Source: Streptomyces sp. P3
Lineage (GTDB): Bacteria > Actinomycetota > Actinomycetes > Streptomycetales > Streptomycetaceae
Length of the DNA: 64,000 nt
Direction: 5' to 3'
Assembly (NCBI RefSeq): GCF_003032475.1
Contig: NZ_CP028369.1
Coordinates: forward strand, 620,001 to 684,000
Below, piece after piece: positions 1-64,000 of this stretch (the first letter of the stretch is position 1; each line of letters starts with the position of its first letter). Made by a program: the position numbers and the translations under genes. The notes under the pieces are model-generated. The model searched no databases. It was not told where the DNA came from and saw only the letters and a list, made by a program, of their open reading frames with translations.

Positions 1-121
1 AAGAGGGGCAACGGGAAGCGCATCCCGGAACAGCGAAGGAAAGCGAAACCCGGAACGACAGGAGAGAGCGAAGCCCGGAACAGGGAGAGGAAACGAGGCC
101 GGGCCGGGTGCTGGGGCGCGG

Positions 122-222
122 CCGGGTACCGAGGCGGTGGCGGGGTCGGGTACCGAGGCGGTGGCGGGGTACTGGGCGGGGCCGGGCGTTGGGGCGAGGG
201 CGGGCCGGGCGTTGGGGCGAGG
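122..222. repeat. Short GC-rich tandem repeats downstream of the response regulator
   Basis: A 24-bp unit beginning GGGTACCGAGGCGGTGGCGG occurs twice in tandem (124-147 and 148-171). A 19-bp unit GCCGGGCGTTGGGGCGAGG occurs at 181-199 and 204-222. No convincing gene lies in positions 1-250: the open frames here only reflect the repeat composition. The repeats lie just 3' of the leftward response regulator gene and may simply be slippage in non-coding DNA. Confidence 0.6.
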
Positions 223-254
223 CCGGGCCGGGGTCAGAAACAAGGAAGGCAGCC

Positions 255-752
255 CTACTCGGTCATGGGCCCCGCGCCGGACCCGCCACCCGTCCCGGCC
301 CTCACGCCCTCCCCTGCACCGCTCTCCCGGTCCATCAAGGCCCGAATGAGCGAGACGAGTTCGGCGGGATCGAAGGGCTTGGCGAGAAAGGCGTCGACGC
401 CGACCTCCAGACCGGCCTCCACCTCGTACTGCGTACAGGCACTGATGATGGCGAGCGGAAGATCGCGCGTGCGTGGATCGGTACGCAGTCGAGCGGCGGT
501 CCGCAGCCCGTCGAGCCGAGGCATGGCGACATCGAGTGTCACGAGATCGGGTCGCACCTGATGAACGACTTCCAGACACTCGACACCATCGGACGCGGTC
601 ACGACCTCGATGCCCTCCAGCTCGAGATTGACCCTGATCAGCTGCCGGATGACCTTGTTGTCGTCGACAACAAGCACCCGGCCCGACGCGCCTGGCACAC
701 CTCGAGAGTAGGTCCGGACCGGCCACCGCGTCCGGGTTTTCCCCACTTCCAC
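255..752 (-). CDS. Response regulator receiver-domain protein
   Basis: This is a single-domain CheY-like response regulator of up to 165 residues. The receiver domain begins at about residue 24 (GRVLVVDDNKVIRQ, with the acidic pair DD). The phospho-acceptor is the Asp in LVTLDVAMPRLDG and the conserved Lys is in FLAKPF. There is no DNA-binding output domain. The C-terminus is a short Gly/Ala-rich tail, so it probably works through protein contacts or as a phosphate sink. The called start is GTG at 752. A GTG 18 codons downstream (VPGASGR) also fits, because the extra N-terminal residues look non-conserved. No histidine kinase is adjacent. It faces away from the tRNA-Arg and probably marks the chromosomal side of the island. 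Confidence 0.85.
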   Translation of the reverse strand: MEVGKTRTRWPVRTYSRGVPGASGRVLVVDDNKVIRQLIRVNLELEGIEVVTASDGVECLEVVHQVRPDLVTLDVAMPRLDGLRTAARLRTDPRTRDLPLAIISACTQYEVEAGLEVGVDAFLAKPFDPAELVSLIRALMDRESGAGEGVRAGTGGGSGAGPMTE

Positions 753-857
753 CCCCCGCGGGCGACGCTCCGGCCCGCGGAAACACGTTCATGAACACCC
801 CGAGGGAGCTGGTAGTGTTCTACCCGTCGCCGCGAGCAAACAACTCCGGCCCGACAC

Positions 858-930
858 GCCCCCGTAGCTCAGGGGATAGAGCAACGGCCTCCGGAGCCGT
901 GTGCGCAGGTTCGAATCCTGCCGGGGGCAC
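858..930 (+). tRNA. tRNA-Arg (anticodon CCG)
   Basis: A complete cloverleaf can be drawn. The acceptor GCCCCCG (858-864) pairs with CGGGGGC (922-928). The D arm is GCTC/GAGC, the anticodon stem is ACGGC/GCCGT around loop CTCCGGA (anticodon CCG), and the T arm is GCAGG TTCGAAT CCTGC. CCA is not fully encoded (ACC then T). The 3' half is repeated at 14986 and 21007, which is the classic signature of an integrase attachment site in a tRNA gene. The tRNA itself is intact. Confidence 0.96.
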
Positions 931-1079
931 CTTGCATGAGGTGCCCAAAGACCCCGCCACCAGCGGTTTCGCTGAGGACGGGGTCTTGGCATATGTGCAG
1001 CCGGATGCAGCCCGAAGCGGTCGTATGTCGAGGTCTGTGGACGAGGCGTGGACGGGATCTTGAGGCATTCCCGCAGGTG
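882..1079 (+). repeat. att-like direct repeat copy 1 (tRNA-Arg 3' end plus ~150 bp)
   Basis: From the anticodon arm of the tRNA through the terminator and on to about 1079, this stretch recurs in the same orientation at 14986-15182 and 21007-21195. The tRNA part is nearly identical in all three. The downstream ~150 bp is clearly homologous with scattered substitutions, for example GTGGACGAGG(C) in all copies. It is read as attL/attB of a former integrative element. The conserved stretch is much longer than a typical tRNA att core, so it may instead reflect tandem duplication of the whole locus. Confidence 0.85.
948..987 (+). terminator. tRNA-Arg terminator hairpin
   Basis: AAGACCCCG (948-956) pairs with CGGGGTCTT (979-987), and a nested CAGCG/CGCTG stem (961-965/970-974) sits inside the loop. 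A second small hairpin, GGCACCT/AGGTGCC, precedes it at the tRNA end. The structure is preserved in both downstream att copies. Confidence 0.8.
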
Positions 1080-1194
1080 GCACAGCGCATGGAAGTCGAT
1101 CGGCAGCGCCGCTCGCTATCGTCGTCCCGGTAGTGGATGACGTTGAGGGAGGGAAGACTGACGACCGCCGCCGACGGGCAAATGATCGGACGAG

Positions 1195-1838
1195 GTGGGG
1201 GATCTCCTGGACGTGACCACGCTTGCAGTTACTCTCAGCGGCGTCGCAGGAACGCTCGGCGGAACTCTGGGCGGAGCGCTGCTCAGCCAGCGCGTCACCC
1301 GAGAGCAGAACCAGCGCGCGGATCGTGAACGAGCAGAGGACCGTCACGACCGAGCGCAGGAAGCCAGACGGGATCTCTACGCCGCCTGAACACCACGGCT
1401 CGCGCTTATCGGGTCGCTGCCCGAGACTCCGTCCGAGCAGCCGAGCGTGGTGAAACCGTCGAGCCAGCAGTCCTTGACACCGCCAGGGACGCTTGGTTGG
1501 AGCAATACTCTTCGGCACAGATGGCGCTGCCGAAGCATGTCCACGAAATTGTTTCGATCCTCAACAGGGCGCTCGGAGTCGGGTATTCCGTAGTCAAACA
1601 ATTGCCGAACAGTCCTGACCCGGACGAGTCGTACAGCCGTGCCAAAGCTTGGTTCAGCGGCCCAATGTCCGACGGGGTGTATCTGCTGCGGGTCACTCTG
1701 CGCCATGACCTCGGTGTCGAGGTCGAGCCCGACTTCAAACGCACATGCACACGGATACTCGCCGTGCTCGATGGCGAGCGAAGGATCCTTGAACGTCTAC
1801 TCTCCTCCGAACAGGCGCGGACGACCCGGCCTGCTTGA
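1195..1838 (+). pseudogene. Frameshifted small gene, unrecognised family
   Basis: Two open frames belong to one gene. The first runs from GTG at 1195 with a hydrophobic Gly-rich segment (LAVTLSGVAGTLGGTLGGAL) and then a charged RE/RA-rich helix ending ...RRDLYAA. The second continues the same protein in another frame as LNTTARAYRVAARDSVRAAE... through EQYSSAQMALPKHV to the stop at 1838. Restoring one C near 1389 (GCCGCCTGAAC to GCCGCCCTGAAC) joins them into one protein of about 214 residues. The architecture is an N-terminal membrane helix followed by a charged coiled-coil-like domain. It is the first cargo after att copy 1. The function is unknown. The break could also be a sequencing error. 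Confidence 0.6.
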
Positions 1839-1899
1839 CGGGCCAAGGAAACGACGAGGCCTCTGGGCATCACGTCACGGCCCTCAAACACGAGCAAGG

Positions 1900-2436
1900 T
1901 CATGTCGCCGTCGGCGGGACCTGGCTCCAAGCCTGGCGATGGTGGGCGACGCCGTACACCTGCTCGACCTGGTCGACTGTCAGCACCCCTGAGAGCGGCG
2001 CCAGTGCCGCCACCTCAGGTTCCGGTACACGCGCACGCTGAGCTGCGTGGCAACCATCTTCAGATCAGTCACGCCCACGAAAACGAGCACCGGCTCCACT
2101 GGTACGGGAAAACCGCAGTAGCACTCAAGCACTCGGGCTACCCGCTTGGCCTCAGCCCTGCTCTAACGCGCATACGGCGCCAGCTTTCCGTAATCCAACT
2201 TCACGGAGTCGTCGCCGACCCACACAGCCCTTTTGTGATGGTGTTTCGTATTGATGCTGAACACGCCACCGGGCCCGATCAGCAAATGGTCCACGTCGAC
2301 CTTGACGGCCAAGAGGATGGAATGCAGGACGCGCCAGCCGTGCCGCTCCAAGCGGTTCAGCTCGGCTCTCACCCACCGCTCCCCCGCCAGGCCCTTCCGC
2401 CAGGAGTCCCACTCGGGGGCGCCGCAGGATCTGTAA
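1900..2436 (-). pseudogene. NERD-domain (nuclease-related) gene remnant, copy 1
   Basis: Read leftward from the IS boundary the frame gives WRKGLAGERWVRAELNRLER, then GWRVLHSI, KVDVDHLLIGPGGVFSINTKHH and VFVGVTDLK. These are hallmarks of the NERD domain, a restriction-endonuclease-like fold. Three lesions are visible. The 5' end is cut off by the ISAzo13-like element. A TAG stands where the sister remnant at 23 kb has CAG (PYAR-stop-SRAEA, near 2163). One G is missing near 2018-2020, which shifts the frame before the C-terminal APLSGVLT segment. The usual stop is also lost. Sister remnants lie at 15.8 and 23.0 kb. Confidence 0.75.
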
Positions 2437-4197
2437 GGGCCCGTAAAGAATCAACACGTTGATTTGGTCTCAGCCGTGAGGGTCGCGCCGTGTGCGGTGG
2501 CGTGGACGAGGAGTCCTGCCAGGGTGTTGAGGTGTGGTGCTGGTTGCTGGGGTGTGTGTGCGTGCTGGTCCATCAAGCGCCGGATCTCGCTTGTGGTGTG
2601 GCGGATGGTGTCTTTGCTGACGGCGAAGAGGCGGGCCAGCACGGTGGGCGGCAGGGCGAGGTTTTGTTGTAGCACGGTGACCAGGACCCGGTCGGCCAGG
2701 TCGAGTTTGGCTTTGCGGCCGCCGCCCGGGGCCCGGCGTCGTTGACCACCGTCGCGTCGTGTGGTGGCGTCCTGTTTCTGCAGCGTCTGCCAGTCGGCGT
2801 TCAGGGTTTCGGTCAGCTCGGTCAGTGCGGTGCGGGTCATGCCGGTCAGTGCAGGGTGCGACAAATCACCGCGGTCGAAGACCGCCGCCGGCTCGGACGC
2901 TGGCCCGGTGGGGCCTGCCGGGCCGGCGGGGGTGGGGGTGGACGGTGTAGTTCCATTCGCCGTGGAAGGCATGTCCGGTGACCGGCACTGCGTTCAGCTC
3001 GGCGTCGCTGACCTTCACACCGACTGGATAGGCGCCGGTGTCGAGTTCCGCGTGGACGGTGAGACCGGTGCGGGTGGTGGTCGCGGCGATGGACTGCACG
3101 ACGACCTCATGGCTGTTCAGGGGCCTGCCGCGCCAGTTCATCGTGATCGCGGAGAACAGCCGGTGCTCCACTTTGTTCCACTTCGATGTGCCCGGCGGCA
3201 TGTGGCACACCGTGACAGTCAGGCCGGTCCGGGCGACGAACGCAGCGAGCTCGGTCTTGAAGGCCCGGGTGCGGTAGCCGTTGGAGCCGCCAGCGTCCGC
3301 GGTGATCAGCAGACGTCTGGCCTGTGGGTAGTCGAGGCGTCCTTGCCCGTTCCACCAGCGGCGGATCGATTCGACCGCGAAGGCCGCGGTGTCGTGATCC
3401 GTACCGACGTTCACCCAGCCGGTGTCCGCCGCCAGGTCGTAGATGCCGTAGGGCAGGGCTTTGCCCAGTGCATCACCGGGGAAGTCATGAACATCGACCC
3501 GCACCGGCTCGCCGACCGGTCGTCATTGACGTCCCGCATTCTTGAACTCCCCGAGGACTTCCTTCTTCTTCGTATCCACACTGACCACTGGCCGACCGTC
3601 CGCCTGATGGTCCTTGACCTGGTCGTTGATGTACCGGAACTGCGCGTCCCGGTCAGGGTGCTGAGCGCCCTCAAGGGTCTTGGCGTTGGCCTGCAGACTG
3701 AAACCGTTCTCCCGTAACAGCCTGCCCACGGTCGGTGCTGACGCGGCATGGCCCTGCCGTGTCAGCTCCCCAGCCAGAGACCGCAGCGACTTGGTCGTCC
3801 AGCGCAGCGGCGACATCGGATCGCCCCGTTCATCCGGCTCGACCAGCGCCAGCAACGCCGGAACGAGCAGCGGGTCAAGCTCCTCGGCGCTCTTGCGACC
3901 GCCGCCATCCCGGCGGACCCGGCCATCGGGCAGTGGGGCCTCACCGCCCTCCAACTCGTATACACCTTTCCGTACTGTCGTCTCGCTCACCCCTGCGGCA
4001 CGCGCGACGGCCCGGACCCCGCCGTGCCCCAGCAGCCGGGCCTCGGCAGCCAGCGCCAGCCGCTGCTGCCGCTCATTGAGATGAGGTAACAACACCCCGA
4101 ATCGCAGGGCGAGTTGGTCAAGAGTCTCGCTCGGTATGCGCATACCACACCAACGACAAGGAGACCGTGAAGCAACGTGTTGATTCTTTACGGGCCC
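2437..4197 (-). mobile_element. ISAzo13-like insertion sequence
   Basis: A perfect 25-bp inverted repeat (left end 2437-2461, starting GGGCCCGTAAAGAATCAAC; right end 4173-4197) bounds a 1.76-kb element. The trinucleotide TAA flanks both ends (2434-2436 and 4198-4200) as a likely target duplication. The element interrupts the NERD remnant on its left. The DNA on its right does not continue the NERD gene, so a deletion followed or preceded insertion. Confidence 0.88.
2451..4143 (-). pseudogene. ISAzo13-family transposase, frameshifted
   Basis: The N-terminal part (3523-4143) starts MRIPSETLDQLALRFGVL and carries an HTH-like region (GVRAVARAAGVSETTVRKG) and the first catalytic motif area (RPVVSVDTKKKEVLGEFKN). 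The frame then breaks next to 3520. The middle part (2866-3504) continues with VDVHDFPGDALGKALPYGIYD, the second-Asp block LLITADAGGSNGYR and the Glu block TSKWNKVEHRLFSAI, as expected of the ISAzo13 (PF07592-type) DDE nuclease. A third overlapping frame (2451-2972) holds a C-terminal helix-turn-helix region (LADRVLVTVLQQNLALPPTV). At least one frame change is needed for a full protein, so this copy is probably inactive unless recoding occurs. Confidence 0.82.
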
Positions 4198-4255
4198 TAA
4201 GAACCCCTAACAGAATGCTGCAATTACCTTGGAATGTTGGCGCCTGATGGGTTGT

Positions 4256-4320
4256 TAGCCTCGATCTTTCGTGACGGTCTACCGACGGAGTCGGTAGACC
4301 GTCACGAAAGATCGAGGCTA
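4256..4320. repeat. 65-nt near-perfect palindrome with IS1380-like ends
   Basis: A 31-bp arm starting TAGCCTCGATCTTTCGTGAC (4256-4286) is followed by the 3-nt spacer GGA and its exact reverse complement (4290-4320). The outer bases TAGCCTCG..TTTC resemble the ends of the IS1380 element at 11249 (TAGCCTCGCCGTTTC), so this may be two IS ends abutted head to head, or a minimal MITE. The surrounding 4198-4330 stretch between two IS elements holds no gene. Confidence 0.8.
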
Positions 4321-4330
4321 GGAGTTCTAA

Positions 4331-5195
4331 GACGGTGTCCTACGTGGTGAGGCGGACGAATCGCTTGTAGCAGCACATTGCTGCGGCGAGGCCGAGAAAG
4401 GCCAGGTAGTTGCGTGGATCGCGTTCATAGCGAGGGCTGAGTCTGCGGTAGCCGGACAGCCACGAGATCGTGCGCTCGATCACCCACCTTCGTCGGCCCA
4501 AGCGTTCGCTGGACTCGATGCCCTTGCGGGCGATACGCACGCCGATGCGCTTGCCCCGTAACCATTTCCGTAGGTGGGGAATGTCGTAGGCCTTGTCCGC
4601 GTGTAGGCGCTGAGGCTTGAAGTAGCGGCCGTTGTGGGGGTCGTGTCTCGTTTGGTGACCGGCCACCATGGGCTTCAGCCCTTCGCTGTCGTGGACGTTG
4701 GCGGCGGAGACGCCGACGACCAGGGGCAGTCCGTTCGCGTCCGACAGAACGTGCATCTTGGAACCCGGCTTGCCCCGGTCCACGGGGCTCGGACCTGTGT
4801 GTCTGCCCCCTTTTTAGCCCGCACGTGGGCGGAATCGAGCACCACGCGGGAGACGTCGATGAGGCCCGCGTCGTCGAGCCGATGCAGGACCGCCTCGTGC
4901 AGCCGGCCCCATACCCCGGCCCGCGACCAGATCAGGAATCGGCGATGGGCCGTCGACTTCGATATCCCGAAGCACGGCGGCAGGGCCCGCCAGGCGCACC
5001 CGCTGACCAGCACATAGACGATCGCCGCGAACAGCGTCTCATCAGGCGCGTTCGGCGTTCCACCGCCCTGCGGCCGCACCCGGTCCTCCGGAATCAACGG
5101 CCTGGCGAGCTCCCACAAGCCGTCCGGAACAATCCAACTCCACTTACCCCGCCCCATGAACAGACCAACGAGCGATCACCACGTAGGACACCGTC
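4331..5195 (-). mobile_element. IS5-family (IS427-group) insertion sequence, copy 1
   Basis: This is an 865-bp element with terminal inverted repeats GACGGTGTCCTACGTGGTGA (left 4331, right ending 5195). It is flanked by TAA on both sides (4328-4330 and 5196-5198). An identical-looking 865-bp copy lies at 17883-18747 in the opposite orientation. The element landed exactly at the end of the neighbouring IS5-type element, which begins at 5197. Confidence 0.92.
4340..5157 (-). CDS. IS427-group transposase, two frames joined by -1 frameshift
   Basis: The first frame (5157 to about 4810) begins MGRGKWSWIVPDGLWELARP and covers the N-terminal helix-turn-helix and the first catalytic Asp (VVLDSAHVRAKKG). 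The second frame (to 4340) supplies KMHVLSDANGLPLVVGVSAA, the second-Asp region LHADKAYD and the Glu motif RWVIERTISWLSGYRRL. The frames meet at A5G5 (complement of 4806-4815), a slippery run typical of IS427-group programmed -1 frameshifting. The fused product reads ...AKKGGRHTGPSPVDRGKPG... and is about 270 residues. Because the second copy has the same arrangement, the shift is a property of the element and not damage. Confidence 0.88.
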
Positions 5196-5665
5196 TAAGT
5201 GGGCGGTTCGTAAGGTGATGTCCGCTTCCGGGTGACGCTTGGAGCAGGGTTGCTGGTCGTGGCGTCGGTTATTGCTTCCTGGCGAAGTTTGCCGGTGCCG
5301 ACTTCGGTGAGGATGCCGAGTTTGACCAGGCGCTTCAGCTTGGCCCGGGTGCCCTCGACCTTCTTCGGCAGTTCGTGGCCGAGAGCTTCGCAGACGTCTT
5401 TGGCCCGCAGGGAGCCGGTCGCCTCGTTGAAGACGGCGAGGATGCCCGTGTAGTCCGGGTGCTCGGGCAGCTCCGGCAAAGACGCCGGGAGCCGGTCGGT
5501 GAGGCCGGTGATGGTCTTGCGGGTGATCGCGATGTGGTCCAAGTGGGTCTCGGCCTCCCGTAAACGGGTCTGCAGGTAGTCGATCTGTGCGCGCAGGTCG
5601 TCGGTCAGGGCCCGGGCGGCGTGTTCCTGGAGGTCCAGGGCGTCGAGCAGGGGCTGGATGTTCAC
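5195..5665 (-). CDS. Transposon passenger: coiled-coil/winged-helix-like protein
   Basis: The start is GTG at 5665 (VNIQPLLDALDLQEH), which overlaps the transposase stop as GTGA, so translation is probably coupled. The product is about 156 residues. The first ~60 residues form a heptad-rich helix (RALTDDLRAQIDYLQTRLRE). The second half (YTGILAVFNEATGSLRAKDV...VEGTRAKLKRLVKLGIL) looks like a winged helix-turn-helix. It aligns by eye with the passenger protein at 17.2-17.8 kb: both have Y..I, AK(D/E), LG.EL, K(V/I)EG.R.K and RL...G.L. The TAG stop lies across the element's terminal repeat. It may be an accessory or regulatory subunit for the transposase. This role is inference only. Confidence 0.72.
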   Translation of the reverse strand: MNIQPLLDALDLQEHAARALTDDLRAQIDYLQTRLREAETHLDHIAITRKTITGLTDRLPASLPELPEHPDYTGILAVFNEATGSLRAKDVCEALGHELPKKVEGTRAKLKRLVKLGILTEVGTGKLRQEAITDATTSNPAPSVTRKRTSPYEPPT

Positions 5666-6615
5666 GCTGCCGCTGCCTGCGGCTCGCGCCAGGTGGGAGC
5701 GTTCGCGCCGGTGAGGCGTCGTGCCATGACGTGGGTCATCGCCCAGTAGACGCGGGAGGCGGAGGAGGAGGGGCAGTGCTCGTAGTCGCGGACCAGGCGC
5801 CGGTGCAGTATCAGGATCCCGTAGGTCTGCTCGACCCTCCACCGCTTCGGCCGCGGCACGAACCCCTTGACCAGCGGGTTGCGCTCGACGATCTCGACGT
5901 CGATCCCCAGGCCGGCGCCGTGCAGGACGACCTGGTTCTTGCAGCCCTGGTCGACCAGGGCTTTGCGGACCGTGCTGCCGGCGTGCTCGGCGACCTGGTC
6001 CAGCAAGGCGATGCCCGCGGCGTTGTCGTGGGCGTTCGCGGCGAGGACGACGACCGCGATGACCAGGCCGAGGACATCCACCGCAAGGCCCCGCCTGCGG
6101 CCGGGCACCCGCTTGGCCGGATCGTGGCCGCTCGTGGCGGTGGGGACCCCGGCGGCCACGTGGACACTCTGGGTGTCCAGGACCACCAGGGTCGGGTCCT
6201 CTAATCGCCGGGCGCGTTCACGGACCTGGCAGCGCGGGAGTTCATGGATGACCTGGTCGGTCCCGTCGTCCCGCCAGGCGGCGAAGTAGTAGTAGGTCAC
6301 GCTCATCTGCGGCAGGTCGTGCGGGAGATAGGCCCACTGGCAGCCGGTCCGGCCCTGGTAGAGGATCGCGTTCACGATTTCCCGCATGTCGTAGGCGCCC
6401 CGGTGGCCGCTGACCGAGCGGTGCCGGTCCTTCCACGCGGTGATCACCGGCTCGATCAACGACCACTGCTCGTCCGACAAGTCACTCGGGTACGGCTTGC
6501 GTTCACTCACCCGGTCACATCACCAGATCACCAACCGCGGACCGGTAGATTCCGCCCCGCCACCACACCATCAGGCGACAGCAGAACCGCTCAAAGACTC
6601 ACGAACCGCCCACTT
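5197..6615 (-). mobile_element. IS5-family element carrying a passenger wHTH gene
   Basis: The ends carry the inverted repeat AAGTGGGCGGTTCGT (left, from 5197) and ACGAACCGCCCACTT (right, ending 6615). Between them lie a transposase gene and a second gene translationally overlapped with it, both leftward. A clear target duplication could not be assigned because the left end was hit by the IS427-group insertion. Confidence 0.8.
5662..6510 (-). CDS. IS5-family transposase
   Basis: This 282-residue DDE transposase starts MSERKPYPSDLSDEQWSLIE, the standard N-terminal block (DUF4096-like) of IS5 enzymes. Catalytic blocks are visible: LVVLDTQSVHVA (first Asp), KALVDQGCKNQVV (second Asp), and the C-terminal FVPRPKRWRVEQTYGIL with the Glu. 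The frame is intact. The last codons overlap the downstream passenger gene by 4 nt. Length and motifs fit the IS1031-like branch of IS5. It is probably still functional apart from the IS insertion at the element's end. Confidence 0.88.
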   Translation of the reverse strand: MSERKPYPSDLSDEQWSLIEPVITAWKDRHRSVSGHRGAYDMREIVNAILYQGRTGCQWAYLPHDLPQMSVTYYYFAAWRDDGTDQVIHELPRCQVRERARRLEDPTLVVLDTQSVHVAAGVPTATSGHDPAKRVPGRRRGLAVDVLGLVIAVVVLAANAHDNAAGIALLDQVAEHAGSTVRKALVDQGCKNQVVLHGAGLGIDVEIVERNPLVKGFVPRPKRWRVEQTYGILILHRRLVRDYEHCPSSSASRVYWAMTHVMARRLTGANAPTWREPQAAAA

Positions 6616-6672
6616 AGAGGTGCCATCTGCTGCGGTCGACTGTAGATACTTCCAGCCCTGGATTTGGGCCGC

Positions 6673-6823
6673 GGGGTGGGCTCCTCGTCGATCGGGCCTC
6701 GGAGGCGTACCAGGAACCTCCAGGGGCCGCCAAGGCCAAGTGCAAGCGTCACGATGTGAGCCTTGGCGGCCCCTGGAGAACCCTGGTCTGGCAGAGCTGC
6801 CCGACCGACGAGGAGCCCACCCC
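6673..6823. repeat. MITE-like 151-nt imperfect palindrome
   Basis: The outer arms GGGGTGGGCTCCTCGTCG (6673-6690) and their exact complement (6806-6823) enclose inner 19-bp perfect arms starting CTCCAGGGGCCGCCAAGGC (6718-6736, complement at 6760-6778). The intervening sequence is partly complementary. No frame here is credible. It could be a MITE, the non-coding end of a lost IS, or a structured RNA upstream of the methyltransferase gene. Confidence 0.75.
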
Positions 6824-6840
6824 GCTACCGAGCATATGAC

Positions 6841-6860
6841 CGGCACCTCCGCAGGTGCCG
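6841..6860. terminator. Small hairpin upstream of the methyltransferase
   Basis: CGGCACCT and AGGTGCCG form an 8-bp stem with a CCGC loop. There is no U-tract. It may insulate the R-M genes from the IS DNA upstream. The segment 6861-6969 is the probable promoter/leader of the methyltransferase gene, and no clear -35/-10 pair was chosen. Confidence 0.4.
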
Positions 6861-6969
6861 TGAGGCTTGCTGATTATGGCTAGACCGCCTGCCCAACTTG
6901 CTTGCACTTAACTTGACCACCGACAGGACCGCTAAGATGTCGCAGAACACAGACGAGAGGGAAGATCCA

Positions 6970-8979
6970 ATGAGCATTTCTGATGATTCGACAGCAGAGA
7001 GCCCACTGCTGGGGGTATCCGGCTCATTCGGATTTGCAGAGATTGAATTTGCACGACGTTTTGATGACCTGCATCAATTGATCTACCGGCAGGGCGGAGT
7101 CCGCCCTACCAATGCTGCAGTCGAAGAAGTGGCCAAGCTCATCTTCCTTCGCCTCTGGTGGCTCAAAAAGCCCGACACCTCACTGCCGTCAGGTCTTACT
7201 CTCGACATCCTCTTCTCACCCAAAGAAAACGGCCAACGACTGGTTGAGAGCTTCAAGCAGGCATTCAATCTTGCTTTGAACGCGGACGAGTTGTCCGCCC
7301 TCACTCCCAGCGGCATCAAAGAATCTCTATGGCCCGTAGACGAGCCATTTCGCCTGAGCAATCCCGATGTACTAGATTCAGCAGTGAAGCTGGTCTCAGA
7401 CCTGATTCAGGATCACACACCAGCTGTTTCAGATCCTCTGGGTACAGCATTCGATGCGCTACTTAGTGGCCGTTACGACCACAGCGGCGGTTTGGGAACC
7501 TATCTTACACCCAGCAGTGTCGCACGAATGATGGCAGAGATCGCCTTCGATCTCCTAGAGGCACCATGCTTCGACACGCCCGAAAATCTACTTTTGGGAG
7601 ATCCATTCTGCGGAACTGGACGATTTCTTGTTGCAGCAGCTGAAATCCTCCGGGAAATCGGGACACCGGAAGCAACGAAAGCCATCTCGACGGGACTGTT
7701 TGGATCCGACCAATCAACCTCTTCTGTGGCCAAAGCCCGCATCAACATGATGCTTTATGGCGTTGAGCATCCTCTTGTATGGACCACTCCCGACTCCATC
7801 GTCGACAAAGACCTGTCAAAGCTGCACGGGAAAATTCAAATTATCCTCACCAACCCCCCTTTCGGCGAGGGTAAGTATGACAGCCTGGCGGGCATCTCCC
7901 AAACTGCATACGTCATCCCGCGGGTAACAGGTAAGAAAAAGATTGACCCTGCACTAGCAGGCCTCGTGCAATCGCTCCTGCTACTGAAGCCGGGCGGGGT
8001 CCTTGGGATTGTCCTGCCCGACGGTGTTATCGAGTCTCGTGCGTTCGATGATCTAACATCTGGACGAAATGGAATCCTTGGGGGGGGCATTTCTGTCGCA
8101 GCAAATGTCAGTCTCCCGACAGCGACTTTCTCCCTAAGCGGTACCGTTGCAAAGACAAGCGCCATTTTCCTCAAGAAGGAAAGTAGGCGTACACAGGTCG
8201 CCTTGGCGCGCGTCCAACATGTCGGCTATCTTCGCCAGGCCGGCAAGGCGGCAAGGGACCCGCAGGGAAACGATCTGCCTCGCATTCCGAAACTGATGCG
8301 TAGCGGTCTATCAGCCGCTGGCAACGCGCTGGTATTCATTGAAAGCCAAGAGCCACTAGTTGCTATCGCGCAACCGGGGGCCTTGCAGTCCTTCGACCCC
8401 TCACGCGTAGACCCGGCGGCCCTCCGGGCGCGAGCCTCCATCAAGGAACGCGGAGGCATGGAGCTCCAAGCTCTAATGCAGGAGGTACGCGCCCGCCGTT
8501 CGCGGCTTCTCCCCGATGTTCCCTTCATCTCCGTGCTTCACATCGACGATCTGGGAACTATCGCATGGCATGAAGCCGAAAGGTACCAGCCGACCACTCC
8601 GGGAATCCTTGCATCTGGTGGGGATCTGATTATTTCCCTGCTCAATCCTTCAAAACTACGAGCCTCGGTCATCCCCGAAGAATTGAAGACCGTACAGGTA
8701 TCCGCCGAGTTTGGAGTCTTTAAACCCCATCAGCATCCCTATGCAATTCTCGGACTGCTGTACTCCGAGAGTGTTAAAGCACAACTGCGCCCGCTGGGTC
8801 GAGGAACTTCCAGCTCTCGCAGGCGAATTAACGAGGAGGATGTACTCTCTCTCACCGTTCCCATGCTGGACGAACAAGCAATGTCGCGGTTGGACATAAA
8901 GCTGAAGGAATCACTGGAGTCTATTAGCCGGGCCCGGGCCACGCTAAGCAGCGAATTCGGAAAGATCGCAGCGGGCTAG
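6970..8979 (+). CDS. N6-adenine DNA methyltransferase of a MamI-type R-M system
   Basis: This 669-residue protein resembles a type I HsdM-like gamma-class adenine methyltransferase. The N-terminal helical domain (FARRFDDLHQLIYRQGG) precedes the SAM-binding motif I LLGDPFCGTGRFLVAAAE (about residues 208-225) and the catalytic motif IV LTNPPFGEGKYD (NPPF at about residue 295). The C-terminal ~200 residues probably form the target-recognition part. The ATG at 6970 follows GAGAGGGA. In-frame starts upstream (TTG 6898, ATG 6937) are less well served. It converges on the endonuclease gene at 9037. Base composition is clearly more A+T-rich than its surroundings, which suggests recent acquisition. 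It should protect host DNA at the sites cut by the partner. Confidence 0.88.
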   Translation: MSISDDSTAESPLLGVSGSFGFAEIEFARRFDDLHQLIYRQGGVRPTNAAVEEVAKLIFLRLWWLKKPDTSLPSGLTLDILFSPKENGQRLVESFKQAFNLALNADELSALTPSGIKESLWPVDEPFRLSNPDVLDSAVKLVSDLIQDHTPAVSDPLGTAFDALLSGRYDHSGGLGTYLTPSSVARMMAEIAFDLLEAPCFDTPENLLLGDPFCGTGRFLVAAAEILREIGTPEATKAISTGLFGSDQSTSSVAKARINMMLYGVEHPLVWTTPDSIVDKDLSKLHGKIQIILTNPPFGEGKYDSLAGISQTAYVIPRVTGKKKIDPALAGLVQSLLLLKPGGVLGIVLPDGVIESRAFDDLTSGRNGILGGGISVAANVSLPTATFSLSGTVAKTSAIFLKKESRRTQVALARVQHVGYLRQAGKAARDPQGNDLPRIPKLMRSGLSAAGNALVFIESQEPLVAIAQPGALQSFDPSRVDPAALRARASIKERGGMELQALMQEVRARRSRLLPDVPFISVLHIDDLGTIAWHEAERYQPTTPGILASGGDLIISLLNPSKLRASVIPEELKTVQVSAEFGVFKPHQHPYAILGLLYSESVKAQLRPLGRGTSSSRRRINEEDVLSLTVPMLDEQAMSRLDIKLKESLESISRARATLSSEFGKIAAG

Positions 8980-8989
8980 GCCAACATCT

Positions 8990-9032
8990 AGTTGCCCACC
9001 CCGCAATGTGCGAAAGGGCGGAGTGGGCAACT
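8990..9032. terminator. Bidirectional terminator between the convergent R-M genes
   Basis: AGTTGCCCAC (8990-8999) pairs perfectly with GTGGGCAACT (9023-9032), with some further pairing inside the loop. It lies in the 57-bp gap between the two convergent stop codons and can serve both strands. Confidence 0.72.
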
Positions 9033-9036
9033 GTTC

Positions 9037-9969
9037 TTAGTCTTGGTCGGACGACGACCCCATATCCGCCTTAAGGGCCTCTTCGACTGCCTCAACCTGA
9101 GCCTCAGCGAAGACGGACGCGAAGAGTTGCGGGACCATTGCTACGTCCGCAACAATATCGGACGTTTCCGTTAGCCTAGTGGCCCGACTTGGCTGGCGTT
9201 CGTATTCCAGGGCGACGGTTCTTCCTCTAATTCCCAGAACTTCGGATGGAAGTTCTTTATGCCATTCGAGCTTATGCTGGCCGTCCGGCCTCACATACAA
9301 GCGAGCGTCAAATACCAAGACCTCTCGAAAGTCCAGGTTGCCCAGCGTATTAACCACTAGATCATCGTCATGCCCTACTGGCGGATGAAGCTGGAAGTTG
9401 TAGGTTCTGCCGCTACGACTCTCAACGAATTTAAGGATCAGCGACCGCCAACTTTCGTCCTCCTGAGCATCAATACACCAAGCCCTTATTCTGATCGGCA
9501 CACCTCCAGATTTTCCACCTGCAGTAAAGGGCCTATCTACAAGCACATAGAAGAGGTAGGGGGAATTCAGATATTTCCTCCAACGCTCCTCTCTTCCATT
9601 TTCTATCTGAACCGCGTCATCCACCAATGAGCCGAGATTGTGATTCCATCGCGGCCTGTCCACCCCGGAAATATTCGCTGCGCTCTTAACCTCACTACCA
9701 TCAGTCAAGTCGTCACCTTTTCCCCGAAAGCCTTGCCCAGGTTCCTGGAGAACGATAGACGCAACAAATTGGGCTATATATCCTGTATCAACCTGAGCGG
9801 TCTGCCCAGTCAATGCTGCCCATTTCTGCAACGTCAGATGCTGATTAGCGAAGAAGTCTATGAAAAGTTCTTCCAGGAGCTTCCTTCGCTGGTTATGCGT
9901 GAGTTTCCTGAGAAGCTCTCTCCTCTTCGTAATTCCTAGTGCGATAGCAGCAGCAGTCTCATTTTTCAC
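9037..9969 (-). CDS. MamI-family type II restriction endonuclease
   Basis: This 310-residue protein fits the MamI restriction endonuclease family (RE_MamI) in length and in blocks such as LLRKLTHNQRRKLLEELFID, VDTGYIAQFVASIVLQ, and FRGKGDDLTDGSEVKSAANI. In the last, D-x-x-D/G-SEVK looks like the catalytic D...ExK of a PD-(D/E)XK nuclease. The start is GTG at 9969 after a weak GGAG. The prototype MamI recognises GATNNNNATC. Whether this homologue cuts the same site cannot be told from the sequence. It faces the methyltransferase gene tail to tail, and both share the A+T-rich composition. Confidence 0.82.
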   Translation of the reverse strand: MKNETAAAIALGITKRRELLRKLTHNQRRKLLEELFIDFFANQHLTLQKWAALTGQTAQVDTGYIAQFVASIVLQEPGQGFRGKGDDLTDGSEVKSAANISGVDRPRWNHNLGSLVDDAVQIENGREERWRKYLNSPYLFYVLVDRPFTAGGKSGGVPIRIRAWCIDAQEDESWRSLILKFVESRSGRTYNFQLHPPVGHDDDLVVNTLGNLDFREVLVFDARLYVRPDGQHKLEWHKELPSEVLGIRGRTVALEYERQPSRATRLTETSDIVADVAMVPQLFASVFAEAQVEAVEEALKADMGSSSDQD

Positions 9970-10091
9970 CAGTGCTCCAACCTCAGCTCACACGGGTAGC
10001 ACACGAGCGAAGCTGACAACCAACGCCGTGCAGCCAGCCGTTCGCTGTGGACCAGGAGTGGACGAGCGCCACTCTAACTGTCTGTCGAAGG

Positions 10092-11231
10092 CTAGTGTCC
10101 TGCGCCAGAGATCCGTCGGCAGAAGCGGGCAAGGGAGTCGAGGATCTCTTGGGCTGTCTTGGTCCAGATGAACGGCTTGGGTTCTTTGTTCCAGTCCTTG
10201 ACCCATGCCCGAATGTCGGCTTCGAGGGCCTGGATGTTCTTGTGTGCGCCGCGGCGGATCATCTGGTGGGCCAGGTAGCCGAACCACCGCTCGACCTGGT
10301 TGATCCAGGAGGAGCCGGTCGGGGTGAAGTGCAGCTCGAACCTGGGGTGTTTGGCCAGCCAGGCCTTGATCGCGGGAGTCTTGTGAGTGCCGTAATTGTC
10401 CACGATCAAGTGGACCTGCAGGTGCGCGGGCACCTCCTTGTCGATCCGGATCAGGAACTTCTTGAACTCCACGGCCCGATGCCGACGGTGCAGGGCACTG
10501 ATCACCTCGCCGGTGGCGACATCGAACGCGGCGAACAAGGTGGTCAGGCCGTTGCGGACGTAGTCGTGAGTACGCCGCTCGGGCATGCCCGGCATTATCG
10601 GCAGCACCGGCTGCGACCGGTCCAGGGCCTGGATCTGCGACTTCTCGTCCACCGAGAGGACCACCGCACCCTCGGGCGGGTTGAAGTACAGACCCACGAC
10701 GTCGTAGACCTTCTCCACGAACAACGGATCCGTCGACAGCTTGAACGTGTCCGCCAGATGCGGCTTGAGCTGGAACTTCCGCCAGATCCGGCCGACCGTG
10801 GACTTCGACAGGCCGCTGTGCTCCGCCATCGACTTCCGCGACCAGTGGGTGGCGTTCTTCGGGATCTCCTCCAGCGTCGTGACCACGACCGCCTCCACCT
10901 GGTCGACGCTGATGGTGGGCGGCCGGCCCGGCCGGGGCTCGTCGACCAGGCCGTCCAGCCGCTCCGCCAAAAACCGCCGCCGCCACTTACGGACGGTGTC
11001 GGCGGCCACCCGCAACTCGCGGGCGACCACGACGATTGGCGGTACCTCCGGACCAGCGCACGCCAGCACAATCCGCGCCCGCAAGGCCACGGCCTGGGCC
11101 GATGTCGCCCTACGCGTCCACCGCTCCAACTCCGCCCGCTCGTCATCAGACAGCAGCAACGGTTCCAGCTTCGGGCCCCGACGAGGAACTGACGCACCAG
11201 CAGCAGAAGTCACACAACTACTAACGATCAA
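10092..11231 (-). CDS. IS630-family transposase
   Basis: This 379-residue, intact transposase has an N-terminal helix-turn-helix ([20 protein letters not shown], then a second HTH at [17 protein letters not shown]). Its DDE triad sits in [25 protein letters not shown] and [16 protein letters not shown]. The true start may be further in ([10 protein letters not shown]...). The TAG stop is formed by the TA target duplication plus the flanking G, so the reading frame uses the insertion site to terminate. It is probably active. Confidence 0.93.
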
Positions 11232-11248
11232 CTACTGGCGCAGGACAC
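10095..11248 (-). mobile_element. IS630-family insertion sequence
   Basis: The terminal repeats GTGTCCTGCGCCAG (10095-10108) and CTGGCGCAGGACAC (11235-11248) are exact. TA dinucleotides at 10093-10094 and 11249-11250 give the TA target duplication characteristic of IS630. The segment 9970-10092 between the endonuclease gene and this IS holds no recognisable gene. Confidence 0.93.
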
Positions 11249-11735
11249 TAGCCTCGCCGTTTCGGTTGGAGCGATGAGTCGTCGCTGAGGGACAACTGCG
11301 GGGTGACCGACGCTATTTCGTTGCTCGGACATTGCGGAATCCCGGCGCGGTGGTCGGGTTCTCCGGAGTCCGTCGGGTCGTGGGAGGGCAGGGTGGTTGC
11401 TGGTCAGCTGGCGGGACGGGGCAGTGCGGCGAGACGGTGGAAGGCCGCGACCAGTTCGTTTCTCCATGGCCAGGTCGCCGATATCCGCAAGCGCAGGCGT
11501 CGGCCGCCGCGGGTGAGGCGGGCAGCGACGTGCAGCAGCCGGTAGCGGAGCTTCTTCGGCTCGGCAGTGGCCAGCTCCCCGTCCAGCAGCAGGACGCGCG
11601 TCCAGGCCAGCAGGTCGATCGCCGCGAGGCTGAGTTCGAGCCAGACAGCGTGTCGGCGGCGGCTAAACCTGGGTTCTGGATCACTTTCCGTGCAGCGTTG
11701 ACGGACGGCACGGACCCACCCGGGCCGTGGGGCGG

Positions 11736-13349
11736 TCACGCGGCCAGCAGGACGCGCTTGCGTAGCAGGGCCAAGCCGGCCCGGCCGAACATCTGCCGCT
11801 TCAGCATCTTGATCCGGTTCACCTGCCCCTCGACCGCCCCCGAGCTGAACGGCAAGGTCAGCCCCACCTCCACCGCCCGCAGATCACACCCGATCCCGTT
11901 CACGAACGACACCAGCTCGGGCAGGTCGCCAGCCTTCACGCCGTCGATCCAGGCCGCGAGCTTGTGACCGGCTCGCCCGTTCATCATCTCGGCGAAGGCC
12001 CGGACGTGCTCGGCGGTGGCATCGAGCTGCGGACACCGGGTCAGGATGTCCTTGAGCTGCAGAGTCTCGTCCTGGGTGAGGCTGTCGGGGTGGCGGGTGA
12101 TCCAGCCGGTGACCTCCCGGACCGACGGCGGCCGACGTGCCCGGTCGGCGGGCTTGGCTCCAGCACGCAGTGGCTGGAGGTAGTCGCGGACCACCGAGTA
12201 GCCGCCCCGGAACCCTGCGGCCTTGATCTCTTCGAAGAGCTTCTTGGCGCTCGTGCAGCCCTCCTGCCAGCGCTGATGCAGGTAGGGCTTGTAGTCGTCA
12301 AGGACGCTCGCGCGACCCTGCCACTTGCCCGCGTTCAGCTCCTCCGCGGTGGCGGCGTGGGTGAACTTGCGCACGGTGTTGCGGGCCAGGCCGAGCTCGC
12401 GGCTGATCTCGCGCAGGGTGAGCCCCTTGTCGATCAGGGCGTGTATCTCCTGGTGCCGGTCGCGGGTGCGGTCGGCGCAACTGTGGGCGGCTCGTTCTGC
12501 CTTCACGGTCTCCGTGATCTTCTCCAGTTCGGCGGCCGCAGCGGCGGAGACCGATGGGCTGGGCGGCGGCTCCGGGGTGCGTAAGTGGGTGGAGTGCCTG
12601 GTCACGCAGCGGTCCACGGCTTCGGTGAGGTTGTGGAACAGGTGCCAGCGGTCTGCGACTTGCACGGCGTCCGGGGCGCCGAGGCGGGCGCCTTCGGCGT
12701 AGCCGCTGGCGCGGTCGCGGCAGATGATCTCGACTCCGGGGTGCTCGGACAGCCAGCGGGCCAGGGTCGCCGACTCCCGGTCGGGTAGCAGGTCGATCGG
12801 GCGGCGGGTCTCGACGTCGATCAGTACGGTGCCGTAGACGTGGCCCTTGCGCAGGGCGAAGTCGTCGACGCCGAGCACGCGCGGTGTCACGGTCGGCGGG
12901 TCCGGCAGGGCGTGGATCAGCCGCAGGAGGGTGGAGCGGCTGACGGCCGCGCTGAGAACGGCGGCCAGGCGGGCTCCGGCTCGTCCGGCCAGCATCAGCG
13001 CGACCATCTGCAAGACAGTGTTCAGCCGCTGGCTTCGCCGCCCGTGCCGGACGGTGAGCCCGTCGATCTGCTCGACGAACGTCGCCCGGGGGCACGATGC
13101 CGCCGGGCATCGGAAGCGCCGGACCTGCAGGTGCACGACCACCGGCCGGCTGCCTACCGCTGCGTCGGCCAGGCGGCGATGATAGGAGCTGTGGACCCGC
13201 CGGGATCTCGTCCTACAGGCCGGGCAGGCGGCTTCGCCCGCGCACGCGCGGGCGGCCACGATGACCGCGTCGTCGCTGAGCTCGACATCGTCGACCTGCA
13301 GGCCGTCCAGGTCGGCGAACAAGACGTCCTCTACCTCCACATCACTCAC
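11736..13349 (-). CDS. ISL3-family transposase
   Basis: This is an intact 537-residue transposase. A zinc-binding N-terminus (CPACRTRSRRVHSSYHRR) leads into the ISL3 DDE domain, with VLGVDDFALRKGHVYGTVL carrying the first Asp and ADRWHLFHNLTEAV the second. An HTH follows (LTLREISRELGLARNTVRKF), and the C-terminus holds LPFSSGAVEGQVNRIKMLKRQ with the catalytic Glu. The start is GTG at 13349. A separate piece of its C-terminus is duplicated on the other strand. Confidence 0.93.
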   Translation of the reverse strand: MSDVEVEDVLFADLDGLQVDDVELSDDAVIVAARACAGEAACPACRTRSRRVHSSYHRRLADAAVGSRPVVVHLQVRRFRCPAASCPRATFVEQIDGLTVRHGRRSQRLNTVLQMVALMLAGRAGARLAAVLSAAVSRSTLLRLIHALPDPPTVTPRVLGVDDFALRKGHVYGTVLIDVETRRPIDLLPDRESATLARWLSEHPGVEIICRDRASGYAEGARLGAPDAVQVADRWHLFHNLTEAVDRCVTRHSTHLRTPEPPPSPSVSAAAAAELEKITETVKAERAAHSCADRTRDRHQEIHALIDKGLTLREISRELGLARNTVRKFTHAATAEELNAGKWQGRASVLDDYKPYLHQRWQEGCTSAKKLFEEIKAAGFRGGYSVVRDYLQPLRAGAKPADRARRPPSVREVTGWITRHPDSLTQDETLQLKDILTRCPQLDATAEHVRAFAEMMNGRAGHKLAAWIDGVKAGDLPELVSFVNGIGCDLRAVEVGLTLPFSSGAVEGQVNRIKMLKRQMFGRAGLALLRKRVLLAA

Positions 13350-13416
13350 GGGCCTTGATCGTTAGGCATCCGGGGGCGGCGGCGCAGGGAAGCACCGGAA
13401 GTGATCACAAGAGACG

Positions 13417-13676
13417 GGTGTCGTTCGTGAACGGGATCGGGTGTGATCTGCGGGCGGTGGAGGTGGGGCTGACCTTGCCGTTCAGCTCGGGGGCGGTCGA
13501 GGGGCAGGTGAACCGGATCAAGATGCTGAAGCGGCAGATGTTCGGCCGGGCCGGCTTGGCCCTGCTACGCAAGCGCGTCCTGCTGGCCGCGTGACCGCCC
13601 CACGGCCCGGGTGGGTCCGTGCCGTCCGTCAACGCTGCACGGAAAGTGATCCAGAACCAGAATTCAGGCGTCGCCG
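13417..13676 (+). pseudogene. Inverted duplicate of the ISL3 transposase 3' end
   Basis: Reading rightward, VSFVNGIGCDLRAVEVGLTL through LRKRVLLAA and the stop at 13594 repeats the last ~58 codons of the transposase at 11736 exactly, followed by the same IS end. It has no start or N-terminal domains of its own. It is a truncated second ISL3 copy in opposite orientation, or the product of an aberrant transposition. Confidence 0.88.
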
Positions 13677-14985
13677 AGACAGCGTTGGCGCCGAAGCCGC
13701 GGGAGGGGAAACGGCCGAAGCCGGCGGTCTTACCGCACCGGATGTGGTCCTCGACTGTGGCATGCCCGCGGTGGCGGACCTCGAGTAACTGGGCGGAGCC
13801 ACCACCGGAGTACGGGGTGTCGGTGAGGAACACCTGATGTCGCAGGCCCTCGTCCTGATCGAACAGGGACAGCTGGGCACCGGGGTGTGGCCGCTCGCGG
13901 CGCACGATGATGCGGGTGCCGGCCGGGTAGCCGTCCAGATCGACTATGCCGGTCAGCTCGGCAACCTCTGCGCCATCACGCAGCGTCCCGCCCTGGTCCA
14001 GGGCGGGATGCCAGAGGCGGTCGGGCACCGAGCGGATCGCGCGGCGGACGGGCTCGGTGACCGCGTATCCGACTGAGAAGAAGGTACGGATTCCTCGTTT
14101 CCGCAGGTCGCCGATGTGGGTGAGGAAGACTTTCGCCGGCACTGTCGGCGCGGACCAGGATGTCGATGCCGCGCCGGTGAGCGTCAGGGATCTGCGCGAG
14201 CGCCTGGTCGAGCACCACAACGTGATCAGCGGCAGTGTTGGCTCCGGAGTTCCCGGCCGCAGCCGCCCCGACACGGCCTCGCCGGTGTTCGCGAGGAAAC
14301 ACAGGAACGGATGGAAGCCGAAGCCGCCCTTATAGGTCGGGGCGGCCTGTTCCTTTTCCGAGTGACAGGCGACCAGCGTGGCGTCGAGGTCCAGGACCAG
14401 GCCGGGAAGTTCTTGTCCGCCGGCCCGAGCGGCAGGTATGCCCTCGCCGGTCTCGGCGGCCTGCATCCAAGGGCTTCCCGGGCTGAAGCGCGGGCCGCTC
14501 GCAGCGAAGCGAGTGCAGCCTCGTCGGTGTCGGCGAGCAGTCACCAAGCCGTGGGCGTGGATGCGACCGGGCCGAACACCTCGCCCTGGTCCCGCAACAC
14601 GGCCAGGTCCGCGATCGCCTCACCGCCGTCGGCGAGCATCACCGCGAGATCGGTGGCGACCCGGCCCGGGTCGTGCCCGGTCCCGCGCGGCCGAAGCCGC
14701 CGGAGAGCGGCGGAGTACGCGGCGGTCAGCCCGGTGGCATCAGCAAGATCCGCCAGCAACCGTGCTCCGGCATGCCCGACCACCCCGAACCATCGGCACT
14801 GACACGAACCTTGGGACGCAACCCGATAGTCTGCACGTAGAAAGTGCCCTCCGCTTGGACCGACAGAACCCCTCAACAAGGTTCATCGTCCCAGGTCAGG
14901 AAGGCACTTTCGTGTTTCCGCCTCAAAGCCAGTTGTACCCAAGTGAAACGGCGAGGCTAGTGACCTGGATGAACGAACTGAGCCT

Positions 14986-15182
14986 CAACGGCCTCCGGAG
15001 CCGTGTGCGCAGGTTCGAATCCTGCCGGGGGCACCTTGGATCAGGTGCCCAAAGACCCCGCCACCAGCGCTTTCGCTGAGGACGGGGTCTTGGCTTATGT
15101 GCAGGCGTGTGCCGCTCGGAGCGGCTCTATGTCGCGGTCTGTGGACGAGGCGTGGAGGGATCTTGGAGCATCGTCGCAGGTG
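14986..15182 (+). repeat. att-like direct repeat copy 2 (partial tRNA-Arg plus flank)
   Basis: This starts in the tRNA anticodon stem (CAACGGCCTCCGGAGCCGTG), runs through the T arm and acceptor strand, and continues with the same terminator (AAGACCCCG 15052-15060, CGGGGTCTT 15083-15091) and ~90 bp of homologous flank. The 5' half of the tRNA is missing, so it is not a functional tRNA. It marks the junction between two accessory segments. Confidence 0.88.
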
Positions 15183-15194
15183 AGCCCCGCAAAA

Positions 15195-15230
15195 CGATGT
15201 GGCCCTTGGACGGGCGCAGGGGCCACATCG
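15195..15230 (-). terminator. Hairpin terminator of the gene at 15250-15672
   Basis: CGATGTGGCC (15195-15204) pairs exactly with GGCCACATCG (15221-15230), with short A-tracts on both flanks (GCAAAACG). It lies just past the leftward gene's stop. Confidence 0.75.
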
Positions 15231-15249
15231 CAAAACGGCACCGATCCCC

Positions 15250-15672
15250 CTAGTCGGCAGTGACCCCCCAGTAGCCGATGTGGATGGGCCTGCCGTCTCG
15301 GTAGAGCACTGTGCAGTTCCCCTGGGCGCGGCCTGGGAAGTCCAACTGCTCGGAGTCGAGAGCGGCGTCCCACTCCGCGTAGGTGGGCCGGCCGTGTGGA
15401 GCCCACGCACGCACCTCACCATCGGTCAGCGGCCGCATGAACGGACCGTCGTCGGTGTCCGCAGCCTCGATCATGAGAGGGAAGTCCAGCACGGTGCCCG
15501 TGCCACCCGTGAAGATGTACTCATGCCACTCCGGGTCACGCCACAGTTCCTCGACGGACCGGCCCTCGAAACCGTGATTGTCCCGCGCCAGCTCGTCTTC
15601 CTGGGCCTGCCGGAACGCGGCCGCCAGATCACGCTGATACGGGCCAGTGTGGGTCCATGCGTTGCCGCCCAT
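15250..15672 (-). CDS. Uncharacterised Streptomyces-type protein
   Basis: This 140-residue soluble protein starts MGGNAWTHTGPYQRDLAAAF, with an AGAGGGG ribosome-binding site just upstream of ATG 15672. The sequence is acidic and Trp-rich (SVEELWRDPEWHEYIFTGGT, RAWAPHGRPTYAEWDAALDS) and ends GNCTVLYRDGRPIHIGYWGV. I recognise it only as a recurrent Streptomyces hypothetical family. No catalytic motif is evident and no membrane segment is present. It is the only intact gene between att copy 2 and the second NERD remnant. It could be an immunity-type or regulatory protein, but nothing in the sequence proves it. Confidence 0.75.
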   Translation of the reverse strand: MGGNAWTHTGPYQRDLAAAFRQAQEDELARDNHGFEGRSVEELWRDPEWHEYIFTGGTGTVLDFPLMIEAADTDDGPFMRPLTDGEVRAWAPHGRPTYAEWDAALDSEQLDFPGRAQGNCTVLYRDGRPIHIGYWGVTAD

Positions 15673-15814
15673 CCGCGTCCCCTCTGCATTCGAACTGTTT
15701 GTTTCAAGAGCGGAGCGTAAGAGACGACACTGACAGGCCAACCCGACGATGGCCAACTCCGGAGGCCACCTACAGCTACCGCGAGGAAGGTCGGCACCTC
15801 CTGAGAACACCGGC

Positions 15815-15955
15815 TCAGGCCCGACTCCAAGCCTGGCGATGACAAGCGACGCCGTACACCTGCTCAGCCGTCAACACCCCCGAAAGCGGTGCCGGTGCCG
15901 CTATCTGACGCTCCTGGTACACGCGCACGCTGAGCTGTGTGGCGACCGCCTTTAG
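15815..15955 (-). pseudogene. NERD-domain gene remnant, copy 2 (3' end only)
   Basis: Only the last ~47 codons survive, reading LKAVATQLSVRVYQERQIAA then PAPLSGVLTAEQVYGVACHR and QAWSRA-stop. The frame matches the end of the copy at 1.9 kb and shows what that copy would encode without its frameshift. The upstream part is lost at about 15955. The stretch 15956-16300 holds no gene I can defend. A short rightward frame at 16004-16270 (QSDDWHDQPRGPYQAQHLEA) might be a fragment of one. Confidence 0.65.
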
Positions 15956-16346
15956 GGTCAAGAACCTTGCTGGTCAGAGGCCATCCACAAAGCCAAACCC
16001 TGATTGTGCTCCGGAGCCGTGCTGACGCTCCAGCAGCGCCCCCTGCTCGCGCTCCGGCCGGTAGTGGGCACGTGGCTAGCCGCGCTCACGGAGCGCCGAT
16101 CGGTCAGAGTCGCGACAGCATGCCAGCGACTTCAATCAGACGACTGGCACGACCAACCCAGGGGGCCTTACCAAGCCCAACACTTAGAAGCCGTATGCCT
16201 ATCGATCATGAGCGCGGTTCTGATCGAACGGGGTCCCAGGTCGAGTGATCTTGGCCGCGCGGGCGCATGAAAGCAGGACCTCCGGTGCAGCACGAGGGTT
16301 GCGAAGCCAACTCGAGCGCCAGGAGGCCCTGTTGTCCCAGTCTTGC

Positions 16347-17279
16347 GTGACGGACCTGTTCCCGTCCAACTCCCGCGTGTCGGCGTGCGATTGCCTCGCT
16401 CACCGGTTCGGGAACGCGGCCGACCGCCCGGAGAGGGCGCCGGTGTATCCCTCCGACATGACGGATGAGGAATGGGCGGTGGTGCGCGACGCGATGCCGG
16501 TCCCGGCCTGGCTGGAGGGCCGGGGCGGACAGCCGGAGGGCTACTGCCACCGGCAGATGCTGGACGCGATCTTCTACGTCACCGACAATGGGATCAAGTG
16601 GCGCTCCCTGCCTGTCGATTACCCGGCATGGGACCGCGTGTACGCCTACTTTCGCAGGTGGCGACGGGCGGGCCTGGCCCGGGAGTTCCACGACCGGCTG
16701 CGCGGAAGGGTCCGTGAGGCCGAGGGCCGTCAGCCAGAGCCGACGGCAGCGATCATCGACTCGCAGTCGGTGAAGGGCGCCTCCTCGGTGCCCGCCGCCT
16801 CACGCGGCTACGACGGCGGCAAGAAGATCAACGGAAGGCGCCGGCACGTCATCACGGACAGCATCGGCCTCGTCTTGATGGTGCTGGTGACGGCCGGACA
16901 CGTGACCGACCGGCAGGCCGCCCGCGTCATGCTGCCCCATCTGCGGGCGCGGTTCCGCACGATCACGCTGGTGTGGGCCGACGGCGGCTACACCGGCTGC
17001 CTGGTCGACTGGGCGAAGGAGAAACTCCAGCTCACGCTGGAGATCGTCAAACGCAGCGACGACATGAAGGGGTTCGTGGTGCTGCCGAGAAGGTGGGTGG
17101 TCGAGCGCACCCTGGGATGGCTGATGCGCTCGCGGCGCCTGGTGCGCGACTTCGAGACACTGCCCGCCTCCAGCGAGGCGTTCATCTACTTCTCGCAGGC
17201 CATGCTCATGAGCCGCCGTCTTGCCCGGACAGCCTCCCGGCCCCGGCAGGAGCGGTCACAGTGGACTGCCGCGGCGTGA
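16347..17279 (+). CDS. IS5-family transposase
   Basis: This intact DDE transposase is 310 residues from GTG 16347. The N-terminal block VYPSDMTDEEWAVVRDAMPV is typical of IS5 enzymes. Catalytic blocks are AAIIDSQSVKGA (Asp), LVWADGGYTGCLVDW (Asp) and FVVLPRRWVVERTLGWL (Glu). The frame extends further upstream without a stop, so the exact start is uncertain. The last 74 nt overlap the convergent passenger gene. Confidence 0.85.
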   Translation: MTDLFPSNSRVSACDCLAHRFGNAADRPERAPVYPSDMTDEEWAVVRDAMPVPAWLEGRGGQPEGYCHRQMLDAIFYVTDNGIKWRSLPVDYPAWDRVYAYFRRWRRAGLAREFHDRLRGRVREAEGRQPEPTAAIIDSQSVKGASSVPAASRGYDGGKKINGRRRHVITDSIGLVLMVLVTAGHVTDRQAARVMLPHLRARFRTITLVWADGGYTGCLVDWAKEKLQLTLEIVKRSDDMKGFVVLPRRWVVERTLGWLMRSRRLVRDFETLPASSEAFIYFSQAMLMSRRLARTASRPRQERSQWTAAA

Positions 17280-17763
17280 ACCGTCCAGACGGCGACACCG
17301 CCAGCCAGCCCCGCTCGGCCAGGCGCCTCGCCTTGGACCGCACCCCCTCGATCTTCGCCGGCACCAACTCCAGCCCCAGCCCGGACGCGATCTCCTTCGC
17401 CGGCACCCCCTCACCGCCTCCCGGACCGGACTCCACCACCTCCACGATCCGCCGGTAATCCGGCGCGAGCGCCTCCACCGTCGTCCCCTCCCCGAAGTGC
17501 GGCACGATCGACCCCGCAACCGGGACCTTCACCGCTGTGGTCTCCGGCACCGGTTCTGGCGCCTCCCGCACGGCCGCATCCGCCGCATCACCAGGGGCGG
17601 CCAGGGCCTCGGCCAGCTCCGCCCGAGCGATCGCCCGGCGTTCCAACACCGCCTCGGCCGCGGCGAGTTCGGACAAGATCCGGTCCGCCTCCACCTGAAG
17701 TTCCTCCACCCGCACCCGGGCAACGGCCTCCCGCTCCTCCAGCAACCCCATCACCGACGCCAC
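17206..17763 (-). CDS. Transposon passenger: coiled-coil/winged-helix-like protein
   Basis: The product is about 185 residues. GTG at 17763 (VASVMGLLEERE) is preceded by GGAGGT at 5-nt spacing, which favours it over the upstream ATGs. Residues ~6-55 are a long amphipathic helix rich in Glu and Arg. A Pro/Val-rich linker follows. The C-terminal region (YRRIVEVVESGPGGGEGV...AKIEGVRSKARRLAERGWL) has winged-helix character. It shares motif spacing with the passenger protein at 5195-5665 but here is convergent with its transposase and not coupled to it. Likely DNA binding, role unknown. Confidence 0.65.
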   Translation of the reverse strand: MASVMGLLEEREAVARVRVEELQVEADRILSELAAAEAVLERRAIARAELAEALAAPGDAADAAVREAPEPVPETTAVKVPVAGSIVPHFGEGTTVEALAPDYRRIVEVVESGPGGGEGVPAKEIASGLGLELVPAKIEGVRSKARRLAERGWLAVSPSGRFTPRQSTVTAPAGAGRLSGQDGGS

Positions 17764-17882
17764 CGGCCACCTCCGCATCATCCAGGACGAACTGATCGCC
17801 CGAACGCTCCCACGACGACACCGGAACCATGCCTGAGCAGCGGAAACTCAGTGATCACATCCGGAAAGACAACGGCTTCTTA

Positions 17883-18747
17883 GACGGTGTCCTACGTGGT
17901 GATCGCTCGTTGGTCTGTTCATGGGGCGGGGTAAGTGGAGTTGGATTGTTCCGGACGGCTTGTGGGAGCTCGCCAGGCCGTTGATTCCGGAGGACCGGGT
18001 GCGGCCGCAGGGCGGTGGAACGCCGAACGCGCCTGATGAGACGCTGTTCGCGGCGATCGTCTATGTGCTGGTCAGCGGGTGCGCCTGGCGGGCCCTGCCG
18101 CCGTGCTTCGGGATATCGAAGTCGACGGCCCATCGCCGATTCCTGATCTGGTCGCGGGCCGGGGTATGGGGCCGGCTGCACGAGGCGGTCCTGCATCGGC
18201 TCGACGACGCGGGCCTCATCGACGTCTCCCGCGTGGTGCTCGATTCCGCCCACGTGCGGGCTAAAAAGGGGGCAGACACACAGGTCCGAGCCCCGTGGAC
18301 CGGGGCAAGCCGGGTTCCAAGATGCACGTTCTGTCGGACGCGAACGGACTGCCCCTGGTCGTCGGCGTCTCCGCCGCCAACGTCCACGACAGCGAAGGGC
18401 TGAAGCCCATGGTGGCCGGTCACCAAACGAGACACGACCCCCACAACGGCCGCTACTTCAAGCCTCAGCGCCTACACGCGGACAAGGCCTACGACATTCC
18501 CCACCTACGGAAATGGTTACGGGGCAAGCGCATCGGCGTGCGTATCGCCCGCAAGGGCATCGAGTCCAGCGAACGCTTGGGCCGACGAAGGTGGGTGATC
18601 GAGCGCACGATCTCGTGGCTGTCCGGCTACCGCAGACTCAGCCCTCGCTATGAACGCGATCCACGCAACTACCTGGCCTTTCTCGGCCTCGCCGCAGCAA
18701 TGTGCTGCTACAAGCGATTCGTCCGCCTCACCACGTAGGACACCGTC
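17883..18747 (+). mobile_element. IS5-family (IS427-group) insertion sequence, copy 2
   Basis: This has the same 865-bp length and the same terminal repeats as the copy at 4331-5195, here in the opposite orientation. TTA flanks both ends (17880-17882 and 18748-18750). As far as can be read the two copies are identical, which indicates recent transposition. Confidence 0.92.
17921..18738 (+). CDS. IS427-group transposase, two frames joined by -1 frameshift
   Basis: The N-terminal frame (17921-18403) starts MGRGKWSWIVPDGLWELARP. The C-terminal frame ends at 18738 with RWVIERTISWLSGYRRL and LAAAMCCYKRFVRLTT. The slippery A5G5 lies at 18263-18272, between AHVRAKKG and the second frame. It encodes the same protein as the first copy, with DDE residues present. 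Presumably made as a frameshift fusion of about 270 residues. Confidence 0.88.
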
Positions 18748-18838
18748 TTAATGCTCATAAGCCTCTGACCTGCACATTCTCTGACTTTCTTGATCATTTA
18801 CCAGCGATGACGAGGCTGGGGGCTTGACGGCGGTGCTA

Positions 18839-18852
18839 TTCTGGTACCAGAA
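18839..18852. promoter_or_regulatory. Palindromic operator of the toxin-antitoxin genes
   Basis: The perfect 14-bp palindrome TTCTGGTACCAGAA is followed two bases later by another GGTACC. It overlaps the presumed promoter (TTGACG at about 18824) and lies 23 bp before the antitoxin ATG, as expected for autoregulation by a TA complex. Confidence 0.6.
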
Positions 18853-18875
18853 CAGGTACCGGATGGGAGTTGACC

Positions 18876-19073
18876 ATGCCTGCACTGAACGTCACTTTCA
18901 CTGACGACGAGATGGCCACGCTCCGCGACCAGGCAGCGAAGGAGGATGTCAGCATGAAGACACTGGCGCACGATGCCGTCTTGGCTGAGGTCCACCGACG
19001 CAAGGTGACCGCTGCCGCCATCAGGACTGCCCGTATCTCCGCAGGCCTGAACGAGCGCCTCGCCACTAAGTAG
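18876..19073 (+). CDS. Antitoxin of a Phd/Doc-type module
   Basis: This 65-residue protein starts MPALNVTFTDDEMATLRDQA, with GGGAG ahead of the ATG. The N-terminal beta/helix pattern looks like a ribbon-helix-helix-type DNA-binding region (NVTFTDDEMATLRDQAAKEDVSMKTL..), and the Arg/Ala-rich C-terminus would wrap the toxin. It is directly followed by the Doc-like gene in the same frame, separated by 12 nt. It should neutralise the toxin and repress the pair through the palindrome upstream. Confidence 0.8.
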   Translation: MPALNVTFTDDEMATLRDQAAKEDVSMKTLAHDAVLAEVHRRKVTAAAIRTARISAGLNERLATK

Positions 19074-19085
19074 GGGACCGTCGCC

Positions 19086-19463
19086 ATAACCGAGTACCTG
19101 GACGCCAATGACGTCATCCAGATCGCGGAAATCACTCTTGGTGGCCGTGTTGGCGTACGCGATTGGGGGCTGTTGCAAAGCGCCGTCGCTCGCCCTCAGG
19201 CCAGCGTGTTCGGCGAGGATGCCTACCCAACGCTCTTCGACAAGGCAGCAGCTCTGCTGCACTCTGTCTCCAGCAATCACAGCCTGGTAGACGGGAACAA
19301 GCGCACTGGGTGGGCATCAGCCGCCGTCTTCCTACACATCAACGGGCATCCGCTGAAGGAACCCCTGGACGAGGACGCGGCTGAGGAGTTCGTGTTGGCA
19401 GTGGCTCAGTCTCAGTTGTCGAACCCGGAGATCGCCAACCGCTTGAGGCTATTCGTTGCTTAG
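19086..19463 (+). CDS. doc: Doc-like (Fic-fold) toxin, start codon in doubt
   Basis: The frame reads ITEYLDANDVIQIAEITLGG...VRDWGLLQSAVARPQASVFG...LLHSVSSNHSLVDGNKRTGW... and ends at 19463, about 125 residues. The motif HSLVDGNKR is the Doc version (H-x4-GNKR) of the Fic active site. Doc enzymes phosphorylate EF-Tu and stop translation. Between the antitoxin stop and TEYLD there is no ATG, GTG or TTG: the expected start position is ATA (19086). Either a rare start, coupling with the antitoxin, or loss of the start codon is implied. The next TTG (19173) would remove the first helices. Confidence 0.75.
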   Translation: MTEYLDANDVIQIAEITLGGRVGVRDWGLLQSAVARPQASVFGEDAYPTLFDKAAALLHSVSSNHSLVDGNKRTGWASAAVFLHINGHPLKEPLDEDAAEEFVLAVAQSQLSNPEIANRLRLFVA

Positions 19464-19660
19464 CACAGGAGTCGAGCGCCGCCCTACCAAGCCTCGACAC
19501 ACCTCCGACACACCAAGCACCACCACACCGCCCCTATCTATCTCCACCGCAGGTCGGAACAGCCCTGCGGTGTGATCAGCACGATGAGCATTTTCAGTGT
19601 GACCACCTATCAGGTGACAGCTCAGGCGCCTCTGGCGTCAAGCACTTGCCGGGGAGGCAG

Positions 19661-20020
19661 TCAGTTGAAAGCGTCGGTCATGCAGTCCACCAGGCAGTCG
19701 GCGGCCTCATAGCGCTGGCGGAGGGCGGCAGCCGCTTCTTCGCGCCCCACGAAGAGGTACCCGTAGTGCCGGCGCGCCACCCTGGTCACGTCTCCGACCG
19801 TGACGATGGCCGGTTCGCCGTGTGCGGCCCGTCGGCGCGCTCCGGCGATTGCCATGTCCGCAGAGCGCAGCAGGTTTCTGGAACGATCCCGGATCACCGC
19901 TGCCTGGACGCGTTTCGCCGAGAGGGGACGCAGGACATGTCCTCTCCAGACGTAGCCGGCGGCGACAAGGATGAGACCGAGCGCTACGAACAGGAGTCCG
20001 CCTGGGGCGTGAGGTCGCAT
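19661..20020 (-). CDS. Small membrane-anchored protein of unknown function
   Basis: This 119-residue protein starts MRPHAPGGLLFVALGLILVA. Residues ~8-26 form one transmembrane helix near the N-terminus. The rest is a basic, helical cytoplasmic or external domain (RDRSRNLLRSADMAIAGARR...HYGYLFVGREEAAAALRQRY) with two Cys near the end. No ribosome-binding site is convincing. I recognise no family. The stretch 19464-19660 downstream of the toxin gene is intergenic without visible features. Confidence 0.55.
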   Translation of the reverse strand: MRPHAPGGLLFVALGLILVAAGYVWRGHVLRPLSAKRVQAAVIRDRSRNLLRSADMAIAGARRRAAHGEPAIVTVGDVTRVARRHYGYLFVGREEAAAALRQRYEAADCLVDCMTDAFN

Positions 20021-20178
20021 CTATCCAGTCTTCACCACTCGCGTGGCGATCGTCATGCCCGCGTCGGCCGCCGATTGTCGGAGCGACCTGGTGTCAGTGG
20101 GTCCATGCGTAACGCACGAGGCTCCCGTGCCGTTGAAGGAGGTGTTCGAAGTCTCAACCCACAGGCACAGGAGCCGCG

Positions 20179-21000
20179 TTGGTTCCGTATTCTGCCGCAC
20201 TCGACCTGCCTCACGCCCTGGTCGAGTGGGTCACCATGCTCATCGTCACCCGCGAGGGTGACCGCCGCTGCAAGCTCCCACCGCACCAGCGTCCCCTGGT
20301 CGGCCTGGTGTACCTGCGTCGGCATGACACCCTCGCCCAGTTCGCTGCCGGGTTCGGCATCTCCGTCGGCATCGCCCACGCCTACACGACAGCCGTCGTC
20401 GACCTGCTCGCCGACCGGGCTCCCGGCCTGCTGCGTGCTTTGCGCGAGACGGACCCGGACTACGTCCTGCTCGACGGCACCCTTGCCGCGTGCGACCGGG
20501 TCGGCGACATCTGGGCCGACTACTCTCACGCGTCACCAGCAGCCTGATACTTCAGCAACCCTGATGACCGCAGCTTGACGCACACAGGGGCATCAAGCAC
20601 CGTCGACACGGGGTGAACGTGCAGGTGGTGACCGACCCCGCCGGGCGGCTGCTGTGGATCTCGCCGACGATGCCCGGCCGCGCGCACGATCTCACTGCGG
20701 CCCGGGCCCACCGAATCATCCGGATCTGTGAAGGCCAGGGCGTCCCGATCCTCGCCGACCGCGCCTCCATCGATGCCGGCCCGTGGGTGACGACACCCCT
20801 CAGACGCCGGCCGGGCCGTGACCTCACCCCGACCCAGCAAACCATCAGCCGAGCGCTGGCCACGGCACGGGCACCGGTCGAACGCGGCGTCGCACGACTG
20901 AAATCCTGGGGGATCCTCCGCAAGTCCCGGTGCAGTCCGAATCGAATGTCGTCAATCTCCGCGGCCGTGCTCACTCTGGAGCGGCAACGCCGAAAGACCT
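20179..21000 (+). pseudogene. IS5-type transposase remnant
   Basis: The N-terminal half (20179-20547) carries an HTH region ([20 protein letters not shown]...[19 protein letters not shown]) and a first Asp block ([18 protein letters not shown]). After a stop and ~65 nt of unrelated sequence the frame resumes as HGVNVQVVTDPAGRLLWISP, GVPILADRASIDAG, APVERGVARLKSWGI and RCSPNRMSSISAAVLTLERQ. The 3' end is cut at att copy 3. It is inactive. No terminal repeats were found. Confidence 0.8.
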
Positions 21001-21006
21001 CAATCA

Positions 21007-21195
21007 CTCCGGAGCCGTGTGTGCAGGTTCGAATCCTGCCGGGGGACCTTGCATGAGGTGCCCAAAGACCCCGCCACCAGCGCTTTCGCCGAGGACGGGG
21101 TCTTGGCGTCTGTGCAGGCGGATGTCGCTCGGAGCGGCCGTATGTCGGGGTCGGTGGACGAGGCATGGCCCCGATGTTGAAGCATCGCCGCAGGT
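21007..21195 (+). repeat. att-like direct repeat copy 3 (partial tRNA-Arg plus flank)
   Basis: This begins at CTCCGGAGCCGTGTG, contains the T arm TTCGAATCC and most of the acceptor strand (one C missing: GGGGGACC), then the same terminator (AAGACCCCG 21065-21073, CGGGGTCTT 21096-21104) and ~90 bp of homologous flank. Of the three copies it diverges most from the intact tRNA, which suggests it is the oldest junction. Confidence 0.85.
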
Positions 21196-21297
21196 CGCCG
21201 ACTCCTTTCCGACCCGGGCTCGCCTTGCATCCGAGACAGGGAGGCCGGCACGCCCCAGCCGTGAAGTCCGCAGTCCTCGGCTGCTTAGATCGCTGGC

Positions 21298-22038
21298 ATG
21301 ACGAACTGGTCGCAGCTCCACCACGCCTACGGCACGGCAGAAGACATCCCCGGTCTGCTCGACGCGGTACGCCAAGCCCCGAACGATTCAGACTGGACCG
21401 AGCTCTGGTCCCGACTGTGCCATCAGGGCACCGTCTACTCGGCAAGCCACGCGGCGTTGCCGGCCCTACGAGACCTGGCGCGCCAGTGGTCGCCTGCGGA
21501 CAGACAGGCACCACTCTTGCTGGCCGGCGCCATCGCGGCCAGCACCGACCAGCCATACGGCCAGCAAGATCCCCACGTGGCCTACGCCTCGGAGATGTCC
21601 GATCTGCTGCACCTGACCGAGGAAGCCCTTCGGGATCCGAGCCTCAGCGATGACCCCGGAACCTATGTCTACTTGCTCGCCGCACTCCTCGGCTTCGAGG
21701 ATGTCGAAGTTTGGGGCGAACAACTCGACGGCCTGAACGATGACGAGTACGAAGTGCCCTGCCCCGCGTGTAGCGCCGAGAACTTCATAGCCTTCGGTGA
21801 GTACGGCTTCTTCTCGACCACAGACAGCATGTACATGAACGAGGCCGCCGCAAAGAAGATCCCCCTTCAGCCTGCAGACTCCTCAGCGCTGGAGGGACTT
21901 GCCCAAAGACTGCACAGTCGCGCGCTCGCCGACAACCAGGCCGATGTCGCGGGCAAGTTGACCTGTCTTTTCGGTAAAGCGCAATGCGCCGAGTGCGACG
22001 CTGTCTTCAGTGTCGCGGATGCCGTTGCGACCCGCTGA
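21298..22038 (+). CDS. Uncharacterised protein with two CxxC pairs
   Basis: This 246-residue soluble protein starts MTNWSQLHHAYGTAEDIPGL. The first two thirds are helical (HEAT-like) with RLCHQGTVYSASHAALPALR. A central CPACSAENF and a C-terminal CAECDAVFSV may form a zinc site. I know it as a recurrent Streptomyces hypothetical with no assigned function. It is the first gene after att copy 3. A role as an immunity or adaptor protein is possible but not shown. Confidence 0.75.
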   Translation: MTNWSQLHHAYGTAEDIPGLLDAVRQAPNDSDWTELWSRLCHQGTVYSASHAALPALRDLARQWSPADRQAPLLLAGAIAASTDQPYGQQDPHVAYASEMSDLLHLTEEALRDPSLSDDPGTYVYLLAALLGFEDVEVWGEQLDGLNDDEYEVPCPACSAENFIAFGEYGFFSTTDSMYMNEAAAKKIPLQPADSSALEGLAQRLHSRALADNQADVAGKLTCLFGKAQCAECDAVFSVADAVATR

Positions 22039-22135
22039 AACGGGTGACCCACCTCCGGCAGGGATGACTGACCCCTCGCTGAGACCTGTTTGAGATCTGC
22101 CGTGTCCTGGTGACTATGGGTTCTTTGGGTTTTGG

Positions 22136-22390
22136 GTGAGTGGTGACAGGGGTGGGTCTCCGTCGGACCTGACTGACGATCAGTGGGCGCTGGTGGAGCC
22201 GTTGCTTCCGCCAGCGCGGATGGGGCCGAAGGGCGGGCGGCGGGAAGTCTTGGGCGGTCGAGCGGAACCTCATGGATCACCGCCCACGGGCGCCTCGAGC
22301 GGGACTACGAGACCAGCCCGAAGCGCTCGGAGACCATGATCCGCTGGGCAATGATCGGCGTGATGATCCGTCGGCCGGCTAGGGGCCGAG
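22136..22390 (+). pseudogene. IS5-type transposase remnant with internal deletion
   Basis: An N-terminal block (SDLTDDQWALVEPLLPPARM) runs to about 22255. It is then joined, in another frame, to a C-terminal block (ITAHGRLERDYETSPKRSET, MIRWAMIGVMIRR). The whole catalytic core is deleted. Upstream GAGACCTGTTTGAGATCTGC may be part of the old IS end. Confidence 0.75.
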
Positions 22391-22431
22391 CAGCAGTCCG
22401 GAGCGGCCCGCGACCTCTCACCAGCTCGGGC

Positions 22432-22911
22432 TCAGGTGTCGTAGTCGCCGTTCCAGGGAGCGTAGAAGCCCAGGCCGTCGGGACAGAACTCGGCCCGCAC
22501 ATCGTCGTCGCCTGCCTCGTCGTCCTCGTCCTCGCCTTCCTCCAGGACCAGGCCGAACAGGGCTCCCTCGAACCGAACGGCGAACGGTGCGATCGCGATG
22601 TCCTGGTACTGCCGCCCCGGCAAGGCGTCCAGCCACTCAGCAAGTAGCTGCCGGGCTGCAGCGATCGCCTTCTTTTCGCCGTCTGCTGTGGTGCCCGTGA
22701 ACTGGATGAGCGAGTCCAGATGCCGACCGGCCCCGTCGAACTGGTGGAGCACAGCGCACCAGCGCTTCTGAACCTGCCAGTCGTCGCCACTCCAGCCCTC
22801 GGGGAACGCAGCAGTCACCGATCCGAAGAACTGGCCATCCTGCCACCGCCCTATAGTGCGCGTACGGTGGTCAGGCTCATGTCTGATCGGGATGACCTCG
22901 GGAACGTTCAT
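22432..22911 (-). CDS. Uncharacterised protein with acidic C-terminus
   Basis: The product is about 159 residues if started at MNVPEVIPIRHEPDHRTRTI (ATG 22911). The frame is open further upstream but that part looks non-coding. The middle is a mixed alpha/beta domain (GSVTAAFPEGWSGDDWQVQK, RWCAVLHQFDGAGRHLDSLI) and the C-terminus has an acidic run (EEGEDEDDEAGDDDVRAEF). No known motif is recognised. It lies between an IS remnant and the third NERD remnant. Confidence 0.65.
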   Translation of the reverse strand: MNVPEVIPIRHEPDHRTRTIGRWQDGQFFGSVTAAFPEGWSGDDWQVQKRWCAVLHQFDGAGRHLDSLIQFTGTTADGEKKAIAAARQLLAEWLDALPGRQYQDIAIAPFAVRFEGALFGLVLEEGEDEDDEAGDDDVRAEFCPDGLGFYAPWNGDYDT

Positions 22912-23007
22912 GCGCGAACCGTAGGTGCTGCCTGGGACAACGAGCGATGGCGTCGCGACGTGCCGGCTGCCCAATGAGATCTCGAACGCGGTCTGGGACG
23001 GGCTGGC

Positions 23008-23318
23008 TCAGGCCTGGCCCCAAGCCTGTCGATGGCGAGCAACGCCGTACACCAGCTGGACCTGTTCGGGCGTCAGCACCCCTGAGAGCGGCGCCGGCAA
23101 CAGCGCTCAAGCACCCGTGCTACTCGATTGGCCTCCGCCCGGCTCTGGCGTGCGTAGGGCGTCGGCTTTCCGTGGTCGACCTTCACGGAATCGTCGCCGA
23201 CCCGTGCGGCCCTTTTGTGGCGGTGCTTTGTGTTGATGCCGAACACTTCGCCCGGCCCGATCGGCAAGTGATCGACATCCACCCTGTCAGCTAGGAATTG
23301 CCCGTAACTGCTGGTCAC
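23008..23318 (-). pseudogene. NERD-domain gene remnant, copy 3
   Basis: The surviving frame reads FLADRVDVDHLPIGPGEVFG, INTKHRHKRAARVGDDSVKV and ARQSRAEANRVARVLER, and then an internal deletion joins it, out of frame, to the C-terminal LLPAPLSGVLTPEQVQLVYG...HRQAWGQA-stop. The N-terminal part is also missing. It keeps CAG where copy 1 has a stop codon. Confidence 0.7.
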
Positions 23319-23343
23319 AGTGAGCCGGTGGCGCCGGTCGACA

Positions 23344-23727
23344 TCAGCCGAAGAGGAGGTCGACGTCCTTCTCGATGCAGAGCCGCAGGACGACCACCAA
23401 CTGGCGGACGTCGTCGAGGTGTCGTTGGAGGAGCGGGGCGATGCTTCCCTCTTGCGGCTGGTCGGCGATCTCCTGCAGGCGGGGCAGGACTGCGGCGCAC
23501 TGGATCGGTGTCAGGTCGGGGCCGTCGTCGTCGGGATGATCGAGGAGTGGTGCCAGGGTGGTGGAGACCTCGTTCCAGGGGCGTTGTCCACCGAAGCCGT
23601 CCATCTCCTTCAGTTCGAACCCCTCGGCCTGCGCCAGCCACCGCCGGAACACTCCGAAGCCGGTGTAGGACCAGGACACGTCCGGGCTGCTGGTGTCGTC
23701 GTCTCCTGGGAACAGAACTGGCCCCAC
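23344..23727 (-). CDS. Uncharacterised Streptomyces-type protein
   Basis: GTG at 23727 has GAGGAGG five bases upstream, giving a 127-residue protein that starts VGPVLFPGDDDTSSPDVSWS. The longer open frame upstream is not needed. The sequence is acidic, with FGVFRRWLAQAEGFELKEMD and a helical C-terminus LQRHLDDVRQLVVVLRLCIE. This is a recurrent streptomycete hypothetical family without known function. It is the last gene before the region becomes ordinary chromosome. Confidence 0.78.
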   Translation of the reverse strand: MGPVLFPGDDDTSSPDVSWSYTGFGVFRRWLAQAEGFELKEMDGFGGQRPWNEVSTTLAPLLDHPDDDGPDLTPIQCAAVLPRLQEIADQPQEGSIAPLLQRHLDDVRQLVVVLRLCIEKDVDLLFG

Positions 23728-23935
23728 GTGTCCTCCTCGTTGACCGAGCCAACAGGATCGGCCTGAGAAACAGGCGAGGGCAACTGAAATGATCTCGCCG
23801 TGGCTGGTGTGATCACGGCCGTCGGAGCCCTCCTGGACAAGCCCGCTCACTGGGTTGAGCCTGCGTCAGTTCAGCGAGTCGATCGGCGCGTTGCGTCGTG
23901 AGGGTGCGGATCCGCCCGGGGGCCGGAGTCGGTGA

Positions 23936-24583
23936 TCAGGCTTTCGTCGCCTCCGGCGGCGTGAACGGGCCGGTCACGGGGGCGGCGCACTTGTCGACGA
24001 CGGTCTGGTGGGCGGCCGCGGAGCCGTCCAGGCAGAGCCGTCCGCCCTGGTCACGCAGGTCGAGGAAGAACCGCGTGGTCGTGCCGGACTGCTTGAGGTC
24101 GTGGATGCGCTCGTCGATGTAGCCGAGGTCGTTCAGGATCTTCCTGACCTTGGCGGGGGTGGGATCCGCCAGGTCCCAGAGCGCCCGGGCGATGCGCTCC
24201 TCGTGGAGGTTGCCCGCGCACCAGTCGCGAGCGTTCAACTCCACCTCGGGCCCCGCCGTGGGGGCGATCGGCTCGACCGCGTCACTCGGCGGGGTCTCCC
24301 CGGGCGGCGCGGTCTCCGCCGGACCGGACGGCGGCGCCTCCGGCGGAGCGCTCGGGGGGCACTGCCGCGCGACCTTGCCCAGCATCTCCGTGAAGGCCAC
24401 GCCCGTGGTGGATCCGGCGGTGTCGGCGAGGTCTCCCCGCGTTCCTTCGGCGCCCGTCCTCTCGGTGCCACAGGCGGCGAGCGCCAGAATTGCCAGAGCC
24501 GCCAGAGCCGTCGACGTGAGCGCTTGCCGCGGGCGGCGCGGGGAGCGGGCGGTCGTGCCGGTCGGTGCAGAGGTTCGTCTCAT
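23936..24583 (-). CDS. Secreted lipoprotein of unknown function
   Basis: Starting at MRRTSAPTGTTARSPRRPRQ (ATG 24583), the protein has about 215 residues. An Arg-rich n-region and hydrophobic core (ALTSTALAALAILALAACG) end in a LAAC lipobox, so it should be lipid-anchored outside the membrane. A Pro/Glu-rich linker (PPSAPPEAPPSGPAETAPPG) leads to a small domain (DWCAGNLHEERIARALWDLA...LNDLGYIDERIHDLK) with three Cys. No family is recognised. It lies 163 nt downstream of the LuxR-type regulator gene on the same strand. Confidence 0.8.
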   Translation of the reverse strand: MRRTSAPTGTTARSPRRPRQALTSTALAALAILALAACGTERTGAEGTRGDLADTAGSTTGVAFTEMLGKVARQCPPSAPPEAPPSGPAETAPPGETPPSDAVEPIAPTAGPEVELNARDWCAGNLHEERIARALWDLADPTPAKVRKILNDLGYIDERIHDLKQSGTTTRFFLDLRDQGGRLCLDGSAAAHQTVVDKCAAPVTGPFTPPEATKA

Positions 24584-24746
24584 ACGCCAAGTCTCCGAGC
24601 AGGCCGCGGCGACCACGTGAGCACGCGTACTCACCTGCGTAGGAGTACTCACTCAATATTCGACACGCGATGAACGAACTCGGGCGGGACGAGGCGGCCG
24701 GCGCCCGGAAATTGGGCAGGAAACACCACATCCGATCGCGCCCGGC

Positions 24747-27700
24747 TCACGATCCGACGCCGAGGCCGATGCGGGTCATGAGGCGCGTCAGTGCCGAACG
24801 GGACGGCACGGCGAGCTTGCGATAGACCGACGACAGGTGCGTTTCGACGGTGCGTCGGCTGAGGTGGAGCCGGGCGGCGATGTCCTGGTTGCTGAGGCCC
24901 TCCGCCAGCAGTCCGGCCACCTCGACCTCCCGTGCCGTCAGTCCCGCCAGTTCCGCCGGGACCGCGGGTGACCGGGGCATGACCTCGGGGCGGATCAGCT
25001 CGGCCAGGTCCACGAGCAGACGAGCGCCGCCGGCGAGGGCGATGCGGTGGGCGCGGTGCCACAGGGCGGCGGCGCGCTCGCCCTGGCCGCTGCGCCGTAC
25101 CAGGGGCGCCGCGCGGAGCAGAGAGTACGCCTCCCACAGGCGCTGGCCGCAGCGGGCGTACTCCTCGGCGGCCGCGACGAGGAGGCGAACGGCCTTGTCC
25201 GTGTCGCCGCGGTGCTCGGCCAGTGATGCCTCGGCTCGCCGGGCGGCCGCGCGCTGACCGTCGAGACCGAGCCGGTCGGCCTCGCGCGCCGCCTGTGCGG
25301 CCCAGCGTCGGGCCTGGTCGAGGTCGCCCGTGGCGAGGGCCGCGCCGGTGAGTGTGTCGAGCTGCCCGGGACGGATCGACGGTTGCAGCAGGGGGAGTTC
25401 GCGGCCCCCGCCGGCCGTCGTGATGGCCTCCTGAGCGCGGTGCGCGTCGCCGCTCACGAACGTCGTGTGCCCGAGCATGCACCACGCCAGGGCAGGCCAC
25501 CAGCCCTTGCTCCCGCTGGTCGCCGCGACGGCCTCCTCAGCGGTGGCCAGGGCACTGACGTCCCCGAGAGGACGGCACAGCAGCAGCACCAGCGTCTTGA
25601 TGGCGAGGGTGAACGCCAGAAGGTCGGGGCTGCCCGCTGCCCGGGCGAGCGTCTCCGCCTCCTCGGCCGCCTCCAGCGCGGACGGCAGACGGCAGGTGGT
25701 GAGATGCACGAACGCCCTGCTCGTCAGCAGGTGCGGCAGGACGTGGAGCCGGCCGCCGCGCCGGGCGATGTCGAGCCCCCGGCTGAAGTGCCGTTCGGCG
25801 TCGTCGTAGCGCTCCAGCAGTACCTCCGCCCAGGCCAGCCAGCTCAGCGACTCGCACAGGTCGGTGAGGCCGGGGTCGGTCAAGGCGTCCGTGAGCCGGG
25901 ACGCGGCGTCGGTGAACCGGACGGCCGCGGCCGTCTCGCCCTCGTACGCCTCACCCAGGGCGGCCAGGGCGAGGGCGGCCGCCTCACCCGCGCAGTCGCC
26001 GCATGCTCGGGCGAGAAAGACGGCTTCCGTGACGTCCGCGCGGGCCTCGGGATAGGACGCCGTCAGCAGGGCGGACATGCCGAGGGCGAGCCTGAGGGAG
26101 ACCGCCTGCCCGGGTGACGGGCTCGGACTACGGGACAGCTCGCGGCGCAGCAGAGCGGTGGCCTCCGGGGAGTGGCCGAGGTGCCGTTCCATCACGGCAC
26201 ACCAGGCGACGGCCTCCGTGCGCAGCGGGAGCAAATCCTGGCCCGACGTCTCGATCAGGTGGTGCAGCAGATCGCGGCTCTCGCGGAGGCTGCCGCTGAC
26301 GCCGAGCGCCCGGGCACGCGCCAGTGAGAGTTCGCCTCGGCGCCGGTCGTACTCGGGCGTGTCCGGCAGGTGCGCGAGGACGACGTGCAGCAGGTGGGCG
26401 GCGGTGGCCGGCGCGGTCGATGCGCACTGGGCGGCGGACTCCTCCAGCACGGCGGCTGCGTCGGCGTCCCAGCCGGTCATCGACCGTGCGACGTGGTGGG
26501 CCCGCTCGGTGGCGGGAGCACCGCTGCGGGCCAGTGCCCGCGCGGCCCGACGATGAAGCCCGGCACGCCGCCCCGGCGCGATGTTCTCGTAGACGAGGGC
26601 CCGCACGAGCGGGTGGCGGAGCACCCATCTGCCGCCCGGCCCGGCGCGCAGCACGTCCCGCGCCGCCAGTGTGCGGATCTGCTCCATCACGTCCGTCACC
26701 TCCATCACGTCCGTCACCTCGGTCGGCTCCGTGACCTGAGTGACCCCCGTGGTGTCCGCGCCCGCTGTCGACTCGGTGACCCCCGTGTCCCCCGCGCCCT
26801 CTGTCGGCTCCGTGACCTCCATCGGCTCCTTGAACCCGTTCGGCCCGGCCGTCTCCTCCCCTTCCCTCGTCCCAGCCGTTCTCGTCTCTGCCTTCTGCCT
26901 CTCCTCCGCCTCCGTCGTCTCCCCGGGTGGCAGGCCGATCGCCTCGGCCACCATGGCGGGTGTGGCGTGAGCGCCCAGTGCTGCCACCGCCTCGGCGACT
27001 CGGCGTTGTGGCGCGGTCAGCGCGGTCAGCTCGTCGAGCAGCAGGACCGCGAGGCCGTGGGGCACCCCGACCTCGTCCGTCGAGTCGGACCGGGTGAGGA
27101 CGCTGGGCAGTCGGGCTCCGCCCCGGTACGCGTGCAGCAGGGCGAGCAGGTAGAAGGGGTTGCCTTCGCTGGCGGCGTACAACTGCTTCGCCTCGCGCCC
27201 GGGAACGCCGGCGGCCAGTGTCCGGATGGACTCCTCCTCGGGGAGCGGGCCCAGTGCGAGGTGCAGGACGTCGCCGCCGCCGGTGCCGCGCGCCAGGGCC
27301 GCGGTCAGGGACGTGGGGGTCTGCCGGGCCCGCCGTGCCACGACCAGGAGGACTCGGCCGCGGGCGGGGTGCCGGATCAGGTGATCCACGAGTTCCCGTG
27401 ACGCGGGGTCCGCCCAGTGCAGGTCGTCGATGGCCAGGACCACACCTCGCTCGCCCAGACGGGTGAGGAACGCGCTGATCGCACGGTGCAGTCCGAAGCG
27501 GGCGACGGCGCCCGGGTCGGACGTGCCGCCCGGCACCGCTTGCCCGATGCCGTGCAGCACCGACTCCAGTTCGGGTAGCGCGGGATCCGCGGCGATGACC
27601 CCGGGGTCGACGTCGGCGAGCGCGTCGGCGAAAGCCTGGTAGGGGACGTCCTGTTCGTACTCCGTGGCGCGGCCGCGGAGCACCACGAGTCCGTACCGGC

Positions 27701-27854
27701 GGGCCCTGGCGCAGACTTCGCCCAGCAACCGGCTCTTTCCGATGCCGGGCTCGCCGGCGATGTCGACCACCGCCGGTGCGTCGGGCAGGTCCGGGCCGGC
27801 CAACAGGGCGTCGAGCCTTACGAGTTCCGCTGTTCTGCCCACCAGTTGTGTCAC
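24747..27854 (-). CDS. Large ATP-binding LuxR-family regulator (LAL)
   Basis: This is a 1035-residue regulator. The N-terminal AAA/STAND ATPase has Walker A GEPGIGKSRLL (about residue 33) and Walker B VLAIDDLHWADP. A long helical TPR-like middle follows. The C-terminal LuxR HTH reads LTAREVEVAGLLAEGLSNQD and LSRRTVETHLSSVYRKL. Such proteins activate transcription after ATP or ligand binding, often in pathway-specific control. At about residues 310-395 sits an unusual low-complexity insert of E/T/V repeats (EVTEPTE, VTDVMEVTDVMEQ). The target is unknown. The downstream lipoprotein gene is a candidate. Confidence 0.93.
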   Translation of the reverse strand: MTQLVGRTAELVRLDALLAGPDLPDAPAVVDIAGEPGIGKSRLLGEVCARARRYGLVVLRGRATEYEQDVPYQAFADALADVDPGVIAADPALPELESVLHGIGQAVPGGTSDPGAVARFGLHRAISAFLTRLGERGVVLAIDDLHWADPASRELVDHLIRHPARGRVLLVVARRARQTPTSLTAALARGTGGGDVLHLALGPLPEEESIRTLAAGVPGREAKQLYAASEGNPFYLLALLHAYRGGARLPSVLTRSDSTDEVGVPHGLAVLLLDELTALTAPQRRVAEAVAALGAHATPAMVAEAIGLPPGETTEAEERQKAETRTAGTREGEETAGPNGFKEPMEVTEPTEGAGDTGVTESTAGADTTGVTQVTEPTEVTDVMEVTDVMEQIRTLAARDVLRAGPGGRWVLRHPLVRALVYENIAPGRRAGLHRRAARALARSGAPATERAHHVARSMTGWDADAAAVLEESAAQCASTAPATAAHLLHVVLAHLPDTPEYDRRRGELSLARARALGVSGSLRESRDLLHHLIETSGQDLLPLRTEAVAWCAVMERHLGHSPEATALLRRELSRSPSPSPGQAVSLRLALGMSALLTASYPEARADVTEAVFLARACGDCAGEAAALALAALGEAYEGETAAAVRFTDAASRLTDALTDPGLTDLCESLSWLAWAEVLLERYDDAERHFSRGLDIARRGGRLHVLPHLLTSRAFVHLTTCRLPSALEAAEEAETLARAAGSPDLLAFTLAIKTLVLLLCRPLGDVSALATAEEAVAATSGSKGWWPALAWCMLGHTTFVSGDAHRAQEAITTAGGGRELPLLQPSIRPGQLDTLTGAALATGDLDQARRWAAQAAREADRLGLDGQRAAARRAEASLAEHRGDTDKAVRLLVAAAEEYARCGQRLWEAYSLLRAAPLVRRSGQGERAAALWHRAHRIALAGGARLLVDLAELIRPEVMPRSPAVPAELAGLTAREVEVAGLLAEGLSNQDIAARLHLSRRTVETHLSSVYRKLAVPSRSALTRLMTRIGLGVGS

Positions 27855-27975
27855 GCTCGCGCACCCTGCCCGCCCAGTCGGTCCCGGTTCCCCTCAGCCC
27901 ATCCTAGAAGGGGCTACTGAACACATATCGGGTGACATGTATCGAGCTCGGTCGCGGCGGGGTGTCGCGGCTCCG

Positions 27976-28070
27976 TGGGGTGCGGTGCCATGGGGTGCGG
28001 TGCCATGGGGGTGCGGCTCACCGGCCTGCGGGATGCGGCCGCAGTGGGGTGCGGCTCACCGGCCTGCGGG
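27976..28070. repeat. Short direct repeats in the LAL upstream region
   Basis: TGGGGTGCGGTGCCA is repeated in tandem (27976-27990, 27991-28005), and a 22-bp unit starting GTGCGGCTCACCGGCC occurs at 28011-28032 and 28049-28070. The 247-bp gap between the LAL start and the next gene has no other clear feature. The LAL promoter must lie at its left edge. Confidence 0.6.
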
Positions 28071-28101
28071 GTGAGAGGTGTCGGGGTGCGGGTGGGGGCG
28101 T

Positions 28102-28743
28102 CTACACGTCGGTCCCGACGGTCGACAGGGGGATGCGGAGAGCGCGGTGCAGTCGGGCGGAGGTGTCGATGTCGAGGCCCAGCCTCGCGTGGCGCAGGGA
28201 TCCGCTGTGCTGACCGATCAGGGTCAGGTCACGCACCTGCCGGTGCAACTCGGCGATGAGCATTTCGTCAGGGTCGACGGCGTTGCTGTCGCCCGTGGGC
28301 GAGCGCTCGCCCGTGGGCAAGCGCTCGCCCGCGTTCGCGCGCTCGTGCGCGGCTTCGACGGCGCGGCTGCTGACCACCTGGATCGGATCGCCCGCGCCGA
28401 ACAGGTAGGCCACCGCGGTGTGGAGCACGGCGGCCGCGGCCGGCCCGTCGGCGTCACCGGGGCCGGCCTGCCCGTCGTTGTGGCAGTACTCGCTCAGCAG
28501 GTGCTCACCCAGCCCGTGCTTGATCTCTCCGAACGCCGACATATTGCCCAACGCCGCCTCCCACAGGGCGTTGAGCGTCGGTCGGAGACCGAGGGCGTAC
28601 TCCGCCTGCTCATGGGCCGGCAAGGCCTCCTGGGCCCTCATCAGCCGCTCGGCCACTCCGACGGCGAACACCACGCGCTCGTCCGGGGACGCGGCGGCCA
28701 GCCGGTCCGCCACCTCGGCCTGCAACTCCTGCCAGGTCGTCAT
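28102..28743 (-). CDS. Uncharacterised helical protein
   Basis: Started at MTTWQELQAEVADRLAAASP (28743), this is 213 residues. It is a soluble, mostly helical protein: DERVVFAVGVAERLMRAQEA, then LRPTLNALWEAALGN and LHTAVAYLFGAGDPIQVVSS. Near residues 150-165 is a short duplicated stretch GERLPTGERSPTGD. I do not recognise the family. The pattern of a helical domain with a conserved 'AERL' is reminiscent of DUF416-like proteins, but this is a guess. Confidence 0.65.
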   Translation of the reverse strand: MTTWQELQAEVADRLAAASPDERVVFAVGVAERLMRAQEALPAHEQAEYALGLRPTLNALWEAALGNMSAFGEIKHGLGEHLLSEYCHNDGQAGPGDADGPAAAAVLHTAVAYLFGAGDPIQVVSSRAVEAAHERANAGERLPTGERSPTGDSNAVDPDEMLIAELHRQVRDLTLIGQHSGSLRHARLGLDIDTSARLHRALRIPLSTVGTDV

Positions 28744-29172
28744 CCGTGCCCACCCCAGTCGTGACCGATCACCTGACGACGACCCTAGTGCCGTGGCCAC
28801 GATCAGCGCGGCCTGCGTCGCGGTCGAGCAGCGCGGATGTGCGTCGCGGTGGAGCGCGCGGTGGACCAGCGCGGTCGGGCAACGAGGTGGAGCAGCGGCG
28901 GACGGCGCCCCCGTGGCTCACCGGACGGGCGCGTTCCAACCGGCGACGGTCGCCCCGGTGACCTGCGGTGACGCCCCGGGCGGGGTTTCACCGGGTCGGG
29001 ACGCGGCCCGTGTTCTATCGTGAGGTGAGAGGGAGTACCGGTGCGGTGTCCCGGTACCGGGCGGGCGACTCGACCACGAAGCCGATGCCGTCGCGGCGAT
29101 GAGTTCGCCCGGGTCCACAGGTCTACCTGCCGACCGAGACGGACGAACCTCGTGACTCATCGGGAGCATGGC

Positions 29173-29823
29173 ATGGGCCTCATCGACATCGAGATGTTCG
29201 CATCACTGGACCTCGTCGCGCAGTCTCCCGGCGGCCCGGACGAGGACCCGGAGGGGTTTCCGTTCGGCGGTTGGCAGGCGCCGCTGTCGGACGAGGTCGC
29301 CGGAGCGCAGATCGCCGCCGCGTACCAGGGCACGGACGCCCTTCTGCTCGGCCGGCGGACGTACGACATCTTCGCCGCGTACTGGCCGCACCAGGAGGGC
29401 GGCGTGGACAACGAGATCGCCACGCTCTTCAACAGCGTCCCGAAGTACGTCGCCTCCCGCGGCACGCCCGACCTCTCGTGGGCGGGTTCGACGCACCTCG
29501 GCCCGGACCTGCCCGGTGCGGTGCGTGAGATCCGCGACCGGCACGAGCACGTGAAGGTCGTCGGGAGCCTGGACCTGGTGCAGACGCTCCTGCGGGAGAG
29601 GCTTTTCGACCGTCTCGACCTCTGGGTGCACCCGATCGTGCTCGGCGTCGGGAAGAAGATGTTCGGCAGTGGCGCGGTGCCCATGAACCTCACCCTCCTC
29701 GAACCGCCGGCGACCAGCCCGAAGGGCACCGTGTACCTGCGCTACGGACTTGCCGAAGGCATGCCCCGGACGGGGGACATGAGCGCACCCGACCGCGGCC
29801 TCGGCCACGGCCACGACGACTGA
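29173..29823 (+). CDS. Dihydrofolate reductase/RibD C-terminal-like protein
   Basis: This 216-residue protein starts MGLIDIEMFASLDLVAQSPG. The fold markers of RibD_C/DHFR-like oxidoreductases are present: GTDALLLGRRTYDIFAAYWP (nucleotide-binding loop), KYVASRGTPDLSWAGSTHL, KVVGSLDLVQTLLRERLFDR and LDLWVHPIVLGVGKKMFGSG. It probably binds NADPH, and its substrate is unknown. The ATG at 29173 is chosen over the long upstream frame because family homology begins there. It is a stand-alone gene. Confidence 0.87.
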   Translation: MGLIDIEMFASLDLVAQSPGGPDEDPEGFPFGGWQAPLSDEVAGAQIAAAYQGTDALLLGRRTYDIFAAYWPHQEGGVDNEIATLFNSVPKYVASRGTPDLSWAGSTHLGPDLPGAVREIRDRHEHVKVVGSLDLVQTLLRERLFDRLDLWVHPIVLGVGKKMFGSGAVPMNLTLLEPPATSPKGTVYLRYGLAEGMPRTGDMSAPDRGLGHGHDD

Positions 29824-30170
29824 AGCCGCGGCCGACTTTCCTCGAGCCTTCCCGTCCGGGCCTCGAGGCGAGACGCGAGACCTCTTCCGCGCTGGCCCGA
29901 TGGCAGGGGCGGTCGGGCTCCGGATGTGCGGTCATGCTGTGGAGACGTCACAGAGGTCGTCCACGGCGAAGCCCGGGGCGGCGGCGTGGACCGACGCGAG
30001 GGGGGCGGGGTGTCCGGCCCGGGGGCGGGGTGTCCGTCGTTTCCGTCGGCGGACCGTGGCCGGCGAACCGCGCGGCCGTCGTGCGCGTCTCATGCTTTCG
30101 CAGGGGCGGCTTCCGGTGGTGCCGCATGTTCTGGTTCACGTGCGCTGCGGCGTCGTGCGGGAGGGTGGCC

Positions 30171-31001
30171 ATGGCGTTGGCGATGTGCCCGTTGTGCAGC
30201 GACGATGAGGACATCGAGCTGGTCCGCGGGCTGGAGGGTGGGCGTCGGCTCGTCCGGCACCGGTGCGGTTTCGAGTGGGAGCACGGCGCACTCGTCGAGC
30301 CGAGGAAGCAGCCTCCCCGCTCCTTGGTCGACCTCAAGGCGCGTTTCCCGAAAGCCGAGGACGTCGAGCCCGGGGTGCTGGAACGCGTCGACCGGCTCAA
30401 GGCCCGCTACCTCGCCACCCGGCCCGGCTTCGATCCCGACGTGGCGGCCTACTGGGAGAAGTACCGGAGGATCTTCTCCCGTGAAGGGCTGTACACGTGT
30501 GATCCGAGGGCCCTCAAGGACTTCGCGAACTCCGACGTCGGAGCGCACCCCGGCAACCAGGCCACGTTCAACAGCGCGTGGAACGTCCTCGGCGACGACG
30601 CGGCCGCCGAGTCGACCCGGCAGACCGTCGAGTACCTTCTCCACGGACCGGACGACGTACCCCGCGAGGACCGGCTGGACCACCTGCTGAGCGGTGCGAA
30701 GCCGTTCGCCATGACGGGCTTCAAGGAGGCCCTTCTCACCAGGGTGCTCTGCGTGGTGGAGCCGGAGCGCTTCCTGTCGATCCTCAAGTACACGACGGAG
30801 GCGGGCGGCAAGCGCGAGATCGCGCGGATCGTCTACGGACTGGAGCTGCCCGCACCGGAGTCGGTGAACTGGACCCTCGGCCGGCTCGTCTTCTGGAGCA
30901 ACGACCTTCTGCACACCCTCGCCGGCGACGGGTTCGCCAACCAGCAGCACGCCGCCGCGTTCCTGTGGTGGGCGAAGGACCGGATCCACGATCCCGCGTG
31001 A
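30171..31001 (+). CDS. Uncharacterised protein with N-terminal CxxC
   Basis: ATG 30171 follows GGAGGGT and yields 276 residues beginning MALAMCPLCSDDEDIELVRG. CPLC and a later HRCGFEWEHG may bind zinc. The body (ALKDFANSDVGAHPGNQATF, VLCVVEPERFLSILKYTTEA, HTLAGDGFANQQHAAAFLWW) has the feel of DNA-modification accessory proteins, but I cannot name a family. The 29824-30170 stretch upstream is GC-rich intergenic DNA with nothing else recognisable. Confidence 0.7.
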   Translation: MALAMCPLCSDDEDIELVRGLEGGRRLVRHRCGFEWEHGALVEPRKQPPRSLVDLKARFPKAEDVEPGVLERVDRLKARYLATRPGFDPDVAAYWEKYRRIFSREGLYTCDPRALKDFANSDVGAHPGNQATFNSAWNVLGDDAAAESTRQTVEYLLHGPDDVPREDRLDHLLSGAKPFAMTGFKEALLTRVLCVVEPERFLSILKYTTEAGGKREIARIVYGLELPAPESVNWTLGRLVFWSNDLLHTLAGDGFANQQHAAAFLWWAKDRIHDPA

Positions 31002-31016
31002 GCCGGCGGCCGGTCG

Positions 31017-31087
<71 letters not shown>

Positions 31088-31146
31088 CGGGACAGCCTCC
31101 CGCAAGCCCGTAGGCCAGCAAGCCCGTAGGCCCGGAGGCCCGCGCA

Positions 31147-32247
31147 TCAGACGGTCGGGCGCGGGGGCGTTCGGCGGGGCGGGGCAGTCGTGCTGTGGCG
31201 CACCCGTAGGTCGACCGGGATGAGGGTGAGGGAGGGCTCCGGCGCCCGGGAAGGCTGGGGCGGGGTGTCGATCCGGGCCAGGAGGACGCGCAGGGCGATG
31301 GTGCCGATGTCGGTGAAGTCGGTGCGGATCGTGGTCAGCGGGGGAAGGAAGTGGGCGGCTTCCGGGATGTCGTCGTAGCCGACCACGCTGACGTCCTCGG
31401 GGACGCGGCGGCCCGCCTCGTGGAGGGCGCGCAGAACACCGAGGGCCATCTGGTCGTTCGAGACGAAGACCGCGGTCAGGCCAGGGTCCCTCGCCAGTTC
31501 GCGGCCCCGGTCATAGCCGGAGTCCGCGCTCCAGTCGCCGATGAGGGGGACGTGCACCTCGGCCCCCGCAGCCTCGAGTGTGGCGCGCCAGCTGTCCGCC
31601 CGGCGGTCCGCCGACGTCCAGCCCGCCGGGCCTGCGAGGTGGCGGACCGTGGAGTGGCCGAGGGAGAGCAGGTGCCGCGTCGCCTTGCGGGCGCCGGTGC
31701 GCGCGTCGGAGGTGACCATGGGGGTGCCGTCGCCGAGGTCGTTGTCCATGACGACCAGGGGGGTGTCGAGGTGGGCCTCCGCGAGGGCGCGCGCCAGACG
31801 GACCTGGGGGGCAATCGCGATCACGCCGTCCGCGCCCTCCGCCGACAGCCGGTCGGCGGCCCGCACCACCGTGTCCCGGTCCGCGGTGTCCAGCGCGATC
31901 GAGCTCACCAGGTAGCCCGCCTCCTGCGCCGCGGTGTTGATCGCGGTCAGGGTCGAGGCAGGGCCGTAGCGGGCCGCGTCGAAGGAGATCACGCCGAGCA
32001 TGCGGGTGCGGCCGCTGGCCAGCGACCGGGCGCTGCTGCTGGGGCGGTAGCCCAGCGCGCGCATCGCCGTCCGGACCGCCTCCCTCGTCTCGGCGCGGAC
32101 GGCCGGGTGGTCGTTGAGCACCCGGGAGACCGTCTGCTTGGAGACGCCCGCCAGTTTCGCGACGTCGTCCATCACCGGGCGGGCCCCGGCGAAGTTGCGT
32201 CTGCTGCGTCCCCTGGGCGCCGGGCCGTCGGCAGCGCTACCGGTCAT
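31147..32247 (-). CDS. LacI-family transcriptional regulator
   Basis: This 366-residue regulator has its HTH at residues ~26-50 (VMDDVAKLAGVSKQTVSRVL), the hinge ALGYRPSSSARSLASGRT, and a periplasmic-binding-protein-like sensor domain (MLGVISFDAARYG...GADGVIAIAPQ...AVFVSNDQMALGVLRAL...VSVVGYDDIPEA). It lies downstream of the beta-galactosidase gene on the same strand. It most likely represses the transporter/galactosidase genes through the palindrome at 36098, with release by a galactoside or its product. Confidence 0.94.
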   Translation of the reverse strand: MTGSAADGPAPRGRSRRNFAGARPVMDDVAKLAGVSKQTVSRVLNDHPAVRAETREAVRTAMRALGYRPSSSARSLASGRTRMLGVISFDAARYGPASTLTAINTAAQEAGYLVSSIALDTADRDTVVRAADRLSAEGADGVIAIAPQVRLARALAEAHLDTPLVVMDNDLGDGTPMVTSDARTGARKATRHLLSLGHSTVRHLAGPAGWTSADRRADSWRATLEAAGAEVHVPLIGDWSADSGYDRGRELARDPGLTAVFVSNDQMALGVLRALHEAGRRVPEDVSVVGYDDIPEAAHFLPPLTTIRTDFTDIGTIALRVLLARIDTPPQPSRAPEPSLTLIPVDLRVRHSTTAPPRRTPPRPTV

Positions 32248-32506
32248 GGTGGGGGCTTCTTCCTGTGGACTGGCCGGACAGGGCGGCGGGGCCCGGGCGC
32301 GGGCCGGGGGTGGGGAGGGTACCGCTTGCGGGGGCGGGCGTGTCCGGGCAGTCGTGCTGGACCGCCCGGCGGATCCACAGGATAGGCCGGGCGGCGTTCG
32401 GGCGGACGGACGGGTGAGGGGCGGACGGACGGCGGAGCCGGCCGAGGACGTGGGGCGGTCGGAGGAAACGGGGTGGTGTGGGGCGGGGCGGGGAAGGCAG
32501 GACGGG

Positions 32507-34363
32507 TCAGGGGCCTGTCGGGCCCAGGTCGGGGACGTCGGTGAGGTGGGCGTCGGACGTGGTGGCTCCGTGCAGTTCGAGGAGTACCAGGTCGTTGACG
32601 CCGCTGCGCAGGACCGGGGCGGGGACGTAGAGGGTGCGCTGAGGGCCGCGGTTCCAGTAGCGGCCGAGGTGGAAGCCGTTGATCCAGGCCTGGCCCTTGG
32701 TCCAGCCGGGAAGGGACAGGAAGGCGTCGGCCGGGATCCGCACGTCGAAGGTTCCGTGGTGGAACGCGGGACCGGATGAGGCGAAGGCCTCGGGGACGGG
32801 GACCCGGGAGGTGAGGGTCCCGGGGGGCGCGCCCTCGGGGTCGGCGGCCTCCGGGTCGACGGTCCCGGGGTCGGCGGTCTCGGGGGTGGAGGGGGCGGCG
32901 GTCAGGGTCGTGGTGGAGGGGGCGTCCTCGAGCGGGAGGGCGTGGCAGTCCCAGTCCTGAAGGGGTCGTCCCATGAAGGTGACCGGGCCCAGCAGGCCCT
33001 TCGGGACGCCGATGCGGGGCCCGTAGTTGACCCGGCCCATGTTCTCCACGAGCACGTCGAGGACGGCGTCCGCGCGCGGGACGTGGACCGGCAGGGTCTC
33101 CTCGTAGCGCTCGCGCTCCAGGACGCCGGCCGGGGCGCCGTCCACGAAGACCTGGGCCCGGTCCCCCACTCCTCCCTCGAAGTGGAGCAGGCCGTCCCCC
33201 GGGGTGGGGACGGTCGTCCGGTACAGGGTGTAGCCGGCGCGCCGGCCCATGTCGTCGGCGGAGACCGGGTCCGTGGCGCGGACCGGGCGGCCGGCCGGCG
33301 GGATGAGGGGCCTGCGGTGCGTCAACCGGACCGTGGTCGGGGGGAGTTTGGGCGAGGGGGCCGGAACCGGCTCGTCCGGGACCGGAGCGTGGCGGGCGAT
33401 GACCTCACGGAAGGCGTGGTACTTCGGGCCCGGGTCGCCGCTCTCGGTGAGCGGGGCGTCGTAGTCGTAGGAGGTGACGGTGGGCACGTAGGCGTGATGG
33501 TGGTTGGCGCCGTTGGTGTAACCGAAGTTGGTGCCGCCGTGGAACATGTAGATGTTGACGGAGGCGCCCGCGGAGAGGAGCCGGTCCAGGTCGGCGGCGG
33601 CGTCCTCGGCGTCCCTGCCGTGGTGCGGGCCGCCCCAGTGGTCGAACCAGCCGATCCAGAACTCCGAGCACATCAGGGGGCCTTCGGGCTGCGCCTTGCG
33701 GAGCCGGCGCAGCGACTCCTCCACACGGCTGCCGAAGGTGCCGGTGGCGAGGACGCCGGGCAGCGTCCCGTTGCCCAGGTGGTCGCCGGCGGTCTGGTCG
33801 CAGGTGAAGAGCAGTTCCTCGACGCCCCGCGAGCGCAGGGACTGCTCGAGGTGCTCGAGGTAGGCGATGTCGTCGCCGTACGCGCCGTACTCGTTCTCCA
33901 CCTGCACGGCGATGACGGGGCCGCCCGACGCGGCCAAGTACGGCAGGAGCGGCGGAAGCAGGAGGTCGAGGTAGCGGTCGACGGCGTCCGTGAAGCGCGG
34001 GTCGCTGGTGCGCAGGCGGATGTCGGGGTCGGTGGTGAGCCAGTGGGGCAGGCCGCCGCCGTCCCACTCCGCGCAGATGAAGGGGCCGGGGCGGAGGAGG
34101 ACGTGCAGGCCCTCGGCCGCGGCCAGCCGGAGGAAGCGGGGCAGGTCGAGCAGGCCGTCGAGGACCAGGGTGCCGGGTTCGGGCTGGTGGAGGTTCCAGG
34201 GGAGGTACGTCTCGACGGTGTTCAGGCCCATGAGACGGGCCTTGCGCAGCCGGTCGGCCCACTGGTCGGGATGGACGCGGAAGTAGTGCATCGCCCCGGA
34301 GAGGATGCGGAAGGGCTCACCGTGGAGGAGGAAGCCGTCGGAGGTGGTGGTGAGGGCGGGCAT
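32507..34363 (-). CDS. GH35 beta-galactosidase
   Basis: This 618-residue enzyme starts MPALTTTSDGFLLHGEPFRI, with GAAGGGA before ATG 34363. The GH35 TIM barrel shows FRILSGAMHYFRVHPDQWAD, NTVETYLPWNLHQP and RPGPFICAEWDGGG. The proposed acid/base Glu is in VIAVQVENEYGAYG, and the nucleophile Glu is in LMCSEFWIGWFDHWGG. C-terminal jelly-roll domains end with GWTKGQAWINGFHLGRYWNR, the usual GH35 finish. No signal peptide is visible, so it acts inside the cell, probably on galactosides imported by the neighbouring MFS protein. A PETADPGTVDPEAADPEG repeat-like linker near residue 510 is unusual. The 32248-32506 gap to lacI is G-rich without clear sites. Confidence 0.95.
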   Translation of the reverse strand: MPALTTTSDGFLLHGEPFRILSGAMHYFRVHPDQWADRLRKARLMGLNTVETYLPWNLHQPEPGTLVLDGLLDLPRFLRLAAAEGLHVLLRPGPFICAEWDGGGLPHWLTTDPDIRLRTSDPRFTDAVDRYLDLLLPPLLPYLAASGGPVIAVQVENEYGAYGDDIAYLEHLEQSLRSRGVEELLFTCDQTAGDHLGNGTLPGVLATGTFGSRVEESLRRLRKAQPEGPLMCSEFWIGWFDHWGGPHHGRDAEDAAADLDRLLSAGASVNIYMFHGGTNFGYTNGANHHHAYVPTVTSYDYDAPLTESGDPGPKYHAFREVIARHAPVPDEPVPAPSPKLPPTTVRLTHRRPLIPPAGRPVRATDPVSADDMGRRAGYTLYRTTVPTPGDGLLHFEGGVGDRAQVFVDGAPAGVLERERYEETLPVHVPRADAVLDVLVENMGRVNYGPRIGVPKGLLGPVTFMGRPLQDWDCHALPLEDAPSTTTLTAAPSTPETADPGTVDPEAADPEGAPPGTLTSRVPVPEAFASSGPAFHHGTFDVRIPADAFLSLPGWTKGQAWINGFHLGRYWNRGPQRTLYVPAPVLRSGVNDLVLLELHGATTSDAHLTDVPDLGPTGP

Positions 34364-34668
34364 GAGGTCCCTTCGGTGGGGTGGGGCCTGGGGGTGAGTG
34401 GGTGAGGCGTGGGACACGGGTGGGCGTGGATGAGGCATGGGGCGGGCCTCCCAGGGGGTACCTGCGGGGGCGGGGCGCGTGTGGCTGGAGGGCGTGCAGG
34501 TGGTAGGCGTGCAGGTGGAGGGTTGAGCCTCGCTTCGCCTCGCCGTCGCGATCCGCTCCCTCTGCTTGAGCGGCAGCGGATGTGGGGGCGGGTACGGATC
34601 CGGCAGCGGAAGCCGCTGCTCTACGGATGCGGGGGCGGGTACGGATTGTGGGTGCGTTCCGGGTTTTT
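34364..34668. other. Intergenic region between transporter and galactosidase genes
   Basis: The 305 bp are G-rich and hold short duplications: CGGATG(T/C)GGGGGCGGGTACGGAT occurs twice (about 34576 and 34626), and GGCGTGCAGGTGG occurs twice near 34491-34515. No gene and no copy of the 16-bp palindrome is seen, so the galactosidase gene may depend on transcription from the transporter promoter or on an unrecognised one here. Confidence 0.5.
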
Positions 34669-36033
34669 TCAGGGGGACGGGCGGCGGGTCGTCCGGGTGA
34701 GCCAGAGGGTGGCCGCCAGGCAGGCTGCCGAGACGGCCGCGAGGATGAGGGGGACGGCCCGGACGCCCGACCACTCGATGATCTTGCCGAGTGCCGGGCC
34801 CGCCGCCACGCCGCCCAGCATGGACGCGGCCATGACGATCGCGCCTGCCCGGCGGGCGCCCGGTGCGACCCGGCTGAGCCAGGGCAGGCCGGTGGGGAAG
34901 ATCGGTGCGATGAAGAGGCCCACGCCGGCGTAGGCGTAGGGGGCGACGTCCGGGATCGCCGCCAGCAGGAGACAGGCCGTCATGCCGGCGCAGGAGACCG
35001 TGATGATCGTCTGGGCGGAGAGGCGCAGGGCGATCGGGGCGGCCAGGAAGCGACCGACGGTCATCATCAGCCAGTAGACGCTGGTAGCGGTGGCGGCCGC
35101 CCCCGCGCCGTAGCCGACGGACTCCAGGTGGGTGGGTTCCCACCCGCCCACACCTGCCTCGATGCCCACGTGAAGGACGTAGAGGGTGACGAACACGGCG
35201 AGGACGGAGCGAAGGGCCGCCCCTACGGGCGTGCCTGCCCCGGTGTAGGGGGCTCGGGCCTCCGTTTCGGCGGACGCGGTGTCGGCGGACGCGGTGTCGG
35301 CAGATGCGGGCTGGGGGGCGTGGTCCCTGACGCCCCGCAGGCAGAGCAGCAGGGGGAGGTTGGCGAGGGCGAAGACCAGGAAGAGAGCCGGGTAGTGCTC
35401 GGAACCGACAATTCCGATCAGGGCCGGCCCCAGGATCGCGCCGACGCCGAAGTGGGCGTTGAGGATGTTGAGCATCGCGGTGGAACGGCGTCCGAAGCCC
35501 GTCGCGAACAGTCGGTTGAGGCCGTAGTCGATACCGCCGAAGCCGATGCCGGCGAGAAGGGCCGCGAGGATGGCGAGGGGCCAGTCGGGGGCGAGCGCGA
35601 ACCCTGCGGCCCCGGCCGCCATCAACAGGTAGGCGACGGCGAGGATCCTGCGGTTGCCGGTGCGTCCGAAGCGGCGGTCGAAGAGGAGGACACCGGCGAC
35701 CCCGCCCGCGAAGTGGGCGCTCAGACCGAGGCCCGCGGCGGAGGGGGAGAGTCCGAACTCCTCGCGGAGGGCGGGGATCGACGGCCCGTAGAGGGCCTGG
35801 AGCACGCCGATGAGCACGAACCCGAAGCAGGACGCGACCACGGCGGACGTCGTGAAGACGGGGCCGGCCTCTGCGGTGCCGGGGCCGGCCTCCACGGTGC
35901 CGGGGCCGGCTGCGGCGACGGGCCCGGCCTGGGCGTCGGCGACGGGACCCGCTTCGGCGGCGACGAGCCCGGCCCGGGTGGGCGACGGGGAGTCGGTGGC
36001 CGGGGCGCGCTGTGCCGTGGGGTGGTCGGTCAC
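34669..36033 (-). CDS. MFS transporter, probable sugar permease
   Basis: This 454-residue major-facilitator protein starts at GTG 36033. The first ~55 residues are an unusual cytoplasmic tail of AGPV-type repeats (EAGPVADAQAGPVAAAGPGT). About 12 membrane helices follow, beginning TTSAVVASCFGFVLIGVLQA. Typical loop motifs include LLFDRRFGRTGNRRILAV between helices 2 and 3. A second short repeat (ASADTASADTASAETE) sits in the central loop. It lies upstream of the beta-galactosidase gene and is preceded by the LacI-type operator. Substrate is inferred from context only. Confidence 0.9.
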   Translation of the reverse strand: MTDHPTAQRAPATDSPSPTRAGLVAAEAGPVADAQAGPVAAAGPGTVEAGPGTAEAGPVFTTSAVVASCFGFVLIGVLQALYGPSIPALREEFGLSPSAAGLGLSAHFAGGVAGVLLFDRRFGRTGNRRILAVAYLLMAAGAAGFALAPDWPLAILAALLAGIGFGGIDYGLNRLFATGFGRRSTAMLNILNAHFGVGAILGPALIGIVGSEHYPALFLVFALANLPLLLCLRGVRDHAPQPASADTASADTASAETEARAPYTGAGTPVGAALRSVLAVFVTLYVLHVGIEAGVGGWEPTHLESVGYGAGAAATATSVYWLMMTVGRFLAAPIALRLSAQTIITVSCAGMTACLLLAAIPDVAPYAYAGVGLFIAPIFPTGLPWLSRVAPGARRAGAIVMAASMLGGVAAGPALGKIIEWSGVRAVPLILAAVSAACLAATLWLTRTTRRPSP

Positions 36034-36097
36034 GCGGACTCCAGGACGGACGGCCCACGGCGTCGTGGGGTGCGGTGTGATGCTCCGACGACCGTCG

Positions 36098-36113
36098 ATG
36101 TTACCGGTAACAT
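36098..36113. promoter_or_regulatory. LacI-type operator palindrome
   Basis: ATGTTACCGGTAACAT is a perfect 16-bp palindrome with a central CG, the form bound by LacI-family regulators. It lies 65 bp upstream of the leftward MFS start and in the shared gap with the rightward acyltransferase gene. The nearby LacI regulator at 31.1 kb is the obvious binder. Confidence 0.75.
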
Positions 36114-36249
36114 GCGGGGCGTCAAGAGCGCGGCGGAGTCCCGCGGAACCGGCCCCGGCGCTCGGTGCGGGGAGTCGTCAGGGCACGGCTTGGTTGCGAC
36201 AACGCGGTCGGCCTGTAAGGGAGTCGGCGACGGCGGCAGCATGCGGGGC

Positions 36250-37665
36250 ATGAGCCGAGACCGGTACGTCGACTTCCTGCGAGCCTGGGCGATCCTGCTC
36301 GTGGTGCTGGGGCACTGGCTGATCACCGGGCTGGTCCGGCACCCGGACGGGACCCTCACCGCGCCGGAGATGCTGCTCGCACTGCCCTGGACGCAGTGGC
36401 TGACGCTGGGCTTCCAGATCATGCCGCTGTTCTTCCTGGCCGGCGGACACGCCGCCGGTGGCTCCTGGGCACGGAGCCGGGAGGCCGGCGCGAGCGCCGC
36501 CGGGTGGGTGGGGCAGCGGGCGGTGCGCCTGCTGCTGCCCACGGCCGCGTACAGCGGTCTCGTGCTGCTCGCCGTCGGCGTGTGCGCCCCGCTCGGCGTG
36601 GATCCCGCCACCCTCGCGCTCGTGGGATGGGCGATGGCCATGCAGTTCTGGTTCCTGCCGGTGTACCTGCTGCTCAGCGCCCTGACGCCGACGCTGTACG
36701 CCCTGCACGAACGGTGGGGCCCGCGCGTGCCCGTGGTCATGGGCATCGTCGGGTTCGGCGTCGGCGTGTTCGTCGCGGCCGTCGGGTCGTCGCGCTCCGT
36801 ACTCGTCGAGGCCGTCGGGGCGGTGAACTACCTGCTCGTGTGGGGCGTCGTCTACCAACTCGGCTTCTGCTGGCGGGAAGGGCTGCTGACCGGCCGCGGG
36901 TGGCGGGCGCCGGCCGCTCTGGCGCTGGGCGGCGGGGCGGTGTTCGCCGCTCTTGTCGGACCCGGGCCGTTTCCGGTCGGCCTCATCCTGGTGACGGGCC
37001 AGGAGCTGAGCAACACCGATCCGCCGTCGGCAGCCCTGCTGGCCTGGGCGGTGGCGCAGGTGGGGGTGGCGCTGTGGATCGCGCCGGCCGTCCGCAGGGC
37101 GCTGGAACGGGAGCGGGCAGAACGGGCGGTGCGGGTGCTGGGGGCCGGCAGCATGACGCTCTACCTGTGGCACATGCTGCCCGTACTGATCATCGCCGCC
37201 GCGTTCTACCTCACCGGCCTCGCCCCCGAACCCCGGTACGGCTCGGCCGGCTGGTGGGCCTGGCGCGTGCCGTGGTTGCTGGTGCTGGGGACGGTTCTGG
37301 CCGGGGCGGTCCGGGCGTTGCGTCCGCTGGAGCGAAGGCTGGCCTCCGTGGAGAGGGCCGTCCGGCCCGACGCCGGGCTGCGCGAGGCGGCGGCCTGGCG
37401 CGTATGGGCGGGGCTCGGGGTGAGCGTCTGTGCGCTGACCTACTTCGCGGGCCACGGTTTCGCACCCGGAGGCGCGTTTCCCGCCCCGGCGGCGGTGGGG
37501 CTGGGAGCGGGCACGGCGCTACTGGCCCTCCCCCGCCGGGGCGGCGACCCGCACGGCGTGGACGACACGGAGGGCGGGAAGGACCTGGGCGGCGACGAAC
37601 GGGAGGGCCCGGGCGACATCGGCCACGACCCCGGGGACGACGGGGAGTTGCAGCGGGTCGTCTGA
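36250..37665 (+). CDS. Acyltransferase-3 family membrane protein
   Basis: The product is 471 residues if started at MSRDRYVDFLRAWAILLVVL. An ATG three codons upstream is possible. The N-terminal signature YVDFLRAWAILLVVLGHW with the catalytic-type His and ~10 hydrophobic helices mark the acyltransferase_3/OafA class. Typical features are FQIMPLFFLAGGHAAGGSWA, FWFLPVYLLLSALTP and SMTLYLWHMLPVLI. It would transfer acyl groups to an exported glycan or small molecule at the membrane. The C-terminal ~40 residues are Gly/Asp-rich and hydrophilic. It is transcribed away from the MFS gene. The 37666-37951 gap after it is degenerate GC-rich repeat with no gene. Confidence 0.9.
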   Translation: MSRDRYVDFLRAWAILLVVLGHWLITGLVRHPDGTLTAPEMLLALPWTQWLTLGFQIMPLFFLAGGHAAGGSWARSREAGASAAGWVGQRAVRLLLPTAAYSGLVLLAVGVCAPLGVDPATLALVGWAMAMQFWFLPVYLLLSALTPTLYALHERWGPRVPVVMGIVGFGVGVFVAAVGSSRSVLVEAVGAVNYLLVWGVVYQLGFCWREGLLTGRGWRAPAALALGGGAVFAALVGPGPFPVGLILVTGQELSNTDPPSAALLAWAVAQVGVALWIAPAVRRALERERAERAVRVLGAGSMTLYLWHMLPVLIIAAAFYLTGLAPEPRYGSAGWWAWRVPWLLVLGTVLAGAVRALRPLERRLASVERAVRPDAGLREAAAWRVWAGLGVSVCALTYFAGHGFAPGGAFPAPAAVGLGAGTALLALPRRGGDPHGVDDTEGGKDLGGDEREGPGDIGHDPGDDGELQRVV

Positions 37666-37951
37666 CGGACGACGCCGGCCCGCCGATCGCGAGCTGCGCG
37701 ACGACACCGGCCCGGCCGGTCGCCAGCTGTGGAGGGACGCCGGCCCGGTCGGTCGACGACCTGTGGGGGGCCGGGCCGGTCGCTAGGTGTGGGGGCACGC
37801 CGGAGGGCTGGTCGTGGGAGGCGGGAGGGTGCCGGCCCGGCCGGCTGGTCGTGCGCGGTGCCGGCCCAGCCGGCCGGGCCGGCCAAAGGCGCGCCGGGGG
37901 CGGAGCGGGTGGTCAGGCCGGTCGGAGGCGTGCCGACGCGGGAACGGGTGG

Positions 37952-39076
37952 TCAGGCCGGGCGCTTGCGGGGCGTCGCCTTCTTCGCCGTCTTCTTGGCC
38001 GCCGTCTTCGCGGTCGTCTTCGCGCTAGTCCCGGCCGTCGCCTTCTTCGCCGTCGACGTCGTCGTCGTCTTCTTCGCCGCGCTCTTCTTGGCCGTGCTCC
38101 CGCTCGCCGTCGCCTTCTTCGCGGCCCGGGTGGACTGCGCCGTCGACTTCCGCGGCGCGGCCGTGGACTTCTTCGCCGTCGACGTCGACTTCTTGCCGCC
38201 CGTCTGCTTGGGCGAGGCGCCGGCCGACTTGCGCTGGGGCAGACGTCTGACCTCAGCCTTCTCGGCGGCCCCCGGCTCCTGTGCGGCGTCCGACGCCTCA
38301 CCACGCGACTCCTTCGCCGCCCGGACGCTCTTCTCCAGGGCCGCCATCAGATCCAGTACCTTGCCGCTGGACGGCGCGACCGGGGCCTCCGGGGGCGCCT
38401 CGCCGGCCGCCTTCGCCGCGACGACCTCCTCCACCGCCTCGCGGTACTCGTCGTGCAGGTCCGCCAGGTCGACCTCGCCGAGGGTGTCCATCAGGGCGTC
38501 CGCGAGGTCCAGTTCGTTGTCGCGGACGGTGACGGAGGTGTCCGGGGCGACGCCCTCCGGCGCGCGGACCTCGTCCGGCCAGAGCAGGCCGTGCATGGCG
38601 ATCGCCTCGCCGACCACGCGGAGCATGCCGAGGCGCTCACGGCCGCGGAGGGCGTACTTCGCGATCGCGACCTTGTGGCTGCGCTTCAGTGCCTCCCGGA
38701 GCAGGGTGTACGGCTTGGCCGCCTGGGCGCCGCCCGCCTGGAGGTAGTAGGCGGCGTCCATCTGGAGCGGGTCGATCCGGTCGGCCGGCACGAAGGCCAC
38801 GATCTCGATGGTCTTGGCGGTCGGGAGCGGAAGGTGGGACAGGTCCTCGTCGGTGATCGGGATGATCGTGCCGTCCGCGTCCTCGTAGCCCTTGCCGATC
38901 TCCGCCGACGTCACCTCGCGCTCCTCCAGCTCGCAGACCTTGCGGTAGCGAATGCGGCCGCCGTCCTCCGTGTGGATCTGGCGGAAGGAGATCGAATGGT
39001 TCTCGGTGGCGTTCACCAGCTTGATCGGGATGCTGACGAGGCCGAAGGAGATGGCGCCGTTCCAGATGGATCTCAC
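37952..39076 (-). CDS. ku: Ku DNA end-binding protein with Lys/Ala-rich tail
   Basis: The conserved Ku start VRSIWNGAISFGLVSIPIKL corresponds to GTG 39076, preceded by GGAAGG. An ATG 11 codons upstream is an alternative. The core beta-barrel region reads ATENHSISFRQIHTEDGGRI and KTIEIVAFVPADRIDPLQMD, followed by the ring segment. After residue ~255 there is an extended tail of about 120 residues, ending in repeated KKSTAAPRKSTAQ/AKKTAKKA units like histone H1. This tail probably adds DNA binding. Ku homodimers load on double-strand breaks and recruit LigD. The gene is divergent from ligD. Confidence 0.95.
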   Translation of the reverse strand: MRSIWNGAISFGLVSIPIKLVNATENHSISFRQIHTEDGGRIRYRKVCELEEREVTSAEIGKGYEDADGTIIPITDEDLSHLPLPTAKTIEIVAFVPADRIDPLQMDAAYYLQAGGAQAAKPYTLLREALKRSHKVAIAKYALRGRERLGMLRVVGEAIAMHGLLWPDEVRAPEGVAPDTSVTVRDNELDLADALMDTLGEVDLADLHDEYREAVEEVVAAKAAGEAPPEAPVAPSSGKVLDLMAALEKSVRAAKESRGEASDAAQEPGAAEKAEVRRLPQRKSAGASPKQTGGKKSTSTAKKSTAAPRKSTAQSTRAAKKATASGSTAKKSAAKKTTTTSTAKKATAGTSAKTTAKTAAKKTAKKATPRKRPA

Positions 39077-39145
39077 GTGCAGCACCTTCCGGCCGAGCGT
39101 GGATGACATGAGGTGGTATAAGGCGTTTTGTGTGATTCTCATGGT

Positions 39146-40027
39146 ATGACGCCGATCACCGAAGTGGAGGGCAGGCGGCTCGCGCTCAGCAACCTGGAGA
39201 AGGTGCTGTACCCGGCGACCGGCTTCACGAAGGGCGAGGTGCTGCACTACTACGCGACCGTGGCGGACGTCCTGCTCCCCCATCTGCGGGACCGGCCGCT
39301 GTCCTTCCTTCGCTACCCGGACGGGCCCGGCGGCCAGGTCTTCTTCGCCAAGAACGTGCCACCGGGGACGCCCGACTGGGTCACCACCGCCGAAGTGCCT
39401 CGGTCGGAGGGGCCGGCCCGGATGGTGGTCGTGCAGGATCTGCCGAGTCTGGTGTGGGCGGCGAATCTCGTCACCGAGTTCCATACGCCCCAGTGGGTGA
39501 TGCAGGAGCCGGAGACCGCCGACCGGCTCGTCTTCGACCTCGACCCCGGCGCGCCCGCCACGGTCGTCGAATGCTGCGAGGTCGCCGTGTGGCTGCGGGA
39601 GCGGCTGGCTCAGGACGGGATCGAGGCGTATCCGAAGACCTCCGGGTCCAAGGGGCTGCACCTGCTGGCGGCGGTGCGGGGGGCCTCGTCCGAACGGGTC
39701 ACGGAGTACGCCAAGCGGCTGGCCGTGGAAGCGGAGCAGGCTGCTCCGCGTCTGGTGCTGCATCGCATGACGCGGAGTCTGCGGCCGGGGAAGGTGTTCG
39801 TGGACTGGAGTCAGAACGCGGCGCGCAAGACGACGGCCACGCCGTACACGCTGCGGGCGCGGGCGGAGCCGACGGTCTCGGCGCCGGTCACCTGGGAGGA
39901 GGTGGAGGAGTGCCGGTCGGCGGGGGCGCTCACGTTCTTCGCGGGGGATGTCGCTTCGCGGGTGCGGGATTTCGGCGATCTGGCGGGGGCGTTGTTCGAG
40001 GAGGGGCGGGCGGGGGTGGTGCCGTGA
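39146..40027 (+). CDS. ligD: LigD polymerase/primase domain protein
   Basis: This 293-residue protein starts MTPITEVEGRRLALSNLEKV. It is the primase-polymerase (PolDom) part of LigD alone, without ligase or phosphoesterase domains. Typical blocks are FLRYPDGPGGQVFFAKNVPP, FDLDPGAPATVVECCEVAVW (metal-binding DxD), YPKTSGSKGLHLLAAVRG and VFVDWSQNAARKTTATPYTL. It fills ends and adds nucleotides during non-homologous end joining. Separate domains are normal in Streptomyces. Only ~70 bp separate it from ku, and little leader is present, so it may be leaderless. Confidence 0.95.
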   Translation: MTPITEVEGRRLALSNLEKVLYPATGFTKGEVLHYYATVADVLLPHLRDRPLSFLRYPDGPGGQVFFAKNVPPGTPDWVTTAEVPRSEGPARMVVVQDLPSLVWAANLVTEFHTPQWVMQEPETADRLVFDLDPGAPATVVECCEVAVWLRERLAQDGIEAYPKTSGSKGLHLLAAVRGASSERVTEYAKRLAVEAEQAAPRLVLHRMTRSLRPGKVFVDWSQNAARKTTATPYTLRARAEPTVSAPVTWEEVEECRSAGALTFFAGDVASRVRDFGDLAGALFEEGRAGVVP

Positions 40028-40059
40028 GGGGGCGGGGGCTCGGGCTTTTTCGCCCCCGC

Positions 40060-40300
40060 CGCCCCTACCCGTGATCAGGGGCGCCGCCCCTTCGGCCCCG
40101 TCAGGGGGCGCTGCCCCCGACCCCCGTATCGGCCCTGAAGGGGCCTCGTCCTCGAACGCCGGACGGGCTGATGGGCAGGGTGCCTCGAGACTCCTGGACG
40201 CCGGGCAGGCTGAACGGGTGGGACCCGCCCCGGCGTCGCCGGACGGGCCGATGACAGGATGTCCGGTTCCTGGACGCCGGGCAGGCGACGGGGTGGGGGG
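40060..40300. repeat. REP-like intergenic repeats
   Basis: The gap between ligD and the NERD gene holds GC palindromic pieces (GGGGCGCCGCCCC-like) and four related cores: CGCCGGACGGGCTGA, CGCCGGGCAGGCTGA, CGCCGGACGGGCCGA and CGCCGGGCAGGCGAC. These resemble the dispersed intergenic repeats of Streptomyces genomes. There is no gene. Confidence 0.6.
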
Positions 40301-40302
40301 TG

Positions 40303-41106
40303 TCAGGCTTCTGACCAGGTCTTGCGGTCTCTGGCCATCGCGTGGAGGGCCTCCACGTCTGCCGGTTTGAGGACTCCGCCCAGGCGGGCCAGGTCGGGGA
40401 GGTCGGTGTCGGTCAGGACGCGGACCTGGCGCGGGGGGCCGGTGAAGGCGACGTCCGTCGGGCCCACCAGGGCGAGTACGGGACGGACCTCGGCCGTGAG
40501 CGCGTGGGACGCGCGGTCGGCGTCGTCCCGGATTCTGCGCAGCAGGGGCTCCGGCTGCCGGCGCCCCAGCCCGACCACCGGGTCGGCGATCCGCACCCGG
40601 TGCTTACGGGCGTACAGCGCGTGGACGGCGAACAGGCCCGCCGGGCCGATGGCCAGGTGGTGGAGCCGGTCGCCGCCCGGGAGCGGGAGGGAGTGCAGCG
40701 TGTGCCAGCCCGCGCCGTCGAGACGGTCCAGCGCATCGCCGACCGTCTGCTCCGCCGCGAGGGAACGCCGGCGCGGATCGGTGCGCAGCCGGTGGGCGGG
40801 GCCGGGGTCGCGGTCGAGGTCGACCAGGAGGGCCTCGCCGGGGCGGTTGGGGGCCAGGTCGTCGTCCGGATGGAGGGCGAGCCGGGCCAGCTCCGCGGGC
40901 GTGGGGACGGGGGGCGGGCCGACCGTGACCGGGCCGGTGACGAAGGGGCCGAGGACCTCCAGGACGTCCTCCCTGCGGTCGTCGACGATCACATTGATCC
41001 TGGCCGCCTCACGGTCGTACCAGGCGATGTTCCTGCCGTCCGTGAGGCAGACGTAGAGCCGCTCCCGGCCATGCCTCCAGGTCGGTATGACGCGCAGTCC
41101 GTTCAT
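40303..41106 (-). CDS. NERD-domain protein, full length
   Basis: This 267-residue protein starts MNGLRVIPTWRHGRERLYVC, and the N-terminal ~60 residues form a small domain (DGRNIAWYDREAARINVIVD). The NERD (nuclease-related) domain spans about residues 115-225: RRSLAAEQTVGDALDRLDGA, GWHTLHSLPLPGGDRLHHLA, and IGPAGLFAVHALYARKHRVR. In this member the usual D...N/E-x-K metal-site pattern is partly altered (GLFAVHAL in place of GVFVINTK). It is a relative, not a twin, of the three NERD remnants in the island. Function is unproven. Confidence 0.82.
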   Translation of the reverse strand: MNGLRVIPTWRHGRERLYVCLTDGRNIAWYDREAARINVIVDDRREDVLEVLGPFVTGPVTVGPPPVPTPAELARLALHPDDDLAPNRPGEALLVDLDRDPGPAHRLRTDPRRRSLAAEQTVGDALDRLDGAGWHTLHSLPLPGGDRLHHLAIGPAGLFAVHALYARKHRVRIADPVVGLGRRQPEPLLRRIRDDADRASHALTAEVRPVLALVGPTDVAFTGPPRQVRVLTDTDLPDLARLGGVLKPADVEALHAMARDRKTWSEA

Positions 41107-41168
41107 GCACCATCACCCCACGACCATGGGAACAGGAGGGACGCTCCGGGGCAAGAAGGCGGTTACCC

Positions 41169-41726
41169 GTGGAGCAAGTTGGGCAGAGCCCAGAGAGCGC
41201 GTTCGGGGAGGCGCCGTTGCGGACTGGCAGGAAGCGACCCGACGTACCGGAGCCGGATCGTCCGTGGAGCGAGATCGTGCCCGGGCTGTGGATGGGCGGT
41301 CATGGGTTCCGGGGGCGTTCCGGAGAGCGGGAGCTCGCCGTGGTGCGGGACGAGTTCGATCTCGTCCAGACGCTGACCCGGGCCAGGCCCGGACACGGGC
41401 CCGGACCCGGTGTGGAGCACCATGTGTGGCCGATTCCCGACGGACCGCTGGACGGTACCCAGCTCGCCGGGGTGATCCGGCTGGCGCAGGCCGCGGGTGA
41501 CGCACTGGACGCGGGGCGGACGGTCCTCGTGCGCTGTTACAGCGGTTACAACCGGTCGGGGCTGGTCGTCGCGCATGCGCTGGTGCTCCGGGGGCGCTCG
41601 GCCGACGACGCGATCCGGCTGATACGGTCACGGCGCTCACCGTGGGCCCTGCACAACGAGCTGTTCGTGGAGTACCTGCGCGTGGGACTGGCGACGGCCC
41701 GACTGCTCGAGGAGTTGGCCGAGTAA
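41169..41726 (+). CDS. Dual-specificity-type protein phosphatase
   Basis: This 185-residue protein starts at GTG 41169. The phosphatase signature is VLVRCYSGYNRSGLVVAHAL (C-x5-R-S), with the general-acid Asp probably in HHVWPIPDGPLDG. It should remove phosphate from Tyr or Ser/Thr residues, or from a small phosphorylated molecule. It sits ahead of a lipoprotein/histidine-kinase pair in the same direction, with a 193-bp gap, so a shared pathway is possible but not shown. Confidence 0.88.
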   Translation: MEQVGQSPESAFGEAPLRTGRKRPDVPEPDRPWSEIVPGLWMGGHGFRGRSGERELAVVRDEFDLVQTLTRARPGHGPGPGVEHHVWPIPDGPLDGTQLAGVIRLAQAAGDALDAGRTVLVRCYSGYNRSGLVVAHALVLRGRSADDAIRLIRSRRSPWALHNELFVEYLRVGLATARLLEELAE

Positions 41727-41919
41727 TCGTTTCGCCGTGGTCAGCGCCTCGGCAACGGCTCGGCACCGACTCGGCATCGGCTCATCCTTCCGGCCCACCG
41801 GTACGCAAATCGGACTTCCTTACGAATTAAGGTGTGCGGGGGCCGGTATCGACGCCGGTCGCAGGCCGTCACCACCGTCACGGTCACCGGTCGCAGGCCC
41901 GAGGAGTCACAGGAGTCCC

Positions 41920-42843
41920 GTGTTCCGCAGTCGTCCCGCCGACCCCGGCAACCCCGGTCCGTCCGGCCCGAGCGGTTCCGGTCCGTCCGGCCCGCACGGT
42001 CGTCTCGGCGGTCCCGGACGCTCCGGCGTGCCGGTCCGCCGCGCCCGGACCGCGCTCGCCGCCGTCGCCGTCGTCCTGCTGGGCTCGGTCGTCGCGGGCT
42101 GCGGAGACGCCGGAGAGCTGAAGGGCGCCGGCGCCACGCCGACGGCGATCAGCCCGGACCGGCTCTGGCCGGACCTGACCCCCGCCTCCCGCCCCGCCTT
42201 CGACATCGGCGAGGTGGAGACCGAGGTGGTGCGGGGCGTCACCGTGCCCGGCGGGGACATCCGGGCGGTGGACCCGGTCTCGGTGGTCCGCCGGGAGATC
42301 GCCCGGAATCCGGGCGACTACGGTGCGGGAGCGTTCGCGGAGACGGCCCGCCGGATGGCGGACTGCGGCAGGAGCGGCGCGAAGGCGGCCGGGTGCCCCG
42401 TCCTCAAGGCGTACTACCGCGACCTCACCGGGGACGGTCACGCCGACATGACGCTGGGTTTCCGGCAGCTGCCCGGCAACCTCACGGCGGTCCGCGTCTA
42501 CACCGTCCGCAAGAACCGGCTGGTGCAGATCATGGGTTACGAGGACGCGGTCAGCGGGGTCGAGCTGGCCGCGCGGTCCGTGATCATCCGCGCTCCCTCG
42601 GAGGTCGCCGGGTACGAGTACCGCCTGCAGTGGACCTGGGACCAGCAGCAGCAGGCCATGCTGCTCACCCACGACGAGATGCTGCGCACCGGCGACCGCA
42701 AGCACACGCCGCGGTCGTCCGCCTCCGCCCCCACCCCGGGAACGACGCCCCCTCCGACCGCCTCCTCCGCGACCTCGCCGGCGCCCCCGTCCGGCCGGGG
42801 GTCCGACTCCCCCGCCGCCGCCTCACCCGCGAGCGGCCGATGA
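41920..42843 (+). CDS. Lipoprotein preceding a sensor histidine kinase
   Basis: GTG 41920 follows AGGAG at 4-nt spacing. The protein has 307 residues. A long Pro/Gly/Ser N-region precedes the hydrophobic core (RTALAAVAVVLLGSVVAGCG) with VAGC lipobox. The mature part includes KAYYRDLTGDGHADMTLGFR, a possible calcium-type DxDGxxD loop, and ends in a Pro/Ser/Ala tail. Its stop overlaps the kinase start as ATGA, so the two are co-translated. In analogous Streptomyces operons (CseA, AfsQ3) lipoproteins modulate the kinase. That role is inferred here. Confidence 0.88.
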   Translation: MFRSRPADPGNPGPSGPSGSGPSGPHGRLGGPGRSGVPVRRARTALAAVAVVLLGSVVAGCGDAGELKGAGATPTAISPDRLWPDLTPASRPAFDIGEVETEVVRGVTVPGGDIRAVDPVSVVRREIARNPGDYGAGAFAETARRMADCGRSGAKAAGCPVLKAYYRDLTGDGHADMTLGFRQLPGNLTAVRVYTVRKNRLVQIMGYEDAVSGVELAARSVIIRAPSEVAGYEYRLQWTWDQQQQAMLLTHDEMLRTGDRKHTPRSSASAPTPGTTPPPTASSATSPAPPSGRGSDSPAAASPASGR

Positions 42844-44234
42844 GACTGGGGGTGCCCTCGTGGGCCGGCACGCTCGCCGTGAAGGCGGCCGTCTTCATCA
42901 CCGTGATGTGCTGCGCGCTGGCCGCCCTGCTCGGTGTGCTCGTGCACGTCTCGGTGACGAACCAGACCGTCGGCCAGGCCCGCGGCCTCGCGCTGTCCAG
43001 GCTGAAGGAGGCGACGGCGGCGTTCGAGACCGGGGACACGCTCGGCTGGGGAGCGCGCGTCGACCCGCCGGGACTGCCCTCCTCGCTGCGGACGTTGGCG
43101 GCGGCCGGGGAACGCGGCACCATCGTCGCCGACCGCGAGGGACGGCCCACGATGTGGGCGGCGGGTCCGGTGGACGGCGGGCGGGCCCTCGCGGTCGCCG
43201 TCGACTACTCGCAGAGCGCCCGCACCATCGAGGCGCTGGACACCGCGATCCTGTGGTCGTCGGCGCTGGCGATCGGGGCGACGCTGCTGGTCGGCGCGGT
43301 CGCGGTGACCCGCGTGACGCGGCGGCTGCACACCACCGCCCAGGTGGCCCGGCGGATCACCGCCGGCGATCTGGACGCCCGCGTGAACGACCCGCGCACG
43401 AGGGAACCGGGCCGGCCGCGGGACGAGGTGGGCACCGTCGCCGCCGCCCTGGACTCGATGGCGTCCTCGCTGCAGGGCAAGCTGCTGAGCGAACAGCGGT
43501 TCACCGCCGACGTGGCGCATGAACTTCGGACGCCACTGACCGGGCTGCACGCGGCGGCCGAACTGCTGCCGCCGGGACGGCCCACCGAGCTGGTGCGCGA
43601 CCGGGTGGCGGCGCTGCGCACCCTCACCGAGGACCTGCTGGAGATCTCCCGGCTGGACACCGGGCGGGAGCGGCTGGAGCTGGACGCCGAGGACCTGACG
43701 GCGCTGGTGGTGCGGGTCGTGCGGACGGCCGAGGCCTCGGACGGCTCGAGCGGCGCGGCTGGTTCGGGTGCGGCCGGCGGGACGGCTGCCGGCAGCGGCT
43801 CGGGCGGCTCGGTCCGTCCGGGCGGCTCGGGCGGCTCCGGGAGCCCGACGGCCGGCATCGCGGTCACCGTCGTCCGGGACGCACGCGTCGAGACCGACCG
43901 ACGGCGCCTCGAACGGGTGCTGGGGAATCTGCTGGCCAACGCGCGCCGGCACGGACGGGCGCCGGTCGTGTTGACGGTGAACGGGCCGACGGTCACCGTG
44001 CGGGACCACGGGGACGGCTATCCGGAGTACCTCGTCACCCACGGGCCGCAGCGGTTCCGTACCGAAGGCGGGGCGAAGGGGCACGGACTCGGCCTGACGA
44101 TCGCGGTGGGACAGGCGGAGGTGCTGGGGGCGCGGCTGACGTTCGCCAACGCCGCGGACGGCGGCGCGGTGGCGACCCTGACGCTGCCTCAGACGCCTCC
44201 GGCCGCGAGCGGCCTCCCCGATGGCGCAGCGTGA
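42840..44234 (+). CDS. Sensor histidine kinase without a neighbouring response regulator
   Basis: This 464-residue kinase has TM helix 1 at ~14-36, an extracytoplasmic sensor of ~90 residues, TM2 at ~135-160, and a HAMP domain (RVTRRLHTTAQVARRITAGD). The H-box is FTADVAHELRTPLTGLHAAA, with the phospho-acceptor His at about residue 227. The N-box is RVLGNLLANARRHG and the G-box is GGAKGHGLGLTIA. Between the dimerisation and ATPase domains lies a ~40-residue Gly/Ser/Ala run (SSGAAGSGAAGGTAAGSGSG), which is unusual. No response regulator is encoded within several kb, so the partner must be elsewhere. Confidence 0.92.
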   Translation: MRLGVPSWAGTLAVKAAVFITVMCCALAALLGVLVHVSVTNQTVGQARGLALSRLKEATAAFETGDTLGWGARVDPPGLPSSLRTLAAAGERGTIVADREGRPTMWAAGPVDGGRALAVAVDYSQSARTIEALDTAILWSSALAIGATLLVGAVAVTRVTRRLHTTAQVARRITAGDLDARVNDPRTREPGRPRDEVGTVAAALDSMASSLQGKLLSEQRFTADVAHELRTPLTGLHAAAELLPPGRPTELVRDRVAALRTLTEDLLEISRLDTGRERLELDAEDLTALVVRVVRTAEASDGSSGAAGSGAAGGTAAGSGSGGSVRPGGSGGSGSPTAGIAVTVVRDARVETDRRRLERVLGNLLANARRHGRAPVVLTVNGPTVTVRDHGDGYPEYLVTHGPQRFRTEGGAKGHGLGLTIAVGQAEVLGARLTFANAADGGAVATLTLPQTPPAASGLPDGAA

Positions 44235-44304
44235 CGGGCGGCGTGCACGAACCGCTCCTAGTGTGGCGATAAGTCAGCTTCACCCTCTTTGTGGAGGTAT
44301 CGCC

Positions 44305-44973
44305 ATGTCCCTGCGTTCCACTCTCACCCGCCTCGCCATAGTCACCGCGGCCGGCGCCCTCGCCGCCTCCGTCGCCGTCACCCCGGCACTCGCCGACGGC
44401 GGGGACGGCGTCCACGCCCGGCAGGGTGGAACGAACGACCGGCAGCACGAGGGCGGCGACGCCCGGCAGTCCGGCGGTGGTGACGGCGGTGACGACTGGC
44501 AGGCCGAGGGCGGCGACGGCGACGCCTGGCAGTCCGGCGACCAGAACGGCAACCAGTCCGGCGGCAACCAGTGGCAGTCCGGCGGCAACCAGTCCGGCGG
44601 CAACCAGTGGCAGTCCGGCGGCAACCAGTCCGGCGGCAACCAGTGGCAGTCCGGCGGCAACCAGTCCGGCGGCAGCCAGTCCGGGGGCAGCCAGTCCGGG
44701 GGCAGCCAATGGCAGTCGGGCAGCCACCAGAACGACGGCCGCCGCTCGCGCGGGCGCGTCACCGCGAGCGAACTGCTGCTGCGCAGCGCGCCCACCCGGG
44801 CGAGTCAGGTGATCCGGGTCGTCCACCGCGGAGACATCGTCTCCATCTTCTGCAGGACCTCGGGTCAGAACGTGCAGGGCAACACGCACTGGTATCTCCT
44901 GACGGACGGCACCTGGGCCTGGGGCTCGGCGCGCTACATCGAGACCATCGGAGCGGCGCCGCGCTGGTGCTGA
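44305..44973 (+). CDS. Secreted repeat protein with SH3-like C-terminus
   Basis: ATG 44305 follows GGAGGT. The 222-residue protein has a signal peptide (MSLRSTLTRLAIVTAAGALA...TPALADGG). Residues ~30-145 are low-complexity Gly/Asn/Gln/Ser, including a 12-residue unit SGGNQSGGNQWQ repeated about three times and SGGSQ variants. A bacterial SH3-type domain follows (VTASELLLRSAPTRASQVIR...HRGDIVSIFCR...NTHWYLLTDGTWAWGSARYI) with two Cys. The architecture suggests a cell-wall-associated, flexible secreted protein. The Gln/Asn-rich part could self-associate. Confidence 0.88.
   Translation: MSLRSTLTRLAIVTAAGALAASVAVTPALADGGDGVHARQGGTNDRQHEGGDARQSGGGDGGDDWQAEGGDGDAWQSGDQNGNQSGGNQWQSGGNQSGGNQWQSGGNQSGGNQWQSGGNQSGGSQSGGSQSGGSQWQSGSHQNDGRRSRGRVTASELLLRSAPTRASQVIRVVHRGDIVSIFCRTSGQNVQGNTHWYLLTDGTWAWGSARYIETIGAAPRWC
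44550..44712 (+). repeat. In-frame 36-bp tandem repeat
   Basis: Copies of a 36-bp unit (including CAGTGGCAGTCCGGCGGCAA) encode SGGNQSGGNQWQ in the secreted protein. A shorter 15-bp unit (CAGTCCGGGGGCAGC) follows. Near-identical copies make length variation by slippage likely. Confidence 0.85.
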
Positions 44974-45026
44974 CACGACCACCCGTCACGGCTCAACAAG
45001 GAGCCACATTTGGGTAAGTTCCGGAC

Positions 45027-46583
45027 ATGACGAACACCGGAGTCGGAGCGGGAACGACCGTGGTGGCGGCCGACGCGCCCGCTCCCGCGGCAGGCCTCCC
45101 CCGGCGCCGTGGCGTCGAGCTCGCCCTGATCGTCCTGGCCGTCCTGCTCTCGGTGTACGGCTACTGCGCGGTCGGCCTGGCGAAGCTCGGCGCCGTCCCG
45201 CCCGGCGCCGCCGGCTACGGCGCGGGGCTCGGGGTCCTCGCGCTGCTGGCGCATCTCACGGTGCGGTGGCGCGCACCGTGCGCCGACCCGCTGCTGCTGC
45301 CCATCGCCGTGCTGCTCAACGGGATCGGCCTGGTGCTGATCTACCGGCTCGACCTGGAGACGCCCGGCGACCGGGCCGCGCCCGCCCAACTGGTGTGGTC
45401 CACCGTCGGGGTGGCTTTGTTCATCGTGGTGGTGACCGTGCTGGGCGACCACCGCGTGCTGCAGCGGTACGCGTACGTCTGCGTGGTCGCGGCGCTCGCC
45501 CTGCTCACCCTCCCGGTCCTCTTCCCGCCGGTGAACGGGGCGCGCATCTGGATCCGGGTCGCCGGGTTCTCCATCCAGCCCGGCGAGTTCGCCAAGGTGC
45601 TGCTGGCGGTGTTCTTCGCGGCGTATCTGGCCGCCAACCGCACGGCGCTGACGTACGCGGGCCGGCGGATCTGGCGCTTCACGCGCATGCAGCTGCCGAC
45701 CGGGCGCGTGCTCGGCCCGATCGTCGCGATCTGGCTGCTGAGCGTCGGCGTGCTGGTGCTGGAACGGGACCTCGGCACCTCCCTGCTCTTCTTCGGCCTG
45801 TTCGTGGTGATGCTCTACGTGGCCACGGGCCGCACCGGCTGGATCGCCATGGGCCTGCTGCTCGCCTCGCTGGGCGCGGTCGCCGTCGGACGTCTCGAAC
45901 CGCACGTGCACAGCCGGGTCGAGGACTGGCTGCACCCGTTCGCCTCCATCGACGCCGGCCAGGGCCCCAACCAGCTCGCGCAGTCGCTGTTCTCCTTCGC
46001 GGCCGGCGGGACGCTCGGCACCGGGCTCGGCCTCGGTCACTCCGTCCTCATCGGCTTCGCCGCGAAGTCGGACTTCATCCTGGCGACGGCCGGCGAGGAA
46101 CTGGGCCTGGCGGGGCTGTCGGCGCTGTTCCTGCTGTACGGGCTGCTGGTGGAACGCGGCTTCCGGGCCGGACTGTCGCTGCGCGACCCCTTCGGACGGC
46201 TGCTGGCGGCCGGCCTCGCCTCGATCGTGGCGCTCCAGGTGTTCGTGATCGCGGGCGGGGTGACCGGCCTGATCCCGCTGACCGGCATGGCGATGCCGTT
46301 CCTGGCGCAGGGCGGCTCCTCGGTCGTCACCAACTGGGCGATCGTGGCACTGCTGATCCGGGTCAGCGACTCGGCGCGGCGGCCGTACGACGAGGCGCGC
46401 CACGCGGCGCACGGCGACGCGGGACACGGGACGGACGACCCGGCGGGACCCGACGCACACGACGCCGCGGGACACGAAGCGCACGGCGAGGCGGGCCCCG
46501 AGGCGGGCCCCCACGCGCGCGGCGAAGGACTCGGCGAAGCGCGCGGCCGAGCCGCCGACCACACCTCACGGAGGCCCGGGTGA
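45027..46583 (+). CDS. FtsW/RodA-family (SEDS) protein with His-rich tail
   Basis: This is a 518-residue SEDS glycosyltransferase with about 10-12 membrane helices. Conserved blocks include VNGARIWIRVAGFSIQPGEF (WI.(V)...QPGE), LVLERDLGTSLLFFGLFVVM (the catalytic-type Asp in ERDLG), AAKSDFILATAGEELGLAG and AMPFLAQGGSSVVTNWAIVA. It polymerises peptidoglycan glycan strands together with a class B PBP. After the last helix come ~80 residues rich in His, Gly, Ala and Asp (HAAHGDAGHGTDDPAGPDAH), which may bind metal or be disordered. The stop overlaps the PBP start (GTGA). It is not next to the usual pkn/pstP/fha cluster, so it is probably an additional pair. Confidence 0.93.
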   Translation: MTNTGVGAGTTVVAADAPAPAAGLPRRRGVELALIVLAVLLSVYGYCAVGLAKLGAVPPGAAGYGAGLGVLALLAHLTVRWRAPCADPLLLPIAVLLNGIGLVLIYRLDLETPGDRAAPAQLVWSTVGVALFIVVVTVLGDHRVLQRYAYVCVVAALALLTLPVLFPPVNGARIWIRVAGFSIQPGEFAKVLLAVFFAAYLAANRTALTYAGRRIWRFTRMQLPTGRVLGPIVAIWLLSVGVLVLERDLGTSLLFFGLFVVMLYVATGRTGWIAMGLLLASLGAVAVGRLEPHVHSRVEDWLHPFASIDAGQGPNQLAQSLFSFAAGGTLGTGLGLGHSVLIGFAAKSDFILATAGEELGLAGLSALFLLYGLLVERGFRAGLSLRDPFGRLLAAGLASIVALQVFVIAGGVTGLIPLTGMAMPFLAQGGSSVVTNWAIVALLIRVSDSARRPYDEARHAAHGDAGHGTDDPAGPDAHDAAGHEAHGEAGPEAGPHARGEGLGEARGRAADHTSRRPG

Positions 46584-48034
46584 CCCGGCACATCCGGCGG
46601 GCCGCCGCGTTCTGCGCCCTGCTGCTGGCGGCGCTCCTGGTCAACGCCACGCGCGTCCAGGTCGTCCGGTCCGAGGCGTACGACGGCAACCCGGCCAACC
46701 GGCGGGCGGCCATCGCCCGTTACGCCCAGCCGCGCGGCGACATCCTGGTCGGCGGGGTCCCGGTCACCGGCTCCCGGGACACCGGTGAGCAACTGCGCTA
46801 CGAGCGCACGTACCGCGACGGGCCGCTGTACGCGCCGGTGACGGGCTTCGCCTCGCAGGTGTACGGGACGACGTTCCTGGAGCACAGCGGGGACGGCGTG
46901 CTGTCCGGTTCGGACCCTGCGCTCGCCTCGTTCCCGCTGTGGGACGACGTCACCCGCGGCCGGCCGGCCGCCGGCGACGTGGTGACCACGCTGAACCCGA
47001 GGGCCCAGCGGGCCGCGTTCGAGGGGCTGGACGGGCGCAAGGGTGCGGTGGCGGCGGTGGAGCCGTCGACGGGCCGGGTGCTGGCGCTGGTGTCGAGTCC
47101 GTCGTACGACCCGGCCGCGCTGTCCGGGAACGACGCCCGCGCGGAGCGGGCCTGGGCGCGGCTCAACGGCGACCCGGACCGGCCGATGCTCAACCGGGCG
47201 GTGCGGCAGACGTATCCGCCGGGTTCCACGTTCAAGGTGGTCACCGCGGCGGCGGCGCTGGACGCCGGGGTGATCGCCGACCTGGACGCGGCGACCGACT
47301 CCCCCGCCCCCTACCGGCTGCCCGGGACGCGGACGCGGCTGACCAACGAGGGCGACGGCTGCGAGGACGCCCCGCTGCGGGACGCCTTCGAGTGGTCGTG
47401 CAACACGGTGTTCGCGAAACTCGGCGTGGACACCGGTCTGGCCCGGATGACCCGGACGGCGCAGGCGTTCGGCTTCAACGACCCCGACGTGCGGATCCCG
47501 TTCGCCGTCGCGCCGAGCACCTTCGACACCTCGCTCGACCGGGCCCAGCTGGCGCTGTCCTCGATCGGCCAGTACAACACGCGGGCCACTCCACTGCAGA
47601 TGGCGATGGTGTCGGCGGCGGTGGCCGACGGCGGTCAGGTGCGCACGCCGTACCTGGTGGAGCGGACGACGCGCCGGGGCGGGGTCACGGTGTCCACCAC
47701 CACACCCCGTCCGTCGCGGCAGGCGATGCTGCCCTCGACGGCGCGACGGTTGCGCGAGCTGATGACGGACGTGGTGCGGGAGGGCACCGGTGTGAACGCC
47801 GCGATCCCGGGCGCGGTCGTCGGCGGCAAGACGGGCACCGCGCAGCACGGCCTCGGCAACGCGGGCATCCCCTACGCCTGGTTCGTCTCCTGGGCGCAGG
47901 ACATGCGGGACATGGAGCCGCGGGTCGCGGTCGCGGTGGTGGTGGAGGACGGGTCGGCGCGCCGCGGGGACATCACCGGCGGCGGGATGGCGGCCCCGAT
48001 CGCGCGTGCCGTGATGGAGGCGGTGCTGGACTGA
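46580..48034 (+). CDS. Class B penicillin-binding protein (PbpA-like transpeptidase)
   Basis: This 484-residue protein starts at GTG 46580 (VTRHIRRAAAFCALLLAALL) with one N-terminal membrane anchor. A pedestal region with RYAQPRGDILVGGVPV leads to the transpeptidase domain. Its motifs are SxxK in YPPGSTFKVVTAAAALD, SxN in DAFEWSCNTVFAKLG, and KTG in VVGGKTGTAQHG. It cross-links peptide stems of the cell wall. Overlap with the SEDS gene implies co-translation and a 1:1 complex. It probably serves a specialised growth or sporulation step. The exact paralogue is not determined. Confidence 0.94.
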   Translation: MTRHIRRAAAFCALLLAALLVNATRVQVVRSEAYDGNPANRRAAIARYAQPRGDILVGGVPVTGSRDTGEQLRYERTYRDGPLYAPVTGFASQVYGTTFLEHSGDGVLSGSDPALASFPLWDDVTRGRPAAGDVVTTLNPRAQRAAFEGLDGRKGAVAAVEPSTGRVLALVSSPSYDPAALSGNDARAERAWARLNGDPDRPMLNRAVRQTYPPGSTFKVVTAAAALDAGVIADLDAATDSPAPYRLPGTRTRLTNEGDGCEDAPLRDAFEWSCNTVFAKLGVDTGLARMTRTAQAFGFNDPDVRIPFAVAPSTFDTSLDRAQLALSSIGQYNTRATPLQMAMVSAAVADGGQVRTPYLVERTTRRGGVTVSTTTPRPSRQAMLPSTARRLRELMTDVVREGTGVNAAIPGAVVGGKTGTAQHGLGNAGIPYAWFVSWAQDMRDMEPRVAVAVVVEDGSARRGDITGGGMAAPIARAVMEAVLD

Positions 48035-48093
48035 CGGCTTTCGGTGCTCCGGAGGACCTCGGCCGCCCGGTGCGGGCAATTCCGCACAGGGGA

Positions 48094-48125
48094 TTGACGG
48101 GCTTGCTGACAGGCAGTCTCATAAG
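48094..48125 (+). promoter_or_regulatory. Candidate promoter of the diiron oxygenase gene
   Basis: TTGACG (48094-48099) lies 29 bp before the ATG. About 17-20 bp downstream are TCTCAT/CATAAG, one of which could be a -10. The stretch CTGACAGGCAGTCTCA has partial dyad symmetry and could be an operator for the TetR protein encoded downstream. Weak evidence. Confidence 0.35.
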
Positions 48126-48128
48126 TGC

Positions 48129-49067
48129 ATGACGACCCTCACGGATGCCGACGCGGTGGAAGGGCTGCGGGACGCGCTGGGCCTGCTCAAGGACCGGGAA
48201 CAGGTGGCCGAGCGGCTGCTCGCGTCCTCCGCCAAGCACTCCTTCGACCCGGACCAGGAACTGGACTGGGACGCCCCCTTCGAGGAGGGCAAGTGGTTCT
48301 GGCCGCCGGAGCTCGTGTCGCTGTACGACACGCCGCTGTGGCGGCGGATGGGCGAGGAGCAGCGCATCCTGCTGTCCCAGCACGAGGCCGCCGCGCTCGC
48401 CTCGCTGGGGATCTGGTTCGAGATCATTCTCATGCAGCTGCTCGTCCGGCACATCTACGACAAGGCGGCGACGAGCGCGCACGTGCGGTACGCGCTCACC
48501 GAGATCGAGGACGAGTGCCGGCACTCGAAGATGTTCGCCCGGCTGATCTCGCACGGCGACACGCCCTGGTACCCGGTGAGCCGCGCCCACCAGAACCTGG
48601 GCCGCGTCTTCAAGACGATCTCCACCACCCCCGGTTCCTTCACCGCGACGCTGCTCGGCGAGGAGGTCCTCGACTGGATGCAGCGGCTGACCTTCCCGGA
48701 CGAGCGGGTCCAGCCGCTGGTGCGGGGCGTCACCCGGATCCACGTCGTGGAGGAGGCCCGGCACGTGCGCTACGCCCGCGAGGAGCTGCGCCGGCAGATG
48801 GTGACCGCCCCGCGCTGGTCCCAGGAGTTCACCAGGGTCACGTCGGGTGAGTTCGCCCGGGTGTTCTCGGTGGCCTTCGTGAATCCGGAGGTCTACACGA
48901 ACGTCGGCCTGGACCGCCGGGAGGCCATGGCGCAGGTCCGGGCGAGCGGGCACCGCCGGGAGATCATGCAGACCGGCTCGAAGCGGCTGACGGACTTCCT
49001 GGACGACATCGGGGTGCTGCGGGGCGTCGGACGCCGGCTGTGGCGGTCGTCCGGCCTGCTGCCGTAG
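48129..49067 (+). CDS. AurF-like diiron oxygenase
   Basis: This 312-residue protein starts MTTLTDADAVEGLRDALGLL. Metal-ligand helices are visible: LSQHEAAALASLGIWFEIIL, EIEDECRHSKMFARLI (E-x-x-x-H type), LLGEEVLDWMQRL and IHVVEEARHVRYAREELRR (EExRH). This is the pattern of the AurF family, non-haem diiron N-oxygenases that act on aryl-amines. Here no biosynthetic cluster surrounds it, and such paired AurF/TetR genes are common in actinomycetes, so the substrate is unknown. A TetR gene follows 35 nt downstream. Confidence 0.9.
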   Translation: MTTLTDADAVEGLRDALGLLKDREQVAERLLASSAKHSFDPDQELDWDAPFEEGKWFWPPELVSLYDTPLWRRMGEEQRILLSQHEAAALASLGIWFEIILMQLLVRHIYDKAATSAHVRYALTEIEDECRHSKMFARLISHGDTPWYPVSRAHQNLGRVFKTISTTPGSFTATLLGEEVLDWMQRLTFPDERVQPLVRGVTRIHVVEEARHVRYAREELRRQMVTAPRWSQEFTRVTSGEFARVFSVAFVNPEVYTNVGLDRREAMAQVRASGHRREIMQTGSKRLTDFLDDIGVLRGVGRRLWRSSGLLP

Positions 49068-49102
49068 GCACGGCCCGGGGGCGGGGGATTACGCTGCACG
49101 TC

Positions 49103-49753
49103 ATGACGCCCGCCGCCCCCGCCTACCGTCGCCTCAGCGTGGAGGAGCGCCGCAGCCAGCTGCTGGAGGCCGCGCTCTCGCTGTTCGCGCACCGCGTCCC
49201 CGAGGACGTCTCGCTGGACGACGTGGCCGAGGCGGCCGGGGTCTCCCGGCCGCTCGTCTACCGGTACTTCCCCGGCGGCAAGCAGCAGCTCTACGAGGCC
49301 GCCCTGCGCTCCGCCGCCGACGAGCTGCACCACTGCTTCGACGAACCCCACGACGGGCCCCTCCTCCCCCGCCTCGCCCGTGTCCTCGACCGCTATCTGA
49401 CCTTCGTCGGCCGTCACGACGCCGGCTTCAGCGCCCTCCTCCAGGGCGGCAGCGTGGTCGAGACGTCCCGGACGACGGCCATCGTGGACGGCGTGCGCCG
49501 GGGCGCCGCCGAGGCCATCTACAGCCACCTGGGAGTGGCCGAACCCGGACCGCGGCTGCGGATGACCGTCCGCATGTGGATCACCGCGGTCGAGGCGGCC
49601 TCGCTGATCTGGCTCGACGAGGACCAGCAGCCGCCCGCCGACGAGCTGCGGGACTGGCTGGTCGACCAGTTCGTCGCCGTCCTCATGGTGACCGCGGCCC
49701 GGGACGCGCAGACCGCCGAGCTGGTACGGGGTGCGCTGGCCGCGGAGACCTGA
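49103..49753 (+). CDS. TetR-family regulator
   Basis: This 216-residue protein begins MTPAAPAYRRLSVEERRSQL. The HTH is in LDDVAEAAGVSRPLVYRYFP, preceded by the helix RRSQLLEAALSLFAHRV. The ligand-binding domain follows (YLTFVGRHDAGFSALLQGGS, WITAVEAASLIWLDEDQQPP). It lies immediately downstream of the AurF-like gene on the same strand, so it probably controls that gene and itself in response to a small ligand. Confidence 0.92.
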   Translation: MTPAAPAYRRLSVEERRSQLLEAALSLFAHRVPEDVSLDDVAEAAGVSRPLVYRYFPGGKQQLYEAALRSAADELHHCFDEPHDGPLLPRLARVLDRYLTFVGRHDAGFSALLQGGSVVETSRTTAIVDGVRRGAAEAIYSHLGVAEPGPRLRMTVRMWITAVEAASLIWLDEDQQPPADELRDWLVDQFVAVLMVTAARDAQTAELVRGALAAET

Positions 49754-49767
49754 TCGACACTGGGGGC

Positions 49768-50130
49768 GTGAAGAGCCAAGACACCCCCTTCGAGGGCGGC
49801 CCCATGGACGGCCGGGTGCTGCCCGTGCTGCTGGGCCCGACCGGGCATCCGCCGAAGACGTACCGCATCCCCGTCCCGGACCCGGCCGGCGGCCCGCCCA
49901 CCGTCCTGGTCTACCGGCGGGTGCCCCGTGGCCACGGCAAGCGGCTCGGGCTGCCCCAGGGCTGGAAGTACGCGTTCGATCCCGAGGGGAAGGACGGCGG
50001 ACGGCCGCGCTGGCCCTGGTCGAAACCCGACGCGACGTCCGGGCCGAAGGCCGGCGGCACGCCGGACGCGCCGAGCCGCGCCACGCCCGACGCCACGCCG
50101 GACGGACGGCGGGACGACGCCGACGGGTGA
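49768..50130 (+). CDS. Small uncharacterised protein, Pro/Asp-rich C-terminus
   Basis: Starting at GTG 49768 (VKSQDTPFEGGPMDGRVLPV), this 120-residue protein follows the TetR gene after 14 nt. The N-terminal ~80 residues form a compact beta-rich domain (TYRIPVPDPAGGPPTVLVYR, LPQGWKYAFDPEGKDGGRPR). The rest is a disordered tail (KPDATSGPKAGGTPDAPSRA). This small domain recurs in actinobacteria without known function. Confidence 0.72.
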   Translation: MKSQDTPFEGGPMDGRVLPVLLGPTGHPPKTYRIPVPDPAGGPPTVLVYRRVPRGHGKRLGLPQGWKYAFDPEGKDGGRPRWPWSKPDATSGPKAGGTPDAPSRATPDATPDGRRDDADG

Positions 50131-50233
50131 CCCCGTTGCGCCGAACCGCGCACGCTCGGCGCGCGGACCGCGCGGATCCGTCCGAAGCTCGCCCTGCGGG
50201 CTGGAGGGGCCACCCCGCAGCGGAGGTGATGAC

Positions 50234-51562
50234 GTGTCAGGAAGGCTGCTGCGTCTGGCCTGTACGGTCGCCACGGCGGCGCTCGCCGCCCAGACCGTGC
50301 TCGCCCCGGGATGCGCCGCGGCCGCGCAGGAACCTCCGGAACCGGGCGGGCCGACGGCGACCGCGCCGGCGCCCCCGGACCGGAGCGCTCCACCGGCCGC
50401 CGAGAAGCCGGACGCCGGCCTCGACGCCGATGCCGACGGAGGCGCGGACGCGGGCGTTCCGGGCGGCGCGGACGGCAGCGTTCCGGGCGATGCGGACGGG
50501 GGCGGCGGCGAGCGGACCGCCGCCGAGCTGCTGACGGAGCTTCAGCGGCTGTACCGCGAGGCCGAACGGGCCACCGAGGCCTACAACACCACCGAGGAAC
50601 AGCTGGCGCGGCGGCGCGCCGAGACCGGGCGGCTGGACGCCCGCCTGGTGCGGGCGCGGCTGTCGCTGCACGACAGCCGGGGAGCGGCCGGCCGGCTGGC
50701 CCGCCAGCAGTACCAGGGCAGCACCGGCATCTCCGCGTACGTGCGGCTGCTGCTCGCCCGCGATCCGCAGCACGCCCTCGACCAGGGGCATCTGATCGGG
50801 CAGTTGGCACGCGAGCGGGCCGTGACGGTCGGCCGGCTGACGAGCGGCGAACGCCGGGCCGACGCTCTGGCGCGCCGGGCGCGGGCCGCCCTCGACGCAC
50901 AGCTCACCCTGACGGCGCGCAGGAAGAAGGAGCGCGACACCGTACGCGGGCGGCTGGCCGCCGTCGAGAAGCTGCTGGCCTCCCTCCCGGCCGACCGGCT
51001 CGCCGCTCTGGAGAGGCTGGAGAAGGCCGGCGTCGCGCGGGCGCAGCAGAGGCTGATCGCCTCCGGTGCGCTCGGCGAGGACGACCGCAAGCCCTCGGAG
51101 GAGGGCGAGCGGGCCGTCCGGTACGCGGTGCGGCAGCTCGGGAAGCCGTACGTGTGGGGCGCTCAGGGACCGGGATCGTACGACTGCTCGGGCCTGACGT
51201 CGCAGGCCTGGGGACACGCCGGGACGCCGATCCCCCGCACCAGCCAGGAGCAGTGGGCGCGCCTGCCGCGGATCCCGCTGAGGGAGCTGCGCCCCGGCGA
51301 CCTGGTCGTCTACTTCCCCGAGGCCACGCATGTCGCGCTGTACCTGGGCGGGGGCAGGGTGGTCCAGGCGCCGAGGACCGGCGAGACCATCAAGGTCTCG
51401 CCGATCGCGTCGCATCCGGTGCTGGGAGCGGTGCGCCCGGACCGGTGGGGCGCGTCGCCGCGGGGCTCGGCGCCGCCGGAGGTCCGCGGCACGGCGACGG
51501 CGGGCCCGCACGACGGGCCGGGCGCCGGGGCCGGTCAGGACGTCAGGAGAGCCGCGCAGTAG
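50234..51562 (+). CDS. Secreted NlpC/P60 peptidoglycan hydrolase
   Basis: GTG 50234 has GGAGGT at 6-nt spacing. The 442-residue protein has a signal peptide (VSGRLLRLACTVATAALAAQ...APGCAAAA), a low-complexity Asp/Gly/Pro segment and a long coiled coil (ELLTELQRLYREAERATEAY to LLASLPADRLAALERLEKAG). The C-terminal NlpC/P60 domain holds the catalytic Cys in YDCSGLTSQAWGHAG and the His in EATHVALYLGGGRVVQAP. This is the RipA/D-type architecture, cleaving peptide stems in the wall. Its last 28 nt overlap the convergent next gene. Confidence 0.94.
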   Translation: MSGRLLRLACTVATAALAAQTVLAPGCAAAAQEPPEPGGPTATAPAPPDRSAPPAAEKPDAGLDADADGGADAGVPGGADGSVPGDADGGGGERTAAELLTELQRLYREAERATEAYNTTEEQLARRRAETGRLDARLVRARLSLHDSRGAAGRLARQQYQGSTGISAYVRLLLARDPQHALDQGHLIGQLARERAVTVGRLTSGERRADALARRARAALDAQLTLTARRKKERDTVRGRLAAVEKLLASLPADRLAALERLEKAGVARAQQRLIASGALGEDDRKPSEEGERAVRYAVRQLGKPYVWGAQGPGSYDCSGLTSQAWGHAGTPIPRTSQEQWARLPRIPLRELRPGDLVVYFPEATHVALYLGGGRVVQAPRTGETIKVSPIASHPVLGAVRPDRWGASPRGSAPPEVRGTATAGPHDGPGAGAGQDVRRAAQ

Positions 51563-53010
51563 GAGTCCACGCCCATCAGCGGGAGCGGCGGCGTGGCCGG
51601 CCGTATCGCGCGGACGAGCCGGGGCACCTCACGGGACCAGCGGCGCAGCGGGAGCCACGCGGCGACGTGGGCCTGCTCCCGGTCGGTGCCGCGACGCCCC
51701 TGGCCGCCGACGTCGTGACGCATCCGCAGGGCGCGGCCGCGGCCGCGCCGCTCGACGACGTTGCGGGTGAAGGTGTTCGCCACGGCCCGCATGTCGGCCT
51801 GGGTGAAGACCTCGGGCAGGCCGGGGGCGTCGTGGTAGAGGCAGAGGAAGTCGATGTCGATCAGGGCGTGCGTGACGTCCTCGGCAACGGTGACCGCGCG
51901 GTAGGAGGGGCGGACGCCGGAGCCGTCGGTCTTGGCGGAACCGGTCGCCTCCCACCCCTGGTACACGCGGCCGAAGCCGGGCCAGTACGGCCAGACGGCC
52001 ACGCCGTCGGAGACGGCGAGGTCGCCGTGCAGGGCCCGGGCCATGGCGGCGGCGCGGTCGCGCCAGCGGGCCTCGCCGGTGGCCACGGCCAGTTGGACGG
52101 CGGTACGGCCCATGGCGAGGAACTCGTTGGTGGGCAGTTCGGCGCCCGCGAAGGAGACCGGTTCGTCGGGCAGCCAGCGGTAGAAGCCGCGCCCGTCGTC
52201 GGTGGCGCCCCACTGCTCGTCGTGGACCCGCATCGCCCGGTCCACCGCCTCGAGGTAGCCGTCGAGGCGGCCGCGCACCGAGGCGGGCACGGCCTCCGGG
52301 CGTTCGCGGGCGAGCCGGGCCAGTCCGGCCATGGGGTAGGTGATCATGCCGGTCTGGGCGGCGAGCGAGACCATGGCGGGCTGCACGGCGAAGGCGCCGG
52401 GACGCGGCCGCCGGGGTCTGCGGCCCGGCCGTTCGGACGGCAGCAGCCGGGCGGTGACCGCCGTGCGCTGCTCGTACGCGGCGTACAGGATCCGGTCCGC
52501 GCGACGCTCGTCCAGCGGGTCGAGGCTGAGCCCCGCCACCTCGACGTCCGTCCGCTGCGGTCCGGTCACGGATATGCGGAAGTGCCGGTCGCCGTCCGGG
52601 TGGACGGCGACCCTGGCGGTTCTGGCGTGCGGCGGACAGACCGTGATCTCGAGGGCCGGCCGTCCGTCCGTGTCGTGCAGGACGACGGAGGCGGCGGTGA
52701 ACTTGTGGGCGGTGCTCCACACCGGCAGGCTGCGGCCGCGGAAGTCGCTCACGCCCCGCACGTCGTCGCGCGCCAGGAGGACCTGGTCGATGAGTCGCGC
52801 GAGCCGCTCGGCGTAGTCGGGCCGGCCGGTTCGCCGGGCCATGAGCAGATGTCCCTGCATGCGCCAGGAGGTGCCCCAGCCGATCACTCCGGTCTCGTTG
52901 TGGGGCAGGACGTGCGGGCCGTTCACTCCGACGAGGTTGCGCTCGGTCTCGTCGAAGGAACGTCTTCCGACACGATGCAGGCCGGCAAACTTCTCTTCAA
53001 GAAACGGCAT
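51535..53010 (-). CDS. Uncharacterised protein, possible alpha/alpha-toroid
   Basis: This 491-residue soluble protein starts MPFLEEKFAGLHRVGRRSFD. It has repeated helical pairs with aromatic and acidic residues (YAERLARLIDQVLLARDD, YLEAVDRAMRVHDEQWGATD, GRGFYRWLPDEPVSFAGAEL, GEARWRDRAAAMARALHGDL, DGVAVWPYWPGFGRVYQGWE), resembling six-hairpin glycosidase or epimerase folds. A beta-rich insert sits at residues ~100-160. No signal peptide is visible. It lies 67 nt downstream of the FAD monooxygenase on the same strand and could be the last gene of the conservon operon. I cannot name the family. Confidence 0.72.
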   Translation of the reverse strand: MPFLEEKFAGLHRVGRRSFDETERNLVGVNGPHVLPHNETGVIGWGTSWRMQGHLLMARRTGRPDYAERLARLIDQVLLARDDVRGVSDFRGRSLPVWSTAHKFTAASVVLHDTDGRPALEITVCPPHARTARVAVHPDGDRHFRISVTGPQRTDVEVAGLSLDPLDERRADRILYAAYEQRTAVTARLLPSERPGRRPRRPRPGAFAVQPAMVSLAAQTGMITYPMAGLARLARERPEAVPASVRGRLDGYLEAVDRAMRVHDEQWGATDDGRGFYRWLPDEPVSFAGAELPTNEFLAMGRTAVQLAVATGEARWRDRAAAMARALHGDLAVSDGVAVWPYWPGFGRVYQGWEATGSAKTDGSGVRPSYRAVTVAEDVTHALIDIDFLCLYHDAPGLPEVFTQADMRAVANTFTRNVVERRGRGRALRMRHDVGGQGRRGTDREQAHVAAWLPLRRWSREVPRLVRAIRPATPPLPLMGVDSYCAALLTS

Positions 53011-53077
53011 CGGGCGAGTATGGCAGCGTGTCCGGGCCCGCTCGCGGCCGTTGAGTGAATTCCCGCCGGACCGTGTC

Positions 53078-54331
53078 TCAGGCCCCGGTGACCTCCGCCA
53101 GATAGGCGCCCGTCTTCGCCGGTTCGTAGAAGAAGTTCTCGAAGTCCGCCGGGTCGTTGAAGGCGTTGGCGAAGCGATCGGCCACGGGCGGCAGCTGTCC
53201 GGCCGCGCCCAGCAGGTTGACGATGTGCTCCGGCGGCGGGGCCAGCATCGCGTTGGTCCACTTGGTGACGTGCTGCGCGGTGTCCCAGTACCGGTCGAAC
53301 GTGGCGCGCATCCACTCCTCGTCGAACTCCTTCTCCCCGCGCTCGAGGATCGACGCGAGGTAGGCGGCCGCGCACTTGGCGGCCGAGTTGGAACCCTGGC
53401 CGGTGATCGGGTCGTTGGCGACGACGACGTCCGCGACGCCCAGCACCAGGCCGCCGCCGGGGAGGCGGCCGACCGGGTTGCGGACCGTGGGGGCGTAACG
53501 GCCGGCGAGCGTGCCGCCCGCGTCCGTCAGTTCCACCCTGGTGGCCCGCGCGTACTCCCAGGGCGTGAACTTCTCCATGAGCTCCAGGGTCAGGGAGAGG
53601 TGCTCGGCCGGGTCCTTGACGCCGTTGAAGACGTCCAGGGGGCCGCCGGGTATGCCCTCCCAGAACAGGATGTCCGCGCGGCCGGAGGTGGTGAGCGTCG
53701 GCATGACGAACAGTTCGCCGACGCCGGGCACCAGGTTGCAGCGGACCGCCTCGGTGTCCGGGTGCTCCGGGCGTGGGCCCAGCCCGTGGACGTAGGCGAC
53801 GGCGAGGGCACGCTGCGGCTCGGCGTAGGGGGAGCGTTCGGCGTCCCGGCCGAACATCTGGACGAGTTCGCCCTTGCCCGCGGAGACCAGGACGAGGTCG
53901 TAGGCGCGGGAGAAGTAGTCGAGGTCGGAGACCGCCGCGCCGTGGATCACCAGCTGGCCGCCGCGCTGGGCGAACGTCTCCATCCAGCCGGCCATCTTCA
54001 CGCGCTGGTCGACGGACTGGGCGAAACCGTCGAGCCGGCCCAGCCAGTCGATCGCGCGCTGGGTGGGGCCGGGGTCGTGCGAGCCCGGGGCGGCGACCGA
54101 GACGCCGAGGCCCTGGATCTTCGGGGCCTGCTGCTCCCAGAAGTTCAGTTGGAGGTCGCGCTCGTGCTGCAGGGCCGTGTGGAACATGCACTGCGTCGAC
54201 ATGACGCGGCCGGAGCGGATCTCGTCCGCCGTCCGGTTCGACATCAGGGTGGCCTCGTACCCGTGCGACTGGAGGCCGAGGGCGAGCTGGAGTCCGGACT
54301 GGCCGGCTCCGACGACGAGTATCTTCCGCAT
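53078..54331 (-). CDS. Styrene-monooxygenase-like FAD oxidoreductase
   Basis: This 417-residue flavoprotein starts MRKILVVGAGQSGLQLALGL, a Rossmann FAD-binding motif GxGxxG. Further features of the StyA group are DLVLVSAGKGELVQMFGRD, the C-terminal VVVANDPITGQGSNSAAKCA with the GD/DP-type flavin contact, and ERGEKEFDEEWMRATFDRYW. StyA enzymes epoxidise styrene or indole using FADH2 from a separate reductase, and no reductase gene is adjacent. Only 24 nt separate it from cvnD on the same strand, so it is probably transcribed with the conservon. Confidence 0.87.
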   Translation of the reverse strand: MRKILVVGAGQSGLQLALGLQSHGYEATLMSNRTADEIRSGRVMSTQCMFHTALQHERDLQLNFWEQQAPKIQGLGVSVAAPGSHDPGPTQRAIDWLGRLDGFAQSVDQRVKMAGWMETFAQRGGQLVIHGAAVSDLDYFSRAYDLVLVSAGKGELVQMFGRDAERSPYAEPQRALAVAYVHGLGPRPEHPDTEAVRCNLVPGVGELFVMPTLTTSGRADILFWEGIPGGPLDVFNGVKDPAEHLSLTLELMEKFTPWEYARATRVELTDAGGTLAGRYAPTVRNPVGRLPGGGLVLGVADVVVANDPITGQGSNSAAKCAAAYLASILERGEKEFDEEWMRATFDRYWDTAQHVTKWTNAMLAPPPEHIVNLLGAAGQLPPVADRFANAFNDPADFENFFYEPAKTGAYLAEVTGA

Positions 54332-54355
54332 GCGGGGATGGCTCCTAAATGAGGA

Positions 54356-55000
54356 CTACTCGGGGGTTTCGTCGAGCGCGTGGCCCACCAGGGCCAGGAG
54401 GGTCTCGATCACCGAGATCCGGCGCCGCGCATCCATGATCATGACAGGTATGTGCGGGGGGACCGTCAGCGCCTCCCGTACGTCCGCCGGCTCGAACAGG
54501 TCGCTCCCGTCGAAGTGGTTGACGGCGACGACGTACGGCAAGCCGCAGCTCTCGAAGTAGTCCAGGGCGGGGAAGCAGTCCTTCAGACGGCGGGTGTCGG
54601 CCAGCACGACCGCACCGATCGCGCCGCGCACCAGGTCGTCCCACATGAACCAGAACCGCTGCTGGCCCGGCGTGCCGAACAGGTAGAGCACCAGGTCGTC
54701 GTCGAGGGTGAGCCGGCCGTAGTCCATGGCGACCGTGGTGGTGACCTTCTCCGGGGTGCCGGTGAGGTCGTCGCTCTCCTCGCTCGCCTGGGTCATCAGC
54801 GCCTCCGTCTGGAGGGGCTCGATCTCCGAAACGGCGCCGACCAGGGTGGTCTTGCCGGCTCCGAAGCCGCCCGCCACCACGATCTTCGTGGCGACGGGGG
54901 CCCGGGTGCGGTCCGTCTGCCAGGGCTGCAGGGGTTCGTCGGGTTCGACGGCGGGGGTGACGCCGGGGGAGGAGGCGGCGTCAGAGACGACGGAGTCCAC
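54356..55000 (-). CDS. cvnD: Conservon small GTPase CvnD
   Basis: This 214-residue Ras-like GTPase shows the P-loop VVAGGFGAGKTTLVGAVSEI at residues ~41-60, the switch-II block LYLFGTPGQQRFWFMWDDLV and the specificity loop VVAVNHFDGSDLF. The C-terminus reads VMIMDARRRISVIETLLALV. It is the GTPase output of a Streptomyces conservon, a membrane-associated signalling complex likened to a G-protein system. Its start overlaps cvnC by 20 nt. Confidence 0.94.
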   Translation of the reverse strand: MDSVVSDAASSPGVTPAVEPDEPLQPWQTDRTRAPVATKIVVAGGFGAGKTTLVGAVSEIEPLQTEALMTQASEESDDLTGTPEKVTTTVAMDYGRLTLDDDLVLYLFGTPGQQRFWFMWDDLVRGAIGAVVLADTRRLKDCFPALDYFESCGLPYVVAVNHFDGSDLFEPADVREALTVPPHIPVMIMDARRRISVIETLLALVGHALDETPE

Positions 55001-55403
55001 TCAGCACCCTTTCCAGCAGAGCGCGGTCGGGACGGCCCGTACCGTGAGCGGTACCGGTGCCGTACACACGGATCTTTCCCTGGTCCGCGAGGTCGCTGAG
55101 GAGCACCCGGACCACGCCGAGCGGCATCCTCAGCAGCGCGGCGATCTCGGCCACCGTGCGCATCCGGCGGCACAGTTCGACGATGGCCCGCAGTTCGGGC
55201 ATGACGGTGGACTTGAGCGACCCTCCCGTCAACTCCCGCCGTTCTTCGGGGGCCTCGAGTGCCGCGACGAACGTCTCCACGAGGAGGACATGGCCGAAAC
55301 GGGTGCGCCCGCCGGTGAGCGAGTAGGGCCGCACCCGGGCCGGCTTGCGGTCGCCGCCTCGGACGGGGAGCTGCTGCCTGAGGTTCTTCGGGCCGGTGCT
55401 CAT
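54981..55403 (-). CDS. cvnC: Conservon DUF742 protein CvnC
   Basis: This 140-residue DUF742 protein starts MSTGPKNLRQQLPVRGGDRK. It has RVRPYSLTGGRTRFGHVLLV and a winged-helix-like C-terminal half (ELCRRMRTVAEIAALLRMPL, VVRVLLSDLADQGKIRVYG). In conservons CvnC links kinase and GTPase, though its exact action is not settled. It overlaps cvnB by 4 nt (ATGA) and cvnD by 20 nt. Confidence 0.94.
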   Translation of the reverse strand: MSTGPKNLRQQLPVRGGDRKPARVRPYSLTGGRTRFGHVLLVETFVAALEAPEERRELTGGSLKSTVMPELRAIVELCRRMRTVAEIAALLRMPLGVVRVLLSDLADQGKIRVYGTGTAHGTGRPDRALLERVLSGLRRL

Positions 55404-55903
55404 CGCGGACTCCCGGTCGTCTCGGACTCCAGGGACTGCCGTAGTTCGCTGCGGAGTTCCGGGGTGAGCACATGTCCGGCACGGCCCACGAAGAGAGCCA
55501 TGTGGTAGGACACCACGCTCATGTCGCAGTCGGCGGAGCCGTGCACTCCGAGGAGCGAGCCGTCGCTGATCGCCATGACGAAGAGGCTGCCCTCCTCCAT
55601 GGCGACCATGGTGTGCTTCACCCCGCCGAACGTCATGAGCCGGGCCGCCCCGATGGTGAGGCTGCCGATGCCGGAGACGATGGTGGCGAGGTCCGCCGAG
55701 GACCCGCGGGGCCCGGTGGGTCGGCTCTCCCCGGCCTGCCGGGCCGCGGCGTTGCGGCCGGGGTCCGAGGAGAGCAGCAGCAGGCCGTCCGAGGAGACGA
55801 CCGCGACGGACCGGATGCCGGGGACCTCCTCCACGAGGTTGCTCAACAGCCAGTGCAGGTTACGGGCTTCACTGCTCAGTCCGAAGGTACTGGGCGCGGT
55901 CAA
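55400..55903 (-). CDS. cvnB: Conservon roadblock/LC7 protein CvnB
   Basis: The start is TTG at 55903, with GAGGAGG upstream, and it overlaps the cvnA stop as TTGA. The product is 167 residues. The roadblock/LC7 domain reads LHWLLSNLVEEVPGIRSVAV, VSSDGLLLLSSD, LATIVSGIGSLTIGAARLMT and MEEGSLFVMAISDGSLLGVH. Such proteins act on small GTPases. Here the target is presumably CvnD. A Pro/Gly-rich insert interrupts the domain near residue 55. Confidence 0.93.
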   Translation of the reverse strand: MTAPSTFGLSSEARNLHWLLSNLVEEVPGIRSVAVVSSDGLLLLSSDPGRNAAARQAGESRPTGPRGSSADLATIVSGIGSLTIGAARLMTFGGVKHTMVAMEEGSLFVMAISDGSLLGVHGSADCDMSVVSYHMALFVGRAGHVLTPELRSELRQSLESETTGSPR

Positions 55904-58900
55904 CTGCTTGCCTCCTCGACTGTGCCCCCCGTGTCTTCTTCGGCGTGTGCGTGTGCTTCTCGTGCTGCTCGGTGCGGTGCGTTCGGTTCCGCGGAAGGTG
56001 ACGGGACCCGGTTCTGGCCCGTTCGTTCGGCGATCTCCGCTTCGACGTCGCGGTAGCCGGCTTCCGCCCCCCGGCGGAAGCCGCCCAGACGGCGGCGGAG
56101 GGCGTCCGCGTCGACGGAGGCGGTCCGCCGGCGCGGGGCCTGTGCGGGTGCGGTGATCCTGGGTGTGCGCTTCGGAAGGCCCTTGTCGGTGACGGGCTCT
56201 TCCGGGGCGTCGGGGGTGCGGGTGTGCTCCGCCTCGGTCTCGGTGTCGAGGTCGGTGTCGGTGGCAGGGGTGCTGTCGGGGGTGCTGTCCGGTGCCCGTC
56301 GGGCCCCGGGCAGGACCGGTGCGGCGGGCGCCGGCCCGGTGGCCGGTGCGGCGGGCGCCGGCCCGGTGGCCGGTGCGGCGGGCGCCGGCCCGGCGGGGGC
56401 GGGGTCGTCGTCGTCCCACCGGGCACTCTCCTCCCCCGGGTTCGGCGCTTCCGGCGGGCTCGGCAGCAGGAGTTCCATCGTCGTCTCGGCCGGCCTCTCG
56501 GCGGGCGGGTGCGCCACCGGCTCCGCCGTCGGCGTCGACGTGGGTTCGGGCGCCGGCCCGGGTCCGGGTTCCGGGTCGGGCGTCGAGTCGGGCGTCGGCG
56601 TCGAATCGGGCGCGGGCAGGGACTCGGGGGTCGGCATGTGCGCGGGCTCGGGCGCCGACGCGGGCTCGGGCTCGGGCGCCGACGCGGGCGCCTGCTCCTC
56701 CGCCGGGGGCCGGGCCTCGCGCACCGCCCGCTCCGCCAGGGCGACCAGCGGGTCCGCGGACGGCGAACGGCCGGGCAGGACGTTGGAGTTGGCCTCCGCG
56801 TCCGCGCCGGGCAGGGTGAAGCCCTGGGTGGCGGCCGAGGCCGGGGACGTCGCCGGGATCGCGGCGGCCGGGGCGGCGGCCAGCAGCGGGGCCGGCAGGA
56901 CGACGACCGCCGCCACGCCGCCCTGCTTCTGTTCGCGCAGCCGCACCCGCACCCCGTGCCGGTGGGCGAGCCGGGCCACCACGTACAGGCCGAGGCCGAG
57001 ACCGTCCTCGCCCTCCTGGTCGTACGGCGTCTCGGGGTCGAACTCGGCGAGGCGGGCGTTGAGGCGGCTCAGCCGGTCGCCCGTGATCCCGATGCCCTCG
57101 TCCTGGACGGAGAGCATGACCTCGCCGTTCTCCAGAAGCCAGCCGGAGACCTCGACCGGCAGGTCCGGCGGGGAGAACGAGGTGGCGTTCTCCATCAGCT
57201 CGGCCAGCAGGTGCGAGAGGTCGTCCGCGGCGAAACCCGCCACGTGTGCGTGCGGCGGGAGCGCGGAGATCCGCACCCGCTCGTAGCGCTCGATCTCGCT
57301 GACCGCGGCGCGGACCACGTCCACCAGCGGGATCGGACCGGCGTGCTGCTGGACGTGCTCGGTGCCGGCCAGCACCAGCAGGTTCTCGCTGTGGCGGCGC
57401 ATGACCGTGGCGAAGTGGTCGAGCTTGAAGAGGGTGGCCAGCCGGTCGGGGTCCTGCTCGCGCTCCTCCAGGCCCTCGATGACGGCGAGCTGGCGCTCCA
57501 CCAGACCCAGGGTGCGCAGGGCGAGGTTGACGAAGGTGCCGCTGATGCTGTCCCGCAGGCCGTCCAGCTGGGCTGCCGCGTCGCCGAGTTCGGCGCGCAG
57601 TTCCTCCCGGGCGTCGGCCATCCGCTGGCGCTGTCCGACGAGGTGCTTGCGGTCGGACTCCAGCGTGGCGACCCGCTCGTGGAGGATGGCGGCGTGCTCG
57701 TGCAGGGCGTTGACGGAGCGCACGACCTGGGCGAACTCGTCGTTGCGGCCGGTGAACACGACCGGTTCCTCGGCCGCCGGGTTCTCCGCTCCCACGAGCC
57801 TGGCCGAGCCGCGGCGCAGCACGGACAGCGGGCGGGTGAGGCTGCGTGCCATGCCCGTGGCGACGGCCACGGCGAGCAGCATCAGCGCGCCGAGGACGGC
57901 GACGCGGATCTCCAGGCCGGTGACGTCGTCGTCGCGCAGCCGGGCGAGATCCTCGGCGCGGTGGCCGTACAGGGAGGCCTCGGCCCCGCGCATCAGGTCG
58001 ACGCGCGCGGAGAGCGCGGCGTCCAGTTTCCTGACGGAGGTGTCGAGTTCGCGGTCGCTCAGCCTGGGCTGGTCGGTGAGGGACGCGAGGTAGGCCTCGG
58101 CGGTGTCGACGTCCCCGCCGGTCACGGTGGAGTCGTACGAGGCCAGCGTCTCCTCGGGCGCGCCCTCGCGGAAGTCGGCCAGGGCCGCGTCGGAACGCAG
58201 CCGTGCCTGCTGTGCGGCGGCGGTGAGGGCGTCGCGCCGTTCGGCGTCCGCGTCGCTGGAGACCTTCTCGGTGCTCGTCCGGCCGGTGACGGGGTCGTAG
58301 TCCGTCTCGTTCCTGGTCGGCACGCTGAGCGCCGCGAGCAGCAGACCCCGGGTCGCGGAGGCCTGCTGGACGGCGGTGTCGAGTTCGGCGAGGGCGTACG
58401 CGCCGGAGCCCGCGCGCGCCGGCGTGTTCTCCGCCAGCCGGTCGGCGAGCACATGGAGCGCGGCGATCGCCTCGGAGTAGTCCTGGTGCGCCTGCAGCGC
58501 CGTGCTCTTGCCGGTGCGGGCGGACTGCCGTGCGGAGGGGATCGCGGCGAGGGCGGCGCGCAGTGCGGCGGAGACGTCGGTCTCGGCGGTGAGCTCGCGC
58601 ACCTGGAGGTCCACCCTGGTGCTGCTCTGCGTGGAGGGGGCCCTGGACTTGGCGCGGCCGGCCGCCACGTAGGCGGTGACCTCGTCGCGCTCGTCCGCCA
58701 GGGACCGGGCGAGGGCGAGGGCGTCCTGGGTCTGCTCGGCCAGGGTGACCAGGTCCTGGGAGTCCTTCAGCCGGCCGGACGCGGCCAGGACGGAGGGGGC
58801 GCCTGCGCCGGCGATGGCGGCGGCCACCACGGCCACCGCGACGATCAGCCGGTTGCGCACATGGGTCGGACGGCCCTTGCCGACGGGGGTGCGCTCCGCG

Positions 58901-58965
58901 CCCCCCTCGGAGGCCGTCTGCCTGCCTGTACGCCGAGGCCGCGTCTTCTGCACCGGTGCTCGCAT
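55900..58965 (-). CDS. cvnA: Conservon sensor kinase-like protein CvnA
   Basis: Started at MRAPVQKTRPRRTGRQTASE (ATG 58965), the protein has about 1021 residues. GTG 58953 is an alternative. TM helix 1 is at LIVAVAVVAAAIAGAGAPSV. A ~300-residue extracytoplasmic sensor of nitrate/sulfonate-sensor type follows, then TM2 (VAVLGALMLLAVAVATGMAR), HAMP and a HATPase domain with N-box ELMENATSFSPPD and G-box GLGLYVVARLAHRHGV. A clear phospho-acceptor H-box is absent, as in other CvnA proteins. The last ~300 residues are low-complexity Pro/Glu/Ala (EPEPASAPEPAHMPTPESLP, AAPATGPAPAAPATGPAPAA). It heads the cvnABCD operon. Confidence 0.93.
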   Translation of the reverse strand: MRAPVQKTRPRRTGRQTASEGGAERTPVGKGRPTHVRNRLIVAVAVVAAAIAGAGAPSVLAASGRLKDSQDLVTLAEQTQDALALARSLADERDEVTAYVAAGRAKSRAPSTQSSTRVDLQVRELTAETDVSAALRAALAAIPSARQSARTGKSTALQAHQDYSEAIAALHVLADRLAENTPARAGSGAYALAELDTAVQQASATRGLLLAALSVPTRNETDYDPVTGRTSTEKVSSDADAERRDALTAAAQQARLRSDAALADFREGAPEETLASYDSTVTGGDVDTAEAYLASLTDQPRLSDRELDTSVRKLDAALSARVDLMRGAEASLYGHRAEDLARLRDDDVTGLEIRVAVLGALMLLAVAVATGMARSLTRPLSVLRRGSARLVGAENPAAEEPVVFTGRNDEFAQVVRSVNALHEHAAILHERVATLESDRKHLVGQRQRMADAREELRAELGDAAAQLDGLRDSISGTFVNLALRTLGLVERQLAVIEGLEEREQDPDRLATLFKLDHFATVMRRHSENLLVLAGTEHVQQHAGPIPLVDVVRAAVSEIERYERVRISALPPHAHVAGFAADDLSHLLAELMENATSFSPPDLPVEVSGWLLENGEVMLSVQDEGIGITGDRLSRLNARLAEFDPETPYDQEGEDGLGLGLYVVARLAHRHGVRVRLREQKQGGVAAVVVLPAPLLAAAPAAAIPATSPASAATQGFTLPGADAEANSNVLPGRSPSADPLVALAERAVREARPPAEEQAPASAPEPEPASAPEPAHMPTPESLPAPDSTPTPDSTPDPEPGPGPAPEPTSTPTAEPVAHPPAERPAETTMELLLPSPPEAPNPGEESARWDDDDPAPAGPAPAAPATGPAPAAPATGPAPAAPVLPGARRAPDSTPDSTPATDTDLDTETEAEHTRTPDAPEEPVTDKGLPKRTPRITAPAQAPRRRTASVDADALRRRLGGFRRGAEAGYRDVEAEIAERTGQNRVPSPSAEPNAPHRAAREAHAHAEEDTGGTVEEASS

Positions 58966-59321
58966 TCCTGACTCGTGTTCCAGGGGCCGGATGTGACGTT
59001 CTGTCAACTGACGCCTACGTCCGGTTCGGCTCCCGACCCTCCCAGTGCCGGTGGGCAGGGGCCGCGCATCGCTTGCCCCGCCACCCGAAGGAGTGAACAT
59101 CGGAGGGGAGTTGGCGGGCAAGTTCCTCTGGCGTGTGCAGCAACCCCGTCCGGGCGCCCGGTTGGACGTGGGCGGCGGGCTTTGGCAGTATTCGCCGACA
59201 CGCCTTCCCGGAGTGCTTCATTCCCGCCCAAAACAGGCGTCTGACCTGCGGCGGCGTACCCGTTCAGCATGTGTTGCCAGCCTTTCGCGAAGGCTGTGAA
59301 GGGCTCGTGCAGACTGGCCTG
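58966..59321. other. Divergent promoter region cvnA / PP2C gene
   Basis: The 356 bp between the divergent starts must hold both promoters. No -10/-35 pair stands out and no gene is seen. An open frame runs through it toward the PP2C gene but its translation does not look like protein. Confidence 0.5.
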
Positions 59322-60113
59322 ATGCGTACGGAACTTGTGTCGGAGGCCGGGGATCGGGCCCGCCCCAACGAGGACTTCGCGAGTGTCGGGCTCGCCGCCT
59401 CCGGGCAGGGAGGTTCGCTCGTCCTCCTGGACGGGGTGACTCCGCCGCGGGGCGGCGGGGGCTGTCTGCATTCGGTCCCCTGGTTCACGGCACGGCTGGG
59501 CGGCGCCCTGACCGAACTGACCGTTTCGCTCGCGGATGTTCCGCTGGTCGAGGCACTCGCCCTCGCCATCGCACGTACCGCCGAGGCCCACGCGGAAACC
59601 TGTGACCTTTCTCACCCGCGTACGCCACAGGCGACGGCGGTCCTGGCGCGCTGGTCGCCGCGGACCGTGGAGTACCTGGTCCTGTGCGACGCGACGCTGC
59701 TGCTCGCCTCGCCCGACGGCGCGGTGACCGCCGTCCGGGACGACCGGCTGGCCCGTGTGCCGCGCGCCCTGCTGCGCAGCGCCGACGTCGTCGACGGCAC
59801 GCTGCGCAACCGGGAGGGCGGCTTCTTCACGGCGGCGGCCGACCCGGCGGTGGCGGCCCGCGCGGTGACGGGTCGCGTGCCGCGCGGGGACGTCCGTTCG
59901 CTGGCCGCCCTGTCGGACGGGGCCGGGCGCTGGGCGGAGCTGTTCCGCCAGGGTGACTGGGGGGACCTGTTCGCGCTCGTCGACGAGCAGGGGGCGCGGA
60001 CCCTCGTGGAGCGGGTGCGCGAGCTGGAGCGGGCGGACGAGGCGGCGGGACGGCCCCTGCTCGGCCGGGCGAAGACCCACGACGACGCGACGGTGGTGTA
60101 CGCGCAGCCGTGA
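59322..60113 (+). CDS. PP2C-type phosphatase-like protein
   Basis: This 263-residue protein starts MRTELVSEAGDRARPNEDFA. PP2C metal-site motifs are recognisable: RPNEDFASVG, GGSLVLLDGVTPP, RSLAALSDGAGRWAEL and KTHDDATVVYAQP. This suggests a metal-dependent Ser/Thr phosphatase, although the DG and SDG positions are the only strongly conserved ones. It is transcribed away from the conservon. A link to that signalling system is only positional. Confidence 0.82.
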   Translation: MRTELVSEAGDRARPNEDFASVGLAASGQGGSLVLLDGVTPPRGGGGCLHSVPWFTARLGGALTELTVSLADVPLVEALALAIARTAEAHAETCDLSHPRTPQATAVLARWSPRTVEYLVLCDATLLLASPDGAVTAVRDDRLARVPRALLRSADVVDGTLRNREGGFFTAAADPAVAARAVTGRVPRGDVRSLAALSDGAGRWAELFRQGDWGDLFALVDEQGARTLVERVRELERADEAAGRPLLGRAKTHDDATVVYAQP

Positions 60114-60188
60114 CCGGGACCGCGCGGGCACCGGCCACGCCGGCGCGACGGCTGCGGCTGCGGCGGTCCCGGGACGGAGCCGGTGGGG

Positions 60189-60689
60189 CTACTTCTCCAT
60201 GCCCCGGTTCAGCTGGTGCAGCAGTCGTGCCAGCTCCTCGACCTCGACGCGGTCCCAGTGGGAGAAGTTGCTGACGTACCGCTCACGGCGGGCCTCGCGG
60301 ACCCGGCTCACCCGGGTGCGGCCCTCCTCGGTGAGGTCGACCAGCCAGGCCCGGCCGTCCGCCGGGTCCGGGGCGCGGGCGACCAGGCCGAGCTGTTCCA
60401 GGGCACGCAACTGGCGCGACATGGTGGCCTTGCCGACGCCGATGTAGGCGGCGAGCTCGGTGGCCCGCTGCCGGCCGCACTCCTCCAACCGGACGAGGAG
60501 CCCGTAGGCGGCGGACTCCAGGTCCGGATGGACCTCGCGGGCCATCTCCCCCTGGTTGGCGCGGGCCCGGCGGAACAGCACGGTCAGCTCCCGCTCCAGG
60601 GAGAGGAACTCCCGGTCGTCCCGCTCCACCCCTCGCGACGGTGCGCCGGACTCGTTTTCGCGTCCGTCGCCGTCTGTGTCCTCGTGCAC
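60189..60689 (-). CDS. MarR-family transcriptional regulator
   Basis: GTG 60689 has AGAGGT six bases upstream, giving 166 residues that start VHEDTDGDGRENESGAPSRG. The winged HTH reads RQRATELAAYIGVGKATMSR and QLRALEQLGLVARAPDPADG, with the wing DGRAWLVDLTEEGRTRV. It lies 158 nt downstream of lon on the same strand. It may be expressed from its own promoter. The target is unknown. Confidence 0.92.
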   Translation of the reverse strand: MHEDTDGDGRENESGAPSRGVERDDREFLSLERELTVLFRRARANQGEMAREVHPDLESAAYGLLVRLEECGRQRATELAAYIGVGKATMSRQLRALEQLGLVARAPDPADGRAWLVDLTEEGRTRVSRVREARRERYVSNFSHWDRVEVEELARLLHQLNRGMEK

Positions 60690-60847
60690 GTCAGCACCTC
60701 TGCCCTTTGTCGCCGGTCGCTGCCATCGGCGCAGCTCCTCAGTATTTCGCAGGCCCCGGACGGCGGCTCGCAGGGCCGCGGCAGCCCGGGCACGGCGAGG
60801 ACCCGGTCCCCACGGGTCCCGGGCCCTCGTCCTTCCCACGGCGTCCG

Positions 60848-63262
60848 TCACGCCGCCACGGGAACCTCCGGCGTCGCGCCGTTCGCGGCGGGCGCGAGCG
60901 CCAGCTCCAGCACCTGGCGGACGTCCGTGACGGCGTGGACGTCGAGCGTGTCCAGCACCTCCGCGGGGACGTCGTCCAGGTCGGGCTCGTTGCGCTTGGG
61001 GATGATCACGGTGGTGACGCCCGCCCGGTGCGCGGCGAGCAGCTTCTGCTTCACACCGCCGATCGGCAGGACCCGGCCGGTGAGGGAGACCTCGCCGGTC
61101 ATCGCCACGTCCGTGCGGACGAGCCGGCCCGACAGCAGGGACGCGAGGGCCGTCGTCATGGTGACGCCGGCGCTCGGGCCGTCCTTGGGGACCGCGCCCG
61201 CCGGGAAGTGGATGTGCACGCCCCGGTCCTTCAGGTCGCCCACCGGCAGCTCCAGTTCGGCCCCGTGGCTGCGCAGGAAGCTGAGGGCGATCTGCGCCGA
61301 CTCCTTCATCACGTCGCCGAGCTGACCGGTCAGCGTCAGGCCCGCCGCGCCCGTCTCCGGGTCGGCCAGCGACGCCTCGACGTACAGGACGTCGCCACCC
61401 GCGCCGGTGACCGCGAGACCGGTCGCGACACCGGGCACGGCGGTCCGGCGCTCGGCCGGGTCCTGAGCGGACTCGGGCACGTGGTGCGGCCGGCCGATCA
61501 GGGCGCGCAGATCCTCGTCGCGGATGGTGAACGGCAGCTTCCGCTCGCCCAGTTCGTGCTGGGCCGCGACCTTGCGCAGCAGCCGCGCGATGGACCGCTC
61601 CAGGGTGCGCACGCCCGCCTCTCGGGTGTACTCGCCGGCGAGCCTGCGCAGTGCGCTCTCGTCGAGGGTGACCTCGTCCTTGTCCAGGCCCGCCCGCTCC
61701 AGCTGGCGCGGGAGCAGGTGGTCGCGGGCGATGACGACCTTCTCGTCCTCGGTGTAGCCGTCCAGGCGGACCAGCTCCATACGGTCGAGCAGGGCCTCCG
61801 GGACGGCTTCGAGCACGTTGGCGGTGGCCAGGAACACCACGTCCGACAGGTCGAGCTCGACCTCCAGGTAGTGGTCGCGGAACGTGTGGTTCTGCGCCGG
61901 GTCGAGCACCTCGAGGAGGGCGGCCGCCGGGTCTCCCCGGAAGTCGGAGCCGACCTTGTCGATCTCGTCGAGGAGGACCACCGGGTTCATCGACCCGGCC
62001 TCCTTGATCGCCCGCACGATCCGGCCGGGCAGCGCGCCCACGTAGGTACGGCGGTGGCCGCGGATCTCGGCCTCGTCTCGGACGCCGCCGAGGGCGACAC
62101 GGACGAACTTGCGGCCCATGGCGTGCGCGACGGACTCGCCGAGGCTGGTCTTGCCGACGCCGGGCGGGCCGACGAGGGCCAGGACGGCGCCGCCGCGCCG
62201 GCCGCCGACCACGCCCAGACCGCGCTCGCCGCGGCGCTTGCGCACCGCCAGGTACTCGGTGATGCGCTCCTTCACGTCCTCCAGGCCCGCGTGCTCGGCG
62301 TCGAGGACGGACTTGGCGTCCTGGATGTCGTACCGGTCCTCGGTGCGCTCGTTCCACGGCAGTTCGAGGACGGTGTCCAGCCAGGTGCGGATCCAGGAGC
62401 CCTCGGGCGACTGGTCGCTGGACCGCTCCAGCTTGTCGACCTCCTTGAGGGCGGCCTCGCGGACCTTCTCGGGCAGGTCGGCTGCCTCGACGCGGGCGCG
62501 GTAGTCGTCGGACTCCTCGCCCTCCTGCTCGCCGCCCAGCTCGCGCAGCTCCTTGCGGACGGCTTCCAGCTGGCGGCGCAGCAGGAACTCGCGCTGCTGC
62601 TTGTCGACGCCCTCCTGGACGTCCTTGGCGATCGTCTCGGCGACGTCCTGTTCGGCGAGGTGGTCGCGCAGCTGCTGGGTGGCGAGCTTCAGACGGGCCA
62701 CCGGGTCGGCGGTCTCCAGGAGCTCCACCTTCTGTTCGGTGGTGAGGAACGGCGAGTAGCCGGAGTTGTCGGCGAGCGCGGAGACGTCGTCGATGGCCTG
62801 GACCCGGTCGACGACCTGCCAGGCGGCGCGCTTGCGCAGCCAGGCGGTGGCGAGCGCCTTGTACTCCTTGACCAGTTCGGCGACGTGACCGGGCAGCGGC
62901 TCGGGGACGGTCTGGTCGGACTTCGTCCCCTCGACCCACAGTGCCGCGCCGGGCCCGGTGGTGCCGGCGCCGATCTTCACGCGGCCGCGGCCGCGGATCA
63001 GCGCGCCCGGGTCGCCGTCGGCCAGCCGGCCGACCTGTTCCACGGTGCCGAGCACACCGGTGCTCGCATAAGTGCCGTCGATACGCGGCACCAGGAGTAC
63101 CTGAGGCTTGCCCGGTGTTGAACGGGCGGCGGCCTGGGCGGCCTCCACCGCGGCGCGTACGTCGGCGTCGTTGAGGTCCAGCGGAACCACCATGCCGGGG
63201 AGCACGACCTCGTCATCAAGAGGCAGCACGGGCAGAGTGAGCGGAGCGGACGTCGATGCCAT
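60848..63262 (-). CDS. lon: ATP-dependent Lon protease
   Basis: This 804-residue protein starts at [20 protein letters not shown] (ATG 63262). The LON N-terminal domain covers residues ~8-200. The AAA+ module has Walker [21 protein letters not shown] and Walker [18 protein letters not shown]. The protease domain has the Ser in [20 protein letters not shown] and the Lys in [15 protein letters not shown], the Ser-Lys dyad. It degrades misfolded and regulatory proteins in the cytoplasm. Upstream lies a HAIR-type site, so HspR probably represses it and heat induces it, as known for lon in S. lividans. Confidence 0.97.
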
Positions 63263-63283
63263 GATCTCCCCTTCGGCAGTCAA

Positions 63284-63304
63284 GTTGAGCTACGCCGACT
63301 CAAT
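63284..63304. promoter_or_regulatory. HAIR-like operator (HspR box) of lon
   Basis: GTTGAGC-N7-ACTCAAT (63284-63290 and 63298-63304) matches the HAIR consensus CTTGAGT-N7-ACTCAAG in most positions, with the same 7-bp spacer. It begins 22 bp upstream of the lon ATG. The rest of the 63263-63608 gap is divergent promoter DNA without other recognisable sites. Confidence 0.78.
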
Positions 63305-63608
63305 GCACATGAGCCTCCGAATGTTCCCCACAACCCGTTGCGTTCGCTGTGGGCGATCATCACTGCTCCGGCGGGGGACGCCGGACGGGTGAGGGGCGGG
63401 CACTGTACGAGGCCGCTGCGCGGTGCGTCGAGACGTCGCCGGCGAGCGCGGAGTTCACGGGGGACGCACGGAGGCGACGTTCGCCGGACGAGGGGGCGCA
63501 CCCCGCGGCGTCGCACGACGGGCCACGCCCCCCGCGCCCCCTGCCCGTACCCCGCCCACTTCCGGCATTCGCCCCGAAGCACCCCTTCACCCCGACCACA
63601 ATGCGCGT

Positions 63609-64000
63609 ATGACCGATGACTGGAAGCGACGTCTGGACGCCCTCCACGCTGAGCTGGTCCTCCGGGACGACCCCGTCGCCTGGGTGACCGAGGCGGACGC
63701 CGTCGAGGCGTCCAGGCGCTACCCGCACATCGCGCTGCGCGGGCCCGTCTTCGGCGTGGCCGCGCTGGACCCGGCCGCCGAGGGGCCGTGCTGGCGGCTG
63801 CTCAAGCCGGTGGTGGACGGCATGCCCCAGCAGGCCCGCGACGGACTGAACTCGCACCTGTGGTTCCAGGCGAAGGACGGCGCCGGCGATCCGGCCGCGC
63901 GGCGCGAGCTGCTGACCGCCGTCGCCGTGCTGGAACGGGCCCCCGCCGACGAGGTCGAGGCGCTGGGGGTGCGCTACCGGGTGGTGCGCGGCGACGAGTT
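63609..64000 (+). CDS. DUF5954-like protein (cut by window end)
   Basis: ATG 63609 opens a frame that runs to the window edge with no stop: MTDDWKRRLDALHAELVLRD, DPVAWVTEADAVEASRRYPH, IALRGPVFGVAALDPAAEGP and MPQQARDGLNSHLWFQAKDG. The sequence looks like the DUF5954 family of Streptomyces proteins, of unknown function. The family name is from memory and should be treated as likely. It is divergent from lon. Confidence 0.75.
   Translation, partial: MTDDWKRRLDALHAELVLRDDPVAWVTEADAVEASRRYPHIALRGPVFGVAALDPAAEGPCWRLLKPVVDGMPQQARDGLNSHLWFQAKDGAGDPAARRELLTAVAVLERAPADEVEALGVRYRVVRGDE

Follow-up and report, generated by a model that had tools for sequence, protein, structure and literature searches.

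A likely fossil array of three pSAM2-type integrative elements at a tRNA-Arg(CCG) gene of Streptomyces sp. P3

The window analysed here, 64,000 nucleotides of Streptomyces sp. P3, contains one intact tRNA-Arg(CCG) gene (858-931, + strand; the sole tRNA called in the window by ARAGORN) and, as an earlier note on this DNA had described, partial copies of it at 14986 and 21007 in the same orientation, which raises the question of how the 3' end of a single tRNA gene came to be present three times. A sequence search of the organism's own genome with a 207-bp query yielded eight matches in total. Three of them were long and all on the + strand, at 858-1064, 14986-15165 (92%, E 1.8e-68), and 21007-21180 (89%, E 9.5e-60); the remaining five were shorter and covered the tRNA part alone (query positions 1-74). 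Alignment of the long matches recovered one repeat of about 180 bp in all three copies, with homology extending about 133 bp beyond the tRNA 3' end, so that the earlier note was right about a shared stretch beyond the tRNA and too short in its estimate of 90-100 bp. A dispersed repeat family, the counter-explanation that the same note had offered, was ruled out, as the long repeat occurs at only these three places in the genome. Upstream of the tRNA gene lie homologues of lysA and thrA, and this upstream flank is common to the window and 22 other loci.

Comparison with genomes of the same genus divides one copy of the repeat into a 42-bp tRNA core, a hairpin block of about 85 bp, and an arm of about 50 bp. 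In copy A (882-1064, + strand), which would be attL of a first element, these parts lie at approximately 889-930, 931-1015, and 1017-1062, respectively. Copy B (14986-15165) contains core, hairpin block, and arm as well and would be the junction between the right end of element 1 and the left end of element 2. Copies A and B share a perfect 53-bp repeat across the core, and the core of copy C (21007-21180) has one substitution and one base absent. The hairpin block, which occurs at single-copy sites too, folds better than its shuffled versions in all three copies (z -6.0, -3.4, and -3.7 for A, B, and C), although a simple terminator scan requiring a T run found no terminator around copy A; the same terminator hairpin that had been claimed for all three copies is retained as a folding, terminator-like block. 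The repeat is longer than the tRNA end because the terminator-like block forms part of the att repeat, as the 116-bp perfect repeat of an insertion in G133 shows, and the further 50 bp or so represents the arm of the element.

To learn what normally follows this repeat, we compared 30 loci outside the window, which were mostly picked for having several copies and are not a random draw; a second locus of G124 and those of G261, G381, and G206 were left out, as they contain LuxR relatives only and no repeat copy. In 22 of the 30 loci, a copy is followed downstream by a gene or gene fragment for a tyrosine integrase on the strand opposite to the tRNA, the kind of neighbour that the earlier note had proposed to look for. 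All belong to one family, with at least 410 aligned residues in 17 loci and fragments only in five (G030, G058, G116, G133, and G196). A scan of the named genomes with the LuxR-type protein of the flank returned a single weak match, 49 residues long, which was set aside. The tail of the tRNA was matched in 98 of 199 genomes, the own genome included, and at least 30 of them match at least twice somewhere in the genome; these are hand counts from the best four candidates per genome, in which the copies may lie apart.

The arm proved to be informative about the integrase. Among 22 copies, arm identity was 0.77 within integrase clades versus 0.52 between them (none of 1000 label shuffles reached as high a value), and the nearest arm belonged to the same integrase clade in 21 of the 22; G133 was excluded, as its integrase fragment fits no clade. 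The arms of copies A, B, and C are nearest to clade II-a (means 0.83, 0.80, and 0.74), followed closely by II-b (0.76, 0.77, and 0.71), and the lost integrase would thus have been of the clade found in G147 and G139. The arm is an imperfect mark of a left end: it is also present on last copies with no further element shown in G101, G139, G147, and G171, the match to the query reaches position 146 at one single-copy locus (G091), and it reaches only 127 and 121 in the integrase-bearing copies of G058 and G109. A candidate mark of the other end of the elements is a short upstream motif, which 29 of the 37 non-first copies have at a fixed distance from the core, exactly 32 bp in 17 copies and exactly 37 bp in 12; shuffles gave a mean of 0.96 and a maximum of 3, and eight windows further upstream gave 0-7 of 37. 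Since the motifs were picked by eye from the same copies, this shuffle count is not independent, and more weight falls on the constancy of the spacing. Element 1 has at its right end a candidate integrase arm site, TGACCTG (14961-14967, + strand), at the 32-bp distance from the core that 16 other copies also show; the motif scan found none at copy C.

An integrase-bearing relative shows what such an element can look like. In the close relative G225, an integrase gene (7441-8874), a RepSA replication protein gene (9014-10381; 491 bits; RepSA is Pfam's family name), and an FtsK-type transfer gene (FtsK_SpoIIIE, 12159-13526; 110 bits) sit at the same site between repeat copies at 7161 and 21511. 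The integrase scores 24.8 bits, below the Pfam cut-off of 27.1, and is 66% identical over 463 aa to that of G147. With int, Rep, and Tra genes between two att repeats, this is an actinomycete integrative and conjugative element (AICE). Its integrase belongs to clade III, unlike the clade II suggested by the arms in the window.

In the window, copy A is followed by a stretch (1065-2153) that is 91.7% identical over 1122 bp to the DNA behind an end copy in G124. It includes a broken cargo gene (1166-1892, + strand) that matches G139 at 75% over 741 bp; its homologue there, an ORF of 218 aa, lies between arm and integrase. Next to the cargo gene of the window is a remnant of a NERD-domain gene (1924-2414, - strand), corresponding in two frames to residues 132-295 of a 297-aa homologue in G147. 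Beyond these, an insertion sequence with an ISAZ013-type DDE transposase in two ORFs and 29-bp inverted ends (2436-4198, -), an 881-nt IS4/5-type insertion sequence (4319-5199, -) with an identical inverted copy at 17879-18759, and an IS4/5-type transposase gene (DUF4096/DDE_Tnp_1 by Pfam; 5662-6510, -) precede genes encoding an N6-adenine DNA methyltransferase with a C-terminal control-protein-like domain (6898-8979, +) and a MamI-type restriction endonuclease (9037-9969, -). From its sequence, this MamI-type restriction-modification pair is predicted to be intact. Transposase genes of the DDE_3 (10092-11231, -), ISL3 (11736-13349, -), and DDE_Tnp_1_4 (13405-14547, -) types complete the segment, and the whole 14-kb content, restriction-modification genes included, presumably belonged to element 1.

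From copy B through its cargo, the sequence forms a contiguous 838-bp match (88.7%) to G108. The cargo (15177-15820, -) is homologous to a G108 stretch with a 150-aa ORF and is followed by another NERD-domain gene remnant (15818-15955, -; residues 249-297), an IS4/5-type transposase gene (16245-17279, +), the inverted counterpart of the 881-nt insertion sequence (17879-18759, +), a Fic/DOC-domain fragment (19173-19463, +), and a DDE_Tnp_4 transposase remnant whose ORF extends into copy C (20613-21056, +). The earlier note's account of the filling therefore stands as regards a restriction-modification pair, insertion sequences, and decayed genes; for toxin-antitoxin genes, only the Fic-domain fragment was found.

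The island does not end at copy C but runs on to about 23.9 kb. From copy C through its cargo, a contiguous 1037-bp match (75.5%) leads to G040, where a 249-aa ORF is homologous to the 246-aa cargo ORF (21298-22038, +), which is of unknown family and had no match in Pfam, PADLOC, or NCBIfam. A third NERD-domain remnant (23011-23294, -; residues 166-231 and 270-297) and an inverted, 70% match to the interval between copy and integrase of the G107 element (23356-23854, -) follow, up to the junction with the conserved chromosomal flank, placed by flank comparison at 23911-23951. Because copy C also has arm, cargo, and NERD remnant, we read it as a third left end, and the division into two segments of about 14 and 6 kb that had been proposed gives way to three relic elements. 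The right end of the third element was not found, and some of the chromosomal flank is gone too: a piece of about 0.7 kb present in G013 and G225 is absent from the window at the junction. Comparison with empty sites gave a clean junction for one pair elsewhere in the genus, G071 (empty) and G133 (filled), which align on both sides with a 117-bp overlap; the G133 insertion has a 116-bp perfect repeat and carries only an integrase fragment. Among the closest relatives of the window, G013 has a single copy followed by other DNA for about 1.9 kb, so that in this lineage the comparison is not clean. Among the matches listed for that stretch (best two candidates per genome), none lies at another genome's copy, and the match search gave no picture of the DNA to the right of the G013 copy as a shared native flank.

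No integrase, replication, or transfer gene is visible in the window, as had been noted from the sequence, either by Pfam among 42 chosen ORFs, a subset given that the first 26 kb alone lists 128 ORFs of at least 80 aa, or in a tblastn search of the first 35 kb with 20 element proteins (E up to 0.1), where, beyond two weak hits (E 0.05 and 0.009), only two NERD proteins matched. PADLOC and NCBIfam searches of the window and the cargo proteins returned the restriction-modification pair, some weak matches to integrases, and nothing else. With no remnant of integrase, rep, or tra detected in the window, the identity of the elements is read from their ends and their relatives. Judged as AICEs, the relics have att repeats at the tRNA 3' end and lack the integrase by att and the Rep and Tra genes; without an integrase gene next to att, they are relics only and not functional AICEs, and would be immobile at present.

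Our results make it very probable that three pSAM2-type AICEs entered tRNA-Arg(CCG) in succession and that the region from 882 to about 23.93 kb is their fossil array. Copies A, B, and C each have a clade II arm and their own cargo, and the cargoes are mutually unrelated apart from NERD, with best matches in G124, G108, and G040, respectively. As a second homologous block, which the earlier note had not mentioned, a NERD gene remnant in one of three different truncations follows each copy. This left-end anatomy of arm, cargo, and NERD is common to the relics and to integrase-bearing elements, a NERD gene between arm and integrase being seen in one element only (G147). Together with the integrases and upstream motifs of the relatives, the separate cargo matches bear out the tandem integration at a tRNA that the earlier note had suspected.

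According to the proposed mechanism, a tyrosine integrase would recombine the tRNA 3' half of attB with the matching core of attP, and the tRNA would remain whole, as each element brings its own 3' half and hairpin block; the 3' half of the present tRNA gene would then have been contributed by the element integrated last. Because newcomers would enter next to the intact tRNA and displace older elements outward, the order of the array from left to right would be from youngest to oldest. Integrase, replication, and transfer genes would afterwards have been lost and insertion sequences would have arrived, leaving the left ends (arm, cargo, and truncated NERD gene) and the restriction-modification pair, and in the outermost element a deletion would have taken the right att copy and part of the chromosomal flank.

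The hairpin block may have a history of its own. Its identity among the three window copies is 0.88-0.91, and copies from different genomes average 0.75. Over 57 copies, block identity was 0.837 within genomes versus 0.753 between them (none of 2000 label shuffles was as high), and over the 27 copies with a full arm it was 0.847 versus 0.800 (p 0.024). For the arm, the corresponding values were 0.590 versus 0.516 in all 57 copies (p 0.0065) and 0.807 versus 0.803 in the 27 full-arm copies (p 0.45). This mosaic pattern hints that the hairpin block follows the host, but it is no more than suggestive: recent transfer between close relatives predicts the same, and the arm is probably constrained. 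We tentatively propose, as a possibility that we do not favour, that elements bring and swap the terminator-like block that follows tRNA-Arg(CCG), several integrase clades and an element type with another tail and hairpin supplying the spare copy, such that the block follows the host and the integrase arm follows the element. If so, the tRNA tail of the genus would be a record of past integrations.

Among the alternatives to the fossil array, we consider it unlikely, if conceivable, that element 1 can still be mobilised, an arriving clade II AICE supplying the integrase that excises it from A to B and the composite being a dormant satellite. The perfect 53-bp core repeat, the clade II arms, the motif upstream of B at its usual spacing, and the intact-looking restriction-modification genes are consistent with this, and helper mobilisation of defective elements is proposed in PMC9513070. 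However, the core of copy C is damaged, and no trans-acting integrase of the right clade was found elsewhere in the own genome, where the best long match to a clade II integrase is 42% and a 113-residue piece reaches 46%. Remnants of prophages or satellites are a much less probable reading: phages, too, use tRNA att sites and integrases, and no rep or tra gene is left in the window, but no phage structural family exceeded the Pfam cut-off in the 42 ORFs scanned, and the G225 element, albeit with a clade III integrase and not the window's II, has RepSA and FtsK-type genes. Least probable of all is in-situ duplication, the alternative raised in the earlier note, in which recombination copied the 3' half of the tRNA together with the DNA behind it and no mobile element took part: it would suit a repeat exceeding the usual att core length and the alike hairpin blocks, yet between arm and NERD remnant no common sequence was detectable among A, B, and C, each of which matches the copy of another genome, a different one in each case, over 0.65-1.1 kb, relatives have integrases at the same place, and the clean insertion in the G071/G133 pair shows the same kind of repeat.

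The fossil array thus offers a ladder of three AICEs in decay, at a site that elements have often used in the genus; such relics can be recognised after loss of the mobility genes by arm type, the upstream motif at fixed spacing, the cargo slot, and the NERD stub. The G225 element resembles pSAM2 in its RepSA replication initiator, FtsK-type transfer gene, and tyrosine integrase by an att site in a tRNA gene. pSAM2 itself has a different tRNA target, tRNA-Pro, and the copies in the window are without RepSA, FtsK-type, and integrase genes. S. coelicolor has an element of the AICE kind at a tRNA-Arg (AICESco5349). In PMC3218068 (PLoS One 2011), S. avermitilis has two AICEs in tandem at a tRNA-Arg, Sav3708 and Sav3728, and the Frankia element Fean6303 has three direct repeats extending past the tRNA-Arg 3' end; these resemble the window as tandem AICEs with different integrases at tRNA-Arg and with repeats exceeding the tRNA end, and they are listed there with int, tra, and rep, all three of which the window relics lack. 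PMC9513070 (Front Microbiol 2022) describes AICEs and DAICEs that accrete at tRNA-Arg in a Streptomyces population: as in the window, and at the level of tRNA-Arg, it has one to three elements at a single gene, direct repeats, an old remnant without traB, and loss of integrase, but that population keeps functional elements, of which none was found in the window. The same paper reports no correlation of integrase with site, and here, too, several integrase clades use one site, with the arm tracking the clade. That AICEs accrete and decay at a tRNA-Arg in Streptomyces is therefore already published, and the array is an ordinary but well-preserved case.

The tRNA-Arg(CCG) gene at 858-931 is the sole tRNA in the window, which corresponds to bases 620001-684000 of a single contig of 9.85 Mb. 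A search of the strain's own genome with a 207-bp tRNA-derived query yielded eight matches, three of them long and on the same strand: copy A (858-1064), copy B (14986-15165, 92% identical to the query), and copy C (21007-21180, 89%), as expected from the earlier note, which had described three copies in one orientation. The other five matches cover the tRNA part only. Copies B and C start within the anticodon stem-loop and extend past the tRNA 3' end and a hairpin for about 50 bp more. The hairpin block folds better than its shuffled versions in all three copies (z -6.0, -3.4, and -3.7 for A, B, and C). Behind each copy lies another block of homology (1920-2314, 15820-15955, and 23013-23296).

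When 63 copies from 31 loci are aligned, the repeat falls into three blocks: a core of about 42 bp of tRNA, a hairpin block of about 85 bp, and an arm of about 50 bp. The hairpin block occurs in single-copy genomes too; at the single-copy loci of G013, G188, G027, and G015 the query matched only to position 117-130, and in most integrase-side copies the match extends to 146-149 or 172-183. Exceptions are the single-copy G091 (match to 146), the integrase-bearing G058 and G109 (only to 127 and 121), and the single-copy G196, with an integrase remnant, and G108, with the cargo found after copy B, both of which have a full arm. Full-arm last copies are followed by an integrase fragment in G135 and by the cargo of copy A in G124; in G101, G139, G147, and G171 no further element is shown after them. 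The hairpin block (repeat positions 50-134, 57 copies) is more alike within than between genomes, and the neighbouring arm of full-arm copies is not; the likeness could stem from exchange with the host copy or from a recent local origin. A further element type, seen as core-only copies in G062, G124, G192, and G196, shares the 45-bp tRNA core but has another tail and a hairpin-like stretch of its own; about 1.5 kb from its G124 copy there is an integrase with 42-45% identity to the other integrases.

To the left of the tRNA, the window has a flank in common with 22 further loci at which the tRNA is intact, and homologues of lysA and thrA lie upstream of the tRNA in the own genome as well. The own dnaA is at 2.14 Mb of 9.85 Mb and the tRNA-Arg at 0.62 Mb, 1.5 Mb apart; since G013 and G225 have a similar distance (about 1.4 Mb), either the own contig has been rotated or its arms differ greatly in length. 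Of 199 same-genus genomes (own included), 98 match the 133 bp that follow the tRNA (E up to 1e-5), and 30 of these do so two or more times. The 30, counted by hand, rest on no more than four scored candidates per genome, and the copies counted can be far apart. In G040 they are scattered over the chromosome (946145, 3304495, 7136518, and 8764262), the one at 946145 without the tRNA 5' part.

The comparison of relatives covered 30 copy-bearing loci outside the window, most chosen for several copies and seven for a single one. The integrase that one would look for beside this tRNA in relatives is indeed encoded downstream of a copy at 22 of the 30 loci, with an alignment of at least 410 residues in 17 and fragments only in G030, G058, G116 (5.2 kb distant), G133, and G196; the search script discarded sense-direction matches, and an unfiltered earlier search with one integrase had given antisense matches only. 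The integrase family was not found downstream at the remaining eight (G074, G108, G013, G188, G027, G015, G091, and G040). G225, which matches the window at 96% over 608 bp of left flank and at 85% over the first 4.1 kb of right flank, serves as reference: the tRNA and its copy are followed by an integrase, RepSA, an FtsK/SpoIIIE transfer gene, a regulator, and a second copy 14 kb away, the genes that make up a pSAM2-type actinomycete integrative and conjugative element (AICE). At 24.8 bits the G225 integrase stays under the Pfam cut-off of 27.1, but it is 66% identical to that of G147 over 463 aa; it belongs to integrase clade III, whereas the window arms point to clade II.

This assignment comes from 22 integrase-linked copies, with clade labels that we assigned from integrase matches. 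Arm identity was 0.77 within clades, a value reached in none of 1000 label shuffles, and 0.52 between them, and the nearest arm belonged to the same clade in 21 of the 22. The arms of the window copies come closest to clade II-a (means 0.83 for A, 0.80 for B, and 0.74 for C), then to II-b (0.76, 0.77, and 0.71), and are far from clades III and I. Upstream of 29 of 37 non-first copies, TGAC[CG][TA]G (17) or AGGTCA (12) stands at a fixed distance from the core, 32 or 37 bp, motifs chosen by eye from the very copies counted; shuffles gave a mean of 0.96 and a maximum of 3, and in eight stretches farther upstream the pattern occurred in 0-7 of 37. Copy B has the motif at 14961-14967, 32 bp from its core, and the same pattern is absent upstream of the core of copy C.

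At the seven clade II-a loci, copy and integrase are 0.5-3.3 kb apart and the intervening ORFs vary; the G147 interval contains one PIN_8 and one NERD gene. After each window copy comes its own cargo and then a NERD gene, the only feature common to the three regions, retained from residue 132 (A), 249 (B), or 166 (C). Cargo A is 91.7% identical to G124 over 1122 bp (G139 also matches), cargo B 88% to G108 over 646 bp (G142 also matches), and cargo C 76% to G040 over 763 bp, and in G124, G108, and G040 these matches continue from the repeat. The best reading of this sequence comparison is that every copy marks the left end of an element of its own. The three copies do delimit two segments, as first described, but the elements number three, because C has its own cargo and NERD gene. 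The third joins the chromosome at about 23.91-23.95 kb, from where the window is collinear with G013 (90%) and G225 (85%). A flank piece of about 0.7 kb, present at G013x 9621-10310 and G225 26729-27429, is missing from the window, which would be explained by a deletion that took the right end of the third element together with part of the chromosomal flank.

The earlier observation that no integrase, replication, or transfer gene is visible was borne out: a Pfam scan of 40 chosen ORFs from the first 29 kb found none, and in a tblastn search of the first 35 kb with 20 proteins from the G135, G147, G225, and G074 loci (E up to 0.1) only two NERD proteins matched, apart from two weak hits (E 0.05 and 0.009) taken as chance. 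Among the 40 ORFs are transposases of several families and, with PADLOC concurring, genes for an N6 methyltransferase (6898-8979) and for a MamI-type endonuclease (9037-9969); a Fic fragment is located at 19173-19463. PADLOC places a control-protein-like domain at the methyltransferase C-terminus (residues 601-680). The MamI-type methyltransferase gene sits in a stretch of low G+C (0.52-0.57 across 7001-10000). Identical 881-nt insertion sequences at 4319-5199 and 17879-18759 are inverted and flank 12.7 kb in mid-island, which could flip. Adjoining a transposase gene, 11241-11269 is a 29-bp inverted copy (90%) of 14939-14967, the stretch 3.7 kb away with the right-end motif of element 1, the relic between A and B.

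An empty site with a clean junction exists in the genus, and none was found for the window's own lineage, where G013 is single-copy and the DNA beside its copy has no match at another genome's copy among the matches listed. In G071 the tRNA is directly followed by the flank that in G133 comes after the second copy; the two align on both sides with a 117-bp overlap, the duplicated att, and the G133 repeat is perfect across 116 bp, indicating that integration at the tRNA duplicates core and hairpin block. The G133 insert holds an integrase fragment only, and perfect repeats at nine other loci measure 15 to 110 bp. The search of the rest of the own genome yielded no clade II integrase (best long match 42%). 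As a perfect 53-bp repeat is common to A and B, element 1 might conceivably still be excised by an incoming integrase.

AICE accretion with an old traB-less remnant has been described at a Streptomyces tRNA-Arg in PMC9513070, and PMC3218068 reports AICEs in tandem at a tRNA-Arg of S. avermitilis and, for Frankia, a repeat in three copies. The window array resembles the system of PMC9513070 in being an accretion at a Streptomyces tRNA-Arg, and we regard it as a well-preserved further case of AICE accretion already described.
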